From positions 19,532,001 through 19,596,000 of the forward strand of contig CM076141.1 in NCBI GenBank assembly GCA_038025085.1: DNA of 64,000 bases. Direction: 5' to 3'. The DNA is from Tetragonia tetragonoides (lineage: Eukaryota; Streptophyta; Magnoliopsida; Caryophyllales; Aizoaceae). A program made the position numbers and the translations under genes. The notes under the pieces are model-generated. The model worked only from the letters and a program-made list of their open reading frames with translations. It was not told the DNA's origin and ran no database searches. Shown here one piece after another: positions 1 to 64,000 of the stretch; position 1 is the first letter of the stretch, and every line of letters begins with the position of its first letter.

Positions 1-284
1 CGCATGGCAAGAGCATTCAACAAAAAGGTTCGACCTCGAAATCTGAAGGAAGGAGACTTAGTTTGGATAGAATTGCGTACCCCAGAGGCAAATTTCGACC
101 CAATTGGTCCGGTCCGTTCATCATTAAAGACATCTTATTAGGAGGTGCAGTCCGACTCATGGACATTGATGGCATCGAGTTCAGTCAGCTCACCAACATG
201 GACCAACTGAAGAAGTGCTACGTCTTAAAAAAAAAATCGAAGAAAAAAGAAAGAGACGTACACAAATTGAACGAACTACACTAG
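1..284 (+). pseudogene. Integrase C-terminal fragment (N1)
   Basis: This is the last ~80 codons of a Ty3/gypsy integrase, including the C-terminal motif RPNWSGPFIIKDIL, which corresponds to the GPF/Y module of this family. The window starts inside the gene. Compared with the other copies, about 14 bases are missing near position 85 (after ELRTP), shifting the frame: upstream residues read in frame 1 and downstream residues in frame 3. The usual end KKCYV-stop is also altered by one extra base, so translation runs on into an A-rich lysine tail to 284. It is non-functional as it stands. It is followed by the conserved convergence element and then by the 3' end of the antisense DUF7745-like gene. 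Confidence 0.9.
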
Positions 285-289
285 CCTGA

Positions 290-326
290 TTCCTACTGGA
301 TACGTAGGTAACACTTTTAAGGGGCC
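290..326 (+). promoter_or_regulatory. Conserved post-pol element (GGATACGTAGG)
   Basis: The sequence CCTGATTCC followed a few bases later by GGATACGTAGG lies just after the integrase stop. The same block occurs after integrase in T1 (18310-18337), N4 (40337-40364), N5 (47834-47859) and N6 (54330-54355). It sits between the sense and antisense 3' ends. Its function is unknown; conservation between two diverged families suggests a cis-acting role. Confidence 0.6.
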
Positions 327-376
327 AGACCAAAATCAATCCAAAATTCCGATAAACTCATTCAAAAGGGATAATC

Positions 377-382
377 TTTATT
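377..382 (-). terminator. Poly(A) signal of antisense DUF7745-like gene (N1)
   Basis: AATAAA on the minus strand lies about 135 bases past the antisense stop. The same signal is at the equivalent place in N4 (40266-40271), N5 (47927-47932) and N6 (54256-54261). Role inferred from position and consensus. Confidence 0.5.
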
Positions 383-516
383 CAAACTAAACGAATAAGC
401 TTACATTGGATAAAATTAAACTTCCTAAGGTCAAAAAAAAGTGCAACTACGAGGGTTTAAGCTAAACAAATTCCTATTATTTTTTAAAACTGACTTGCTT
501 TCTAAAGAAAACTACT

Positions 517-1811
517 TTAATCCTTCTTCCTTATAGAAGGCTTCGTTGAAGAGTTCTTCCCTGGCTTGAGGACGACTTATGATTGCTTCCTTGAGCTAGG
601 GGCTTGCCTCTTTTCAGTACGTGACAGCCTTCCTCATAAGGCCCTTCCTTGCTTTTCTTGCTTCCTGTTCTTGAGTCATAGTTAGGCTTTAGTTGGTCCC
701 ACTCCTCATGACGAAGGGCTCGTCTCGCTTCTCCATCACTGCAGGAAAGCCAGTTCAAGTAGGTCTCAGAAACTTGAGTCGGGGCAATCACGCAAGGTAC
801 AGTCCAATGATCCCGACTACGCCAATATTTTCTCCAATCCTCAGCAAACTCGGTGGTCAGAGCCAAGGTAGGCAGTCTCGTAGTATCCTGACGAGGGATA
901 ACCTGCTTCAACCCATATTGCCTCATAACCCTAGAAGGAAAGAAGAAGGTACTCATGTACAACCCCACTATGGTAGTGTGAGGGATAAATTTGTCGCAAG
1001 CCACTAAAGAGGTCCAGCTCCACCAGGTCACATGCCAACGGATAACAGGTCCTGCACGGAAAGAGGCATCCCATTCAACTAGGGTCTTTTCATCATATAG
1101 CCTTTTTCTAACCAAGAAGCTAGCAGCGGTATAAGAGTTCTTTGACCAGGCTCAAGGAGTATGAGTTATCATCTTCTCTGATGATTCTATCCACCTTAGA
1201 TGCTCACATAACAAAACTTGAAGCAGCAGCGGGCTGCCAAAAAAAAGCTTTGTGAGGCAAAATTTTCAACCTGGGAAGCCCTAGAATAGTTTCCCCTACT
1301 ACCAGATGCAAAGGAGAATGCCCTTCAACCATTTGATTAACCACTCGCAACAACGAGGCTCTACCCAAGTTGGAAGACTCTGCATTAGCAAACAATAGGC
1401 GATTTAACAGGCAAAGTAAAAAAGCCTGTCGACGACAACGCCTAAATATCACATCTTGTTCAGAAGAAATAGCAAACTGCTTTTGGCTTCTGTAGATGTC
1501 AAACCTAGAGATTTCTTGTACTGATTGCTAAAACCATCCCTCAAATAAGGCACAACTGGGGGAAGAACATCAGACATATTAGTAATCGCAGCAAATTCTT
1601 CAACTAGAGGGCATAATTCAGAGTTACCGAAACGGAAAAGATGCAAGTCAGGGTCCCAATAATTCAGAGCAGATCGAATGATGGGCCACAAAATTTTGGT
1701 TGGTCTGAAAGTCAATAAGGTAGAGATATGGTACGGAGCTAGTTCAAATTTATCTTCTATGGTCAGATTTTTACACCAAGCATCGAACAGGTTTTCAAAG
1801 GATTTCACCAT
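517..1811 (-). pseudogene. Antisense DUF7745-like gene (N1)
   Basis: This gene lies antisense to gag-pol. It starts at ATG 1811 in a good plant context (ACCATGG), 73 bases below a TATA box. The N-terminal block contains WDPDLHLFRFGNSELCPLVE and EEFAAITNMS, the W-D..F-R-F-G..E..P...EEFAAI signature I associate with DUF7745, a relative of the plant mobile domain; the motif match is strong but the family name is from memory. A 43-base deletion near 1485, visible by comparison with N4-N6, shifts the frame, and a second lesion follows near 1205. The C-terminal half (IRWHVTWWSW..., then a basic S/K-rich tail) reads in two further frames. There is no intron, unlike the T1 homologue. Clearly a pseudogene. 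Confidence 0.8.
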
Positions 1812-1883
1812 GGTAGAAACTTTGGGAAATTTGAGAGTGCTAAAGTCTGAAAAGGAGATACGGCATTGAACATCCCGTAAATC

Positions 1884-1892
1884 CTATTTATA
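1884..1892 (-). promoter_or_regulatory. TATA box of antisense DUF7745-like gene (N1)
   Basis: TATAAATAG on the minus strand lies 73 bases upstream of the ATG. Equivalent boxes are at 38729-38736 (N4) and 49419-49426 (N5). The N6 copy has lost it and N7 has a degenerate form. Just upstream (1938-1985) is a GC-rich island related to GCCGCTAGCGGC. Confidence 0.65.
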
Positions 1893-2355
1893 GGCAAAAA
1901 ATCGGGTCAAAAAAGTCAGAAATCCACGAAAAAGGCCCAAAGCCGGAGCCGCCAACGGCTAGCGGCCATGACCTCAGCCGGGTCGATTTTTCTCCTTTTG
2001 CTCCAGCCCGCCCACTTGGTCTATTCTGCTCGGTTTAAGCCCCGTTTTTCAGATGCACAACGGAATTACAAACCCGAGACTCTCTTAGTTTTATTTTTTT
2101 TCCATTTTTTTTTTTTTATTATTATTCTTTTTTTGGGGGGTATAATATGTGTAATTTTAGCTTTTTCTTGCAATTTTTACCCTTTTTCTTTATTTTATTC
2201 CCTAAATTGTGGCCTACTCTTTACTCATAACACATTGCATACTTAGAGATCAGACGGGCATAATCGAGTCATCATAGCATACATATCATATAAAATGCAT
2301 AAAAACAGGAGTTCAAAGTTTCAAGGCCAATGTTTACAAAGCTATCTTACATTGC

Positions 2356-4996
2356 TCAACCGGAGTCATCATCGCCATTGCTGTCAGCCTCATCTTCAAC
2401 AAATGGTCCTTGGCCATAGTTTCCAGCCGAATAGTGGAAGGAGCCCTGAGTACTAAACAAGCTATAAATGGGCCTACTGTTGTTAGACCTAATATCCCGT
2501 CTATCATATGTTGGTGCATGCATAAAGGTACCTGCCGGAAACCCCGCTCTAAAGAAGCTCTCTATGGTCGGACTAGAAAAGTCCATAGCCATATCCTGAT
2601 ATGAAGGCCCAGTTTGAGGCACATCCCATCCAGGGGCGTTCGCCCAACCTCCAGCCACAGGGGTCACAGTAGGCCTGCTATTGAAAGAAGGCTGAAAACC
2701 CACAAGAGAAAACATCTCAGGCACAAGAATGTGCGGCACAGCAGGTCCGGCGCCTTATCAACCGGAGGCCTGGTCACAACTACAGGAGGGGGACGAGCAA
2801 CAGATGGCCTGCTCGCCGAAGAAACCCTCGTAGCGGAAGAACGTCGGGGTCTCACCGAAGAAGAAGACTGCGACATCTGCAAACCAATCAACACCGTAAT
2901 GTTAAGTTAAGCACATCACTTAGCTAAACAAAGAATCAAAGTCTACTTACATCAACGGTCTTGGACTGAGAACTCTTCCCTTTGCCCATCACCTGACTAT
3001 AGCCTTTCTTCAACAGATGGATGAGCCTGAAAACCTGGGAAGTCTGCTCCCGGTTCAGCTACAAGAAGAGACAAAAGATATGGTCAGCACTAAAAGGCAA
3101 ACACGAAACACAAGAAGGGATTAAAAAAAACCTACCCTCGTACAACCATAAGGCAAGGGTAAGCCCTCGACGGTCTCCCCATCAACAGTATGTAAGGGGA
3201 ACTCCTCTACTATACGTCCCCTACTCTCACCAATGTAGCTCACCTCATTGCTCGGCAAGGTCACGCTTGGGGGCTGGCCCTGAGGAACTCTGGAATGGGA
3301 CCTCTTGGGACCCTGAGGAGCCAAACGATCCGCCTACAAAACACAAAAGTCGGTATATCACGCATATAGCTGAAAAGGGCACAATTAAAGGTCTTACCTC
3401 AGAAGTGTGGTCCGACATCAGACGACCCAAGCAATAGGCCAGGTACACAGCCGTACGATCCAAGCCAGCAATCTCCGGCTCAATAAACTCCGTGGCCGCC
3501 ATACCACGAGCCACAATCCCCAAGTCTTCCACGCTCAGGCTGTGCAGGTAGAACATGGTGATTGGAGGGTCCTTCGGAACCAAATCACCACCCAAGGCAG
3601 GATAGACCAGCCGAGTCAAGCGGTCCCCCAAGTACCACACAAAGCCAAATGGCCCCTGAAAGACCACCCGCAAGGAAGATACCCTAACAGACTCGACGGT
3701 AATATGGGGCAGAACCCCGGGAATACCGTCAAAGGCAGTCCATGACACATGCAGATTACCAGATCAAAGTTCATTCACACCAAATGGATAAAAAAAAAAA
3801 AAACATAAGCAAATCAGCAACATACCTCAGACGCAACATGACTCTCAAAGGTAGCCCGAAAATGCTCCAAAGAGGTAAAAGGATGGTTATCCTTACCAAT
3901 CCACCGTGAACCTAGTGGGAACATCCTCAAACCAGGACGGTGAGAACAAAAAGCGGGAAAATACTCAAATAACCATAGCTGCCATACAAGCAAAAAATGA
4001 TAAGCTGCAATTCTTCTGAAAAGCATGCATGTGCGAAGGAAAAAGGGAAATATATGTGCCTACCTCCAGTATCTTCCACGGGCTCGAGATAGACACCAAC
4101 TCACTCGTCGGCCTAGCCTACAACCTTGGCGGCACCATCTCACCAAGGTAGCATATGCAGGAGCACAAAAGTTGTACTCATGGACCGTGGACAAGTCGTC
4201 CAAACATGTCAAGAAGCCGACCTGACACACGCTCTTCTTCTGAGAGAAAATGGTCGACCCCAACAAGCAAGCTAAGAAAATACGGGCCCTCTGCTCCTCA
4301 GTAAGCCCCTACTCCACCAAGGTCGTCCGTAACCTCGGCAAGGAAACCCGGTCATCTCTAAAATGGGCAGACACAGGCCCATAAAGCTCAAGCAACCTAT
4401 CACTATGCCGATGGTAATCCACGTCATACTGTATACAATGCCCTCTAAAAGATAAGCCCGTCAGCACAGCAAATTGATAAGGGGTAGGAAACATCTCACC
4501 CACACGCGTATGGAATGTGTTCGTGGTATCCCAGAACCTCTCCAATAACCCCCGAGCGATGATCCTAGTGTTTCCAGGGTGACAAGCCGGGATAACAGAC
4601 AAAAAGTACCCAAAACCTGAACTCTACACTAGCTCCCTAGCTCCCACAGAAAAAGTTTCCAACATCATAGCCTAATGGGAAGTAGCCCATGAGCCTGCAG
4701 CAAAACACCAATACCCTAGCCAACAAACAAAATTTTCTCAACACCCCACATACTACGAATACATCAGAAATAGTTCCACACAAATTATATACAGCTGACC
4801 ACCAATCCAGTACAAGTCCCAATTTGTTCGTGTGCCGAAGCACTACCAGTTCAAATTTTAGTTCAAAAAAATATATAACTGAACAGAACCAAAAAAAGAG
4901 AGTGCCAGAAACATACCAACTGAAGGTTAGACAGATGACTCTGCGTGTCCAGTAGCAAAATACTACGGTCCCAAACCCCAACCGGGCGCTAAGCCT
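2356..4996 (-). pseudogene. Antisense plant mobile domain (PMD) gene, 5'-truncated (N1)
   Basis: Intron-bearing PMD gene antisense to pol. Remaining exons on the minus strand: partial exon 1 to 4917, exon 2 4694-4064, exon 3 3978-3826, exon 4 3748-3398, exon 5 3333-3136, exon 6 3058-2951, exon 7 2876-2356 (stop at 2356). Introns are GT-AG except that the intron 3 acceptor has become AT. Exon 2 carries the PMD core LLERFWDTTNTFH with GEMFPTPYQFAVLTGLSF after it. Exon 7 is a Pro/Ser-rich tail ending DSNGDDDSG. The promoter, leader, ATG and first half of exon 1 are deleted: sequence matching the far-upstream flank of N4 (around 35810) joins directly to mid exon 1. Frameshifts occur in exons 2 and 7. 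PMD proteins such as Arabidopsis MAIN and MAIL1 act in the nucleus in silencing and genome stability; the role of this copy is unknown. Confidence 0.85.
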
Positions 4997-5275
4997 GCAC
5001 ACGTGGGCCCCCACCTGCTGTCCCACGACTTTTTCCAGCCGAGAAGCCGTTACGTCAGTTCGTTCGCGGCAAAATCAGTATCAGACGCGCAGGAGCGAGT
5101 CTCTTTGGCCCACAAATTCAAATTCAACAGTTGGCCCATCTTACGGTACCAATTATTTTCAGGTAAAACTAACCCAATTATTTTTGCAGGTCCCAAATGC
5201 TTAATCCCGGATATACGCCCCAACGATATTTATCGCCCGAAGTGTCAAATTTATTTTAAGCCCGATAAATCTGCT

Positions 5276-5455
5276 GGCCTCATCAATGTCCCAAAATCCC
5301 AATTTCCCAAAGTCTCGATGTCCCAATATCCCAAAATCCCAATGTTCCAGAGTCTCGTTGTCCTATTATCCCAAAATCCCAGTGTCCCAAAGTCTCAATG
5401 TCCCAATGTCCCAAAGTCCCAACGTCCCAAAGTCCCAACGTCACAAAATCGGGTG
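5276..5455 (+). repeat. TCCCAAA-type minisatellite (N1)
   Basis: Imperfect short tandem repeat of TGTCCCAAA/GTCCCAA units with a period of about 8-9 bases. It lies between the antisense PMD gene and the 3' end. Orthologous arrays are at 35331-35530 (N4) and 59641-59822 (N7) with different unit orders, showing rapid turnover. Confidence 0.85.
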
Positions 5456-5459
5456 AGAT

Positions 5460-5890
5460 AATGATCCCTTAAGCTATTGCGGTTAAACTGTCCTTCTGCA
5501 AGGTTACTTATTTTGTGCCAGTCAATGATTGCTTAAACTATTGCGGTTATACTGTCCTTTGTTTTTTATATGTTTCAGTCAATGATTGCTTAAGCTATTG
5601 CATTTAAACTGTTCATATTTTTTTAGCCATTTTACAACCGTCATTTTTGATTGCGCTGTCACGTCGACCTTTTCGTTTCTCGTGCAGGTACGGAATCTCG
5701 GCATCCGCCGAGTGGTTCTTAGTCACTGTTTGCTCAGAATAAAGCATTTATACTATTCACTCTCACAAATGTTACTTTCCATTTACAGCCGTTATTTTTA
5801 ATCGCGCTGTCTTGTTGCGCCTTTTTCGTTTCTCGTACAGGGAAGGAATCTCGACACCCGCCGAGCGGTGTTTAGTCACTGTTTGTCGAA
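5460..5890 (+). repeat. Tandem duplications upstream of the polypurine tract (N1)
   Basis: Three copies of a ~60-base unit containing TCAATGATTGCTTAA begin near 5465, 5523 and 5579. They are followed by two ~165-base copies (about 5622 and 5788) containing GGAATCTCG and CGCCGAG. The same blocks occur in N4 (34870-35330) and N7 (59200-59640). No coding potential is convincing. Confidence 0.75.
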
Positions 5891-6150
5891 GCACTCAACG
5901 TTGATCATTCTCAAAGTATTACTAACTTTTTCATTCACTCTGAATACAGGTACCCTGCAGATTTTTAGACCATCTACGATCGGTGTTCTATCCTGCTAAC
6001 CATAACCTTTATTTTCTTTTGTGTTCACAAAGATGAAATCTTAGCACGCTACGAGCATGTCCCAACCCAGGTTTGTCTTCATATGCATACATACTGTACA
6101 CTCTCACACATCATGTGCACATCAGCATCATGCATGTTGCTTTTGGAATA

Positions 6151-6195
6151 CTTTGATCTTCGCTTTTACTCAAGTTTGATCAAAGTGGGGGCTTC
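6151..6195 (+). promoter_or_regulatory. Pre-LTR hairpin and polypurine tract (N1)
   Basis: CTTTGATC (6151-6158) pairs perfectly with GATCAAAG (6178-6185). The second arm runs into the polypurine tract AAAGTGGGGGCTTC (6182-6195), which abuts the LTR. The polypurine tract primes plus-strand DNA synthesis in LTR elements. The hairpin recurs in N4, N7 and T1. Confidence 0.75.
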
Positions 6196-7272
6196 TTTAG
6201 ACGCCAAAAAAGCGCCTTCAGACTTCTCCGGAGAAGCCCGATGATGAAAGGAGTAATTTATAAACCTGAATGTTTTTTTTGCTTGAATAGGTAAGATAAG
6301 GTCTCAGGTCTTTCCTTGATCACTCCTTTATTCCAGTCCCATTCAAAAGCCCCGTTCAGGAGCTTTCCAACGACACCTCTCATGACTTCCAGGCCCGACT
6401 ATTTTTTCAGCCCAAATCTGATTTTCGGCTCCTCTTCAGTCGTCCAGCCCTACTTCCTGCGCCTATAAATACGACCCTCCTCTCTTAGTTCAAAACACAC
6501 AGTATACAGTTGACAACCTCTATTCTCATGAGTATTAACAGTGAGCTTCCCCCTTTTTCTTCCAAACTTGAGATCTTGTCTTTTACTATTCTTGTCAAAT
6601 ATAGCCTGCAGTTCAGGTACTGACTCCTTAGGGCTCAAATTAAATTACTTGCCTAATTGTTTATTTTCTAGTAGTCATAATGTAGATATCATGCTAGTAA
6701 ACGTCTTTTATTGCTTACTAAATATTTTCCTTCCAAGCATATGTAGTCGTCGTAATGCTCAACTTGTCAATCCAATGCATGTCTAAATAAGGGTCATTAA
6801 TAAATGTTGTAATGCTTGTGATGAACCAATCAATAGTCTAAGTCTAAGTTGTTAATCCGGTTTTGCATGGGAATTATGTCTTTAAATTATTAATCAAACT
6901 TGAGTTAGTAGAGGCCGTCATAAAACGGGCTAGTTGGGTGCCTAACACCTTCCTACCTCGTACCTTCGCTCCGAACCTTTTTATTCTTGGGAACTCATAT
7001 GTTCTATATGAGCGGGAGTCTTTCTAAAAACATGATCAGTTCACTTATGGCGCTATTGGGTTGTCCCTTCGGATTGTCCCTTCGGTTTGTCCCTTTGATA
7101 AAACGCAGATAGCAGATTTGTGACATCTTTCATGGTTTTTATTCAATTCAAGTCTTTACAAAAACTTTTCTAACTCGATGGTCCCTTGAACTTATCTAAA
7201 CCCCCAACATACAAATTTTCTATAAGGACGTACTCCGTGAAAACAGATGGATGAAAATCCCGGGTCCTTATT
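6196..7272 (+). repeat. LTR shared by N1 and N2
   Basis: LTR of family N, about 1.08 kb. Terminal TG is mutated to TT and terminal CA to TT, but flanking polypurine tract (left) and primer binding site (right) fix both ends. TATAAATA at 6464-6471 is the likely promoter. Compared with other copies, U3 lacks the GC-rich island region upstream of the TATA box. A small repeat of TTGTCCCTTCGG occurs near 7061-7095. Having both a polypurine tract and a primer site means it joins two element bodies. Confidence 0.85.
6464..6471 (+). promoter_or_regulatory. LTR TATA box (N1/N2)
   Basis: TATAAATA in CGCCTATAAATACGACC, conserved in the LTR fragments at 27345-27352 (+) and 26658-26665 (-) and in the LTR at 34235-34242 (-). 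Likely start of gag transcript synthesis for N2. Confidence 0.65.
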
Positions 7273-7273
7273 G

Positions 7274-7290
7274 TGGCGACTTCACTAGGG
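7274..7290 (+). other. Primer binding site, tRNA-Arg type (N2)
   Basis: TGGCGACTTCACTAGGG, one base after the LTR. It matches the reverse complement of the 3' end of plant tRNA-Arg(ACG) as I recall it, with two mismatches. The same primer is used by T1 and N4, in keeping with the Tat/Ogre lineage. Confidence 0.75.
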
Positions 7291-8178
7291 ATTTATTTAA
7301 GAGGGTGAGACTCGAAAGTCTAGTTTGCTTAATTGTTTAATTACATGTTCCATATAGTGCATCATTTGCATCATTTGCATGTGCTTTGTCACAACCTTTT
7401 GACCCTTATCGACCCTCGAGGAAGTTTGTGTCGCAACTCGTAGACAACCCGTATATCTAAAGGACTATACAATTCTCCTATCGTGCAAACCGACGCTTCC
7501 TCACCCACGACTCATCGACTCTTGTTGGTGAAAAAGAATTACAATTTATGTGTCGACCATCCGCCGAGCGGAAATTGTAATTTGTCGTGGTGACCCTCGA
7601 GGAAATTGCCGTTTTCTATTTCTTTATTTCTTTTTTTTGATGTAATCCAGATTCGGTAAAAAAAAAACACCGAAAAATAATTGGCGAAAAAAAAATAAAG
7701 AAAAAGATGACCAAAAATCCTTTATTTTATTTTATCCCATTTTCCATTTTCTTTAAGTCTAGAAAAAAAAAAGGTAGTCCGTCTTTTCTATTTTTCTTAT
7801 TTTTCGTTCATCGACTTTATTTTCCTTTGATATTAGGGAAATATTTTGGCATTTAGGCCTAAGGATCTTTTTTTTAGAACAATGTGTTTTCTATGTGTGG
7901 GTCAACTTTTTTAGGTGAGAGTCTCATGGTCTTTTCTTGTTACTAAGTGCTCCATGCTTCATATTCAGGATAGGGGGTCGGAGGAAGAAAGGAAACCTTG
8001 AGAAAAGTTGGGCTCGGCCTTCGGCAAGGCTAGTTCGTCTGCAACCGTCTACACCACCAAGTTCCCGACTACCTCCACCACTAAAAAGCCTCACCACCAC
8101 ATTCCAAAAGACCATCACCCCATAATCCATCACCACCACAAAGCTCACCTCACTAATCACACCCCCAAGCTTCACAAC
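7291..8178 (+). other. Leader region of N2
   Basis: Long untranslated leader. It contains an inverted repeat (AATTACAATTT 7537-7547 with AAATTGTAATT 7572-7582) conserved in N3, N4 and N6, then A- and T-rich runs (about 7610-7880). Just before gag is a short conserved open stretch encoding a Pro/Thr-rich peptide that lacks a good ATG. I see no other gene. Confidence 0.6.
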
Positions 8179-9005
8179 GACCAAAACCACTGACAAGAAG
8201 TTTGATGAGATCATGGGTAATTTGGAAAGGATGCGACTCAAGGTTGAAGATTTGGAAAGAAAGAAAAAGGATGAAGCAAGAATCCTCTTTGACTCCAGCA
8301 CTGAAGAGAATGAGCAAGTCACTAAGCTCAAAAAGATTTACTCTATCGCCAACTACAATGCCCATGATGGTAAGGTCAATCCCATAAACAAGGGCAAGCT
8401 TCCAGCCAAGCTCTCCATGCCCGAGGTTCCGACATTCACTAGAACTAATGATCCACAAAATCACCTCAAGGCCTTCACTAACGCCATGGTTTTGAGAGGA
8501 ATTGACAAAAGCATCTACATACACTTGCTCCCACGTACTCTTGATGCCTCGACTCGTCGTTGGTTCTACACCTTGAATTCGGAAAACTTTCATTCTTGGT
8601 CAGAGTTCACTATAACCTTCCTTACACGCTATAAGGAAAATGTTGTCCTCTCCATGACCCTTCGAGAATTAGAGATCACCAAGCAAGGAAAAGTTGAGGG
8701 GTTCCTTGCCTTCCTTGAACGTTGGAGGCTAAAGGTGGCCAAACTGGTTAAGAAATCTGCGCAAAGTGATCAAATCCGCCAATTCATCAAGAATCTGCAT
8801 CCTGCTTATGAGGAACGCCTCCTGTACCAAGCAATTGACTCCTACAACCGTCTCTATGATGTAGGTATCTTGATTGATGATAACCTCTTCTATCAATAAC
8901 ACTGGGTGTTTGGCTACCGCACGGATGACTGCATCCGCCCACAAGGTGGTATACAAGAAATCATGGACAAGAAAGAAGAAGATGATACCTATGGAGCCAG
9001 GAACT
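8179..9005 (+). pseudogene. gag: Gag (N2)
   Basis: Retrotransposon capsid protein of ~275 codons. By comparison with N5 the start codon at 8179 has changed from ATG to ACG. The order is an N-terminal charged helical segment (MRLKVEDLERKKKDE), the retrotransposon gag domain (RRWFYTL, SEFTITFL, ITKQGKVEGFLAFL), and a C-terminal zinc-knuckle-like motif (Q.H-WVFGYRTDDC). The knuckle is damaged: the expected TAC of the YCQYH motif reads TAA at 8897-8899. The frame then continues to a natural-looking TAG at 9003. No protease follows; an intron-like spacer leads to integrase. Confidence 0.8.
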
Positions 9006-9349
9006 AGTTGGCTACAAGCAAGAGCTAGAGGAATCGAGTCTGAGTCCCCAAGTTTTGTCGAGTTAGGATCTTAGCTAAATCTTTAGGTTGAGTCTTGAAC
9101 ATGGAATGTTCCCCCTTTTGCTTTCTTTCTTAGTCTAGTTTCTTTTTTACGGGAATTAGAGACCCTCTTCTCTAAAGTCATGTGTGCTTATCTTTTTGCA
9201 AATCAATAAAAGTTTCTCTTTCTCATTTTTTTCTTTGTTTAGCTATTGATAAATCCAATGAACTCAAAGTTGCACAAACATATAACTAATCAATTTAAGC
9301 AATGTAAGTAAACTTGGCAAAGCAGAAATGCAGATTATCCCTTTTACAG
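9006..9349 (+). other. Intron-like spacer between gag and integrase (N2)
   Basis: Non-coding stretch with an AATAAA (about 9206) and T-rich sequence, ending in a canonical 3' splice-site context CCCTTTTACAG|GAATTTGAG at 9349. The same spacer and acceptor occur in N3, N4, N5 and N6. Ogre elements are known to carry an intron inside pol, so this may be the remnant of one. A GTAAGT at 9304 would give an intron of only ~46 bases, too short for plants, so the true donor is unknown. Confidence 0.5.
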
Positions 9350-10323
9350 GAATTTGAGCAGCTGAACTCCCTCAACAATGCCACTCCGCATACAAAGAAG
9401 AAGTGAGCCAGCCTTCTACAACAATATCGACACGAGTTTAACCCTGGCTCCAATTGAAGAAGATCCTTGGTACGAAGATGTATTCAACTACATCACCAAA
9501 GGCACCTATCCTCAGGTTGCGCCAATCAGAGCTCAACGGGTCATCCGTCTCTTAGCGGCACAATACAAAGAACACAAGGGGGTTCTATACAAGAAGACCC
9601 ACAATGGAATCAACCTCAGATGTGTGAACGACGAAGAAGCCGCAGAAATCATGGACGAGGTACCCAACGGGGTATGCGGACCACACATGAATGGTCGAAT
9701 GCTCTCTAAAAAGGTACTACGACTGCGATACTATTGGACCACCATGGAAAGAGGCTGTCACGACTATGTGAGGAAATGCAAGAAGTGTTAGATATATGCC
9801 AACCTACAGTATATGCCACCCTCAATGCTTCATAACTTCGCATCCCCATGGGCATTTTCTGCGTGTGGAATAGATATCATTGGTAAGATCACCCCGAAGG
9901 GCTCAGGAGGACATGAATACATCCTAGTAGCCGTAGACTATTATACCAAATGGGTTGAAGCACAGTCCTATGCCATCCTCACATCCAAACAAGTGTCCAA
10001 TTCATAAGGAACAACATCTTCTGCCAGCACGCCGTTCCGCATGAAATTATTAGTGGCCATGGATCCCATTTCAAAGCCGAAACAACCACCATAATAAAAA
10101 GCTACAAAATCAAGCACCACAAATCATCTCCTTACCATCCCCAGACTAACGGCGCAGTAGAAGCCGCCAACAAAAACCTCAAGACTATCATTGAAAAGAT
10201 GATAGAAAACTACAAAGATTGGCCCATAAAACTCCCATTTTCCCTTAGGGGATATAGGACTTCCATAAGATCATCCACAGGAGCTACACCATATTCCCTA
10301 GTCTACGGAATGGAAGCAGTGCT
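9350..10323 (+). pseudogene. Integrase, N-terminal and catalytic part (N2)
   Basis: Integrase of the Ty3/gypsy type. The zinc-binding segment shows CGPHMNGRML and later a C-X2-C (KCKKC, then a stop TAG at 9789). The catalytic core has GIDIIGKITPKG and YILVAVDYYTKWVEA, an altered second motif (SGHGSHF, Asp to Gly), and NGAVEAANKN with the Glu. Frameshifts lie near 10003 and elsewhere. T1 inserted at 10323 within the codons for the MEAVLPIE stretch; the rest resumes at 25910. Confidence 0.85.
10319..10323 (+). repeat. Target-site duplication of T1, left copy
   Basis: GTGCT immediately left of the T1 5' LTR, matching GTGCT at 25910-25914. A 5-bp duplication is normal for Ty3/gypsy integrase and proves that T1 inserted into N2 as one event. 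Confidence 0.95.
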
Positions 10324-11801
10324 TGTAGACACCCTAATCGGTTCTCATCCCCTGGCACCGCAAAGTCCGATGATGATGGTAATGGATTAACATGGACGTA
10401 AGTAGAAAAGGACATTGCTTGGAAATCAAGACCAAATTCCTTGAAACCTTAGTCTTTGGATAGCCCTTGTTATAAGGATTCCAACGCCTTTGACCTTGCC
10501 TCAATCAGGTTCCCGGATCAAGAGATATCGCGTCTCGAAGATTTGGGTCAAAACCGCTCAATCCCGACCCCCTGGGTCAGCCCAAGGGCAATTTCGTAAT
10601 TTACCGAGCATAAAAAGTCAAAAACCCTAGTAACACGCGCGCCGTCAGGTCCAGCGGTCATCGCTACCTGCCCGGCGGCCACCGCGTGACAGCGGGGGCC
10701 TTCTAGCCAGTAGCTGGGCCCAATGGCCAGGCGCTGAGTTTCAGCGGCCAGCCGCAGAGCCCCAGCGGCAGCCGCGGGCCCCAAAATCCGTCCCCCAACT
10801 CTATAAGTACTCCTCTTCACCCTCTTTTGCAGAAGGTCAGTCAGTTCATAATTTTAAGAGCATTGAGAGCACATATTTCTCCAAATCAAAGAGAATTCAG
10901 AAATCTGAAGATCCAAGCAAGCATTACACCTAGCCTAGCACCCAAGATCGAAGAGCAATTCCAATTCTACTAGTCCCGTTCGAATAGAACGTCCAGGTTA
11001 ACCATCCTGAGGGCCTAAACTCTTTATTAAATCTCTTGTTTACTATTTATCAATCATGTTTTATTTAGCTTTTGATTATGGATGAATAAATTTGCATGCT
11101 TTGGGTTCTGTATATAATTATGCATGTTAAGTTTATAAAGTCAGCAACTTCTTTATTAGTTATGCAAGTTTGCATCTTTTTGTAGTTTTTGCATGCATAT
11201 AGTAGCCTTCTAGGTTTATTTTAGCATAAAGTTAATATCTTTGCATTGTTCTTCTTTTGAAGTTACTAACAATTTTATTGATGTGCACATACAATGCTTG
11301 GCGCGTTTAGCGAAGTGCGATAGGTTGGAGGTTAATTTAATGCTTTATATCTTGTTTATGCTTGTTAATAGTATGCATGTAAATTGGATATAAATTGTGC
11401 GAAGTAATTGGTTGTCTTTAACCCGCCTAGTTAATTTAGGATCTTGGACGACGGGACTTGTATGGAACCATATAGTATAAATAAATATTTGACATGGATA
11501 AGCTTAGTAGAGGCCGTTTATACGGGCGATTTAGATGAGATTCGTTTTGTTTATTTTGTACCTACACCCCCGAACTCAATATTTAGTCCCATGGGCATGA
11601 GTCAATTCCCAATAGGAATTGGGTGCACTTTTGAAGGTTTCAAACTGTTTCTTTAAAAATTGGTGGCGGCTTGTTATTTCCAAATTGTTATTCCCCATAA
11701 TTAAATTAAATTGCATATGACGTATTATTAAGAACCATTAATCCCAATCGAATAAAATTACGATTTTAATGGAGAGCCGGGAAGAGGCGAGGGTTCTTAC
11801 A
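10324..11801 (+). repeat. T1 5' LTR
   Basis: Starts TGTAGACACC and ends GGTTCTTACA; 1478 bp. TATA-like sequence at 10802-10809 (TATAAGTA). In one 69-base stretch (10972-11040) I count three differences from the 3' LTR. The GC-rich block just before the TATA box (10640-10785) differs grossly from its 3' counterpart. Confidence 0.95.
10802..10809 (+). promoter_or_regulatory. T1 5' LTR TATA box
   Basis: TATAAGTA; the 3' LTR has the canonical TATAAATA at 24894-24901. Preceded by the GC-rich island. Confidence 0.6.
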
Positions 11802-11802
11802 G

Positions 11803-11817
11803 TGGCGACTTCACTGG
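11803..11817 (+). other. T1 primer binding site, tRNA-Arg type
   Basis: TGGCGACTTCACTGG, one base after the LTR. It differs at one position from the recalled plant tRNA-Arg(ACG) 3' complement. Confidence 0.8.
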
Positions 11818-12130
11818 CGACAAATAACAAGTGGGTGTAATTCGAACACTTATCCATGACAATAATTTATTTTAGCTATTTGTTTCAATTACCGTATGTG
11901 TTTATTTTCTTTGCTCTTGCATCCATATCATTCATATTGCATGCGTTGTCATCGCAAGATGTCTAAAGACATCACCTCTCCATAAACAGGAATTACCCTT
12001 TGGAACATTGTCTATGACATAGGCCGGTGACCCACTCGGTCCGAATTACCTTTGCACATAGTCGTGTTCCACCCCATGGCATTTACATGTTTCCATTCGA
12101 GATGCGTAAAACGGTACATCTAGTCTTACT

Positions 12131-13129
12131 ATGCACCCTTTGGATCTTGCTGTCAGGGCCTGGTTCTTCAAATTGCCCACCCAAAAGTTGCAAAAATGGG
12201 AGGATTTATCTACTTTGTTCCTCAAGAGGTATGCCGACAATGTCTTGCCTCCCATGACAATGAGAGAATTGGATATCACCAAACAAGGTGAAAAAGAAGG
12301 GTTCACCAATTTCGTGGGAAGGTGGAGAACTAAGGTTGCTCAAATGATTGATCGTCCATCTGAAAGGGGTCAAATTAGAATGCTAGTCCAAAATTTGGCA
12401 TCTGAGTACCGCGAACACATGAAGTTTCAACCCATAACCACCTATGCCCAACTAACTGAAGTAGGCATGGCCATTGAAGATGACCAACTCCAAAGAGGAA
12501 AGAACAAGGTCACTTACAACAACAATACAAGTGGGTATAAGGATAAGAAGTACATTAATACCAACCATGCCTCCACAAGTAGAGGAAATGAGGTGAACGC
12601 CATTGGTGACAGGCGTTCAAGAATGTATACTCCCCACGGAATGCCTTATGTCAACGCCTTAGACAAATTTATCAAAGGATACTATCTACATCCGATTGGG
12701 CCTACTCCCGATCCACCTGTAGAGAAAAGATCACCGTATTGGAACGAGTCTGCATTCTGCAAATACCATAGGGGGCGTGGACATGATACTGAAAAGTGTT
12801 ACACTCTCAAGGATAAAATCCAGGATTTGTTCGATAATGGCACTATACCATTGCCTAAAGATGCGCCGCCACCCAGCAACAACAATAATCCCCTCGGGAA
12901 TTCTTTTGCCATTGACATAGAAGAAGAGTTCGGTCCCTCCTATCTGATCACTTCTATTGGGCAGGCCATACCACCATACCCAAGCCCAAGGCCCACGCTG
13001 GACGTTTGCGGCCTGTGGGATAGTGATGAGGAAGATAATGGGTCACATACTGATCCAGAAGACGTGTTGACTCCTCAAGTCCATGACATAGCCAATGGCA
13101 AGGCTTGGTATGACATCTCCGATGATTAG
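12131..13129 (+). pseudogene. gag: T1 Gag, N-terminally truncated
   Basis: The reading frame opens inside the gag domain (RAWFFKLP, LDITKQGEKEGFTNFVGRW) and runs to a zinc-knuckle-like motif CKYHRGRGHDTEKC. Only ~330 bases separate the primer site from this point, so the N-terminal part of gag and much of the leader are missing relative to family N. The frame continues past TAG (13127) and TAA (13262) into protease with no shift, so gag and pol are one polyprotein interrupted by nonsense codons. A second acidic segment (DSDEEDNGSHTDPEDVL) follows the knuckle. Expected role: capsid and RNA packaging. Confidence 0.85.
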
Positions 13130-13270
13130 AAAGAAGAGGATGATAAAGCCCTCAACTACCTCACAAGATCAGGACGCCAGTTCAGGCCCGAAAAAATCTA
13201 TATGGATCCATCCCAAATCCAACCCGTAGAGCCTGTAACAATCCCCAATAGAGATTCTGTCTAAAGAGAA

Positions 13271-14917
13271 ATGGCAAAAGAGGACAATGGGACCAACATC
13301 CTCAAACAACTACAAAGAACAAAAGCTGATATATCTATCTGGCAACTGTTGACCACTTCTATCACTCATAGAAGGGCCGTGCTAGAAGCCTTGAATGCAA
13401 CCACCATTTCTCAAAATGCCGCCCCTGAAGAGGTAGTCAACCTCCTAGCTCCAGGAAAGTCATCCACACCCGTTACTTTTTCTGATAAAGACCTTCCGCC
13501 TGAAGGTATTCACCACAACAAAGCTCTTTATCTGACCGTAATCTGTCAACAAAGACAGGTCCCTATGACTTTAGTGGACAATGGCTCAGCTGTAAATGTA
13601 TACCCCTTGAGGACTGCTGAACACCTCAAAATAGATTGCAACAACCTCGCGCATTCCGCACAAGGGCTAAGGGCTTATGATAGCTCCAAGAGGAATGTAT
13701 TGGGTACTTTCTCCATGAATATCAATATTGTGCCCATCGAGAAAATGGTCCAGTTCCATGTAAATTACATTCCAGCCACCTTCAACCTACTATTAGGAAG
13801 GCCTTGGTTACACGGGCTAAATGTTGTAGCCTCAACTCTGCATCAAAAGGTAAAGCTATCCTTGGCAGGATCCACCTTGGAAGTCTGCGCTTACACTATG
13901 ATAGCCCAGATTGAGAAAGCTCCAGTCCTAAAGATAGAGCATAAAGAACAAGACGAAGAGTTATGGGGCTTCGAGAAGATAGCTTTCATAGAAACAATAG
14001 AGCCCAAACTCAATGTGAATGCTTTACTCAGAAAACAAGGCCACTTTCCAGGCACCACTTTGGGCCCTCATCCCAAGGTAGCTCAAATCTGCTGGAATAC
14101 CAAGATCAAAAATGATCTATTTGGGTTGGGCTACAGGCCCACAAGGCAAGAAGTTAGAGCCTACATAACCAAGGAAATGGCTAAGAAAAGAGCCCGCGCA
14201 GCCAACAAACCTGTTCCATACAACATGGATCCTTATCCCCTTACCCTCAATGGACAATTTCTTCAAGAAGGCGACCCATATCCTTACTATGGATTCCCTG
14301 AACCGTATACAAATAATGGGATCCTAATCCAAGGCTTTGAATCATTCCAAGACTGCTTCACCATGAGCGAAGACACACCTGTACCTCCTAATAAGGACCG
14401 ATCCACTAAAGATTGGGCCAATGACATGGCACCCAACGATTTCGGGCTACTATTTGGTGAAAAACGTCGCCAATACGACGAGACAACAACCAAACTTCCC
14501 TTTACTTTGCTTATTAATGAAGGTTTCGACCCGTCCATGCTGATCGCCCCAATGGGGCCCGACCGCACCACCTGGAAGCACGAGAGAAAGTGGACTCCAG
14601 TCAAGGGAGCCAAGTACAAGTTCACGATTCGCAACGGTCCTACAGAGGGGCCCATTTTTTATTCTGAGTCTGATTCCGAGTCCGAGTCTGATTTTGAGTC
14701 TGTTATCCTAGAAGAGTTGGGTAGTCCACCCAAGTCTATTCCTGCTATTACTAAGGTCCTTAGTGATGACCTCATTGATGTATTGTCCGCTTCTATTAAT
14801 ATTATGAATGTCGATTTTGCTTACTCGGATTGCCTCATTGCTAATAATTCAGAGGATCCAACGGAATTGCCAAAAGAAGTCATCAAAGCATTATTCGAAC
14901 ATGAACAAAAGATTTAA
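13271..14917 (+). pseudogene. T1 protease and linker
   Basis: Retroviral-type aspartic protease. The active-site motif LVDNGSAVNV lies near 13569 and LLLGRPWLHG near 13790. After the protease comes a Tat-type linker with LRKQGHFPGTTLG (a G-patch-like segment), NGQFLQEGDPYPYYGFPEP, and a Ser/Glu/Asp-rich stretch before RT. Same frame as gag upstream and RT downstream; a TAA at 14915 interrupts it. No intron is needed to reach RT, unlike classical Ogre elements. Function: cleavage of the polyprotein. Confidence 0.85.
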
Positions 14918-14971
14918 ATAGTAAAAGAAACAGAGACAATAAATATTGCAGCTAATGACGAGCCTCGCCAC

Positions 14972-15826
14972 GTGCAAATAGTCTTGTCTTTAACATCTAA
15001 TGAACGCGAACAATTCGTAACACTCCTAAAGAATTATACGGATGTTTTCGCCTGGTCCTACAAGGACATGTCAGGCATAGACCGCAACATTGCCCAGCAT
15101 ACCATCCCACTAATGCCCGACTGCAAACCAGTCAAACAAAAGTTGAGAAGAATGAAACCAGAATGGGCCCTTAAGATCAAAGAGGAGGTCCAAAAACAGC
15201 TAGATGCAGGCTTCTTAAGAGTGGCCAATTACCCCGATTGGGTAGCCAACATCGTCCTAGTCCCAAAAAAGGACGGACGGGTACGAATGTGTGTTGATTT
15301 TAGGGACTTGAACAAAGCAAGCCCGAAAGATGACTTTCCCTTACCCCACATAGACGTCCTAGTAGATAATACTGCCGGACACGCCCTCCTATCATTTATG
15401 GACGGGTACGCAGGATATAACCAGGTCTTGATGGCCAAAGAGGATGAAGAGAAAACCACTTTCATCACACAATGGGGTACTTATTGCTATACAGTAATGC
15501 CATTTGGGCTTAAGAATGCAGGAGCCACATATCAAAGAACCGCTACAACCTTGCTCCACGATATGATGCATAAGGAGGCTGAAGTTTATGTAGATGATAT
15601 GATCATAAAATCCAAAGACAGAGAAGGGAATCTACCCTCACTTCAGAAGTTCTTTGACAGGCTTAGGAAGTACAATATGAGGCTTAATCCTAAGAAGTAC
15701 GCATTCGGAGTCACATCCGGCAAACTTCTAGGATTTGCCATAAGCACCAGAGGAATAGAAATTGATCCATCCAAGATCAAAGCCATAATAGACATGCCAC
15801 CTCCAAAAACAGAAAAGGAAATATAA
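14972..15826 (+). pseudogene. T1 reverse transcriptase
   Basis: Ty3/gypsy RT. Visible motifs: IKEEVQKQLDAGFLRVANYP, VRMCVDFRDLNKASPKDDFP, LSFMDGYAGYNQV, MPFGLKNAGATYQR, and the catalytic YVDD at 15587-15598 in EVYVDDMIIKSK, followed by LNPKKYAFGVTSGKLLGF. These are typical of the Tat branch. All catalytic Asp residues are present. Ends at a TAA (15824) where the frame continues into RNase H. Confidence 0.93.
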
Positions 15827-16294
15827 GGCTTTTTATGGAGAATCCAATACATTAGCAGGTTCATCTCCAAATTAACTATCACTTGTGAGCCCATATTCAA
15901 GAAACTCAAAAAAGAGGTAAAGACGGAATGGGACGAGCAATTCCAAAAGGCCTTTGACAAAATTAAGGACTACTTATCCGAACCACCTGTTCTAGTACCG
16001 CCCATTCCAGGCATGCCTCTAATCCTGTACCTTACAGTCACAGAAACGTCAATGGGAGCCATGCTGGCCCAAGAAATAGACAAGGAAGAGAAAGCTATTT
16101 ACTATGTGAGCAAGAAGTTTCTGGAGTACGAAACCCGCTATTCGTCCCTAGAAATGACATGCCTAGCTCTGGTAGCAACTACTAAAAAGCTGCGACATTA
16201 CATGCTCCAGCACACGATCCACATAAGATCGAGAGAAAATCCTTTGAAATACATATTCGAAAAGCCCATACTAAATGGTAGAATAGCAAGGTAG
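15827..16294 (+). pseudogene. T1 RNase H (Ty3 type)
   Basis: In-frame continuation of RT: FISKLTITCEPIFKKLKK, LYLTVTETSMGAMLAQE, AIYYVSKKFLEYETRYSSLE. The expected catalytic Asp in the first strand is Thr or Val here, as often seen in Tat elements where a second RNase H is present. Ends at TAG 16292. Confidence 0.8.
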
Positions 16295-16455
16295 ACCGTT
16301 CTCCTCTCAGAATTTGACCATAAATTTGAACATCAAAAAGCCATAAAAGGGCATGCTATCTCAGAATACCTGGCTGACCAAGCTATAAACGAACTTGATC
16401 GCAAGGATGAGTATCACTTCCCAGACGAATGGGTTATGACCTTAGATACCGATAC

Positions 16456-16842
16456 TTGGCAACTATATTTCGATGGAGCATCCAACCAAAAGGGTTTCGG
16501 AGTAGGAGTACTGATAGTATCTCCTTAGGGTGCACATACACCTATTTCAGTCAAATTGGACCACGAAGTCACTAACAATGGCGCAGAATACGAAGCTTGC
16601 ATAATAGGACTGCAATCCGTCATAAGCCTTAGCATTAAGACACTTCGAGTCTACGGGGACTCGTCACTCATAATTAACCAAATTTCCAATGTGTGGAAGG
16701 TTAGAAGTGAATCCTTGGCACTCTACCAAGAATACTTAGACAAGATCATAGTGTATTTCAATCAAATACACTTTACATACCATCCACGAGAAGATAACCA
16801 ATTTGCAGAGGCCATGGCTAAATTAGCAAGCATGATCAACAT
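16456..16842 (+). pseudogene. T1 archaeal-type RNase H
   Basis: The second RNase H domain typical of Tat/Ogre elements: WQLYFDGASNQKGFGVGV (catalytic Asp), NNGAEYEACIIGL (Glu), VYGDSSLIINQI (Asp), and HPREDNQFAEAMAKLASM. A TAG at 16526 breaks it. The last acidic position reads Glu (FAEAMA) rather than the usual Asp. Confidence 0.85.
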
Positions 16843-16959
16843 ACCCGAAACTATTCGGATGATGCCCATCTGTGTACAAAGAAGATCCGAGCATTCATAT
16901 TGCGACACCTTGGAAGTGTTCCACGATGAAGAAGATGAGTGGTACACCGATATAAAGAA

Positions 16960-18184
16960 TCTACTCATTTACCAGCTCTACCCTCCTGATTCTAGCCCTA
17001 GAGCCCAAAAGGCACTCAGAAGACTTGTAGCCCAATTCGTAGAGGTACAAGGTCATATATACAAGAAAAGCCCAAACGGAGTCAATCTCCTGTGCCTAAG
17101 CACTGAAACGTCCCATAAGGTCTTAAGGGAAGTACACGCAGGAGTTTGTTTACCGCAGATGAACGGTATGATGCTATCCAGGAAAATAATAAGGCTTGGG
17201 TATTATTGGACAACGATGGAGAGGGATTGTTGTGAATTTGTAAAAAGGTGCATACAATGTCAAACACATGCAAATCTACAACATTTACCACCAAGCCCAC
17301 TATATACCTTCACCTCACCTTGGCCTTTCTCGGCTTGGGGAATCGACATCATCGGCAAAATAACCCCAACAGGAAAAGGGGGCCACGAATATATCCTGGT
17401 CGCAATCGACTATTTCACCAAATGGGTTGAAGCACAATCGTATGCAAAGCTCAAGGCAAAGCATGTGGTTATGTTCATTAAGAATAACGTAGTAGCTAGA
17501 TATGGAGTTCCCCAAGAAATGATCAGTGATAATGGGTCACACATCATGAAAGAGGTAATTGAGCTTTTAACCCAGTTTAAGATCCAGCATCGAAAGTCAT
17601 CTCCCTACAGACCGCAAACAAACGGCGCAGGGGAGGCAGCTAACAAGAACATCAAGAAAATCGTTGAAAGGATGACCGAAAATTATCATGACTGGCCTGA
17701 TAAGTTGCCATTCGCACTTTGGGGTTATAGGACATCTGTCCGCGGATCGACGGGAGCAACACCATACTCCCTGGTGTACGGAATGGAAGCCAAATTGCCG
17801 ATTGAGTTAGTGGTCCCATCTCCACGGATCATTTTAGAAAGTCAAATTTCAGAAGTGGACTGGGTCCAAGCCCGCTATGACCAATTATTCTTGCTAGATG
17901 AGAAAAGGTTGCAAGCCTTGCACAACGTAAGAGTCTATCAAAGGAGACTAACTAGGCACTTTAACCAAAGGCTCAAAATGAGGGACCTTAAACTTGGAGA
18001 TTTAGTACTTAAAGAAGTAAGAGCCAATGTCACTGACCCAAGAGGCAAATTTCGACCCAACTGGTCAGGCCCATTCATCATCACAAAGATCTTAATGGGT
18101 GGCGCCGCATGATTAGCGGATTTAGACGGGATTGAATTCAGTCAGTGGATAAACATGGATCAATTAAAGAGGTTCTATGCTTAG
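16960..18184 (+). pseudogene. T1 integrase
   Basis: Full-length Ty3/gypsy integrase. Zinc-binding region: HAGVCLPQMNGMML and C-X2-C in RCIQCQ; the second His is Gln here, while family N keeps CGPHMNG. Catalytic core: WGIDIIGKITPTG, YILVAIDYFTKWVEA, ISDNGSHI, RPQTNGAGEAANKN. C-terminal module: RGKFRPNWSGPFIITKIL. A TGA at 18110 replaces the CGA arginine codon found in family N; the frame then continues to TAG at 18182. Confidence 0.9.
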
Positions 18185-18309
18185 GCAAGACACCCAACAT
18201 AGCACTTTCGAGAGGCCCATACAAGGCTAACGAATCCGGAAAAAAAAATATATAAAAAAAAAAAAACGGATTTTATGTTAAACAAAAAAGCGGATAAGAA
18301 CTACGAGCG

Positions 18310-18337
18310 GCCTGATTCCCCTAAAAGGATACGTAGG
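18310..18337 (+). promoter_or_regulatory. Conserved post-pol element (T1)
   Basis: CCTGATTCC then GGATACGTAGG about 125 bases after the integrase end, matching family N although the surrounding sequence is diverged. A GGGCCCGGCCCC stretch follows, resembling GGGGCC.GACC in family N. Confidence 0.6.
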
Positions 18338-18610
18338 ACAACCCAATTGCTATTGGGCCCGGCCCCTTCATCAAATTCGCATTCAAAAGTTGTTAAAAGT
18401 TGTGCACATAATAAACACATGGTTGCAATATTAAAATGAGCATGTCTCTATAAATAATAATAAAGTCCATTACAAGACTTGGCAATTCCTAAATAACAAA
18501 AAAAACTAAACTAAGTTTAAATCTAAGGGGCACATCACCCTTATTGAATTTAAAGCAACTAAAAGGCAATCCTAAGCTAAACATGCTCCAAAAGAGTATT
18601 TCCAAATAGA

Positions 18611-19985
18611 CTACTCCGTAGCTTCGGTAGTAGGGACTGCATCCTCCATGGGCTCATCAACCTTCGGGCCTTCCACTTCATGTTCCTTGGGAGCCCATCT
18701 CTCTCGAACCAAAGGCTCTTCTTCTTTTTCAACCTTCACTAGAGGAACATTCGAAGAGGCTTCATGATCATTGGCCCGAATTTGGGGCTTCTCCTCCGGT
18801 TTAGTTGTAATCTTGGCTAAAGCTTTCTTGGCCTTCGGGTTGAGGACACTTTTCACATGCTTAATTCCCTTTTGCTTACCCTTCCCTTTAGGATCATTAG
18901 GGTTAGAAAGCCTCAGGGTAGCCTGGACCGATTGGGCCTTAATATCGTCTTGTTCAAATTTCCTGCATGCACGACGACCTTTCGCAGTCGTACAATCCAT
19001 CCACGCTTCATAAGCCGAAGATATGGCCGTTGGGGCCTTGATATGAGGAATAGTCCACTTAGGGCAACGATCCCATGCACACTCCCAAGATGTCACCATA
19101 CTAATAGTCAAAGCCCGAGTAGCGGGAGCAACACTATCCTTCTGTGGGATAATCTGGCGTTTCCCATATTGTCGCATGATATGGCTAGGAAATATATAAG
19201 TCAAGTTTTGAAGACCAAGGATTTGATAATATCCCGTCTCCTTGTTGCATCCGATTGCGGATTTTAGGCCCCACCACTTAATATTCCATCTTAGCAAAGG
19301 GCAAGCTTTAAGTTATCCACGCCATTCATCAATGGTGGATTCATAATAAAGCCTTCGGCGAGCGGGAAATTGCTTTGGTTGATACTTGAGCGCATTAGCC
19401 TGCCTCTCAATGAAGCACATATGCTCCAAGAGCCATATCTACAATGAAGAAAACAAATACAAAAAAAACATATAAAGTTAGGTATCCATTAAAGATTCAA
19501 ACTTTATAAAATTATTCAAAGCAATTACTCAAGCACTCACTTGAGGGAGAAGAAGGCTTCCCGTCCATCCACCAGGCGATGACTCTTGTTTCTTGCTGTC
19601 CAAGCAAATTAAAGTTTCACCAAGAACAAGAGACACAGGGGTAAAATCGTTTTGAATTTGTTCAACAATTCTAAGCATACAAGTTTTACCATTATTACCT
19701 CCACCAACAAAGAGGTACCTATGTAAGAGACATAAGATAAAAGCACGTCTATAATATGTCTCATTGTGATCATCCCTTACCTTGGGGAAAAAGATATCAA
19801 TCACACCATTGAGGTCTAGCTTGCCGGTCCTAGCCACGGAGGAGGCTTGTGTTGGTGATAGGCCAAGATACCTTTTATAGTAGCCTTCAAGGTTGGCCCC
19901 GAGCCATGGAGTAGCAGGAGCTTGATCATGAGGGAACCCAAGTATGGCGGCAAATTCTTCGGGAAGAGGAAATAAGGCGACCCGT
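18611..19985 (-). pseudogene. Antisense DUF7745-like gene with one intron (T1)
   Basis: Antisense gene homologous to the family-N DUF7745-like gene. Exon a (about 19985-19541) contains LPEEFAAILGF and ends SLLLPQ. A GT-AG intron follows (19540-19439, 102 bases, donor GTGAGT, acceptor TTGTAG). Exon b (19438-18611) starts IWLLEHMCF, matching VWLCEHLRL of family N, where no intron exists. Exon b has a TAA near 19314 and then reads IKWWGLKSAIGCN to a Lys/Glu-rich tail. The N-terminal ~65 residues with the WDP motif are missing; the frame upstream runs into a GC-rich island (19990-20190) joined directly to the EEFAAI segment. Confidence 0.75.
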
Positions 19986-19989
19986 CGGA

Positions 19990-20195
19990 AAAAGGGCTTC
20001 AGCGGCCCTTGGGACAGCTGCCAAAGGCTCGGCGGCCACGATATAGCAGCAGCGGCCCAGCCGCTGAACCACAACGGCCAGCCGCTGAAACACAACGGCA
20101 AGCCGCTGAGCTCCAACGGCCCCTCTTTTTACCCCCGCTCCTTCGCGTCAGCCGCTGAGTACCTCCCTTTGGCCGCCGAGCTGTTTTTTCGAGGT
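19990..20195 (-). repeat. GC-rich AGCCGCTGA island (T1 DUF7745-like promoter side)
   Basis: Repeated CAGCCGCTGAACC/ACGGCCAGCCGCTGA units in an otherwise AT-rich region. It lies where the antisense gene's 5' end should be. Comparable islands precede the PMD gene (23535-23720) and the LTR TATA boxes. Confidence 0.7.
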
Positions 20196-20592
20196 AGCCT
20201 TCTTCTACCCGGTTTTGGACACTTTTCTTAACCGTTTTGGGCTCCAGTTTGGCTCACCTTCCTATTTCTTCTATTATTACTATTTTCTATTATTTTCTTA
20301 ATTATTTATGGGAACTCCACAATTTCTTTATTTCTTTTTTGGATGATTATCATCTTTTCTTTTATTAATCCTTTTTATACTTATTAATCTTATTTCATTT
20401 TTTGCATCCCTTTGTTTAATTTTTTGGCTGTACCATTTTTGCTACATGGCTATTACTTGCGCTTTCTACTTGACTACCTGTGCATTTGCATTAGCCAAAT
20501 TATATGCAGGGACCAATAAAGGAGCAATATTCCACAAGAATGTTTGTTCAAATACAAAATGATCAAATGTTCAAATGGTCAAAAAATGTATT
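20196..20592 (-). other. AT-rich spacer between the two T1 antisense genes
   Basis: AT-rich DNA with no ORF of note. It should contain the PMD 3' end and the DUF7745-like promoter; I see no clear TATA box, consistent with truncation of that gene's 5' end. Confidence 0.5.
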
Positions 20593-23237
20593 TCATACAA
20601 ATACATTATCATAAAAATCATCACTCGCATCAGCATCCGTGCGGAGCACCTCAAAGTGATACGATCGCCCCTCATTAGCATAACTCGAATCATACCCCCA
20701 CGAAAAACGAGGAGGCATGGTAGGCATCACAGGAGCAGGGACAGGGGGCTGGTAGTAAAGACCGCCATAAGGAGCATACCCCGCATACCCGGGATAAGAA
20801 GGATACATCGGCATAGGCATAGGAGTAGGCTCTACAAACGGAGCCATCCTACTCCCACCAGGACGCTCCGTCCGATAAACAGGCTCCCTCTCTCTCTTAG
20901 GATTCTCCCTCCGAGGGCTCCTCTCACAAGAAGGACTGCGCTCAGGCGAGCTCATAACCTCATCATCCGACAATACCACCTGTCGTGACCGACGAGGAAG
21001 GGGTCGACGATACTCAACCTGCAACCCACCAAACATATAAGATACATTTCTCAAAGCATACAACTTTGGAAATGCAAAATCAAACTTACCTTATCCAAGT
21101 CAGCCCTCGAGCAAGTTCCCTTCGAGAGAGCTCGAGATATCCAGGACTTCATGGCATGCATCATCATGAAAACCTTCCTGGTCTGCTCACAGTCAAGCTG
21201 CGGAAAGAAAAGTCAGTACAAGCCTGAAAACGGTGAAAATCACATACAACAGGTAAAATTACGAATGTCCTCATCTAGGTCCTCCGTCATGGGGACTTCT
21301 CCCCATCACTCCTTCCCGACATAGTCCCAACCTCGGACCCGCATATCCGGGATATCCGCATCAACGTCATCAACCCGAGGCTCCAACAAAGCAAAGAAGG
21401 TAAGCAACCAACAAACAAGAAAGGCATCGAATGACAAACATGAAGTTCTTACCTTCAAACCCAGAAATGAAGGCATGAGGCGATCACGACAGAACTTCTC
21501 GTAGTGCCCCGCAAGGTCCTCGGCAGGCTCCCTCAAATACTGCATAGCATCCGAGCCCACCATGGCCTCCGTAACCTGCTCGCGAGACAAGCACCTCACC
21601 GAAAACATGATCGAGGGAGGATCCAAAGGAATCCTCGATCCTAGTACATCAGGATAAACCTGACGGAAGATCCGCTCTCCCAAATACCACTCAAAAGGGA
21701 ACGGACCCGCAATCAGGATCCTCTGGAGGTCGATCGCCCTAGATGAAAGGACAGCATCCGAATCCAACCCATGATACTTCGCCCATGGGAAGTAGTCAAT
21801 CTACACAAACATGAAATATAAGATATTTCCACACAAAGAAATACAACCCATGCAATGAAAAGTAAAATTGCCTTACCTTGTGCCACTCTAGGCGCATGAG
21901 GCCCTCTCTATACTGCTGAAGAGTGTGGAAGGGCGCAGGACCCCTATGACTCCACGCCCTGCAAACCGGGAAGTCTAACTCCCAGCCCGTAGGCGCCATG
22001 TCCGGGAAATGCTCGAAAAACCAAGGCTACATCAAAACATGAAATTAAGCATCACGCACTTAAATCATGCAAATTGCCAAAACGGATACAAAAAGCAAAA
22101 CGTACCTGCAAGGCCTTCCAGAAACCGCACAAGCTCACGGGAGGAAGAGTCGACTGCTTGTATCCCTCATCATTCACGCGGCAAGCAAACCGCATGCACC
22201 TCAAGAGGTTGGCGTAACCAAGCAACCCCCAGTTGTACTCTCTCACCCTCTCCCAATCCAACAAGCTAGGGAGGTAAATAGCATAGATACGCTCCCCCTT
22301 GTCACCAAAGATAGTAGTGGCAAGGAGGTAGGCGATGAACATCCTCGCCTTCTGCTCCACCGAGGTGTTTCTTTTGTACCCCGCGTCAGTCAAAGCGGCA
22401 TAGAGCTCGCTATATGGACGATAATGGTGACCCCAGGTGTTCCCCCAAGGGCCAAACAACTCCACCATCTCTGTGTTACGTTTCCAAATGAAAACGTCAT
22501 AGACAATGGGCATACCCACGCAAGGTACCCCAGTCAGCATAGCAAACTCCGATGGAGTGATCATCCTCTCCCCATTAGGGAAATGGAACGTGTTGGTAGT
22601 ATCCCAAAAACGCTCCAAAGACAAGCGGACAATGCACCTCTTGACTTGCTCAACCGAGTCCGCCGCTTTCAAAAGGGGTCCAAACCCCGCACCTAAAACC
22701 GCACTTTGCACCTCTTTAGGCAAGACCTTAAAAAGTCTCACCGAAGAGCAATAATTACCATGGGGCTTCAAATTCCCATCGGGTTCCTATGATCAAAATT
22801 GCAACCCCCTTAGGTTCACATTTCACACAAATGTTCAATCCTAAGCATGTTTCTAAGTTCGTTCAAGCCGCGCAAGATCACATGCGCTACAAACTTGACA
22901 ATCGCATACATTTCCTACGCAAATTCTACTCAAGGCAAAGCATATAAACTAAAATTCAATGCATAAAACTATGAATTCAAAGTTTGAGGCTTACCACAAA
23001 CTTGGAAGCACGGGAGCTCAAGTGAGTCTCCGGTCGGAAAAGCAACTCCGATCGATCCCAAATGATGTCAGACATCCTATCCGGTCACGTGTATCTATCT
23101 TGAGGAAAAGCCACATTAGGTTTCCTCTTTGAAGGCTTCACATGGGAAGGAAAAGCCTTGGTGAAGATATCAATTTCTTCAATCTCCTCCTGGACCTCGG
23201 TCCTCCTACTCCTCTTCATCGCCAATTTAGGAGCCAT
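20593..23237 (-). pseudogene. Antisense PMD gene, seven exons, nearly intact (T1)
   Basis: ATG at 23237 in CCATGG (MAPKLAMKRS). Exons: 1 23237-22995, 2 22786-22106, 3 22026-21877, 4 21800-21453, 5 from about 21380, 6 21197-21090, 7 21018-20593. Introns 1-4 and 6 have clear GT-AG ends; the exon 5 donor is unclear. Exon 2 carries the PMD core LERFWDTTNTFHFPNGE and PSEFAMLTGVP. Exon 3 reads WFFEHFPDMAP, exon 4 FEWYLGERIFRQVYP, and exon 7 is Pro/Tyr/Met-rich. Exon boundaries match family N (for example GFWKALQ| versus GPWKILE|). Only two lesions are evident: TGA at 23085-23087 and TGA at 21306-21308. The protein would be nuclear if like MAIN/MAIL1; its role in the element is unknown. Confidence 0.85.
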
Positions 23238-23534
23238 GGAGAAGTATTAGCAAAGCAAGCAAAAGCAAACAAGCAAAATGTTGGGATTTTTCTCTCTCCA
23301 AGGGTTTCAAAAACCCACTCTCAAATTCACCCCAAATTTTTGAGAAATCACAAATAAACTTCAAATTGTGTAAAGATTATGCAAAATCAAGCAAATCCAA
23401 ACAAAAGAAGCAAATTTGAGCAAGAAATGACGGTTGGGCAACAATGGAGGTAGAGAGAGAGAGTCTCGAAGTTTTGAGGAAGAAATAACCCAAAAATTCA
23501 ACTCCCGCACAAAATACCCGATTTTCGCCTTTGA

Positions 23535-23720
23535 ACCGGCCCAGCGGCCTAGTTTAGGGCCGCCCAGGCTCAGCGGCCCAGCCGCTGGCCCCGGCGGCTG
23601 AGCGGCCAGGCCGGGCGGCCCCTCTAGCAGCCTTCGCACGGCCATAAGAGCCACCGAGCAAGCCCGTAAAGGCCGCCCAGCGCTCGACGGTCTTGCGCGT
23701 GGCCGCTGAACCAGTTTTTT
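23535..23720 (-). repeat. GC-rich island upstream of T1 PMD gene
   Basis: Dense CAGCGGCC/GCCGCTGG-type repeats about 300-480 bases upstream of the PMD ATG. The leader between island and ATG has a CT-run (GAGAGAGAG on the + strand near 23455) and no TATA box. Confidence 0.7.
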
Positions 23721-23969
23721 CATTTGCCCCTCACGGGGAGGGGCCCACATGATCAATTTCCGCGCGGGATTGCATTTCTCGACCGTTGGAAGCCCGGAAG
23801 GTTCGGACAGGTCACCCAAAATGACTCTTTTGCCCCCACAGCTTGGTTTCCTATCCTAGGGACCCGGTATTATCTATTTTTGCAGGCGCAAGCCTGACAT
23901 CTAATCTTTTACAGGAACATCCACTTTATTTTTTTTTGCAGGTACAATTTACCAAAAACACAGGCATCA

Positions 23970-24245
23970 CTGAAGCAGAGCAGCACAACGCTCTTTGACG
24001 TTGAGGCTATTAAAATTAGCGTCACGTTGGAACCCTTGAAGCAGAGCAACACAACGCTCTTTGATGATGAGGCTATTAAAATTAGCGTCACGTTGGCACC
24101 CTTGAAGCAGAGCAACACAACGCTCTTTGACGTTGAGGCTATTAAAATTAGCGTCACGTTAGCACTCGCAAAGAAGAGCAACACAACGCTCTTTGACGAC
24201 GAAGCTATTAAAATTAGCATCGCGTTGGCAAAAACAAAGAAGGTA
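23970..24245 (+). repeat. 66-bp minisatellite, four units (T1)
   Basis: Units begin CACAACGCTCTTTGA at 23984, 24050, 24116 and 24182, an exact 66-base period. As 66 is a multiple of three, a 22-residue repeat is open on both strands. It occupies the same place as the TCCCAAA array of family N. I do not claim it is translated. Confidence 0.92.
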
Positions 24246-24335
24246 ACCCTGACCACAGGCGGTCAGAAGTCTATCTTTCCTTTCTTTCTAACATAAAGCA
24301 TCATCAAAAAACATTGCAGGCATTTTAAGCAAATA

Positions 24336-24378
24336 CTTTGACCTTCGCTTTTACAAGCTCGGCCAAAGTGCGGGCTTT
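24336..24378 (+). promoter_or_regulatory. Pre-LTR hairpin and polypurine tract (T1)
   Basis: CTTTGACC (24336-24343) can pair with GGCCAAAG (24361-24368) with one mismatch. The polypurine tract AAAGTGCGGGCTTT abuts the 3' LTR. Relative to family N one base pair has changed from T-A to C-G on both arms. Confidence 0.7.
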
Positions 24379-25909
24379 TGTAGACACCCTAATCAGTACT
24401 CATCCCCTGGCACCGCAACGCCCAATGATGATGGTAATGGATTAACATGGACGTAAGTAGAAAAGGACATTGCTCGGAAATCTAGAACAAATTCCTTGAA
24501 ACCTCATTTTTTGGATAGCCCTTGTTATAAGGATTCCAAATCCTTTGACCTTGCCTCAATCAAGTTCCCGGATCAAGAGATATCGCGTCTCGAAGATTTG
24601 GGTCAAAACCGCTCAATCCCGACTCCCTGGATCAGCCTAAGGGCAATTTCGTAATTTACTGAGAACAAAAAGTCAAAAACCCTAGTCACACGTGCGCCAT
24701 CAGGTCCAGTGGCTATCGCTACCTGCCCAGCGGCCAGCGCGTGATAGCGGGGGCCTTCTGGCCAGCCGTTAGGCCCAGCGGCAGCCGCGGGCCCCAGCTG
24801 CCTTCCGTGTTGCCGCAGGGCCGGTTTTTTTTGCTAGGCTGAGTTGTGGCGCCGGGTTTCTTACCCTAAGCCCCAAAATCGGTCCCCCCACTCTATAAAT
24901 ACTCCTCTTCACCCTCTTTTGCAGGAGGTAAGTCAGTTCATAATTTTGAGAGCATTGAGAGCACATATTTCTCCAAATCAAAGAGAATTCAGACATTTAA
25001 AGATCCAAGCAAGCATTACACCTAGCCTAGCACCCAAGATCGAAGAGCAATTCCAATTCTACTAGTCCCGTTCAAATAGAACTTCCAGGTTAACCATCCT
25101 GAGGGCCTAAGCTCTTTATTAAATCTCTTGTTTACTATTTATCAATCATGTTTTATTTATCTTTTGATTATGGATGAATAAATTTGCATGCTTTGGGTTC
25201 TGTATATAATTATGCATGTTTAGTTTATAAAGTCAGCAACTTTTTTTATTAGTTATGCAAGTTTGCATCTTTTTGTAGTTTTTGCATGCATATAGTAGGC
25301 TCCTAGGTTTATTTTAGCATAAAGTTAATATCTTTGCATTGTTCTTCTTTTGAACTTACTAACAATTTTATTGATGTGCACATACAATGCTTGGCGCGTT
25401 TAGCAAAGTGCGGTAGGTTGGAGCGTTAATTTAATGTTTTATATCTTGTTTATGCTTGTTAATAGTATTCATGTAAATTGGATATAAATTGTGCGAAGTG
25501 ATAACATGGGTAATTTGGTTGTCTTTAACCCGCCTAGTTAATTTAGGATCTTGGACGACCGGACTTGTATGGAACCATATAGTATAAATAAATATTTTAC
25601 ATGAATAAGCTTAGTAGAGGCCGTTTATACGGGCGATTTAGATGAGATTCGTTTTGTTTATTTCGTACCTACACCCCGGAACTCAATATTTAGTCCCCAT
25701 GGACATGAGTCAATAGCCAATAGTAATTGGGTGCACTTTTGATGGTTTCCAATTGTTTCCTTAAAAATTGGTGGCGGCTTCTTATTTGCATATTGTTATT
25801 CCCCATAATTAAATTAAATTGCATATGACGTATTATTAAGAACCATTAATCCCAATCGAATAAAATCACGATTTTAATGGAGAGCCGGGAAGAGGCAAGG
25901 GTTCTTACA
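24379..25909 (+). repeat. T1 3' LTR
   Basis: TGTAGACACC...GTTCTTACA, 1531 bp, followed by the GTGCT duplication. TATAAATA at 24894-24901. The GC-rich block before the TATA box (24710-24850) differs in length and content from the 5' LTR although the flanks are nearly identical. Confidence 0.95.
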
Positions 25910-25914
25910 GTGCT
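25910..25914 (+). repeat. Target-site duplication of T1, right copy
   Basis: GTGCT, identical to 10319-10323. Confidence 0.95.
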
Positions 25915-26243
25915 ACCCATAGAAGTCCAACTACCCTCCATGCGCATCGCCCTAGAGGGTGAAACTTTCGAAACCCAGTGGTTGCAAGCCCGCTACGAAG
26001 AACTCATGTTCACAGATGAAAGACGCCTACGGGCCCTAGACCATTCCCACATGTACCAACAACGCATGGCAAGAGCATTCAACAAAAAGGTTCGACCTCG
26101 AAATCTGAAGGAAGGAGACATAGTTTGGAAAGAGTTGCGTGCCCCAGTTACTGACCTCAAAGGCAAATTTCAACCCAATTGGTCCGGTCCGTTCATCATT
26201 AAACACATCTTATCAGGAGGCGTAGTTCGACTCATGGACATAA
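25910..26243 (+). pseudogene. Integrase C-terminal part (N2), right of T1
   Basis: Continues the integrase broken at 10323: LPIEVQLPSMRIALEGETFE, DERRLRALDHSHMYQQRM, RPRNLKEGDIVWKELRAP, FQPNWSGPFIIKHIL. It stops abruptly after LMDI, where a minus-oriented LTR fragment begins near 26244, so the final ~20 residues and everything downstream in N2 are lost. Confidence 0.9.
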
Positions 26244-27140
26244 TTTAAAGAAATAACTCCCATGCAAACCGGATTAACAACCTAGACTTAGACTATTAAT
26301 TAGTTCACCACAAGCATCACAACATTTATTTTTAACCCTTGTTTAGACATGCATTCGATTGACAAGTTGAGCATTATAAGGACTAGACATGCTTGGAAGG
26401 ACAATATTTAGTAAGCAACAAAGACGTTATTTAGCATGATATCTACATTATGACGACTAGAAAATAAACAATTAGGCATGTAATTTAATTTGAGCCCTCA
26501 AGAGTTAGTACCTGAACTGTAGGCTATGTTTGACAAGAATAGTAAAAGACAAGATCTCAAGTTTGGAAGAAAGACGGGGAAGCTCAGTGTTAATACTCTT
26601 GAGAATAGAGGTTGACAACTGCAGACTGTGTGATTTAAACTGAGGGAGGAGGGTCGTATTTATAGGCGCATGAAGTAGGGCTGGACAGCTGAAGAGGAGC
26701 CGAAAATCGGTTCTGGATTGAAAAAATAGTCGGGCCTGGAAGCTTATCCAGCGCCGGTAGCGGCTAGCGGCTGTGGGTTTTATTCCAGAGCCGCTGACGG
26801 CTGTGGTGTGCAAGCTGGATGTCGTCATAATGAGGAAATCCAGTCTATTTTAATTTTTCGGAGGAATTTAGTGTTTTGAAAAATATGAAAAGACCGTTTT
26901 ACCCTTGGGCGGGAAAAGACGGTTTTACCCCCGATTCGCAACTTGGCGACCGGGAGTCGGATAAAGTTATGAGAGGTGTCATTGGAAAGCTCTTGAATGG
27001 GGCTTTTGAATGGAACTGGAATAAAGGAGTGATAGAGGAAAACACCTGAGTGCTTATTTTACCTATTAAAGCAAAAATAGCATTCAAGTTTATAAATTAC
27101 TCCATTCATCATCGGGCTTTTGTGGAGAAATCTGAAGGCG
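26244..27140 (-). repeat. Family-N LTR fragment, minus orientation
   Basis: Part of an LTR read on the minus strand, missing its 3' end (primer-site side) and its first ~10 bases. TATAAATA on the minus strand at 26658-26665. Contains a GC island (26750-26815, CGGTAGCGGCTAGCGGC). Its first ~620 bases are inverted relative to 27141-27772. Confidence 0.85.
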
Positions 27141-27977
27141 CTCCGGAAAATTAAAATAGACTGGATGTCGTCATTATGATGGCATCCAGCTGGCACACCA
27201 CAGCTGTCACCGGCTGTGAGCTGAGCCGCTACCGGCGCTGACCTGAGCCGCTAGGGCGACGGATAAGTTTCCAGTCCCGGCTATTTTTCAGCCCAAATCC
27301 GATTTTCGGCTTCTCTTCAGCCGTCCAGCCCTACGTCTTGCGCCTATAAATACGACCCTCCTCCCTCAGTTCAAATCACGCAGTCTACCATTGACAACCT
27401 CTACTCTCAAGAGTATTAAGACTGAGATTCCCCCTCTTTCTTCCAAACTTGAGATCTTGTCTTTTACTATTCTTGTCAAACATAGCCTACAGTTCAGGTA
27501 CTAACTCCTGAGGGCTCAAATTAAATTACTTGCCTAATTGTTTATTTTCTAGTCGTCATAATGTAGATATCATGCTAGTAAACGTCTTTTATTGCTTACT
27601 AGATATTGTCCTTCCAAGCATGTCTAGTCGTTGTAATGCTCAACTTGTCAATCGAATGCATGTCTAAACAAGGGTTAAAAATAAATGTTGTGATGCTTGT
27701 GATGAACTAACCAATAATCTAAGTCTAGGTTATCAATCCGGTTTTGCATGGGAGTTATGTCTTTAAATTATTAAGCAAACTAAAGTTAGTAGAGGCCGTT
27801 ATAAAACGGGCGAGTTGGGTGCCTAACACCTTCCCACCTCGTACCTTCACCCCCGAACCTATTATTCTTGGGTACTCATATGTTCTATATGAGCGGGAGT
27901 CTTTCTAACAACATGATCAGTTCACTTATCGCGCTATTGGGTTGTCCCTTCGGATTGTCCCTTCGGTTTGTCCCTTC
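27141..27977 (+). repeat. Family-N LTR fragment, plus orientation
   Basis: LTR sequence in + orientation beginning at CCGGAAAATTAAAATAGAC and truncated after TTTGTCCCTTC. TATAAATA at 27345-27352. Together with 26244-26861 it makes an inverted repeat with a ~280-base spacer. Confidence 0.85.
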
Positions 27978-29650
27978 TGTTTCGCCCGATTTTGAAGTGG
28001 TCGAACACTGGGAAGATGGTCAGATCTCGGTGCGAGGGTCGACGATGCTGTCCACCTTCTAGATCGACTGAATGAACCTGCATAATGTAAACAGAAGTAA
28101 ACTACCTCGGGGGTTCGACCCGAGAAGACCCCTTTGATGGTAAAGTTAGATACTGATTCGTACGTGAGGTACTTTGGTGTAAGAGCAGGTAGGGTCGGTT
28201 AGAGGGCGTGGGGATTTGATTAGGTGATTGAGTACGAGGGTCGCGCCTGAAGGACGCAGTGTCAGAGCAGAGTGTTAGAGGATTCTCTCTCTGCTTCCTC
28301 AATCAGCGTGAATGTTCCCGGAATTGAAAAACTTACCTTTACCTTGGTATCTGTGTAGGTATTTATAGGGCAAAAGTCGGCGAGCCCCGACGAATGAATG
28401 GCAGCCACGTAGCCTCGTCTGTATGTTCCTCTTGTAGTCGGTTTAGAGAGAGAGGTCACGTGAGCTTTGGTACGACCCTCTGAGGGTGCTCCACGTCAGG
28501 GATGGTGCAATTGATGTCGTCATGGTCGTCCTTTGAGCCTTGAAGGAGTGCACGCCAAGGCATTGGCCCGAATCTTTCAAAGAATATCCGTTCAGTACAT
28601 TTACTAGCGTCACCTCTATGTTCTTGAGGTCTTTTGGGTCGACTCTTATGTGGGTCGACCATTTAGTTCATGCTGGGTGCATAACGTCGATCTTCTGGTC
28701 GATGTCGATCTTCTCGGGTCTGACGGGGATGCTGAGTGACGGTCGAGGGGATCCTTGACTTGAGATCTCCTATTGCTGTAGGAAGTTGGTACTTCATGAG
28801 TCGAGGGGTGGCTTTGACTCAGCCTAGGGCCAGAGCCGTATCTTCGAGGAGGGAACAATGGTCGATTCCTCGACCCTCGATATTTTGGGTATATCATTTT
28901 GCCCTCACATCGTAGGGGGAGGAGGGTCACTTTTCGTCGAGTCCAGCTGGGATGTGGTTGGTCCGTTGACGAAACGTTTGCCCATTGGGCTTCTGATTCG
29001 GGTCCATCTCCTTCTTGGAAGGGCCCCTTGTCGGGATAAGCAGTCGGTGGACGTAGTTGGGCCGTCCACCTGTTAGTCATGTAGATCCCATGTTTTTCTA
29101 GGTCTCTTCGTCTATAAATAGTCAGAGCCTGCCTCACTTTCCTCTCTTCAATTCTGCTGTTTGATTTTCTAGAGAGAGAAAGCGGGTCTTCAAGATTTTT
29201 GTGAATCTTTCGTTGGTTCGTCATTGTCTGTTCCATCTACCGTTGTTGAGTCGTCTTCCACCTTCCATAAGGTACAACATTTCTCTTTTGGTATTTTTCT
29301 TGTCTGTGTTTACTTGTTTTTCATTCATGTCGATGTGTTCGCCCATTGATATATCGTCGGGGTCTGATGGCTCGCCTGAGGCATTCCGACCAGGAGCTCG
29401 GGGATCCTTTTTCCCCGAATGTTCCAGTCGGGGTTCATCTAGTCAGGGGCCTGGTCCATCATGTGAGGAGTCTTGCCCTCATTCTTCGAGTGATCCAATT
29501 CCCCCGATTCCGCCGGGGTTCTCCTTTTCCGAGTTTCCTCCAGGTTTTGAGTGGTTAAGCCCGGACGGATCGCTTCTTCCAGACTGGGTCACCCCATTCC
29601 AACTTCGGGAGGAGTCTTGGTATGTCAGGTTCCTGTCAGACCCGAAATAT
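27978..29650. other. 1.7-kb segment of unrecognised origin
   Basis: Unlike either family. It begins TGTTTCGCCCG and ends where minus-strand integrase of N3 starts. It has TATAAAT facing left (28361-28367, minus) and TATAAATA facing right (29113-29120, plus), CGAGGG/TCGACC-rich sequence, and a truncated ORF at its right end. It could be the 5' part of another LTR element, since TG follows a plausible junction, but I find no target duplication. Confidence 0.5.
29113..29120 (+). promoter_or_regulatory. TATA box in the 1.7-kb segment
   Basis: TATAAATA about 210 bases upstream of the ATG at 29327. A second, oppositely directed box (TATAAAT, minus) is at 28361-28367. Confidence 0.45.
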
Positions 29651-29663
29651 GCCGTTAGTTTAG
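29327..29663 (+). pseudogene. Truncated ORF, unknown Ser/Pro-rich protein
   Basis: Starts MSMCSPIDISSGSDG and continues with a Ser/Gly/Pro-rich low-complexity N-terminus, then SFSEFPPGFEWL, LLPDWVTPFQLREESWYVRF. I do not recognise the family; such N-termini occur in plant transposon-encoded proteins. The frame runs across the breakpoint near 29650 into reverse-complement integrase DNA, so the true C-terminus is missing. Confidence 0.35.
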
Positions 29664-30449
29664 GGACGGTAAGGGGATGCTTCGTGGTGCTGGATTTTGT
29701 AGTTCTTTAGGAGGGTGGCTATTTCGGCTTTGAAATGGGATCCATGGTCCCTAACAATTTCATACGGAACGCCGTATCGGCAGATGATGTTGTTCCTTAT
29801 GAATTTGGACACTTGTTTGGAGGCGAGAACGGCATAGGATTGGGCATCAACCCATTTGGTAAAATAGTCTATGGCTACTAGGATGTATTCATGTCCTCCC
29901 GAGCCTTTCGGGGTGATCTTACAATGATATCTATTCCCTATGCGTAAAATGGCCAAGGGGATGTGAAGTTGTGGAGCATTGAAGGTGGCATATGCTGCAG
30001 GTTGGCATATATCTGACACTTCTTGCATTTCTTGACATAGTCGTAACAATCCCATTCCATAGTGGTCCATTAGTATCCTAGTCGTAGGACCTTTCTAGAG
30101 AGCATTCGACCATTCATGTGTGGTCCGCACAGTCCATTGTGTACCTCGTCCATGATCTCTGCTGCTTCTTCGGAGTTCACGCATCTGAGGTTGACCCCGT
30201 TGTGGGAGTTCTTATATAGAACCCCCTTGTATTCTATGTATTGCGCCGCTAAGAGACGGATGGCCCATTGAGCTCTTATTGGTGCGTCTTGAGGGTATAT
30301 TCCTTTGATGATGTAGTTGAATACACCTTGGCACCAAGAATCTTCTTCGATCGGAGCCAGGGTCATAGCCGTGTCGAGGTTGTTGCAGAAAGTTAGCTCG
30401 CTTCTTCTTGTGGAGTGGCATCGTTGAGAGAGTTCAGCTACTCGAATTC
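29651..30449 (-). pseudogene. Integrase, N-terminal two-thirds (N3)
   Basis: Opens right after a splice-acceptor-like TTTTTACAG at 30450. Visible are APIEEDSWCQGVFNYI, GPHMNGRMLSRKVLRLGY, KITPKGSGGHEYILVAIDYF, and YEIVRDHGSHFKAE. A stop and a frameshift occur near 30070. The copy ends at ASPYRP, just before the catalytic Glu, where the 1.7-kb segment begins. Confidence 0.85.
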
Positions 30450-30689
30450 CTGTAAAAAGAGATAATTTGCATTCTTGTTTTGTGAATTTTACTTACATTG
30501 TTCAAATTGATTAGTTAATGATTTATGCAACTTTGAGTTCATCGGATTTGTCAAAACCTAAACAAAGGAAGAAATGAGCAAGAGGAATTTTTATTGATAT
30601 TAGATTTGAAAATAGCAAGAAAGGGATCTGAATTTCCCTAACATTGGCACTAGACTTAGAAAAAGAAAAGGGGACACCCCCCATTACTG
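30450..30689 (-). other. Intron-like spacer before integrase (N3)
   Basis: Same spacer as in N2 and N4-N6, with AATAAAAATTCCTC and a 3' splice-site-like TTTTTACAG. Upstream it merges into the degraded end of the linker frame. Confidence 0.45.
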
Positions 30690-32390
30690 ACTCATCCTTA
30701 GGACTTAAGCTAGACATTGACTCTAACTGAGACTCGGAATCAAATTCTTCCATCATTGGTCCTTCTCCATTGGTTATTGTGACCTTACGTCCAGTTGGGC
30801 CAGTCCAGCTTACTTCTCTGCGCCATCCGATCGTGACATTTTCAGTAGTATATATTAGGTCTGCAGGTTTGAAGTTGCGATCATTGAGAGCCATTACCTC
30901 TTCATTCATCTCAGGGGCTTCAGCCATTCTAGTTTCTTGGCCAAATTAGAGACCTAGTAGCTGGTTACCTAGCGCCTTAGTCCAATCTTGACTTGCTAGT
31001 TTTGAAGGGTGGTGTGCCTCCTCGTCTAATTGGTTGCAGTCTTGGAAAATTTCAAAACATGGGTGTGTGACCTTGGCTTCCTTTTCATAGTACGGCTCCG
31101 GGAAGCCATAGTATGGGCAATAGTCCCGTTTCTGTGATGAACTGACCATTTAGCGTGTGGCTGTAAGGGGGTATTACTTCTTTGGAAATGACTTGTTTCC
31201 CCTTAAATTGAATCCTTTGTTTCAGAGCTTGATCGTGGATTTCTTTGTCAGTAGGTGTGTAGCAAAGTCCAAAAGAGTTGTTTTTGGCTTCGAATTCGAA
31301 GGTGGTGGGTCCTTGTCCATTTCTTCCCAGACCCATACTGGGTATATACCCTTGCTTCTTGAGAACACCATTAACATGAGGGTTGGAGTGTGCTATGAAT
31401 GAGGCTTGATCTATTTTGAGCACGTTGACTTCGAGCTGCGGTTCATACTTCCGTATGGTGATCTTGAATATGTGAGAATTTGGAGGAGAGACGGCTCCGG
31501 AATCAATGACAGATTGGATGTCATACTTCAAACGGTAGCACTGTTCGGTGAGGTGACCAAAGCATCTATGATATCTGCAATAGAGGTAATGATCTTCCTC
31601 TTCTGGCAAAACTCCTTCCACGAATTGCAGATCTCCGCGGCGAAGTTGAGCTGTCATGACATCATGCATAGGTACTGCTAGTGGCGTGAAGTCCCGGGTT
31701 GGAATGCTCGATCATTCCTTGGATAACCAATGATGTGCAGGCCACATGGTCCCTTCATTAATGAAGGCTTGAATTTTGTCCCTCAGATTCCTGCAGTCAT
31801 TGGTGTGATGTCCGCAGGCTCGGCAATATTCGCAATAAACACTTGGGTTTCCGTTTTCATGGACGAGTTCATAGCTAGGTCCCACCGAATGCATGTAGCC
31901 ATATGCCCCTTATTTGTTGAAAAATGCATTCTTGAGCCCAACGGGGTTGCCCTTGATTAAGAACGACCTTGTCACCTTCTAGTGCCTTAATTCTTTGCTC
32001 TAACCCAGCAACCGTTTTCTGTAGCCTTTGGATCTCTGAGTGATAGATAACTAAATATTGGGTTAGGTGCTCGATAACGTCTTGTGCTTCAACAAGGCCA
32101 TGGATTGGCTTGTCTGTGCTTCTGTACTCAACGAGGCTAGGGGTTTCATCAAGATCAAGGCCCACTTGGATTTTGGCCTCTCGGAGTGATCGGTCCAATT
32201 GTTCCCCTAAGTCAAGGGATTCATCTTAAGTAGCAAGTATCGATTCTCTTGAAGTTTCGTGGACTGGATATGCAGTTGTCACAAAATGAGTTTTGATCTT
32301 CTTAACATTCTGGCCCATTTCTGACCTTGGCATGAGGAGAGATTCTTTCTGTGTATCTTCAGCTGAGGAACGCTTGCTGGACCCTGGCAT
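30690..32390 (-). pseudogene. gag: Gag and linker region (N3)
   Basis: Starts at ATG 32390 (MPGSSKRSSAED). A coiled-coil-like segment follows (VIEHLTQYLVIYHSEIQRLQ). There are two zinc-knuckle-like motifs, CEYCRACGHHTNDC and CRYHRCFGHLTEQC. Next is a G-patch-like LKKQGYIPSMGLGRNGQG, then LNGQF and YYGFPEPYYEKEAKV, homologous to the T1 linker between protease and RT. The protease itself is missing between the second knuckle and the G-patch-like part. A gag domain like that of N2 is not evident. Stops and frameshifts are numerous (near 31900, 31700, 31090, 30930). Confidence 0.7.
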
Positions 32391-33428
32391 GATCTGAATG
32401 AGTAGATGACCATTTAGAATCAAAAAGACCACGAGACTCTCACCTAAGAAAAATGTTGACCGACACATAGAAGAAAACACATTGTCCTAAAAAAAAAAAG
32501 ATCCTTAAGCCTAAATGCCCAAATATTTCCCTAATATCAAAGGAAAATAAAGTCGATGAATGAAAAATAAGAAAAATAGAAAAGACGGACTACCCTATTT
32601 TTTTATTCTTCTAGACTCAAAGAAAATGGAAAATGGGATAAAAATAAAAATAAAAAAGAAATTTCGGTCCTCTTTTTTTATTTTATTTTTGCAATTTTTT
32701 TTTCGGCGGCATTTTTCTTTTTGCCGTTTTTATTGTTTTTTTTTTTACCAAATCTGGATTACATAAATAAAAAAGATATAGAAAAAAGGGAGACGGAAAA
32801 TTGGAACGACTGACTCATTTTATTTTTTTGCTAAAAGGATCCTAAGAAATTGCTCACGACTTTTATAAAATATATCATTGGGAAAATGACGAGTGTTCAT
32901 CGAATTGAATTCTCGCACCATTTTTGGGAATTAGGAACTAGCTAAAAGTAAAAGAAAAGACGCCTAGAACGTAAGTACATGTTCGCACATAGTCACGATA
33001 TTCATGCATTCAGGCAAGCATTACAACAACATAGTTACAAGCAAACATGTGATCAGACAGGCAATACAACAACACATGCACAACAAGCAAGCGAATGCAC
33101 GAATGTGGGCTAGAGGCTTTTGGCTCCTGTGAGGTTAGCACGAAAAATTACAATTTCCGTTCGGTGGATGGTCGACACATCAATTGTAATTCTTTTTCAC
33201 CAATAAGAGTCGATGAGTCATGGGTGAGGAAGCGTCGGTTTGCACGATAGGACAACTGTATATTCCTTTAGATATACGGATTGTCTACGAGTTGCGACAC
33301 AAACTTCCTCGAGGGTCGATAAGGGTCAAAAGGTTGTGACAGAGCACATGCAAATGATGCAAAATATGGAACATGTTATTAAACAATTAAGCAAACTTGA
33401 CTTTCGAGTCTCACCCTCTTAAATAAAT
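32391..33428 (-). other. Leader of N3
   Basis: Untranslated leader like that of N2 and N4, with A/T-rich runs (32480-32820) and the inverted repeat AATTACAATT...AATTGTAATT at 33147-33191. No gene seen. Confidence 0.6.
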
Positions 33429-33445
33429 CCTGAGTAAAGTAGCCA
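33429..33445 (-). other. Degenerate primer binding site (N3)
   Basis: TGGCTACTTTACTCAGG on the minus strand, a mutated form of the tRNA-Arg site. Confidence 0.6.
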
Positions 33446-33446
33446 C

Positions 33447-34594
33447 TGTAAGGACCCGGGATTTTCCATCCATCTGTTTCCATGGAGTACGTCCATATAG
33501 AAAATTTGTAAGTTGGGGGTTTAGATAAGTTCAAGGGACCATCGAGTTAGAAAAGCTTTTGTAAAGACTTGAATTGAATAAAATCCATGAAAGAGGTCAC
33601 AAATCTGCTATCGGCGTTTTATAGGAGGGACAATCCGAAGGACAACCCAATAGTGCGATAAGGGAAATGATCATGTTTTTAGAAAGACTCCCGCTCATAT
33701 AGAGCATATGAGTACCCAAGAATAATAGGTTCGGGGGCGAAGGTACGAGGTGGGAAGGTGTTAGGCACCCAACTCGCCCCTTTTATGACGGCCTCTACTA
33801 ACTCAAGTTTGTTTAATAATTTAAAGACATAACTCCCATGCAAAACCGGATCAACAACCTAGACTTAGACTATTCATTATTTCATCACAAGCATCACAAC
33901 ATTTATTTTTAACCCTTTTTTAGCCATGCATTGGATTGACAAGTTGAGCGTTACAAGGACTAGACATGCTTGGAAGGACAATATTTAGTAATCAATAGAA
34001 GATGTTATTTAGCATGATATCTACATTATGACGACTAGAAAATAAACAATTAGGCAAGTAATTTAATTTGAGCCCTCAGGAGTTAGTACCTGAACTGTAG
34101 GCTATGTTTGACAAGAATAGTAAAAGACAAGATCTCAAGTTTGGAAGAAAGAGGGGGAAGCTCAGTATTAATACTCCTGAGAATAGAGGTTGTCAACTAT
34201 GGATAGTGTGATATGAACTGTGGGAGGAGGGTCGTATTTATAGGCGCAAGAAGTTGGGCTGGACAGCTGAAGAGGAGCCAAAAATCGGATTTCGGCTGAA
34301 AAAATAGCCGGGCCTGGAAGCTTATCCAGCGACGCTAGCGGCTCAGGATTTTATTCCAGACCCGCCAACGGCAGTGGTGTGCCAGTTGGATGTCGTCATA
34401 ATGACGACATCCAGTCTATTTTCATTTTTCGGAAGAATTTAGTGTTCAGAAAAATATGAAAAGACTGTTTTACCCTTGGACGGTAAAAGACAGGCATAAT
34501 CCCACCTCGTAACTGCCGCTCATATCGTATATACTGGCCCAAGTTGAAATCATATGATCGACTCTGAAGGCATGATTTCTACTTTTAGCTTTAA
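33447..34594 (-). repeat. LTR shared by N3 and N4
   Basis: 3' LTR of N4 and 5' LTR of N3, 1148 bp. TATAAATA on the minus strand at 34235-34242, with GC-rich sequence (CGCTAGCGGCTCAGG) at about 34325-34385 on the upstream side. The first ~90 bases of U3 differ from other copies. Contains the perfect palindrome GGATGTCGTCATAATGACGACATCC region (about 34388-34412). Confidence 0.8.
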
Positions 34595-34639
34595 GAAGCC
34601 CCGCCTTTGATCGAGCTTGAGTAAAAGCGAAGATCAAAG
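34595..34639 (-). promoter_or_regulatory. Pre-LTR hairpin and polypurine tract (N4)
   Basis: CTTTGATC (34605-34612) pairs with GATCAAAG (34632-34639). The polypurine tract, slightly mutated (AAAGGCGGGGCTTC on the minus strand), abuts the LTR at 34595. Confidence 0.7.
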
Positions 34640-34869
34640 TATTCCGAAGGTGACATGCAGGATGCTGATGTGCACATGGTGTGTGGGAGTGCACCGTATG
34701 TATGCATATGAAGACAAACCTGGGTTGGGACATGCTCGTAGAGTGCTATGATTTTATCTCTGTGAACACAAGAGAAAATAAAGGTTATGGTTAGCAGGAT
34801 AGAACACCGCTTGTAGATGGTCTAAACGTCCGCTGGGGACCTGTATTCAGAGTGAATGAAAAAGTTAGT

Positions 34870-35330
34870 AATACTTTGAGAATGATCAACGTAGAATGCT
34901 TCGACAAACAGTGACTAAACACCACTCGGCGGGTTTTGAGATTCCGTCCCTGTACGAGAAAAAAAAAAGTCGACGAGACAGCGCGATTAAAAATAACGGC
35001 TGTAAATGGAAAGTAACACTGGTGAGAGTGAATAGTATAAGTGCTTTATTCTGAGCAAACAGTAACTAAGCACCACTCGGTGGATGCCGAGATTCCGTCT
35101 CTGGACAAGAAACGAAAAGGACGACAAGACAGTGCGACCAAAAATGACGGCTGTAAAATGGCTAAAGATATATGAACAGTTTAAATGCAATAGCTTAAGC
35201 AATCATTGACTGAAACATATAATAAACAAAGTACAGTATAACCGCAACAATTTAAGCAATCATTGACTGACACAAAATAAGTAACCTCGCAGAAGAACAG
35301 TTTAACCGCGATAACTTAAGCGATCATTGA
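34870..35330 (-). repeat. Tandem duplications upstream of the polypurine tract (N4)
   Basis: Same two-level duplications as 5460-5890 in N1: copies with CACTCGG/GAGATTCCGTC at about 34920 and 35080, and TCATTGACTGA at about 35205, 35263 and 35325. Confidence 0.7.
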
Positions 35331-35530
35331 CTGACCCGGTTTTGTGACGTTAGGACTTTGGGACATTGAGACTTTGGGATATTGGGACATTGAGACTTTG
35401 GGACATTGGGATTTTGGGACATTGAGACTTTGGGACATTGGGATTTTGGGACACTGAGACTTTGGGACATTGCGATTGAGACTTTAGGACATCGAGACTT
35501 TGGGACATTGGGATTTTGGGACATTGATGA
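35331..35530 (-). repeat. TCCCAAA-type minisatellite (N4)
   Basis: On the + strand GACTTTGGGACATTGGGATTTTGGGACATTGA-like units, imperfect. Homologous to 5276-5455 and 59641-59822. Confidence 0.85.
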
Positions 35531-36149
35531 GGCCAGCAGATTTACTAGGCTTAAAATAAATTTGACACTCCGGGCGATAAATATTGTCGTGGCGTATATC
35601 CGGGCTTAAGCATTTGGGACCTACAAAAATAATTGGGTTAGTTTTACCCGAAAATAATTGGTACCGTACGATGGGCCAACTGTTGAATTTGAATTTGTGG
35701 GCAAAGGAGACTCGCTCCCGCGTGCTTGGCACTGATTTTGCCGCGAACGAACTGAAGTAATGACTTTTGGGTTGGAAAAATTCGTGGGACAGCAGGTGGG
35801 GGCCCGCGTGTGCAGGCTTTGCAGGGTCGTTTGCGGCCAAGGCAAGCGTCGCTAGCGGCGCTCAACTTGAGCAGCCTAAAGGCTTTTTGTGAATTTCTTT
35901 CTCGCGTTTTGCCTCATTCTTCTTCCTCTCGCAGAGCCATTGTCGACTAATAATCACCATTTTTGGGTGATTAAACTTCCTTGAGGTAGGTTGATTTTTG
36001 ACCAAATTCTTCGATTTTTGTCTTGAACTTGCTTATTTTTTCGCCTAGTTGTTGAATTTTGGGTTGCATTGTTGAATGGGTACTTGTTTCTTGCGAATCT
36101 GAAACTTGAAATTTTCACATGTAGGGAGAGAAAGCTTCATTCTTCTTCC

Positions 36150-38221
36150 ATGGCTCCCAAGGACAAAGGAAAACGACCCATGGGTGGGGAGGAGGAGAAC
36201 CGGGACCTTTTTCGTACTGGGCTTCCTTCTACTAGTACGCCCCTTGCTCGACATGCAGACGGGGCACGTTTGTCCCAGGATTTGTTCATGCGGATGGACT
36301 GGCGCCCGGCTGGGGTTGGGATCGTATTATTTTACTACTGGACAGGCAGATTCATCTGTCTAACTTTCAGTTGGCATGTTTTATGACTCTCTCTCTTTTT
36401 GGTTTTGTTCAGTTATATATTTTTTTGAACTGAAAAATTTGAACTGTTAGTGCTTCAGCACACGAACAAATTGGGACTTGTACTGGATTGGTGGTCAGTT
36501 GTGTATAATTTGCGTGGAATTATTTTGGTTGTATTGGTAGTATATGGGGTATTGAGAAAATTTTGTTTGTTGGCTAGGGTATTGGTGTTTTGCTGCAGGC
36601 TCATGGGTCTACTTCCCATTGGGCTATGATGTTGGAGACTCTTTCTGTGGGAGCTAGGGAGCTAGTGAGCTAGTGCATGGTTTAGGTTTTGGGCACTTTT
36701 TGTCTGTCATCCAGGCTTGTCACTCTGGGGACACTAGGATCATCGCTCGGGGGTTATTGGAGAGGTTCTGGGATACCACGAACACCTTCCATATGCCTGT
36801 GGGGGAGATGTTTCCTACCCCCTATAAGTTTGCTGTGTTGACGGGCTTATCTTTTAGAGGGCGTCGTATACAGTATGACGTGGATTACCATTGGCAGAGT
36901 GATAGGTTGCTTGAGCTTTATGGGCCTGTGTCCGCCCATTTTAGAGATGACCGGGTTTCCTTGCCGAGGTTATGGGCGGCCTTTGCGGAGCAGGGGCTTA
37001 CTGAGGAGCAGAGGGTCTGTATTTTCTTAGCTTGCTTGTTAGGGTCGACCATTTTCGCTCAGAAGAAGAGCGTGTGTCAGGTCGGCTTCTTGACATGTTT
37101 AGACGATTTGTCCACGGTCCATGAGTACAACTTTGGTCCTCCTACATATGCAACCTTGGTGAGATGGTGCCGCCAGGCTTGTAGGCCTAGGCCGACGAGT
37201 GAGAGGGTGTCTATCTCGGGCCCGTGGAAGATACTGGAGGTAGGCACATATATTTCCCTTTTCCTTTGAACATGCATGCTTTTCAACAGAATTGCAGCTT
37301 ATCATTTTTTGCTTGTATGACAGCTATAGTTATTTGAGTATTTTCCCGTTTTTGGTCCTCACCGTCCTGGTTTGAGGATGTTCCCATTAGGTTCACGGTG
37401 GATTGGTAGAGATAACCACCCATATACCTCGTTGGAGCATTTCCGGGCTACCTTTGAGAGTCATGTTGCGTCTGAGGTATGTTGCCTTTGATTTGCTTAT
37501 GTATTTATTTATTTTTGATCCATTTGGTGCGAATGAACTTTGATCTGGTAATCTGCAGGTGTCGTGGTCTGCCTTCGATGGTATTTCCGGGGTTCCGCCC
37601 CATATTACCGTCGAGTCTTTTAGGGTATATTCCTTGCGGGTGGTCTTTGAGGGGCCATTTGGCTTTGTGTGGTACTTGGGTAACCGCTTGACTCGGCTGG
37701 TCTATCCTGTCTTGGGTGGTCATTTGGTTCCGGAGGACCCTCCGATGACGATGTTCTACCTATGCAGCTTGAGCGTGGAAGACTTGAGGGTCGTGGCTCG
37801 TGGTATGGCGGCCACGGAGTTTATTGAGCCGGAGATTGCTAACTAATCGTACGGCTGTGTACCTGGCCTTTTGCTTGGGTCGCCTCATGCCGGACCTCAC
37901 TTCTAAGGTAAGACCTTTATGGCTGGAGGTTGGGCGAACGCCTCTGGATGGGACGTGCCTCAAACTGGGCCTTCATATTAGGATATGGCTATGAACTTTG
38001 CTGGCCAGGCCACAGAGAGCTTCTTTTGAGCGGAGTTTCCGGCAGGTACCCCTATGCATGCGCTAGCGTATGATGGACGGAATATGAGGCCTAACAACAG
38101 CAGGTCCATTAATAGCTCGTTTAGTACTCAGGGCTCCTTCCACTATTCGGCTGGGAACTATAGCCAGGGACCGTCTGTTGAAGATGAGGCTGACAGCAAT
38201 GGCGATGATGACTCCGGTTGA
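36150..38221 (+). pseudogene. Antisense PMD gene, exons 5-6 deleted (N4)
   Basis: ATG at 36150 (MAPKDKGKRPMGG). A likely 5'-leader intron lies upstream (35986-36124, GTAGG...TGTAG). Exon 1 36150-36373 (donor GT now GC; 1-base loss inside), exon 2 36599-37239, exon 3 37324-37476, exon 4 37559-37907. The intron 4 start then fuses at about 37920 to mid exon 7, deleting exons 5 and 6. The remnant ends at TGA 38219. Exon 2 has the PMD core (LLERFWDTTNTFHMPVGEM, FAVLTGLSFRG) and KSVCQVGFLTCLDDLSTVHE. Lesions include a short duplication with a stop near 36665, TAG in exon 3 and a frameshift near 37845. A GC motif CGCTAGCGGCGC lies at about 35849. Confidence 0.85.
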
Positions 38222-38728
38222 GCAATGTAGAATTGCTTTGTAAACATCGGCCTTGAAACTTTGAACTACTGTTTTTACGCATTTTATATGATATGTATGC
38301 TATGATGACTCGAGTATGCCCGTCTGTTCTCTAAGTATGCAATGTGTTATGCAGTAAAGAGTAGGCCACAAGTTAAGGAATAAAATTAAAAAAAAGGGTA
38401 AAAATTGCAAGAAAAAGAAAAAATTACACATATTATACCTCCTAAAAAAAAGAATAATAAAAAAAAATTGGAAAAATAAAATAAAACTAAGAGAGTCTCG
38501 GGCTTTGTAATTCAGTTGTGCATCTTAAAAACTGGGCTTAAACCGAGCAAAATAGACCAAGTGGGCGGGCTGGAACAAAAGGAGAAAAATCGATAGGGAT
38601 GAGGTCAGGGCCGCTAGCGGCGTTGGGCTGGATATGAAGGCCGCTAGCTGTGATGGTCACAGCCACTAGCGGCTCTGGCTTTGGGCCTTTTTCGTGGATT
38701 TCTGACTTTTTTGACCCCATATTTTGCT

Positions 38729-38736
38729 TATAAATA
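38729..38736 (+). promoter_or_regulatory. TATA box of antisense DUF7745-like gene (N4)
   Basis: TATAAATA 74 bases before the ATG at 38810. A GC island with GGCCGCTAGCGGCG lies at 38608-38685. Confidence 0.7.
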
Positions 38737-38809
38737 CGATCTACGGGATGTCCAATGTTGTATCTCCTTTTCAGACTTTAGCTCTCTCAAATTTCCCAAA
38801 GCTTCTATC

Positions 38810-40126
38810 ATGGTGAAATCCTTTGAAAACCTGTTCGATGCCTGGTGTAAAAATCTCACTATAGAAGATAAACTTGAACTGGCTCCGTACCATATCTCTA
38901 CCTTATTGGCTTTAAGACCAACAAAAATTTTGTGGCCCCTCCTTCGATCTGGTCTGAATTATTGGGACCCTGACTTGCATGTTTTCCGTTTCGGTAACTC
39001 TGAATTATGCCCTCTATTTGAGGAATTTGTTGCGATTACTAATATGTCTGATGTTCTTCCCGCAGCTGTGCCTTATTTGAGGGATGGTTTTAGCAATCAG
39101 TACAGGAAATCTCTAGGTTTGACATTTGGAGAAGCCAAAAGCATGATTCTCGGTGTCGATGTGGACTTAGTTCAAATTTGTGAAAAAGTTTGATGTTTCT
39201 TTTGAACAGGATGTGATATATTCAGGCATTGTCGTCGAGAGGCTTTTGTACTTTGCCTGTTAAATCGCCTATTGTTTGCAAATGCAGAGTCTTCCAACTT
39301 GGGTAGAGCCTCGTTGTTGCGAGTGGTTAATGAAATGGTTGAAGGGCATTCTCCTTTGCATCTGGTTGTAGAGGAAATTATTCGAAGGCTTGTCACGTTG
39401 AAAATTTCGCCTCACGAAACTTTTTCTGGCAGCCCCTTGCGGCTTCATGTTTGGTTATATGAGCATCTAAGGTTGATAGAATCGCCGGACAAGATGATAG
39501 CTCATACCCCTCGAGCCTGGTCAAAGAAAACTTATACCGCTGCTAGCTTCTTGGTTAGAAAAGGGCAATATGATGAAAACACCCTTGCTGAATGGGATGC
39601 CTTTTTTTCCGTGCAGGACCTGTTATCCGTTGGCATGTGACCTGGTGGAGCTTGGCCTCTTTAGTGGCTTGCGACAAATTTATCCCTCATACTACCATAG
39701 TAAGGCTGTACAGGCAATATGGGTTGAAACACGTTATCCCTCGTCTGGAGACTACGAGACCGCCTACCTTGACTTTGACCACCGAGTTTGCTGAGTATTG
39801 GGGAAAATATTGGCGTAGCCAGGATCGCTTGACTGTACCTTGGGTGATTGCCCCGACTAAAGTTTCTGAGACCTACTTGAACTGACTTTCCTGAAGTGAT
39901 GGAGAAGCGAGACGAGCCTTTCGTCATGAGGAATGGGATCAACTAAAGCCTAAGTATGACTCAAGAACAGGAAGCAAGAAATAAAAGGAAGGGCCTTATG
40001 AGGAAGGCTATCTTGTATTGAAAAGAGGCAAGCCCCCAGCTCAAGGAAGCGATCATAAGTCATCTTCAAGCCAGGGACCTTCAAAGAAGAACTCTTCAGC
40101 GAACCTTCTAAAGGAAAGAAGGATTA
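38810..40126 (+). pseudogene. Antisense DUF7745-like gene (N4)
   Basis: ATG in ATCATGG. Reads ELAPYHISTLLALRPTKIL, LNYWDPDLHVFRFGNSELCP, FEEFVAITNMSDVL, LGLTFGEAKSMILGVDVDLV. One extra A in GTGAAAAAG near 39184 shifts the frame. The rest (REAFVLCLLNRLLFANAESS, HLRLIESPDKMIAHTPRAW, VIRWHVTWWSL) reads in other frames. A TGA appears near 39883. Ends with a basic Ser/Lys tail at TAA 40124. No intron. Poly(A) signal at 40266. Confidence 0.8.
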
Positions 40127-40265
40127 AAGTAGTTTTCTTTAGAAAGCAAGTCTAGCTTTAAAAAAAATAATAGGAATTTGTTTAGCTTAAACCCTCGTAG
40201 TTGCACATTTTTTTTGACCTTAGCAAGTTTAATTTTTTGCAATGTAAGCTTATTCGTTCAGTTTG

Positions 40266-40271
40266 AATAAA
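40266..40271 (+). terminator. Poly(A) signal of antisense DUF7745-like gene (N4)
   Basis: AATAAA 140 bases after the stop, before the GGATACGTAGG element (minus, 40337-40364) and the integrase stop on the other strand. Confidence 0.5.
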
Positions 40272-40336
40272 GATTATCCCTTTTGAATGAGGAATGGAAT
40301 TTTGGATTGATTTTGGTCGGGCCCCTTAAAAGGGTT

Positions 40337-40364
40337 ACCTACGTATCCAGTGTGGAATCAGGCC
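40337..40364 (-). promoter_or_regulatory. Conserved post-pol element (N4)
   Basis: On the minus strand CCTGATTCCACACTGGATACGTAGG, just past the integrase end. Confidence 0.6.
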
Positions 40365-40429
40365 AGCGTAGTTCGTTCAATTTGTGTACGTCTCTTTTTT
40401 TTTTTTTTTGGAATATTTTTTTTTTATTT

Positions 40430-41577
40430 TTAGACGTAGCACTTCTTCAGTTGGTCCATATTGGTGAGTTGACTGAACCCATTGACATCAATGTCCATGA
40501 GTCGGACTGCGCCTCCCGATAAGATGTCTTTAATGATGAACGAACCGGACCAATTGGGTCGAAATTTGCCTCTAGGGTCGGTAACTGGGGCACGCAATTC
40601 TTTCCAATCTAAGTCTCCTTCCTTCAGATTTCGAGGTCGAACCTTTTTGTTGGATGCTCTTGCCATGCGCGTTACTGGTATATGTGGGAATGGTCTAGGG
40701 CCCGTAGTCGTCTTTCATCTGTGAACATGAGTTCCTCGTAGCGGGCCTGCAACCATTGGGTTTCGGGAATTTCACCCTCTAGGGCTATGCGCATGGAGGG
40801 TTATTGGACTTGTATAGGTAGCACTGCTTCCATTCCGTAGACCAGGGAATAAGGTGTCACTCCTGTGGAGGATCTTATGGATCTCCTATATCCCCAAAGG
40901 GCAAATGGAAGTTTTATGGGCCAATCTTTGTAGTTTTCTATCATCTCTTCAATGATAGTCATGAGGTTTGTTTTAGCGGCTTCCACTGCGCCGTTGGTTT
41001 GGGGACGGTAAGGGATGATTTGTGGTGCTGGATTTTGTAGTTCTTTAGGTGGGTTGTTGTTTCGGCTTTGAAATGGGATCCATGGTCACTAATACTTTTA
41101 TGCGGAACACCGTATCGACAGATGCTGTAGCTTGGCATATATCTGACACTTCTTGCATTTCTTGTCATAGTCGTATCAATCCCTTTCCATAGTGGTCCAG
41201 TAGTATCCCAGTCGTAGGACCTTTCTAGAGAGCATTCGACCATTCATGTGTGGTCCGCACACACCATTGTGTACCTCATCCATGATCTCTGCGGCTTCTT
41301 TGGCGATCACACATCTGAGGTTGACCCCGTTGTGGGACTTTTGTATAGAACCCCCTTGTTCTCTATGTATTGTGCCGCTAAGAGACGGGTGGCCCGTTGA
41401 GCTCTTATTGGTGCGTCTTGAGGGTATATTCCTTTGGTGATGTAGTTAATAAAGTCTTGGTACCAAGGATCCTCTTCGATCCGAGCCAGGGTCAGATCCG
41501 TGTCGAGGTTGTTGCAGAAAGCTGACTCGCTTCTTCTTGCTAGTGGCATCGTTGAGGGAGTTCAGCTACTCAAATTC
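40430..41577 (-). pseudogene. Integrase (N4)
   Basis: Opens at a splice-acceptor-like TTTTTTTCAG (41578). Reads RRSESAFCNNLDTDLTLARI, EEDPWYQDFINYITKGIYP, CGPHMNGRML. A large internal deletion near 41120 removes the C-X2-C end and the first catalytic Asp strand: CRYMPSYSICRYGVPHKSIS joins them. The second motif SDHGSHF and the C-terminal module RGKFRPNWSGSFIIKDIL remain. Ends KKCYV-stop. Frameshifts are present. Confidence 0.85.
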
Positions 41578-41922
41578 CTGAAAAAAAGAAATAATTTGCA
41601 TTCTTGCTTTGCGAAGTTCACTTACATTGCTCAATTGATTAGTTAATGATTTATGCAACTTTGAGTTCATTGGATTTATCAATAGCCAAACAAAGAAAGA
41701 AATGAGCCAGTGGAATTCTAATTGATTTGCAACAAAAGATAAGCACACATGACTTTAGAGAAGAGGGTCTCTAACTCCCGTCAAAAAGAAAGTAGACTTA
41801 GAAATAAAGCAAAAGGGGGAACATTCCCTGTTCAAGACTCAACTTAAAGATTTAGCTAAGATCCTAACTCGACAAAACTTGGGGACTCAGACTCGATTCC
41901 TCTAGCTCTTACTTGTAGCCAA
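41578..41922 (-). other. Intron-like spacer between gag and integrase (N4)
   Basis: Same spacer as 9006-9349, on the minus strand. No gene seen. Confidence 0.5.
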
Positions 41923-42753
41923 CTAGTTCCAGGCTCCATAGGTATCATGTTCTTCTTTCTTGTCCATGATTTCTTGTATACCATCCTGCGGGCGGATGCA
42001 GTCATCCGTGCGGTGGCCAAACACCCGGTGATATTGACAGTAGAGGTTATCGTCAAACAAGATACCCACATCATAGAGCCGGTTGTCGGAGTCAACTGCT
42101 TGGTACTGGAGGTGTTCCTCTTAAGCAGGTTGCAGATTCTTGATGAATTTGCGGATTTCATCACTTTGCACAGGTTTCTCAACCAGTTTGGCCACCTTTA
42201 GCCTCCAACGTTGAAGGAAGGCAAGGAACCACTCATCTTTTCCTTGCTTGGTGATCTCTAATTATCGAAGGGTCATGGAGAGGACAACATTTTCCTTGTA
42301 GCGTGCAAGGAAGAATATAGTGAACTCTGATCAAGTATGGTAGTTTTCCAAATTCAAGGTGTAGAACCAACAACGAGTCGAGGCATCAAGAGCCTGTGGG
42401 AACAAGTGTATGTAGATGCTTTGGTCAATTCCTCTCAAAAACATGGCGGTAGTGAAAGCCTTGAGATGATTTTATGGATCATCAGTTCTAGTGAATGTCG
42501 GAACCTCGGGCATGGAGAACTTCGCTAGAAGCTTGCCCTTGATTTTGGGATTGACCTTACCATCATTGGCATTGTAGTTGGCGATAGAGTTAATCTTATT
42601 GAGCTTAGTGACTTGCTCATTTTCTTCGGTGTTAGAGTCAGAGAGGATTCTTCCTTCATCCTTTTTCTTTATTTCCAAATCCTCAACCTTGAGTCGCATC
42701 CTTTCCAAATTTCCCATGATCTCATCAAGCTTCTCGTAAGTAGTTTTGGTCAT
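41923..42753 (-). pseudogene. gag: Gag (N4)
   Basis: ATG at 42753 (MTKTTYEKLDEIMGN). Coil-like segment RMRLKVEDLEIKKKDE, then the gag domain (KAFTT, FYTLNLENYHT), broken by TGA where TGG encodes W in WSEF (about 42331), and a further stop in LR.LEITKQGKDE. The zinc knuckle CQYHRVFGHRTDDC is intact. Ends at TAG 41923 soon after the knuckle, as in N2. Confidence 0.8.
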
Positions 42754-43995
42754 TGTGAACCTTGGGGTGTGATTGGTGAGGTGAGTTTTGTGTTGATGAT
42801 GGATTATGGGGTGATGGCCTTTTGGAATGTGGTGGTAAGGCTTTTTTGTGGTGGAGGTAGTCGGGAACATGGCGGTGTAGACGGTTGCAGACGAACAAGC
42901 CTTGCCGATGGCCGGGCCAAACTTTTCTCAATATTTCCCTTCTTCTTCGGACCCCGTATCCTGAATAGGAAGCATGGAGCAAAGTAACAAGAAAGGACCA
43001 CGAGACTCTCACCTAAGAAAGTTGACCCACACATAGAAAACACATTGTCCTAAAAAAAAAACGATCCTTAAGCCTAAATGCCCAAATATTTAAGAAAAAT
43101 AAAGTCGATGAACGAAAAATAAGAAAAATAGAAAAGACGGACTACCCTATTTTTTTATTCTTCTAGGCTGAAAGAAAATGGAAAATGGGATAAAAATAAA
43201 AAAGAAAAAAAAAAGAATATTTCGGTCCTCTTTTTTTTTTTTTTGGAATTTTTTTTTAAGGCGGCATTTTTCTTTTTGCCGTTTTTTTGCTTTTTTTTGT
43301 TTTTTTTTGACCGAATCTGGATTACATAAAAAAAAAAAGAATAAAGAAATAGAAAAAGGCAGAGGGAAAATTGGAACGACTGACTCCTTCTTTTTTGCTA
43401 AAAGAATTCTAAGAAATTGCTCACGACTTTTATAAAATATATCATTGGGAAAATGACGAGTGTTCATCGAATTGAATTCTCGTACCATTTTTGGGCATTA
43501 CGAACTAGCTAAAAATAAAAGTAAAGACTCCTAGCACATAAGTACATGTTGGCACATAGTCACGATATTCATGCATTCTGGCAAGCATTACAACAACATA
43601 GTTACAAGCAAACATGTGATCAGACGGGCAATACAACGACACATGCACAACAAGCAAGCGAATGCACGAATGTGGGCTAGAGGCTTTTGGCTTCTGTGAG
43701 GTTACCACGACAAATTACAATTTCTTTTCGGCGGATGGTCGACACATCAATTGTAATTCTTTTTCACCAACAAGAGTCGATGAGTCATGGGTGAGGAAGC
43801 GGCAGTTTGCACGATAGGACAACTGTATATTCCTTTAGATATACGGGTTGTCTACGAGTTGCGACACAAACTTCCTCGAGGGTCGATAAGGGTCAAAAGG
43901 TTGTGACAAAGCACATGCAAATGATGCAAAATATGGAACATGTTAATAAACAATTAAGCAAACTTGACTTTCGAGTCTCACCCTCTTAAATAAAT
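42754..43995 (-). other. Leader of N4
   Basis: Leader with the conserved Pro/Thr-rich open stretch (about 42804-43000), A/T runs (43050-43400) and the leader inverted repeat (43713-43758). No other gene seen. Confidence 0.55.
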
Positions 43996-44012
43996 CCCCA
44001 GTGAAGTCGCCA
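43996..44012 (-). other. Primer binding site, tRNA-Arg type (N4)
   Basis: TGGCGACTTCACTGGGG on the minus strand, one base inside the LTR; best-preserved copy in the window. Confidence 0.8.
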
Positions 44013-44013
44013 C

Positions 44014-44927
44014 TGTAAGGACCGGGGATTTTCCATCCATTTGTTTCCACGGAGTACGTCCTTATTGAAAATTTGTAAGTTGGGGGTTTAGATAAGTTCA
44101 AGGGACCATCGAGTTAGAAAAGCTTTTGTAAAGACTTGAATTGAATAAAAACCATGAAAGAGGTCACAAATCTGCTATCGGCGTTTTATCGAAGGGACAA
44201 ACCGAAGGGACAATTCGAAGGGACAACCCAATAGCGCGATAAGTGAACTGATCATGTTTTTAGAAAGACTCCCGCTCATATAGAACATATGAGTACCCAA
44301 GAATAATAGGTTCGGGGACGAATGTACGAGGTGGGAAGGTGTTAGGCACCCAACTCGCCCGTTTTATGACGTCCTCTACTAACTCAAGTTTGCTTAATAA
44401 TTTAAAGACATAACTCCCATGCAAAACCGAATTAACAACCTAGACATAGACTATTAATTAGTTCATCACAAGCATCACAACATTTATTTTTAACCCTTGT
44501 TTAGACATGCATTCAGTTGACAAGTTGAGCATTACAACGACAAGACATGCTGGGAAGGACAATATTTAGTAAGCAAAAAAAGACGTTTTTTAGCATGATA
44601 TCTACAGTCGCTAACGTCTTCTATTTCTTGGGCGCCGCTAGTGTTCCGAAAAATATGAAAAGACCGTTTTACCCTTCGGCGGTAAAAGACGGTTTTACCC
44701 CCGATTCGCAACTTGGAGACAGGGAGTCGGAAAAAGTCATGAGAGGTGTAGTTGAAAAGCTCTTGAATGGGACTTTTGAATGGGACTGGAATAAAGGAGT
44801 GATTGAGGAAAAACCTGAGACCTTATCTTTCCTATTAAAGGAAAAAATAGCGTTCAAGTTTATAAATTACTCATTTCATGACCGGGCTTTCGCGGAGAAA
44901 TCTGAAGGCGCTTTTTTGGCGTCTACA
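44014..44927 (-). repeat. N4 5' LTR, promoter region deleted
   Basis: Starts (minus) TGTAGACGCC at 44927 and ends CCTTACA at 44014. Relative to the 3' LTR, about 400 bases around the TATA box and transcription start are missing (near 44590-44640), so it cannot act as a normal promoter now. Confidence 0.85.
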
Positions 44928-44976
44928 TTCAAATGCTAGCAATCGACTCCCGGACCCAGGAAGGTGATTTGAACTT
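44928..44976. other. Short unmatched sequence at the N4/N5 junction
   Basis: About 49 bases between the N4 5' LTR and the truncated start of N5, matching nothing else I can see here. No target duplication can be assigned. Confidence 0.4.
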
Positions 44977-45207
44977 CTTGTGCTCCATGCTTCCTATTCA
45001 GGATAGGGGTCCAAAGAAGAAAGAAAACCTTGAGAAAAGTTGGGCTCGGCCTTCGGCAAGGCTAGTTCGTCTGAAACCGTCTACACCACAAGGTTCCCGA
45101 CTACCTCCACCACAAAAAAGCCTCACCACCACATTCCAAAAGACCATCACCCCATAATCCATCACCACCACAAAGCTCACCTTACCAATCACACCCCCAA
45201 GCTCACA

Positions 45208-46058
45208 ATGACCAAAACTAATGACAAGAAGTTTGATGAGATCATGGGTAATTTGGAAAGGATGCGACTCAAGGTTGAAGATTTGGAAAGAAAGAAAAAG
45301 GATGAAGCAAGCATCCTCTCTGACTCCAGCACCGAAGAGAATGAGCAAGTCACTAAGCTCAAAAAGATTGACTCTATTGCCAACTACAATGCCAATGATG
45401 GTAAGGTTAATCCCAAAATCAAGGGCAAGCTTCCAGCCAAGTTCTCCATGCCCGAGGTTCCGACATTCACTAGAACTGATGATCCACAAAATCACTTCAA
45501 GGCCTTCACTACCGCCATGGTTTTCAGAGGAATTTACAAAAGCATCTACATACACTTGTTCTCACAGACTCTTGATACCTCGACACGTCGTTGGTTCTAC
45601 ACCTTGAATTTGGAAAACTACCATACTTGGTCAGAGTTCACTATAATCTTCCTTGCACTACAAGGAAAATGTTGTCCTTTCCATGACCCTTTGAGAATTA
45701 GAGATCACCAAGAAAGGAAAAGATGAGGGGTTCCTTGCCTTCCTTCAACGTTGGAGGCTAAAGGTGGCCAAACTGGTTGAGAAAAACCTCCGCAAAGTGA
45801 TCAAATATGCCAATTCATCAAGAATCTGCAACCTGTTTATGAGGAACGCCTCCTTTACCAAGCAATTGACTCCTACAACCGGCTCTATGATGTGGTATAT
45901 TGATTGACGATAACCTCTATAGTCAATATCACCGAGTATACGAACATCATACAGACGACTGTCTTCGCCTAACGGATGATATCCAGAGTGTCATTGACAT
46001 AGGAGAGGTTCCACCGCCATTAAGAGATGGTGACGTCGACGACAGAACCCGGAACTAG
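45208..46058 (+). pseudogene. gag: Gag (N5)
   Basis: ATG at 45208 (MTKTNDKKFDEIMGN). The frame is open upstream too, with a His/Pro-rich stretch, but no ATG is available there. Gag domain RRWFYTLNLENYHTWSEF is followed by a small deletion near 45657 that shifts the frame, with another near 45890. Its C-terminal part differs from N2, N4 and N6: after the knuckle remnant it reads DDIQSVIDIGEVPPPLRDGD, like the IQSVIDSGAVSPP of N3, before the shared RN-stop. Confidence 0.8.
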
Positions 46059-46404
46059 TTGGCTACCAGCAACAGCTAGAGAAATCGAGTCTGAGTTCCC
46101 AAGTTTTGTCGAGTTAGGTTCTTAGCTAAATCTTTAGGTTGAGTGTGGAATAGGGGGTGTTCCCCTTTTTACTTTTCTTTCTAAGTCTAGTTTCTTTTTG
46201 ACGGGAATTAGAGACCCTCTTCTCTAAAGTCATGTGTGCTTATATTTTGTTGCAAATCAATAAAAATTCCTCTTGCTCATTTCTTCATTTGTTTAGCTAT
46301 TGACAAATCCGATGAACTCAAATTTGCATAAATCATTAACTAATCAATTTGAGCAATGTAAATAAACTTCGCAAAACAAGAATGCAAATTATCTCTTTTT
46401 ACAG
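46059..46404 (+). other. Intron-like spacer between gag and integrase (N5)
   Basis: Homologous to 9006-9349; contains AATCAATAAAAATTCCTC and ends TCTTTTTACAG at 46404. Confidence 0.5.
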
Positions 46405-47764
46405 GAATTCGAGTAGCTGAACTCTCTCAACGATGCCACTCCACAAGGAGAAGCGAGCCAACTTTCTGCAATAATCTCGATACAGGCCTAATCCTGGCTC
46501 CGATCGAAGAAGATCCTTGGTACCAAGATGTATTCAAATACATCACCAAAGGAATATACCCTCAAGAAGCACCAATAAGAGCTCAACGGGCCATCCGTCT
46601 CTTAGCGGTGCAATACATAGAATACAAGGGGGTTCTATATAAGAAGTCCCACAACGGGGTCAACCTCAGATGCGTCAACTCCGAAGAAGCAGCAGAGATC
46701 ATGGACGAGGTACAGAATGGAGTGTGCGGACCACATATGAATGGTCGAATGCTCTCTCGAAATGCCCTACAACTAGGATACTACTGGACCACTATGGAAA
46801 GGGATTGTTACGACTATGTCAAGAAATGCAAGAAGTGTCAGATATGTGCCAACCTACAGCATATGCCACCCTCAATGCTCCACAACTTCACATCCCCTTG
46901 GCCATTCTCCGCATGGGGAATATTAGATATCATCTGTAAAATCATCCGAAAAGGCTCGGGAGGACATGAATACATCCTAGTAGCCATAGACTATTTTACC
47001 AAATGGGTTGAAGCCCAATCCTATACCATACTTACCTCCAAACAAGTGTCCAAATTCATAAGGAACAACATCATCTGCCGATACGGCGTTCCGTATGAAA
47101 GTATTAGTGACCATGGATCCCATTTCAAGGTCGAAACAGCCACCCTCCTAAAGAACTACGAAATCCAACACCACAAATCATCCCTTTCTCGTCCCCAAAC
47201 CAAAGGCACGGAGGAAGCCACCAACAAAAACCTCAAGACTATCATTGAAAAGATGATAGAAAACTACAAAGATTGACCTATAAAACTACCATTTGCCCTT
47301 TGGGATATGGGTCATCAATATGATCCTCCACAAGAGCGACACCTTATTCCCTAGTCTACGGAATGGAAACAGTGCTACCCATAGAAGTTCAACTACCCTC
47401 TATGCGCATAGCCCTAGAGGGTGAAATTCCCGAAACCCAATTGTTGCAAGCCCTCTACGAGGAACTCATGTTCACAGATGAAAGACGCATACGGGCCCTA
47501 GACCATTCCCACATGTACCAGCAACGCATGGTAAGAGCATTCAACAAAAAGGTTCGACCTCAAAATTTGAAGGAAGGAGACTTAGTTTGGAAAGAATTGC
47601 GTGCCCCAGTTATCGACCCTAGAGGAAAATTTCGACCAAATTGGTCCGGTCCGTTGATCATTAAAGAAATCTTATCAGGAGGCGCAGTTCGACTGATGGA
47701 CATTGATGGCATCAAGTTCAGTCAGCTCACCAACATGGAAAAACTGAAGAAGTGCTACGTCTAA
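46405..47764 (+). pseudogene. Integrase (N5)
   Basis: Frame open from just after the splice-acceptor-like site (IRVAELSQRCHSTRRSEPTF) through RMLSRNALQLGYYWTTMERD, KKCKKCQIC, HEYILVAIDYFTKWVEA, ISDHGSHFKVE, and a mutated third motif (KGTEEATNK for NGAVEAANK). TGG to TGA at 47274 and a frameshift near 47305 follow. The C-terminal module (RGKFRPNWSGPLIIKEIL) is open to TAA at 47762. One of the best-preserved integrases here. Confidence 0.9.
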
Positions 47765-47833
47765 AAAAAAAATATTCCGAAAATCAAAAAAAAAAAAAAA
47801 AGAAACGTACACAAATTGAACAAACTACGCTGA

Positions 47834-47859
47834 ACTGATTCCACACTGGATACATAGGT
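47834..47859 (+). promoter_or_regulatory. Conserved post-pol element (N5)
   Basis: CTGATTCCACACTGGATACATAGG, one base different from the consensus GGATACGTAGG. Confidence 0.6.
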
Positions 47860-48068
47860 AACCCTTTTAAGGGGCACGACCAAAATCAATCCAAAATTCC
47901 ATTCAACTCATTCAAAAGGGATAATCTTTATTCAAACCTGAACGAATAAGCTTACATTGCAAAAAATTAAACTTCCTAAGGTCAAAAAAAAAGTGCAAAT
48001 ACGAGGGTCTAAGCTAAACAAATTCCTATTATTTTTGAAAATAGACTTGCTTTTTAAAGAAAACTACT

Positions 48069-49354
48069 TTAATCCTTCTTCCCTATAGAAGGCTTCATTG
48101 AAGAAATCTCCTTTGAAGGACCCTGGCTTGAGGACGACTTATGATCGCTTCCTTGAGCTGGGGGCTTGCCCCTTTTCAGTACGTGATAGCCTTCCTCATA
48201 AGGCCCTTCCTTTCTTTTCTTGCTTCCTGTTCTTGAGTCATACTTAGGCTTTAGTTGGTCGCACTCCTCATGACGAAGGGCTCGTCTCGCTTCTCAATAA
48301 CTACAGGAAAGCCAGTTCAAGTAGGTCTCAGAAAATTGAGTCGGGGCAATCACCCGAGGCACAGCCCGGCGATCCCAGCTACGCCAATATTTTCCCCAAT
48401 CCTTAGCAAACTCGGTGGCAACACCAAGATAGGCTGTCTCATAGTCTCCTGACGAGGAATAACCTTTTTCAACCCATATTGCCTCATAACCCGAGAGGGA
48501 AAGAAGAAGGTACTCTTGTACAACCCCACTATGGTAGTATGAGGGATAAATTTGTCGCAAGCCACTAAAGAGGGCAAGCTCCACCAGGTCACATGCCAAC
48601 GGATAACAGGTCCTGCATGGAAAAAGGCATCCCATTCAGCAAGGGTCTTTTCATCATATAGCCTTTTTCTAACCAAGAAGCTAGCAGCGGTATAAGTTTT
48701 CTTTGACCAGGCTCGAGGGGTACGAGCTATCATCTTCTCCTGCGATTCTATCAACCTTAGATACACACATAACCAAACTTGAAGCAGCAGGCGGATGCCA
48801 GAAAAAGCTTCATGAGGCAAAATTTTCAACCTGTCAAGCCCTAGAATAGTTTCCCCTACAACCAGATGCAAAGGAGAATGCCCTTCAGACATTTGATTAA
48901 CCACTCGCAACTACGAGGCTTTACCCAAGTTGGTAGTACAAAGGCTTGTCGACGACAACACCTAAATATCACATACTGTTCAGAAGAAATAGTAAACTTT
49001 TCACAAATTTGAACTAAGTCCACATCGACACCGAGAATCATGCAAACCTAGAGATTTTCTGTACTGATTGCTAAAACTATCCCTCAAATAAGGCACAACT
49101 GGGGGAGGAACATAAGACATATTAGTAATCGCAGCAAATTCTTCAACTAGGGGGCATAAGTCAGAGTTACCAAAACGGAAAACATGCAAGTCAGGGTCCC
49201 AATAATTCAGAGCAGATCGAAGAAGGGGCCACAAAATTTTGGTTGGTCGTAAAGCCAATAAGGTAGAGATATGATACGGAGCCATTTCAAGTTTATCTTC
49301 TATGGTCAGATTTTTACACCAAGCATCGGACATGTTTTCAAAGGATTTCACCAT
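48069..49354 (-). pseudogene. Antisense DUF7745-like gene (N5)
   Basis: ATG at 49354 (MVKSFENMSDAWCKN), 65 bases below TATAAATA (49419-49426, minus). Contains LNYWDPDLHVFRFGNSDLCP and EEFAAITNMSYVPP. A short deletion after RKSLGL shifts the frame near 49045. Another deletion removes part of the AESSNLGRAS region near 48930. LRLIESQEKMIARTPRAW and VIRWHVTWWSLPSLVACDKF follow, then frameshifts near 48430. No intron. Confidence 0.8.
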
Positions 49355-49940
49355 GGTAGAAGCTTTGAGATAGCTAAATTCTGAAAAGGAGATACGGCAT
49401 TGGACATCCCGTAAATCCTATTTATAGGCAAAGAATCGGGTCAAAAAAGTCAGAAATCCACGAAAGAGGCCCAAAGCCAGAGCCACCAACGACTCTGGCC
49501 AGCACCGCTCGCGACCTTTTTCTCTAGCCCAGCGCCGCTGGCAGCCTTGGCCTCAGCCTAGACGATTTTTCTCCTTTTGCTCCAGCCCGCCCACTTGATC
49601 TATTTTGCTCGGTTTAAGCCCAGTTTTTCAAATGCACAACGGAATTATAAAGACCAAGACTCTCTTAGTTTTATTATTATTTTTTTCCATTTTCTTTTCT
49701 TTATTATTATTCTTTTTTAGGGGGTATAATATGTGTAATTTTTGCTTTTTCTTGCAATTTTTACACTATTTCTTAATTTTATTCCCTAAATTGTGGCCTA
49801 CTCTCTACTGTATAACACATTGCATACTTAGAGATCAGACGGGCATAATCGAGTCATCATAGCATACATATCATATAAAATACATAAAAACAGGAGTTCA
49901 AAGTTTCAAGGCCAATGTTTACAAAGCTATTCTACATTGC

Positions 49941-52639
49941 TCAACCGGAGTCATCATCGCCATTGCTGTCAGCCTCATTTTCAACAGATGGTCACTGGCC
50001 ATAGTTCCCGGCCGAATAGTGGAAGGAGCCCTGAGTACTAAACGAGCTATAAATGGGCCTGTTGTTGTTAGGCCTCATATCCCGTCCATTATATGCTGGC
50101 GCATGCATAGGGGTACCTGCCGGAAACCCCTCTCTAAAGAAGCTCTCTGTGGCCTGGCCAGCAAAGTCCATAGCCATATCCTGATATGAAGGCCCAGTTT
50201 GAGGCACGACCCATCCATGGGCGTTCGCCCAACCTCCAGCCATAGGGTTCACAGTAGGCCTACTATCGAAAGAAGGCTGAAAACCCACCGGAGAAAACAT
50301 CTCAGGCACAGGAATGTGCGGCACAGAAGGTCCGGGCGCCTCATCAACATGAGGCCTGGTCACAACTACAGGAGGGAACGAGCAACAGATGGCCTGCTCG
50401 CCGAAGAAACACTCGCAGCGAAAGAATGTCGGGGTCCCACCAAAGAAGAGGACTACGACATCTGCAAACCAATCAAGACCAAAATGTTAAGTTAAGCACT
50501 TCACTTAGCTAAACAAAGAATAAAAGTCTACTTACATCAACAGTGTTGGACCGAGAACTCTTCCCTTTGCCCATCACCCGACTATAGCCTTTGTTCAACA
50601 GATGGAGCTGCCTGAAAACCTTGGAAATCTGCTCCTGGTTCAGCTACAAGAAGAGACAGAAGATATGGTCAACATTCAAAAGCAAACACGAAACACAAGA
50701 AGGGATAAAAAAAACTTACCCCCGTACAACCATCAAGCAAGGGTAAGCCCTCCACGGTCTCCCCATCAGCAGTATATAGAGGGAACTCCTCTACTATATG
50801 TCCCCCACTCTCACCAATGTACCTCACCTCATTGCTCGGCAAGGTCACGCTTGGGGGCTGACCCCGAGGAACTGTAGAATGGGACCTCCTAGGACCTTGA
50901 GGAGCCAAACGACCCGCCTACAAAACACAAAAGTCAGTATATCACGCATATAGCTGAGACGAGCACAAATAAAGGTCTTACCTCAGAAGTGAGGTCCGGC
51001 ATCAGACGACCCAAGCAATAGGCCAGGTACACAGCCGTACGATCCAAGCCAGCAATCTCCGACTCAATAAACTCTGTGGTCGTCATACCACGAGCCACGA
51101 CCCTCAAGTCCTCCACGCTCAGGCTGTGCAGGTAGAACATGGTCATCGGAGGGTCCTCCGAAACCAAATGACCACCCAAGGAAGGATAGACAAGCCGAGT
51201 CAAGCGGTCCCCCAAGTACCACACAAAGCCAAATGGCCCCTCAAAGACCACCCGAAAGGAAGATACCCTAAAATACTCGACGATAATATGGGGAGGAACC
51301 CCAGGAATACCGTCGAAGGCAGTCCACGACACCTGCAGATTACCTGATCAAAGTTCATTCACACCAAATGGACCAAAAAAAATACATAAGCAAATCAAAG
51401 GCAACATACCTCAGACGCAGCATGACTCTCAAAGGTAGCACGGAAATGCTCCAAAGAGGTAAATGGGTGGTTATCTTTACGAATTCACCGTGAACCTAGT
51501 GGCGACATCCTCAAACCAGGACGGTGAGGACCAAAAGCGGGAAAATACTCAAAGAACCACAGCTGCCATACAAGCTAAAAATGATAAGCTGCAATTCTCC
51601 GAAAAAGCATGCATGTGCAAAGGAAAAGGGAAATATATGTTCCTACCTCTAGTAAATTCCACAGGCCTGAGATAGACACCCTCTCACTCGTCGGCCTAGG
51701 CCTACAAGCCTGACGGCACCATCTCACCAAGGTAGCATATGCAGGGGCACCAAAGTTGTACTCATGGACCATGGACAAGTCGTCCAAACATATCAAGAAG
51801 ACGACCTGACACACGCTCTTCTTCTGAGCGAAAATGGTCGACCCCAACAAGCAAGCTAACGAATGACGGGCCATCTGCTCCTCAATAAGCCGTTGCTCCG
51901 CCAAAGCCGCCCATAACCTCGGCAAGGAAACCCGGTCATCTCTAAAATGGACGAACAAAGGCCCATAAAGCTCAAGCAACCTATCACTCTGCCGATGGAA
52001 ATACACATCATACTGTATACGACGTCCTTTAAAAGATAAGCCCGTCCGCACAGCAAACTGATAGGGGGTAGGAAACATCTCCCCCACAGGCGTATGGAAG
52101 GTGTTCGTAGTATCCCAGAACCTCTCCAATAACCCCCGAGCGATGATCCTAGTGTCCTCAAAGTGACAAGCTGACAAAAAGTGCCCAAAACCTGAACCCT
52201 GCACTAGGTCCCTAGCTCCAACAGAAAAAGTCTCCAACATCATAGCCCAAAGGGAAGTAGACCCATGAGCCTGCAGCAAAACACCAATACCCTAGCCAAC
52301 AAACAAAATTTTCTCAACACCCCACATACTACCAATACAGCCAAAATCATTCCACACAAATTATATACAGCTGACCACCAATCCAGTAGAAGTCCCAATT
52401 TGTTCGTGTGCCGAAGCACTAACAGTTTAAATTTTCAGTTCAAAAAAATTTATAACTGAACAGAACCAAAAAAAAGAGAGAGTCAGAAAACATACCAACT
52501 GAAGGACAGACAGATGACTCTACCTGTCCAGTAGCAAAATACTACGGTCCCAAACCCTAGTCGGGCGCCAGTCCATCCGCTTGAACGAATCCTGGTACAA
52601 ACGTGCCATGTCTGCATGTCAAGCAAGGAGCGTACTAGT
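49941..52639 (-). pseudogene. Antisense PMD gene, exon 1 truncated (N5)
   Basis: Exons on the minus strand: 1 (partial) 52639-52496, 2 52270-51647, 3 51562-51410, 4 51332-50982, 5 50917-50720, 6 50643-50536, 7 50461-49941 (TGA). All six introns keep GT and AG, including the intron 3 acceptor TGCAG that is mutated in N1 and N7. Exon 2: LLERFWDTTNTFHTPVGEMF. Exon 4: VYLAYCLGRLMPDLTSE. Exon 7: DMAMDFAGQATESFF and SFHYSAGNYGQ. The head of exon 1 with the ATG is removed at the N5/N6 junction. Small indels occur in exons 2 and 7. Confidence 0.87.
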
Positions 52640-52845
52640 AAAAGGAATCGATTGGGCTGAGGTCAGGGCCGGTAGCGGCGCTGGGGTGAAGATGAGGGGC
52701 GCCAACGGCGCTGGTCACAACCGCTAGCGGCGCTGGCGGCTCTGACTTTGAGCCTTTTTCGTGGATTTCTGACTTTTTACTGGATGTCCAAAGCCGTATC
52801 TCCTTCTCAGACTTTAGCTCTCTCAAATTTCCCCAAGCTTCTACC

Positions 52846-54117
52846 ATGGTGAAATCTTTTGAAAACCTGTTCGTTGCCTGGTGTAAAAATCTCATCATAG
52901 AAGATAAACTTGAACTGGCTCCGTACCATATCTCTACCTTATTGGCTTTAAGACCAAATTTTGTGGCCCCTCCTTCGATCTGCTCTGAATTATTGGGAAC
53001 CTGACTTGCATGTTTTCCGTTTTGGTAACTCTGAATTATGCCCTCTAGTTGAAGAATTTGCTGCGATTACTAATATGTCTGATGTTCTTCCCCCAACTAT
53101 GCCTTATTTGAGGGATGGTTTTAGCAATCAGTACAGGAAATATCTAGGTTTGACATCTGCAGAAGCCAAAAGCATGATTCTCGGTGTCGATGTGGACTTA
53201 GTTCAAATTTGTGAAAAGTTTGCTATTTCTTATGAATAGGATGTGATATTTAGGCGTTGTCGTCGCCAGGCTGTTGTACTTTGCCTATTAAATCGCCTAT
53301 TGTTTGCTAGTGCAGAGTCTTCCAACTTGGGTAGAACCTCGTTGTTGCTAGTGGTTAATCAAATGGTTGAACGACATTCTCCTTTGCATCTGGTTGTAGG
53401 GGAAACTGTTCTAGGGCTTGACAGGTTGAAATTTTCACCTCACGAAACTTTTTCTGGCAGCCCCCTGCTGCTTCAAGTTTGGTTATGTGAGCATCTAAGG
53501 TTGATAGAATCTCCGGAGAAAATGATAGCTCGTACCTCTCGAGCCTGGTCAAAGAAAACTTATACCGCTGCTAGCTCCTTGGTTAGAAAAAGGATATATG
53601 ATGAAAAGACCATTTCTGAATGGGATGCCTTTTTCCGTGTAGGACCTGTTATCCGTTGGCATGTGACCAGGAGTACCTTCTTCTTTCTTTCTAGGGTTAT
53701 GAGGCAATATGGGTTGAAGCAGGTTATCCCTCGTTAGGAGACCACGAGACCGCCTACGTTAGCTCTGACCACCGAGTTTGCTGAGGATTGGGGAAAATAT
53801 TGGCATAGCCGGGATCGCTGGATTGTACGTCGGGTGATTGCCCCGACTCATGTTTCTGAGACCTACTTGAACTGGCTTTCCTATAGTTATGGAGAAGCGA
53901 GACGAGCCCTTCGTCATGAGGAGTGGGACCAACTAAAGCCTAAGCATGACTCAAGAACAGGAAGCAATAAAAGAAAGGAAGAGCCTTATGAGGAAGGCTA
54001 TCACGTACTGAAAAGAAGCAACCCCCAGCTCAAGTAAGCGATCATAAGTCGTCCTCAAGCCAGGGTCCTTCAAAGAAGAACTCTTCAACGAAACCTTCTA
54101 AAGGGAAGAAAGATTAA
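52846..54117 (+). pseudogene. Antisense DUF7745-like gene (N6)
   Basis: ATG at 52846 (MVKSFENLFVAWCKN). A 5-base deletion near 52953 shifts the frame. LNYWEPDLHVFRFGNSELCP and EEFAAITNMSDVL then read in another frame to TAG at 53237, which replaces the CAG of EQD. The next block has RQAVVLCLLNRLLFASAESS, HLRLIESPEKMIARTSRAW, VIRWHVT, then a small deletion of the WWSL region. The basic tail ends at TAA 54115. The TATA segment upstream is deleted. A GC island (CCGCTAGCGGCGCTGGCGGC) lies at 52668-52740. Confidence 0.8.
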
Positions 54118-54255
54118 TGTAGTTTTCTTTAGCAAGCAAGTCTAGTTTTAAAAAAAAATAGGAATTTGTTTACCTTAAACCCTCGTAGTTGCATTTTTTT
54201 TTTTTGACCTTAGGAAGTTTAATTTTTTGCAATGTAAGCTTATTCGTTTAGTTTG

Positions 54256-54261
54256 AATAAA
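54256..54261 (+). terminator. Poly(A) signal of antisense DUF7745-like gene (N6)
   Basis: AATAAA 139 bases after the stop, same position as in N4. Confidence 0.5.
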
Positions 54262-54329
54262 GATTATCCCTTTTGAATGAGTTGAATGGACTTTTGGATT
54301 GATTTCGGCCAGGCCCCTTAAAAGGGTTA

Positions 54330-54355
54330 CCTACGCATCCGGTGTGGAATTAGGC
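54330..54355 (-). promoter_or_regulatory. Conserved post-pol element (N6)
   Basis: On the minus strand CCTAATTCCACACCGGATGCGTAGG, slightly diverged. Confidence 0.55.
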
Positions 54356-54427
54356 CAGCGTAGGTCATTCCATTTGTGTACGTCTCTTTTTTTTTTTTTT
54401 ACATTTTGAAATTATTTATTTATTTAT

Positions 54428-55787
54428 TTAGACATAGTACTTCTTCAGTTGGTCCATGTTGGTGAGCTGACGGAACACGATGCCATCAATGTCCATGAGT
54501 CGGACTGCGCCTTCTGATAAGATGTCTTTAATGATGAACGGACCTGACCAATTGGGTCGAAATTTGCCTCTGGGGTCTGTAACTGGGCCACGCAATTCTT
54601 TCCAAACTGATTCTCCTTCCTTCAGATTTCGAGGTCGAACCTTTTTGTTGAATGCTCTTGCCATGCGTTGCTGGTACATGTGGGAATGGTCTAGGGCCCG
54701 TAGGCGTCTTTCATCTGTGAACAGCAGTTCTTCGTAGCGGGCTTGCAACCATTGGTTTTCAGAAATTTCACCCTCTAGGGCTATGCGCATGGAGGGTAGT
54801 TGGACTTCTATGGGTAGCACAGCTTCCATTCCGTAGACCATGGAATAAGGTGTCGTTCCTATGGAGGATCTTATGGATCTCCTATATTCCCAAAGGGCAA
54901 ATGGAAGTTTTATGGGCCAATCTTTGTAGTTGTCTATCATCTTTTGAATGATAGTCTTGATGTTTTTGTTGGTGGCTTCCACTGCGCCGTTGGTTTGGGG
55001 ACGGAAAGGGGATGATTTGTGGTACTGGATTTTGTGGTTCTTTAGGAGGGTGGCTGTTTTGTCTTTCAAATGGGATCCATGGTCACTAATACTTTCATGC
55101 GGAACGCCGTATCGGCAGATGATGTTATTCCTTATGAATTTGGACACTTGTTTGGAGGTGAGGACGTCATAGGATTGGGCTTCAACCAATTTGGTAAAAT
55201 AGTTTATCGCGACTAGGATGTATTCATGTCCTCCCGAGCCTTTTGGGGTGATTTTACCGATGATATCTATTTCCCATGCGGAAAATGGCCAAGAGGATGT
55301 GAAGTTGTGGAGCATTGAAGGTGGCATATGTTGCAGGTTGGCATATATATCTGACTCTTCTTGCATTTCTTGACATAGTCGTAACAATTTCTTTCCATAG
55401 TGGTCCAGTAGTATCCTAGTAGTAGGACCTTTCTAGAGAGCATTCGACCATTCATGTGTGGTCCGCACACTCCATTGTGTACCTCGTCCATGATCTCTGC
55501 TGCTTCTTCGGAGTTCACGCATCTGAGGTAGACCCCGTTGTGGAACTTCTTATATAGAACCCCCTTGTATTCTATGTATTACGCCGCAAAGTGACGGATG
55601 GGCCATTGAGCTCTTATTGGCGCGTCTTGAGGGTATATTCATTTGGTGACGTAGTTGAATACATCTTGGTACCAAGGATCTTCTTCGATCAAACCCAGGA
55701 TTAGGCCTGTATCGAGATTATTGCAGAAAGTTGGCTTGCTTCTTCTTGTGGAGTGGCATTCTTGAGAGAGTTCAGCTACTCGAATTC
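54428..55787 (-). pseudogene. Integrase (N6)
   Basis: Opens at CTTTTTACAG (55788). Reads CGPHMNGRML, GYYWTTMERNCYDYVKKC; a two-base insertion near 55350 spoils the C-X2-C and shifts the frame. From there a single open frame of ~310 residues runs to the stop: ITPKGSGGHEYILVAINYF (first catalytic Asp now Asn), ISDHGSHLKD, NGAVEATNKN, RGKFRPNWSGPFIIKDIL, ending KKYYV-stop at 54428. Confidence 0.9.
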
Positions 55788-56132
55788 CTGTAAAAAGAGA
55801 TAAATTGCATTCTTGTTTTGCGAAGTTTACTTACATTGCTCAAATTGATTAGTTAATGATTTATGGAACTTTGATTTCATTGGATTTATCAATAGCCAAA
55901 CAAAGAAAGAAATGAGCCAGAGGACTTTTTATTTATTTGCAACAAAAGATAAGCACACGTGACTTTAGAGAAGAGGGTCTCTAATTCCCGTCAAAAAGAA
56001 ACTAGACTTAGAAAGAAAGCAAAAGGGGGAACATTCCCTGTTCAAGACTCAACTTAAATATTTAGCTAAGATCCTAAGTCGACAAAACTTGGGGACTCAG
56101 ACTCGATTCCTCTAGCTCTTGCTTGTAGCCAA
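55788..56132 (-). other. Intron-like spacer between gag and integrase (N6)
   Basis: Homologous to 9006-9349, minus strand. Confidence 0.5.
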
Positions 56133-56770
56133 GTAGTTCCAGGCTCCATAGGTATCATCTTCTTCTTTCTTGTATACCATCTTGCGGGCGGATGTAGTCA
56201 TCCGTGCGGTGGCCAAACACCCGGTGATATTGACAGTAGATGTTACTGTCAATCAAGATACCCACATCATAGAGCCGGTTGTAGGAGTCAATTGCTTGGT
56301 ACAGGAGGCGTTCCTCATAAGCAGGTTGCAGATTCTTGATGAATTGGCGGATTTGATTACTTTGCGCAGGTTTCTCAACCAGTTTGGCCACCTTTAGCCT
56401 CCAACGTTGAAGGAAGGCAAGGAACCCCTCATCTTTTCCTTGCTTGGTGATATCTAATATTAGAAGCGTCATGGAGAGGACAACATTTTCCTTGTAGAGT
56501 GCAAGGAAGATTATAGTGAACTCTGACCAAGTATATGGTAGTTTTCCAAATTCAAGGTGTAGAAACAACGACGAGTCGAGGCATCAAGAGTCTGTGGACA
56601 AGTGTATGTAGATGCTTTCGTCAATTCCTCTCAAAACCATGACGGTAGTGAAGGCCTTGAGGTGATTTTGTGGATCATCAGTTTTAGTGAATGTCGGAAC
56701 CTCGGGCATTGAGGATTCTTTCCAAATTATCCATGATCTCATCAAACTTCTCTTAAGTGGTTTTGGTCAT
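56133..56770 (-). pseudogene. gag: Gag (N6), coil segment deleted
   Basis: ATG at 56770 followed by an early TAA (MTKTT-stop). About 190 bases encoding the charged coil and linker are deleted near 56715. The gag domain (ITKQGKDEGFLAFLQRWRLK) and knuckle CQYHRVFGHRTDDY (last Cys lost) remain. The usual TAG has become TAC, so the frame reads a few codons further. Confidence 0.75.
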
Positions 56771-57820
56771 TGTGATGCTTGGTGGTGTGATTGGTGAGGT
56801 GAGCTTTGTGGTGGGGATGGATCATGGGGTGATTGTCTTTTGGAATGTGGTGGTGACGCTTTTTTGTGGTGGAGGTAGTCGGGAACTTGGTGGTGTAGAC
56901 GGTTGCAGACGAACTAGGCTTGCCGAAGGCCGAGCCCAACTTTTCTCAAGGTTTCCTTTCTTCTTTGGACCCCCTATCCTGAATAGGAAGCATGGAGCAC
57001 TTAGTAACAAGAACAGACCATGAGACTCTCACCTAAAAAAAAATGAAGACCCACACATAGAAAACACATTGTCCTTAAAAAAAAAAGATCCTTAAGCCTA
57101 AATGCCCAAATATTTCCCCTAATATCAAAGGAAAATAAAGTCAATGAACGAAAATAAGAAAAATAGAAAAAGGCGGACTATCCAATTTTTTTATTTTTCT
57201 AGACTTAAAGAAAATGGAAAAGGGATAAAAATAAAAAAATACAAAAGAAATTTCAGTCCTCATTTTTATTATTATTTCGCAATTTATTTTTCGGCGGCAT
57301 TTTTCTTTATGCCGTTTTTTTTTTTTTTAACCGAATCTGGATTACATAAAAAAAAAGAATAAAGAAATAGAAAAAGAGAAAGGGAAAATTGGAGAGAATG
57401 ACTCCTTTTTTTTTTGCTCACGACTTTTATAAAATAAATCATTAGGAAAATGACGAGTGTTCACCGAATTAAATTCTCGAACCATATTTGGGCATTAGGA
57501 ACTAGCTAAAAATAAAAGAAAAGACTCCTAGCACGTAAGTACATGTTGGCACATAGTCACGATATTCATACATTCAGGCAAGCATTACAACAACATAGTT
57601 ACAAGCAAACATGTGATCTGACAGGCAATACAACGACACACGCAAAACAAGCAAGCGAATGCACGAATGTGGGCTAGAGGCTTTTGGCTCCTCTGAGGTT
57701 ACCATGACAAATTACAATTTCCGTTCGGCGGATGGTAGACACATCAATTGTAATTCTTTTTCACCAACAAGAGTCGATGAGTCATGGGTGAGGAAGCGTC
57801 GGTTTGCACGATAGGACAAA
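56771..57820 (-). other. Leader of N6
   Basis: Pro/Thr-rich conserved open stretch (56822-57000), A/T runs (57050-57420), leader inverted repeat (57710-57756). The primer site and LTR end are deleted at about 57820 between ATAGGACA and ACCGAAGGGACAA. Confidence 0.6.
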
Positions 57821-58899
57821 CCGAAGGGACAACCCAATAGCGCGATAAGGGAACTGATCATGTTTTTAGAAAGTCTCCCGCTCATATAGAACATATGAGT
57901 ACCCAAGAATAATAGGTTCGGGGGCGAAGATACGAGGTGGGAAGGTACAAGGTGGGAAGGTGTTAGGCACCCAACTCGCCCGTTTTATGACGGTCTCTAC
58001 TAACTCAAGTTTACTTAATAATTTAAAGACATAACTCCCATGCAAAATCGGATTAACAACCTAGACTTAGACTATTAATTAGTTCATCACGAGCATCACA
58101 ACATTTATTTTTAACCCTTGTTTAGACATGCATTCGATTGACAAGTTGAGCATTACAACGACTAGACGTGCTTGGAAGGACAATTAGTAAGCAATAAAGG
58201 ACGTTATTTAGCATGATATCTACATTATAATGACTAGAAAATAAACAATTAGGCAATTAATTTAATTTGAGCCCTCAGGAGTTGGTACCTGAACTGTAGG
58301 CTATGTTTGACAAGAATAGTAAAAGACAAGAACTCAAGTTTGGAAGAAAGAGGGGGAAGCTCAATGTTAATACTCCTGAGAATAGAGGTTGTCAACTGTA
58401 GACTGTGTGATTTAAACTGAGAGAGGAGGGTCGTAATTATAGGCGCAGGAAGTAGGGCTGGACAGCTGAAGAGGAGCCGAAAATCGGATTTGGGCTGAAA
58501 AAATAGCCGGGCCTGGAAGCTTATGCAGCGCCACTAGCGGCTCAGGTCAACGCCGCTACTGGCTCAGCTCACAGCCGCTAGCGAGCCGCTGACGGCTGTG
58601 GTGTGCCAGCTGGATGTCGTCATAATGAAAAGAGCGTTTTACCCTTGGGCGGTAAAATACGGTTTTACCCCCGATTCACAACTTGGCAATGGGGAGTCGG
58701 AAAAAGTCATGAGAGGTGACGTTGGAAAGCGCTTGAACGGGACTTTTGAATGGGACTTTAATAAAGGAGTGATCGAGGAAAAAAAACCTGAGACCTTATC
58801 TTACCTATTAAAGCAAAAATAGCGTTCAAATTTATAAATTACTCCTTTCATCATCGGGCTTTTGCGGAAAAATCTGAAGGTGCTTTTTTGGCATTTACA
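57821..58899 (-). repeat. LTR shared by N6 and N7, end deleted
   Basis: Starts (minus) TGTAAATGCC at 58899. The TATA box is altered (TATAATTA, 58434-58441). GC island with GCCGCTAGCGAGCCGCTGACGG at 58525-58605. The 3' end with the primer site of N6 is missing. Confidence 0.8.
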
Positions 58900-58944
58900 G
58901 AAGCCCCCACTTTGATCGAGCTTGAGAAAAAGCAAAGATCAAAG
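58900..58944 (-). promoter_or_regulatory. Pre-LTR hairpin and polypurine tract (N7)
   Basis: CTTTGATC (58910-58917) pairs with GATCAAAG (58937-58944); polypurine tract AAAGTGGGGGCTTC on the minus strand abuts the LTR. Confidence 0.75.
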
Positions 58945-59199
58945 TATTCCGAAGGTGACATGCAGAATGCTGATGTGCATATAGTGTGTGATAGTGTATA
59001 GTATGTATGAAGATGAAGACAAACCTTGGTTGGGACATGCTCCTCGCGTGCTAAGACTTCATCTCTGTGAACACAAGAGAAAATAAAGGTTATGATTAGC
59101 AGGATAGAACACCGCTCGTAGATGGTCTAAACGTCTGCTGCAGACCTGTATTCAGAGTGAATGAAAAAAGTTAGTAATACTTTGAGAATGATCAACGTA

Positions 59200-59640
59200 G
59201 AATGCTTCGACAAACAGTGACTAAACACCGCTCGACGGGTGTTGAGATTCCATCCCTGTACGAGAAACGAAAAAGTCAATGAGACAGCGCGATTAAAAAT
59301 AACGGCTGTAAATGAAAAGTAACACTGATGAGAGTGAATAGTATAAATGCTTTATTCTGAGCAAACAGTGACTAAGCACCACTCGGCGGATGCCGAGATT
59401 CCGTCCATGCACAAGAAACGAAAAGGTCGACGAGACAGCGCGATAAAAAATGACGGCTATAAAATGGCTAAAAACATATGAACAGTTTAAATGCAATAGC
59501 TTATCCAATCATTGACTGAAACATATAAAACGAAAAGGACAGTATAACCGCAACAATTTAAGCAATCATTGACTAACACAAAATAAGTAACCTCGCAGAA
59601 GGACAGTTTAACCGCAATAGCTTAAGCGATCATTGACTGA
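59200..59640 (-). repeat. Tandem duplications upstream of the polypurine tract (N7)
   Basis: Same unit structure as 5460-5890 and 34870-35330. Confidence 0.7.
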
Positions 59641-59822
59641 CCCATTTATTTGACGTTGGGACTTTCATTGAGACTTTGGGACATTGGGACAACAAGACTT
59701 TGGGACATTGGAATTTCGGGACAATGAGACTTTGGGATTTTGGGACATTGAGACTTTGGGACATTGGGATTTTGGGATATTGGGACATCGAGACTTTGGG
59801 ACATTGGGATTTTGGGACATTG
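59641..59822 (-). repeat. TCCCAAA-type minisatellite (N7)
   Basis: GAGACTTTGGGACATTGGGA-like units on the + strand; homologous to the N1 and N4 arrays. Confidence 0.85.
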
Positions 59823-60474
59823 ATGAGGCCAACAGACTTACCGGGCTTAAAATAAATTTGACACTCCTGGCGATAAATATCGTCTGGGCGTATATATGGG
59901 CTTAAGCATTTGGGACCTGCAAAAATAATTGGGTTAGTTTTACCTGAAAATAATTGGTACCGTAAGATGGGCCAACTGTTGAATATGAATTTGTGGGTCA
60001 AAGAGACTCGCTCCCGCGCGCCTGGCACTGATTTTGCCGCGAACGAACTGAAGTAACGGATTCTGGGCGGGAAAAAGTCGTGGGACAGCAGCTGGGAGCT
60101 CGCGTGTGCAGGCCTGCCAGTGCTGCTAGCGGCGCTGGGCTCTTGATGAGGGATGCTAGCGTCTCTCACGAGCGCCCCTAGCGGCGCTCAACTTGAGCAG
60201 CCTAAAGGCTTTTTGTTAATTTATTTCTCGCGTTTTGCCTCATTCTTCTTCCTCTCGCCAAGCCATTGTCAAGCAATACTCACCATTGTTGAGTGCTTTA
60301 ACTTCCTTGAGATAGGTTGATTTTTGACCAAATTCTTCGATTTTTGTCTTGAACTTGCTTATTTTACCGCCTTGTTGCTGAATTTTGGGTACCATTGTTT
60401 AATGGGTACTTGTTTCTTGCGAATCTGAAACTTGAAATTTTCACTTGTAGAGAGAGAAAGCTTCATTCTTCTTC

Positions 60475-63329
60475 CGTTGCTCCCAAGGTCAAAGGAAAAC
60501 ATCCCATGGGTGTGGAGGAGGAGAATCGGGACCTTTTTCGTACTAGGCTTCCTTCTACTAGTACGCCCCTTGCTCGACATGCAGACGGGGCACGTTTGTA
60601 CCAGGATACGTTCATGTGGATGGAGTGGCGCCCGGCTGGGGTTTGGGACCGTATTGTTCTGCTATTGAACAGGCAGAGTCATCTGTCTAACCTTCAGTTG
60701 GTATGTTTTCTGACTCTCTTTTTTTGGTATAACCCAACTCGTTTAATAATCGTGTCATATTCGTGTTGACTCGCTTCACTTTTTAAAACATCATAATATG
60801 TATATATATATATATTGAACTAAAAATTTGACCTGTTAGTGCTTCGGTACACGAACAAATTGGGACTTGTACTGGATTGGTGGTCAGCTGTATATAATTT
60901 GTGTGGAATTATTTTGGCTGTATTAGTAGTATGTAGGGTGTTGAGAAAATTCTGTTTGTTGTCTATGGTATTGGTGTTTTGCTGCAGGCTCATGGGTATA
61001 CTTCCCATTGGGCTATGATGTTGGAGACTTTTTCTGTGGGAGCTAGGGAGCTAGTGCAGGGTTCAGGTTTTGGGCATTTTTTGTCTGTTATCCCGGCTTG
61101 TCACTCTATGGACACTAGGATCATCGCTCGGGGGTTATTGGAGAGGTTCTGGGATACCACGAACACCTTCCATACGCCCGTGGGGGAGATGTTTCCTACC
61201 CCCTATCAGTTTGCTGTGCTGACGGGCTTATCTTTTAGAGGGCGTCGTATACAGAATAAAATGGATTACCATCAGCAGAGTGATAGGTTGCTTGACCTTT
61301 ATGGGCCTGTGTCCGCCCATTTTAGAGATGACCGGGTTTCCTTGCCGAGGTTATGGGCGGCCTTAGCAGAACAGGGGCTTATTGAGGAGCAGAGGGACCG
61401 TATTTTCTTAGCTTGCTTGTTGGGGTCGACTATTTTCGCTCAGAAGAAGAGCGTGTGTCAGGTCGGCTTCTGGACATGTTTGGACGACTTGTCCACGGTC
61501 CATGAGTACAACATTCGTGCTCCTACATATGCTACCTTGGTGAGATGGTGCCGCCAGGCTTGTAGGCCTAGGCCAACGAGTGAGAGGGTGTCTATCTCGG
61601 GCCCGTGGAAAATACTGGAGGTAGGCACATATATTTCCCTTTTCCTTTGCATATGCATGCTTTTCAGGAGAATTGTAGCTTATCATTTTTTGCTTGTATG
61701 GCAGCTTTGGTTCTTTGAGTATTTTCCCACTCTTGGTCCTCACCAACCTGGTTTGAGTATGTACGCACTAGGTTCACGGTGGATTGGTAGAGATAACCAT
61801 CCTTTTACCTCTTTGGAGTATTTTCAGGCTACCTTTGAGAGTCATGCTGCGTCTGAGGTATGTTGCCTTTGATTTGCTTATGTATTTTTTTTTTGATCCA
61901 TTTGGTGTAAATGAACTTTGGTCTGGTAATCTGCAAGTGTCGTGGACTGCCTTCGACGGTATTCTCGGGGTTTCGCCCAATATTACCGTCAAGTCTTTTA
62001 GGGTATCTTCCTTGCGGGTGGTCTTTGAAGGGCCATTTGGCTTTGTGTGGTCCTTGGGGAACCGCTTGACTCGGCTGGTCTATCCTGCCTTGGGTGGTCA
62101 TTTCGTTTCGGAGGACCCTCCGATGACCATGTTCTACCTGCGCAGCCTACGCGTGGAAGACTTGAGGGTCGTGGCTCGTGGTATGGCGCCCACGGAGTTT
62201 ATCTAGCCGGAGATTGGTGGCTTGGATCGTACGGCTGTGTACCTGGCCTATTTCTTGGGCCGTCTGATGTCGGACCTCACTTCTGAGGTAAGACGTTTAT
62301 TTGTGCCCTTCTCAACTATTTGCGTGATATACTGACTTTTGTGTTTTGTAGGCGGATCGTTTGGCTCCTCAGGGTCCCAGAATTCCCCATTCTAGAGTTC
62401 TTCGGGGCCAGCCCCCAAGCGTTACCTTGTCGAGCAATGAGGTGAGGTACACTGGTGAGAGTTGGGGACGTATAGTAGAGGAGTTCCCTCTACGTACTGC
62501 TGATGGGGAGACCGTGGAGGGCTTACCCTTGCCTGATCGTTGTACGGGAGTAAGTTTTTTTTATCCCTTCTTGTGTTTCGTGTTTGCTTTTTAATGTTGA
62601 CCATATCTTCTGTCTCTCCTTGTAGTTGAACCGCGAGCAGACTTCCCAGGTTTTCAGGCTCATCCATATGTTGAAGAGAGGCTATAGTCGGGTGATGGGC
62701 AAAGGGAAGAGTTCTCGGTCCAAGGCGGTTGATGTAAGTAGACTTTTATTCTTTGCTTAGCTAAGTGAAGTACTTAACTTAATATTTCGGTCTTGATTGG
62801 TTTGTAGACGTCGCAGTCTTCTTCTTCGGTGGGACCCCGACGTTCTTCCGCTGCGAGGGTCTCTTCGGCGAGCAGGCCATCTATTGTTCGTTCCCCTCCT
62901 GTAGTTGTGACCAGGCCTCCTGTTAATGAGGCGCCCGGACCTTCTGTGCCGCACATTCCTGTGCCTGAGATGTTTTCTCCGGTGCGTTTTCAGCCTTCTT
63001 TCGATAGTAGGCCTACTGTGACCGCTATGGCTGGAGGTTGGGCGAACGCCCCTGGATAGGACGTGCCTCAAACTGGGCCTTCATATCAGGATATGGCTAT
63101 GGACTTTGCTTGCCAGGCCACAGAGAGCTTCTTTAGAGCGGGGTTTTCGGCAGGTTCCCCTATGCATGCGTCAGCATATGATGGACGGGATATGAGGCCT
63201 AACAACAGCAGACCCATTTATACCTCGTTTAGTACTCAGGACTCCTTCCACTATTCGGCTGGGAACTATGGCCAGGGACCATCTGTTGAAGATGAGGCTG
63301 ACAGCAATGGTGATGATGACTCCGGTTGA
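60475..63329 (+). pseudogene. Antisense PMD gene, all seven exons present (N7)
   Basis: Exons: 1 60475-60700, 2 60988-61620, 3 61705-61857, 4 61937-62287, 5 62352-62549, 6 62626-62733, 7 62808-63329. Donors are all GT. Acceptors are AG except intron 3 (CTGCAA). The ATG found in N4 reads GTT here, and the leader-intron donor GT is AT. Exon 2: LLERFWDTTNTFHTPVGEMF and PYQFAVLTGLSFRGRRI. Exon 3: LWFFEYFPTLGPHQPG. Exon 4: VVFEGPFGFVWSLGNRLTRL, with a TAG at 62204. Exon 7: SQSSSSVGPRRSSAARVSS, a TAG for W near 63057, ending DSNGDDDSG. Intron 1 carries an extra ~90 bases with an AT microsatellite. Only about four lesions in the whole gene. Confidence 0.88.
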
Positions 63330-63831
63330 GCAATGTAGGATAGCTTTGTAAACATTGGCCTTGAAACTTTGAACTCCTGTTTTTATGCATTTTATATGAT
63401 ATGTATGCTATGATTAGTCAATTATGCCCATATGATCTCTAAGTATGCAATGTGTTATGCAGTAAAGAGTAGGCCACAATTCAGGGAATAAAAAAAAGAA
63501 AAAGGGTAAAAACTGCAAGAAAAAAACAAAAATTACACATATTTTACCCCCTAAAAAAAGTATAATAATAAAAAAAAAAAGAAAATGGAAAAAAACATTA
63601 AAACTAACAGAGTCTCGGAATTTGTAATTCCGTTGTGCATCTGAAAAACTGGGTTTAAACCAAGCAGAATAGACCAAGTGCGTGGGTTAGAGCAAAAGCA
63701 GAATAGCCCAACTAGGCGGGCTGGGCTCGGCTTGGCCGCTAGCGGCGCTAGGCTGGAGATGAAGGCCGCTAGCGGCTCTGGCTTTTGCGCCTTTTTCGTT
63801 GATTTCTAACTTTTTTGACCAGATTCTTTGC

Positions 63832-63840
63832 CTAAAAATA
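63832..63840 (+). promoter_or_regulatory. Degenerate TATA box of antisense DUF7745-like gene (N7)
   Basis: TAAAAATAG where other copies have TATAAATAG. A GC island with two GGCCGCTAGCGGC palindromes lies at 63733-63780. Confidence 0.45.
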
Positions 63841-63912
63841 GAATTTACGGGATGTCCAATGCCTATCTCATTTTCAGACTTTAGCTCTCTCAAATTTCCC
63901 GAAGCTTCTACC

Positions 63913-64000
63913 ATGGTGAAATCCTTTGAAAACCTGTTCGATGCTTGGTGTAAAAATCTGACCGTAGAAGTTAAACTTGAACTGGCTCCGTACCATATCT
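63913..64000 (+). CDS. Antisense DUF7745-like gene, 5' end only (N7)
   Basis: ATG at 63913 in ACCATGG; MVKSFENLFDAWCKNLTVEV then KLELAPYHIS before the window ends. Identical in plan to the other copies. Whether it is intact cannot be judged. Confidence 0.7.
   Translation, partial: MVKSFENLFDAWCKNLTVEVKLELAPYHI

Follow-up and report, generated by a model that had tools for sequence, protein, structure and literature searches.

In the window, the whole 64,000-nucleotide stretch of Tetragonia tetragonoides DNA analysed here, a predicted plant mobile domain (PMD) gene lies antisense between the integrase and the 3' LTR both in a Ty3/gypsy element (T1) and in a related family (N). We consider it reasonably probable that this seven-exon gene travels in Tat-type Ty3/gypsy elements in four steps. 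A PMD gene with introns would already have been present in the common ancestor of T1 and N. Pol II would transcribe it from a promoter lying inside the 3' LTR or in the interval that separates this LTR from the PMD gene, and the antisense transcript would be spliced and then translated. The introns would persist through retrotransposition, being antisense to the genomic RNA, and a nuclear PMD protein would finally alter the repression of the element by the host PMD (MAIN/MAIL1) pathway. The first three steps (ancestral gene with introns; transcription, splicing and translation; intron persistence) appear jointly quite probable, while the fourth is put forward tentatively.

T1 is a full LTR element and a true insertion. 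Its 5' LTR (10324..11801, +; TG...CA ends and LTR alignment) and 3' LTR (24379..25909, +; LTR alignment and ends) are bordered by the 5-bp target site duplication (TSD) GTGCT (10319-10323 and 25910-25914), and the pair differs at 100 of 1477 sites, or at 39 of 998 once a variable part is removed. The 15 bases of the primer binding site (PBS; 11803..11817, +) recur in N at 43998-44012 (-) and, with one change, at 7274-7288 (+). Gag, protease region, RT, RNase H, additional RNase H and integrase (INT) occupy 12131..18112 (+), where the ORF starts lie in a single frame interrupted by stops, and at most about 330 bp separate the 5' LTR from the gag ORF. Ogre and Retand, both of the Tat clade, carry an additional RNase H between RNase H and integrase (PMC6317226). 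The same order was found in T1 as RT_RNaseH followed by RVT_3 and rve, and its RT, RNase H, extra RNase H and integrase place it in the Tat clade of Ty3/gypsy. With LTRs, TSD, PBS, RT, RNase H and INT around it, the T1 gene is thus encoded by a Ty3/gypsy element. A 66-bp tandem array (23971..24230, unstranded) between the PMD start and the 3' LTR could be the site of the antisense promoter. Ogre elements carry a long extra ORF upstream of gag, and T1 was rejected as a canonical Ogre on account of its one-frame ORF starts and the lack of room at that place. Ogre also has two polyprotein ORFs with an intron between them (PMC6317226), whereas the gag-pol intron is absent from T1.

Membership of the PMD family was judged at the Pfam gathering score of PF10536 (34.9 bits), which was passed by three single ORFs: one in T1 containing exon 2 (22052-22771, -; E=3.1e-14, 53.4 bits, profile 24-181), one in N7 (60979-61872, +; E=6e-16, 59 bits, profile 15-211) and one in N5 (51575-52279, -; E=6e-12, 45.8 bits). 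It was also passed by the joined exons of T1 (82.6 bits, profile 24-284) and N7 (74.5 bits, profile 15-253), confirming the antisense PMD gene proposed in an earlier reading of the letters without database searches (the sequence-only reading); the stronger match after joining supports a spliced gene. The joined T1 and N7 proteins gave no match to Transposase_28, and an NCBIfam search with three exons gave no hits. Protein searches returned two homologues, a profile returned the same two and the N7 query returned none. The search for solved structures gave none, AlphaFold on the quinoa homologue with a 7-row alignment gave a pLDDT of 39.8, and no relative was confirmed among 60 and 63 pattern matches in viral_contigs and genome_contigs.

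The T1 PMD gene (20593..23237, -), delineated by PF10536 with exons joined and by the exon/splice model, comprises exons 1-4 at 23237-22995, 22786-22106, 22026-21877 and 21800-21453, and exons 5-7 at 21380 (or 21383) to about 21261, 21197-21090 and 21018-20593. The N7 gene (60470..63329, +), delineated in the same way, comprises exons 1-4 at about 60470-60700, 60988-61620, 61705-61857 and 61937-62287, and exons 5-7 at 62352-62549, 62626-62733 and 62808-63329. Exon lengths in T1 and N7 are 243/about 230, 681/633, 150/153 and 348/351 nt for exons 1-4 and about 120/198, 108/108 and 426/522 nt for exons 5-7, exon 6 thus being equally long in both. All introns are phase 0 except T1 intron 5, whose donor is unclear. 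When T1 and N7 were aligned, the junctions of introns 2, 3, 4 and 5 (the last on its acceptor side) fell in identical columns, and introns 1 and 6 corresponded within gap placement. As modelled, exon order, phase and boundaries agree between the T1 and N genes. The seven exons with corresponding introns suggested by the sequence-only reading therefore held in the alignment columns and same-number exon matches, the T1 intron 5 donor excepted, and its coordinates for the T1 gene (20593-23237), T1 intron 1 (22994/22787) and N7 intron 2 (61621-61704) were correct to the base.

Splice sites were scored against a plant consensus and ranked among all GTs or AGs; as the sites had been picked by eye before scoring, the ranks are partly selected. 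Donors of T1 introns 1-4 and 6 ranked 6, 4, 3, 2 and 1 among 179 GTs and that of intron 5 ranked 67, while N7 donors of introns 1-6 ranked 4, 5, 1, 2, 10 and 3 among 221. T1 acceptors of introns 1-6 ranked 7, 9, 3, 17, 4 and 1 among 170 AGs, and N7 acceptors 3, 12, none (the AG of intron 3 is absent), 1, 22 and 4 among 168. The flaws include in-frame stops in T1 exons 1 and 5, no usable frame-keeping donor for T1 intron 5, a weak acceptor for T1 intron 4, loss of the intron 3 AG in N7 and N1 and of the intron 1 GT in N4, and loss of the start ATG in N7. Across the four N copies, missing N4 pieces excluded, GT was found at 21 of 22 donors and AG at 19 of 21 acceptors (40/43 dinucleotides canonical). 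When the quinoa homologue P0001 was aligned without regard to splice signals, intron 2 was recovered at the exact model position in N7 and N5 and, offset by 3 nt with unchanged length, in T1. This alignment placed T1 intron 1 with an offset of 3-7 nt and intron 3 with one of 3-15 nt in N7/N5 and 12-29 nt in T1, along with many spurious jumps; the P0002 alignment gave intron 2 exactly in N7 only. Intron 2 is therefore independently placed, and the other predicted introns rest on the exon model. That the exon plan is partly an artefact of reading, an old, decayed intronless PMD gene having its frame breaks taken as introns, could be suspected with every copy broken and the sites chosen by eye. 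We regard it as highly improbable, for the breaks are identical in two families, the donors are top-ranked and the N dinucleotides nearly all canonical, the exon frame holds no shared stops and intron 2 was recovered splice-blind.

The likeness of T1 and N7 was assessed with 1000 residue shuffles per exon. Exons 1, 2, 3, 4 and 6 scored above all shuffles (local z 9.4, 49.2, 7.5, 18.6 and 15.3), while exons 5 and 7 were weakly alike, their local scores being reached by 85 and 52 and their global scores by 9 and 21 of the 1000; every T1 exon had the same-numbered N7 exon as its best partner. Identities at codon positions 1, 2 and 3 were 0.459, 0.535 and 0.346 (pS 0.724, pN 0.501), and a control of 20 realignments, each after the N7 codons had been shuffled exon by exon, gave means of 0.412, 0.481 and 0.349 (pS 0.680, pN 0.555). 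Position 2, amino-acid identity and pN alone beat all 20, narrowly, and the codon-position bias is mostly alignment bias. As the codon test failed its control, pS/pN was dropped as proof of selection and the likeness rests on the exon shuffles.

A single capture of the PMD gene is likely on these comparisons and is favoured. The ancestors of T1 and N could instead each have acquired genomic DNA with a host PMD gene, the shared introns being those of the host, and MULE elements are known to have captured host PMD genes twice (PMC5418596). Two captures are nevertheless improbable here, since strand and placement between integrase and 3' LTR are identical in both families, the start context is similar, and exon 6 is alike although it lies outside the PF10536 match ranges. 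Still less probable is a transfer of the gene between the diverged families by recombination or template switching. Related elements are indeed nested in one cluster with rearranged LTRs in common, but the PMD exons are 26-39% identical whereas the best T1-N integrase match is 61% over 306 aa (a difference of about 40%), the opposite of what a late transfer would leave unless PMD evolves faster. Insertion of elements around a resident host gene was rejected as an explanation, since T1 and four N copies all have the gene in the same position.

Family N shares with T1 the PMD placement after the integrase and before the 3' LTR, the PBS and the PPT side, where sequence comparison showed a stretch like that of T1 at 58860..58985 (-) with the 3' LTR start (TGTAAATGCC) at 58900. 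Five gag-integrase regions of N lie in the window, and all of them lack RT and RNase H, including those of the units carrying the N4 gene (40508..44012, -) and the N5 gene (45034..47686, +); in the units with N1 and N7, most of pol falls outside the window. T1 RT and RNase H queries matched T1 alone at E<=1e-3, all other matches within the window having E>=1.4. As seen in the window, N thus lacks the RT and RNase H of an autonomous LTR retrotransposon.

Besides N7, the family contributes N1 (2359..4988, -; tblastn and alignment), N4 (36144..38218, +; start ATG present, with exons 5 and 6 and part of 7 deleted) and N5 (49944..52648, -; PF10536, tblastn and alignment). Only N7 and N4 show a recognisable 5' part of exon 1, which cannot be made out in N1 and N5. 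These four copies retain the introns of their surviving parts, in agreement with the idea that introns are kept through retrotransposition, probably because the element's genomic RNA runs complementary to the gene and its introns are not introns there. Over 730 codons the N frame has no stop common to at least two copies, whereas each of the remaining five frames has 15-47 such stops, exon 1 counts being rough as N1 and N5 are partly misaligned there. The PMD gene of the N founder was therefore open. The founder integrase was open as well, with no shared stops over 251 codons, so PMD retention is not special.

Within N, dN/dS was 0.63-0.87, inside the range of two wrong frames (0.54-0.83 and 0.79-1.27), which are an imperfect control. 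Introns diverge no faster than exons, and 18 two-against-two sites are spread 6/6/6 across codon positions. With no purifying signal in any of these, selection on the present N copies was rejected. The sequence-only reading had inferred selection on the protein, which these copies do not bear out; the ratios come close to the value near 1 across copies that it had named as counting against it, and they suggest neutral decay after insertion. All five copies are broken, so the window holds no working PMD gene. The long retention proposed in the sequence-only reading is supported in part, by the five exons alike despite the integrase difference and by the open founder frame. It is unlikely that the protein has no present role and that what counts is antisense transcription itself, damping or tuning the element via double-stranded RNA. 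Such a role has been proposed for antisense ORFs (PMC7264820), PMD genes in tea give rise to phased siRNAs (PMC10673657), and coding constraint is absent among N copies, but the open founder frame of 730 codons and the five similar exons need coding constraint.

PMD is encoded by Ty3/gypsy elements across angiosperms, in clades PMD-A1 and PMD-A2 (Ikeda 2017, PMC5418596), to which the T1 gene is likened by its location inside such an element, and PMD is present in 57% of Ogre elements (Neumann 2019, PMC6317226). The antisense-ORF elements of PMC7264820 show the same place and orientation and a long region with tandem repeats between pol and 3' LTR, and some of their relatives are non-autonomous, like N. 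Their ORFs are, however, mostly Transposase_28, as in Retand, whereas the T1/N antisense gene is PMD with six introns. Published precedents thus exist for gypsy-borne PMD, for the antisense ORFs of Tat elements and for the counter-silencing idea. The spliced multi-intron plan is the less familiar part; it was not found in the literature searched, and the main text of PMC5418596 contains neither 'intron' nor 'antisense'.

MAIN and MAIL1 are PMD proteins required for transposon silencing in a complex with PP7L (PMC7156037, PMC5418596); they share the domain with T1/N but are host genes. If the element protein changes MAIN/MAIL1 repression, competition with the host pathway would be the most likely route. 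The interference with silencing that the sequence-only reading suggested is a published guess, an anti-silencing use of MULE-captured PMDs being a speculation of the authors of PMC5418596. A fuller account appears rather doubtful: a spliced accessory gene would have lasted since before the T1-N split with its introns shielded by antisense placement, its PMD protein would compete with the MAIN/MAIL1 complex, and the RT-less family would borrow reverse transcriptase while supplying its own counter-silencing factor. An RT-less family whose founder carried an open PMD frame brings counter-silencing within reach of a test. Ikeda 2017 (PMC5418596) regards it as fully open whether elements gave rise to the host MAIN/MAIL genes or took them from the host, and intron positions could address the direction if the plan is general.

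In PMC6317226 the extra ORFs scored were those of 250 codons or more. Surveys scoring single long ORFs would fragment or miss such spliced antisense genes, and may therefore underestimate how often LTR elements carry antisense genes with introns. HBZ, a gene of HTLV-1, is spliced. Named in PMC11963269, it likewise serves an LTR element as an accessory gene on the antisense strand, and its product is a nuclear protein, unrelated to PMD and from another host kingdom.

A plant mobile domain (PMD) gene was found on the opposite strand, between the integrase and the 3' LTR, in both T1, a full-length Tat-type Ty3/gypsy element (gene at 20593-23237, minus strand), and the related LTR family N (copies N1 at 2359-4988 and N5 at 49944-52648, minus strand; N4 at 36144-38218 and N7 at 60470-63329, plus strand). 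Three single ORFs of T1, N7 and N5 matched PF10536 (E 6e-16 to 6e-12), and joining the exons raised the score of the spliced protein from 53.4 bits (profile 24-181) to 82.6 bits (24-284) in T1 and from 59 bits (15-211) to 74.5 bits (15-253) in N7. The T1 exon 2 ORF (22052-22771, minus strand) also matches DUF1985 at 26.6 bits, under the cut-off of 35.1, which may hint at PMD-DUF1985 kinship.

The gene model comprises seven exons and six introns in phase 0, T1 intron 5 with its unclear donor excepted; exon 6 is 36 codons long in T1 and N7 alike. The best T1-N7 partner of every exon was the exon of equal number; the similarity of exons 1, 2, 3, 4 and 6 exceeded 1000 shuffles for each, and exons 5 and 7 were weak, their local scores being reached by 85 and 52 of 1000 shuffles. 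When four sequences were aligned, the positions of introns 2-4 coincided column for column, as did the intron 5 acceptor; those of introns 1 and 6 corresponded once leeway for placing gaps was allowed. The sequence-only reading of an antisense gene with a common seven-exon plan is real and well read, and the exon-by-exon shuffle test strengthened the plan. T content is 36-54% in model introns and 28-29% in exons. Against a plant splice consensus and for sites picked by eye, most donors scored near the top of all GTs in the region, with acceptors standing out less clearly. Splice-blind alignment to homologues independently placed intron 2, nearly placed T1 intron 1 and roughly placed intron 3, and also yields spurious jumps elsewhere. 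One PMD homologue, P0002 (JGI, 393 aa, contig of 1782 bases), spans the intron 2 and 3 junction regions in one frame and could represent either a relative that lacks introns or a transcript after splicing.

None of the five gene copies is intact. In T1 the frame is interrupted by two stops, the intron 4 acceptor is weak and intron 5 has no frame-keeping donor. N7, N1, N5 and N4 carry 2, 4, 5 and 3 in-frame stops, respectively, and N4 has lost exons 5 and 6 together with part of exon 7 to a deletion. Every N stop is private to a single copy, as are the frameshifts, and among the splice sites present in N, canonical dinucleotides mark 21 of the 22 donors and 19 of the 21 acceptors. As no stop was common to at least two copies over 730 codons of the proposed N frame (24, 47, 15, 34 and 25 in the other five), the seven-exon gene was open in the founder of the N copies. 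The N integrase stretch likewise has no shared stop in 251 codons (16 and 13 in two other frames), so an open founder frame is not special to PMD. Among the four N copies no constraint was seen in dN/dS (0.63-0.87, similar to wrong frames at 0.54-0.83 and 0.79-1.27), in divergence (introns 0.07-0.105; exon dS 0.11-0.17, dN 0.07-0.12) or in codon-position counts (two-against-two sites 6, 6, 6; singletons 102, 83, 92). The T1-N7 values (pS 0.72, pN 0.50) resemble those expected under constraint but are nearly reproduced by codon-shuffled controls (0.68 and 0.555), so they are not taken as proof of selection; this control weakened the selection argument. Of the proposed selection on the protein, the open N founder frame and the likeness of exons across families stand, and because of these we read coding constraint as probable before the N copies spread, followed by neutral decay; the dN/dS check within N went largely against selection.

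In a sense gene, introns would be removed by splicing from the RNA that gets copied, whereas those of the antisense PMD gene would not be introns in the genomic RNA and would survive retrotransposition. This shielding rests on logic plus anatomy, and the retention of introns by the N copies is compatible with it. The antisense gene would itself be transcribed and spliced. A tandem array lies between the gene start and the 3' LTR of T1 (23971-24230), three N genes are preceded by tandem arrays of other sequence (59666-59822, 35342-35527 and 5284-5447), and the start context is similar in T1 and N4. Counter-silencing is a published guess for element PMDs (PMC8616336) and likewise for MULE PMDs (PMC5418596); the PMD of T1 and N might interfere with silencing in this way, as had been suggested.

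The domain, carrier and antisense place are of known kinds. PMD has been reported within Gypsy clades A1 and A2 (PMC5418596) and in 57% of Ogre elements (PMC6317226), and where plant LTR consensuses were surveyed it was the additional domain met most often (PMC9289625). Elements with an antisense ORF in the pol-3' LTR region, which also holds tandem repeats, are described as well, some of them non-autonomous (PMC11963269; PMC7264820). Plant LTR elements are generally without introns according to a 2025 review, with Ogre and EVADE as exceptions (PMC12786077). Among the papers listed in searches of published, largely open-access literature, we found none describing an antisense PMD gene with introns inside an element; since Ikeda 2017 applied gene prediction to the surroundings of element PMDs (PMC5418596), multi-exon models may exist in its supplements. 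What is newer is that two families, one of them without RT in the window, share a corresponding plan of six introns.

T1 is a complete insertion, with LTRs at 10324-11801 and 24379-25909, the target-site duplication GTGCT on either side and a PBS at 11803. Its plus strand encodes gag, RT, RNase H, an additional RNase H and integrase, the domain order of the Tat subclades Ogre and Retand (PMC6317226). The host site is the integrase of an N element, readable to 10323 and resuming at about 25913. Integrases of N and T1 gave 10 matches of at least 100 aa at 44-61% identity (longest 306 aa, 61%), and gag gave eight at 24-50% (two longest 36% and 42%). The RT and RNase H of T1 had no match outside T1 in the window at E<=1e-3 (best E 1.4 at relaxed settings), and therefore five N gag-integrase regions lack both (N1, 9366-10323; N3, 29650-33255; N4, 40508-44012; N5, 45034-47686; N6, 54482-57830); among the four PMD-bearing units, this region is inside the window for N4 and N5 and mostly outside for the other two. 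Integrase is retained in these regions, and some copies still show recognisable D, D and E motifs. Additional protease-region sequence persists in the N3 piece, so the deletion may be stepwise.

Family N is present as several rearranged pieces with 85-94% identity among them. Its units at 1-10323 and 26240-64000 form a cluster with inverted pieces and LTRs apparently common to adjacent units, an arrangement as after unequal recombination. Besides, the sequence immediately 5' of the 3' LTR is closely similar between T1 (24330-24385, plus strand) and N (58860-58985, minus strand).
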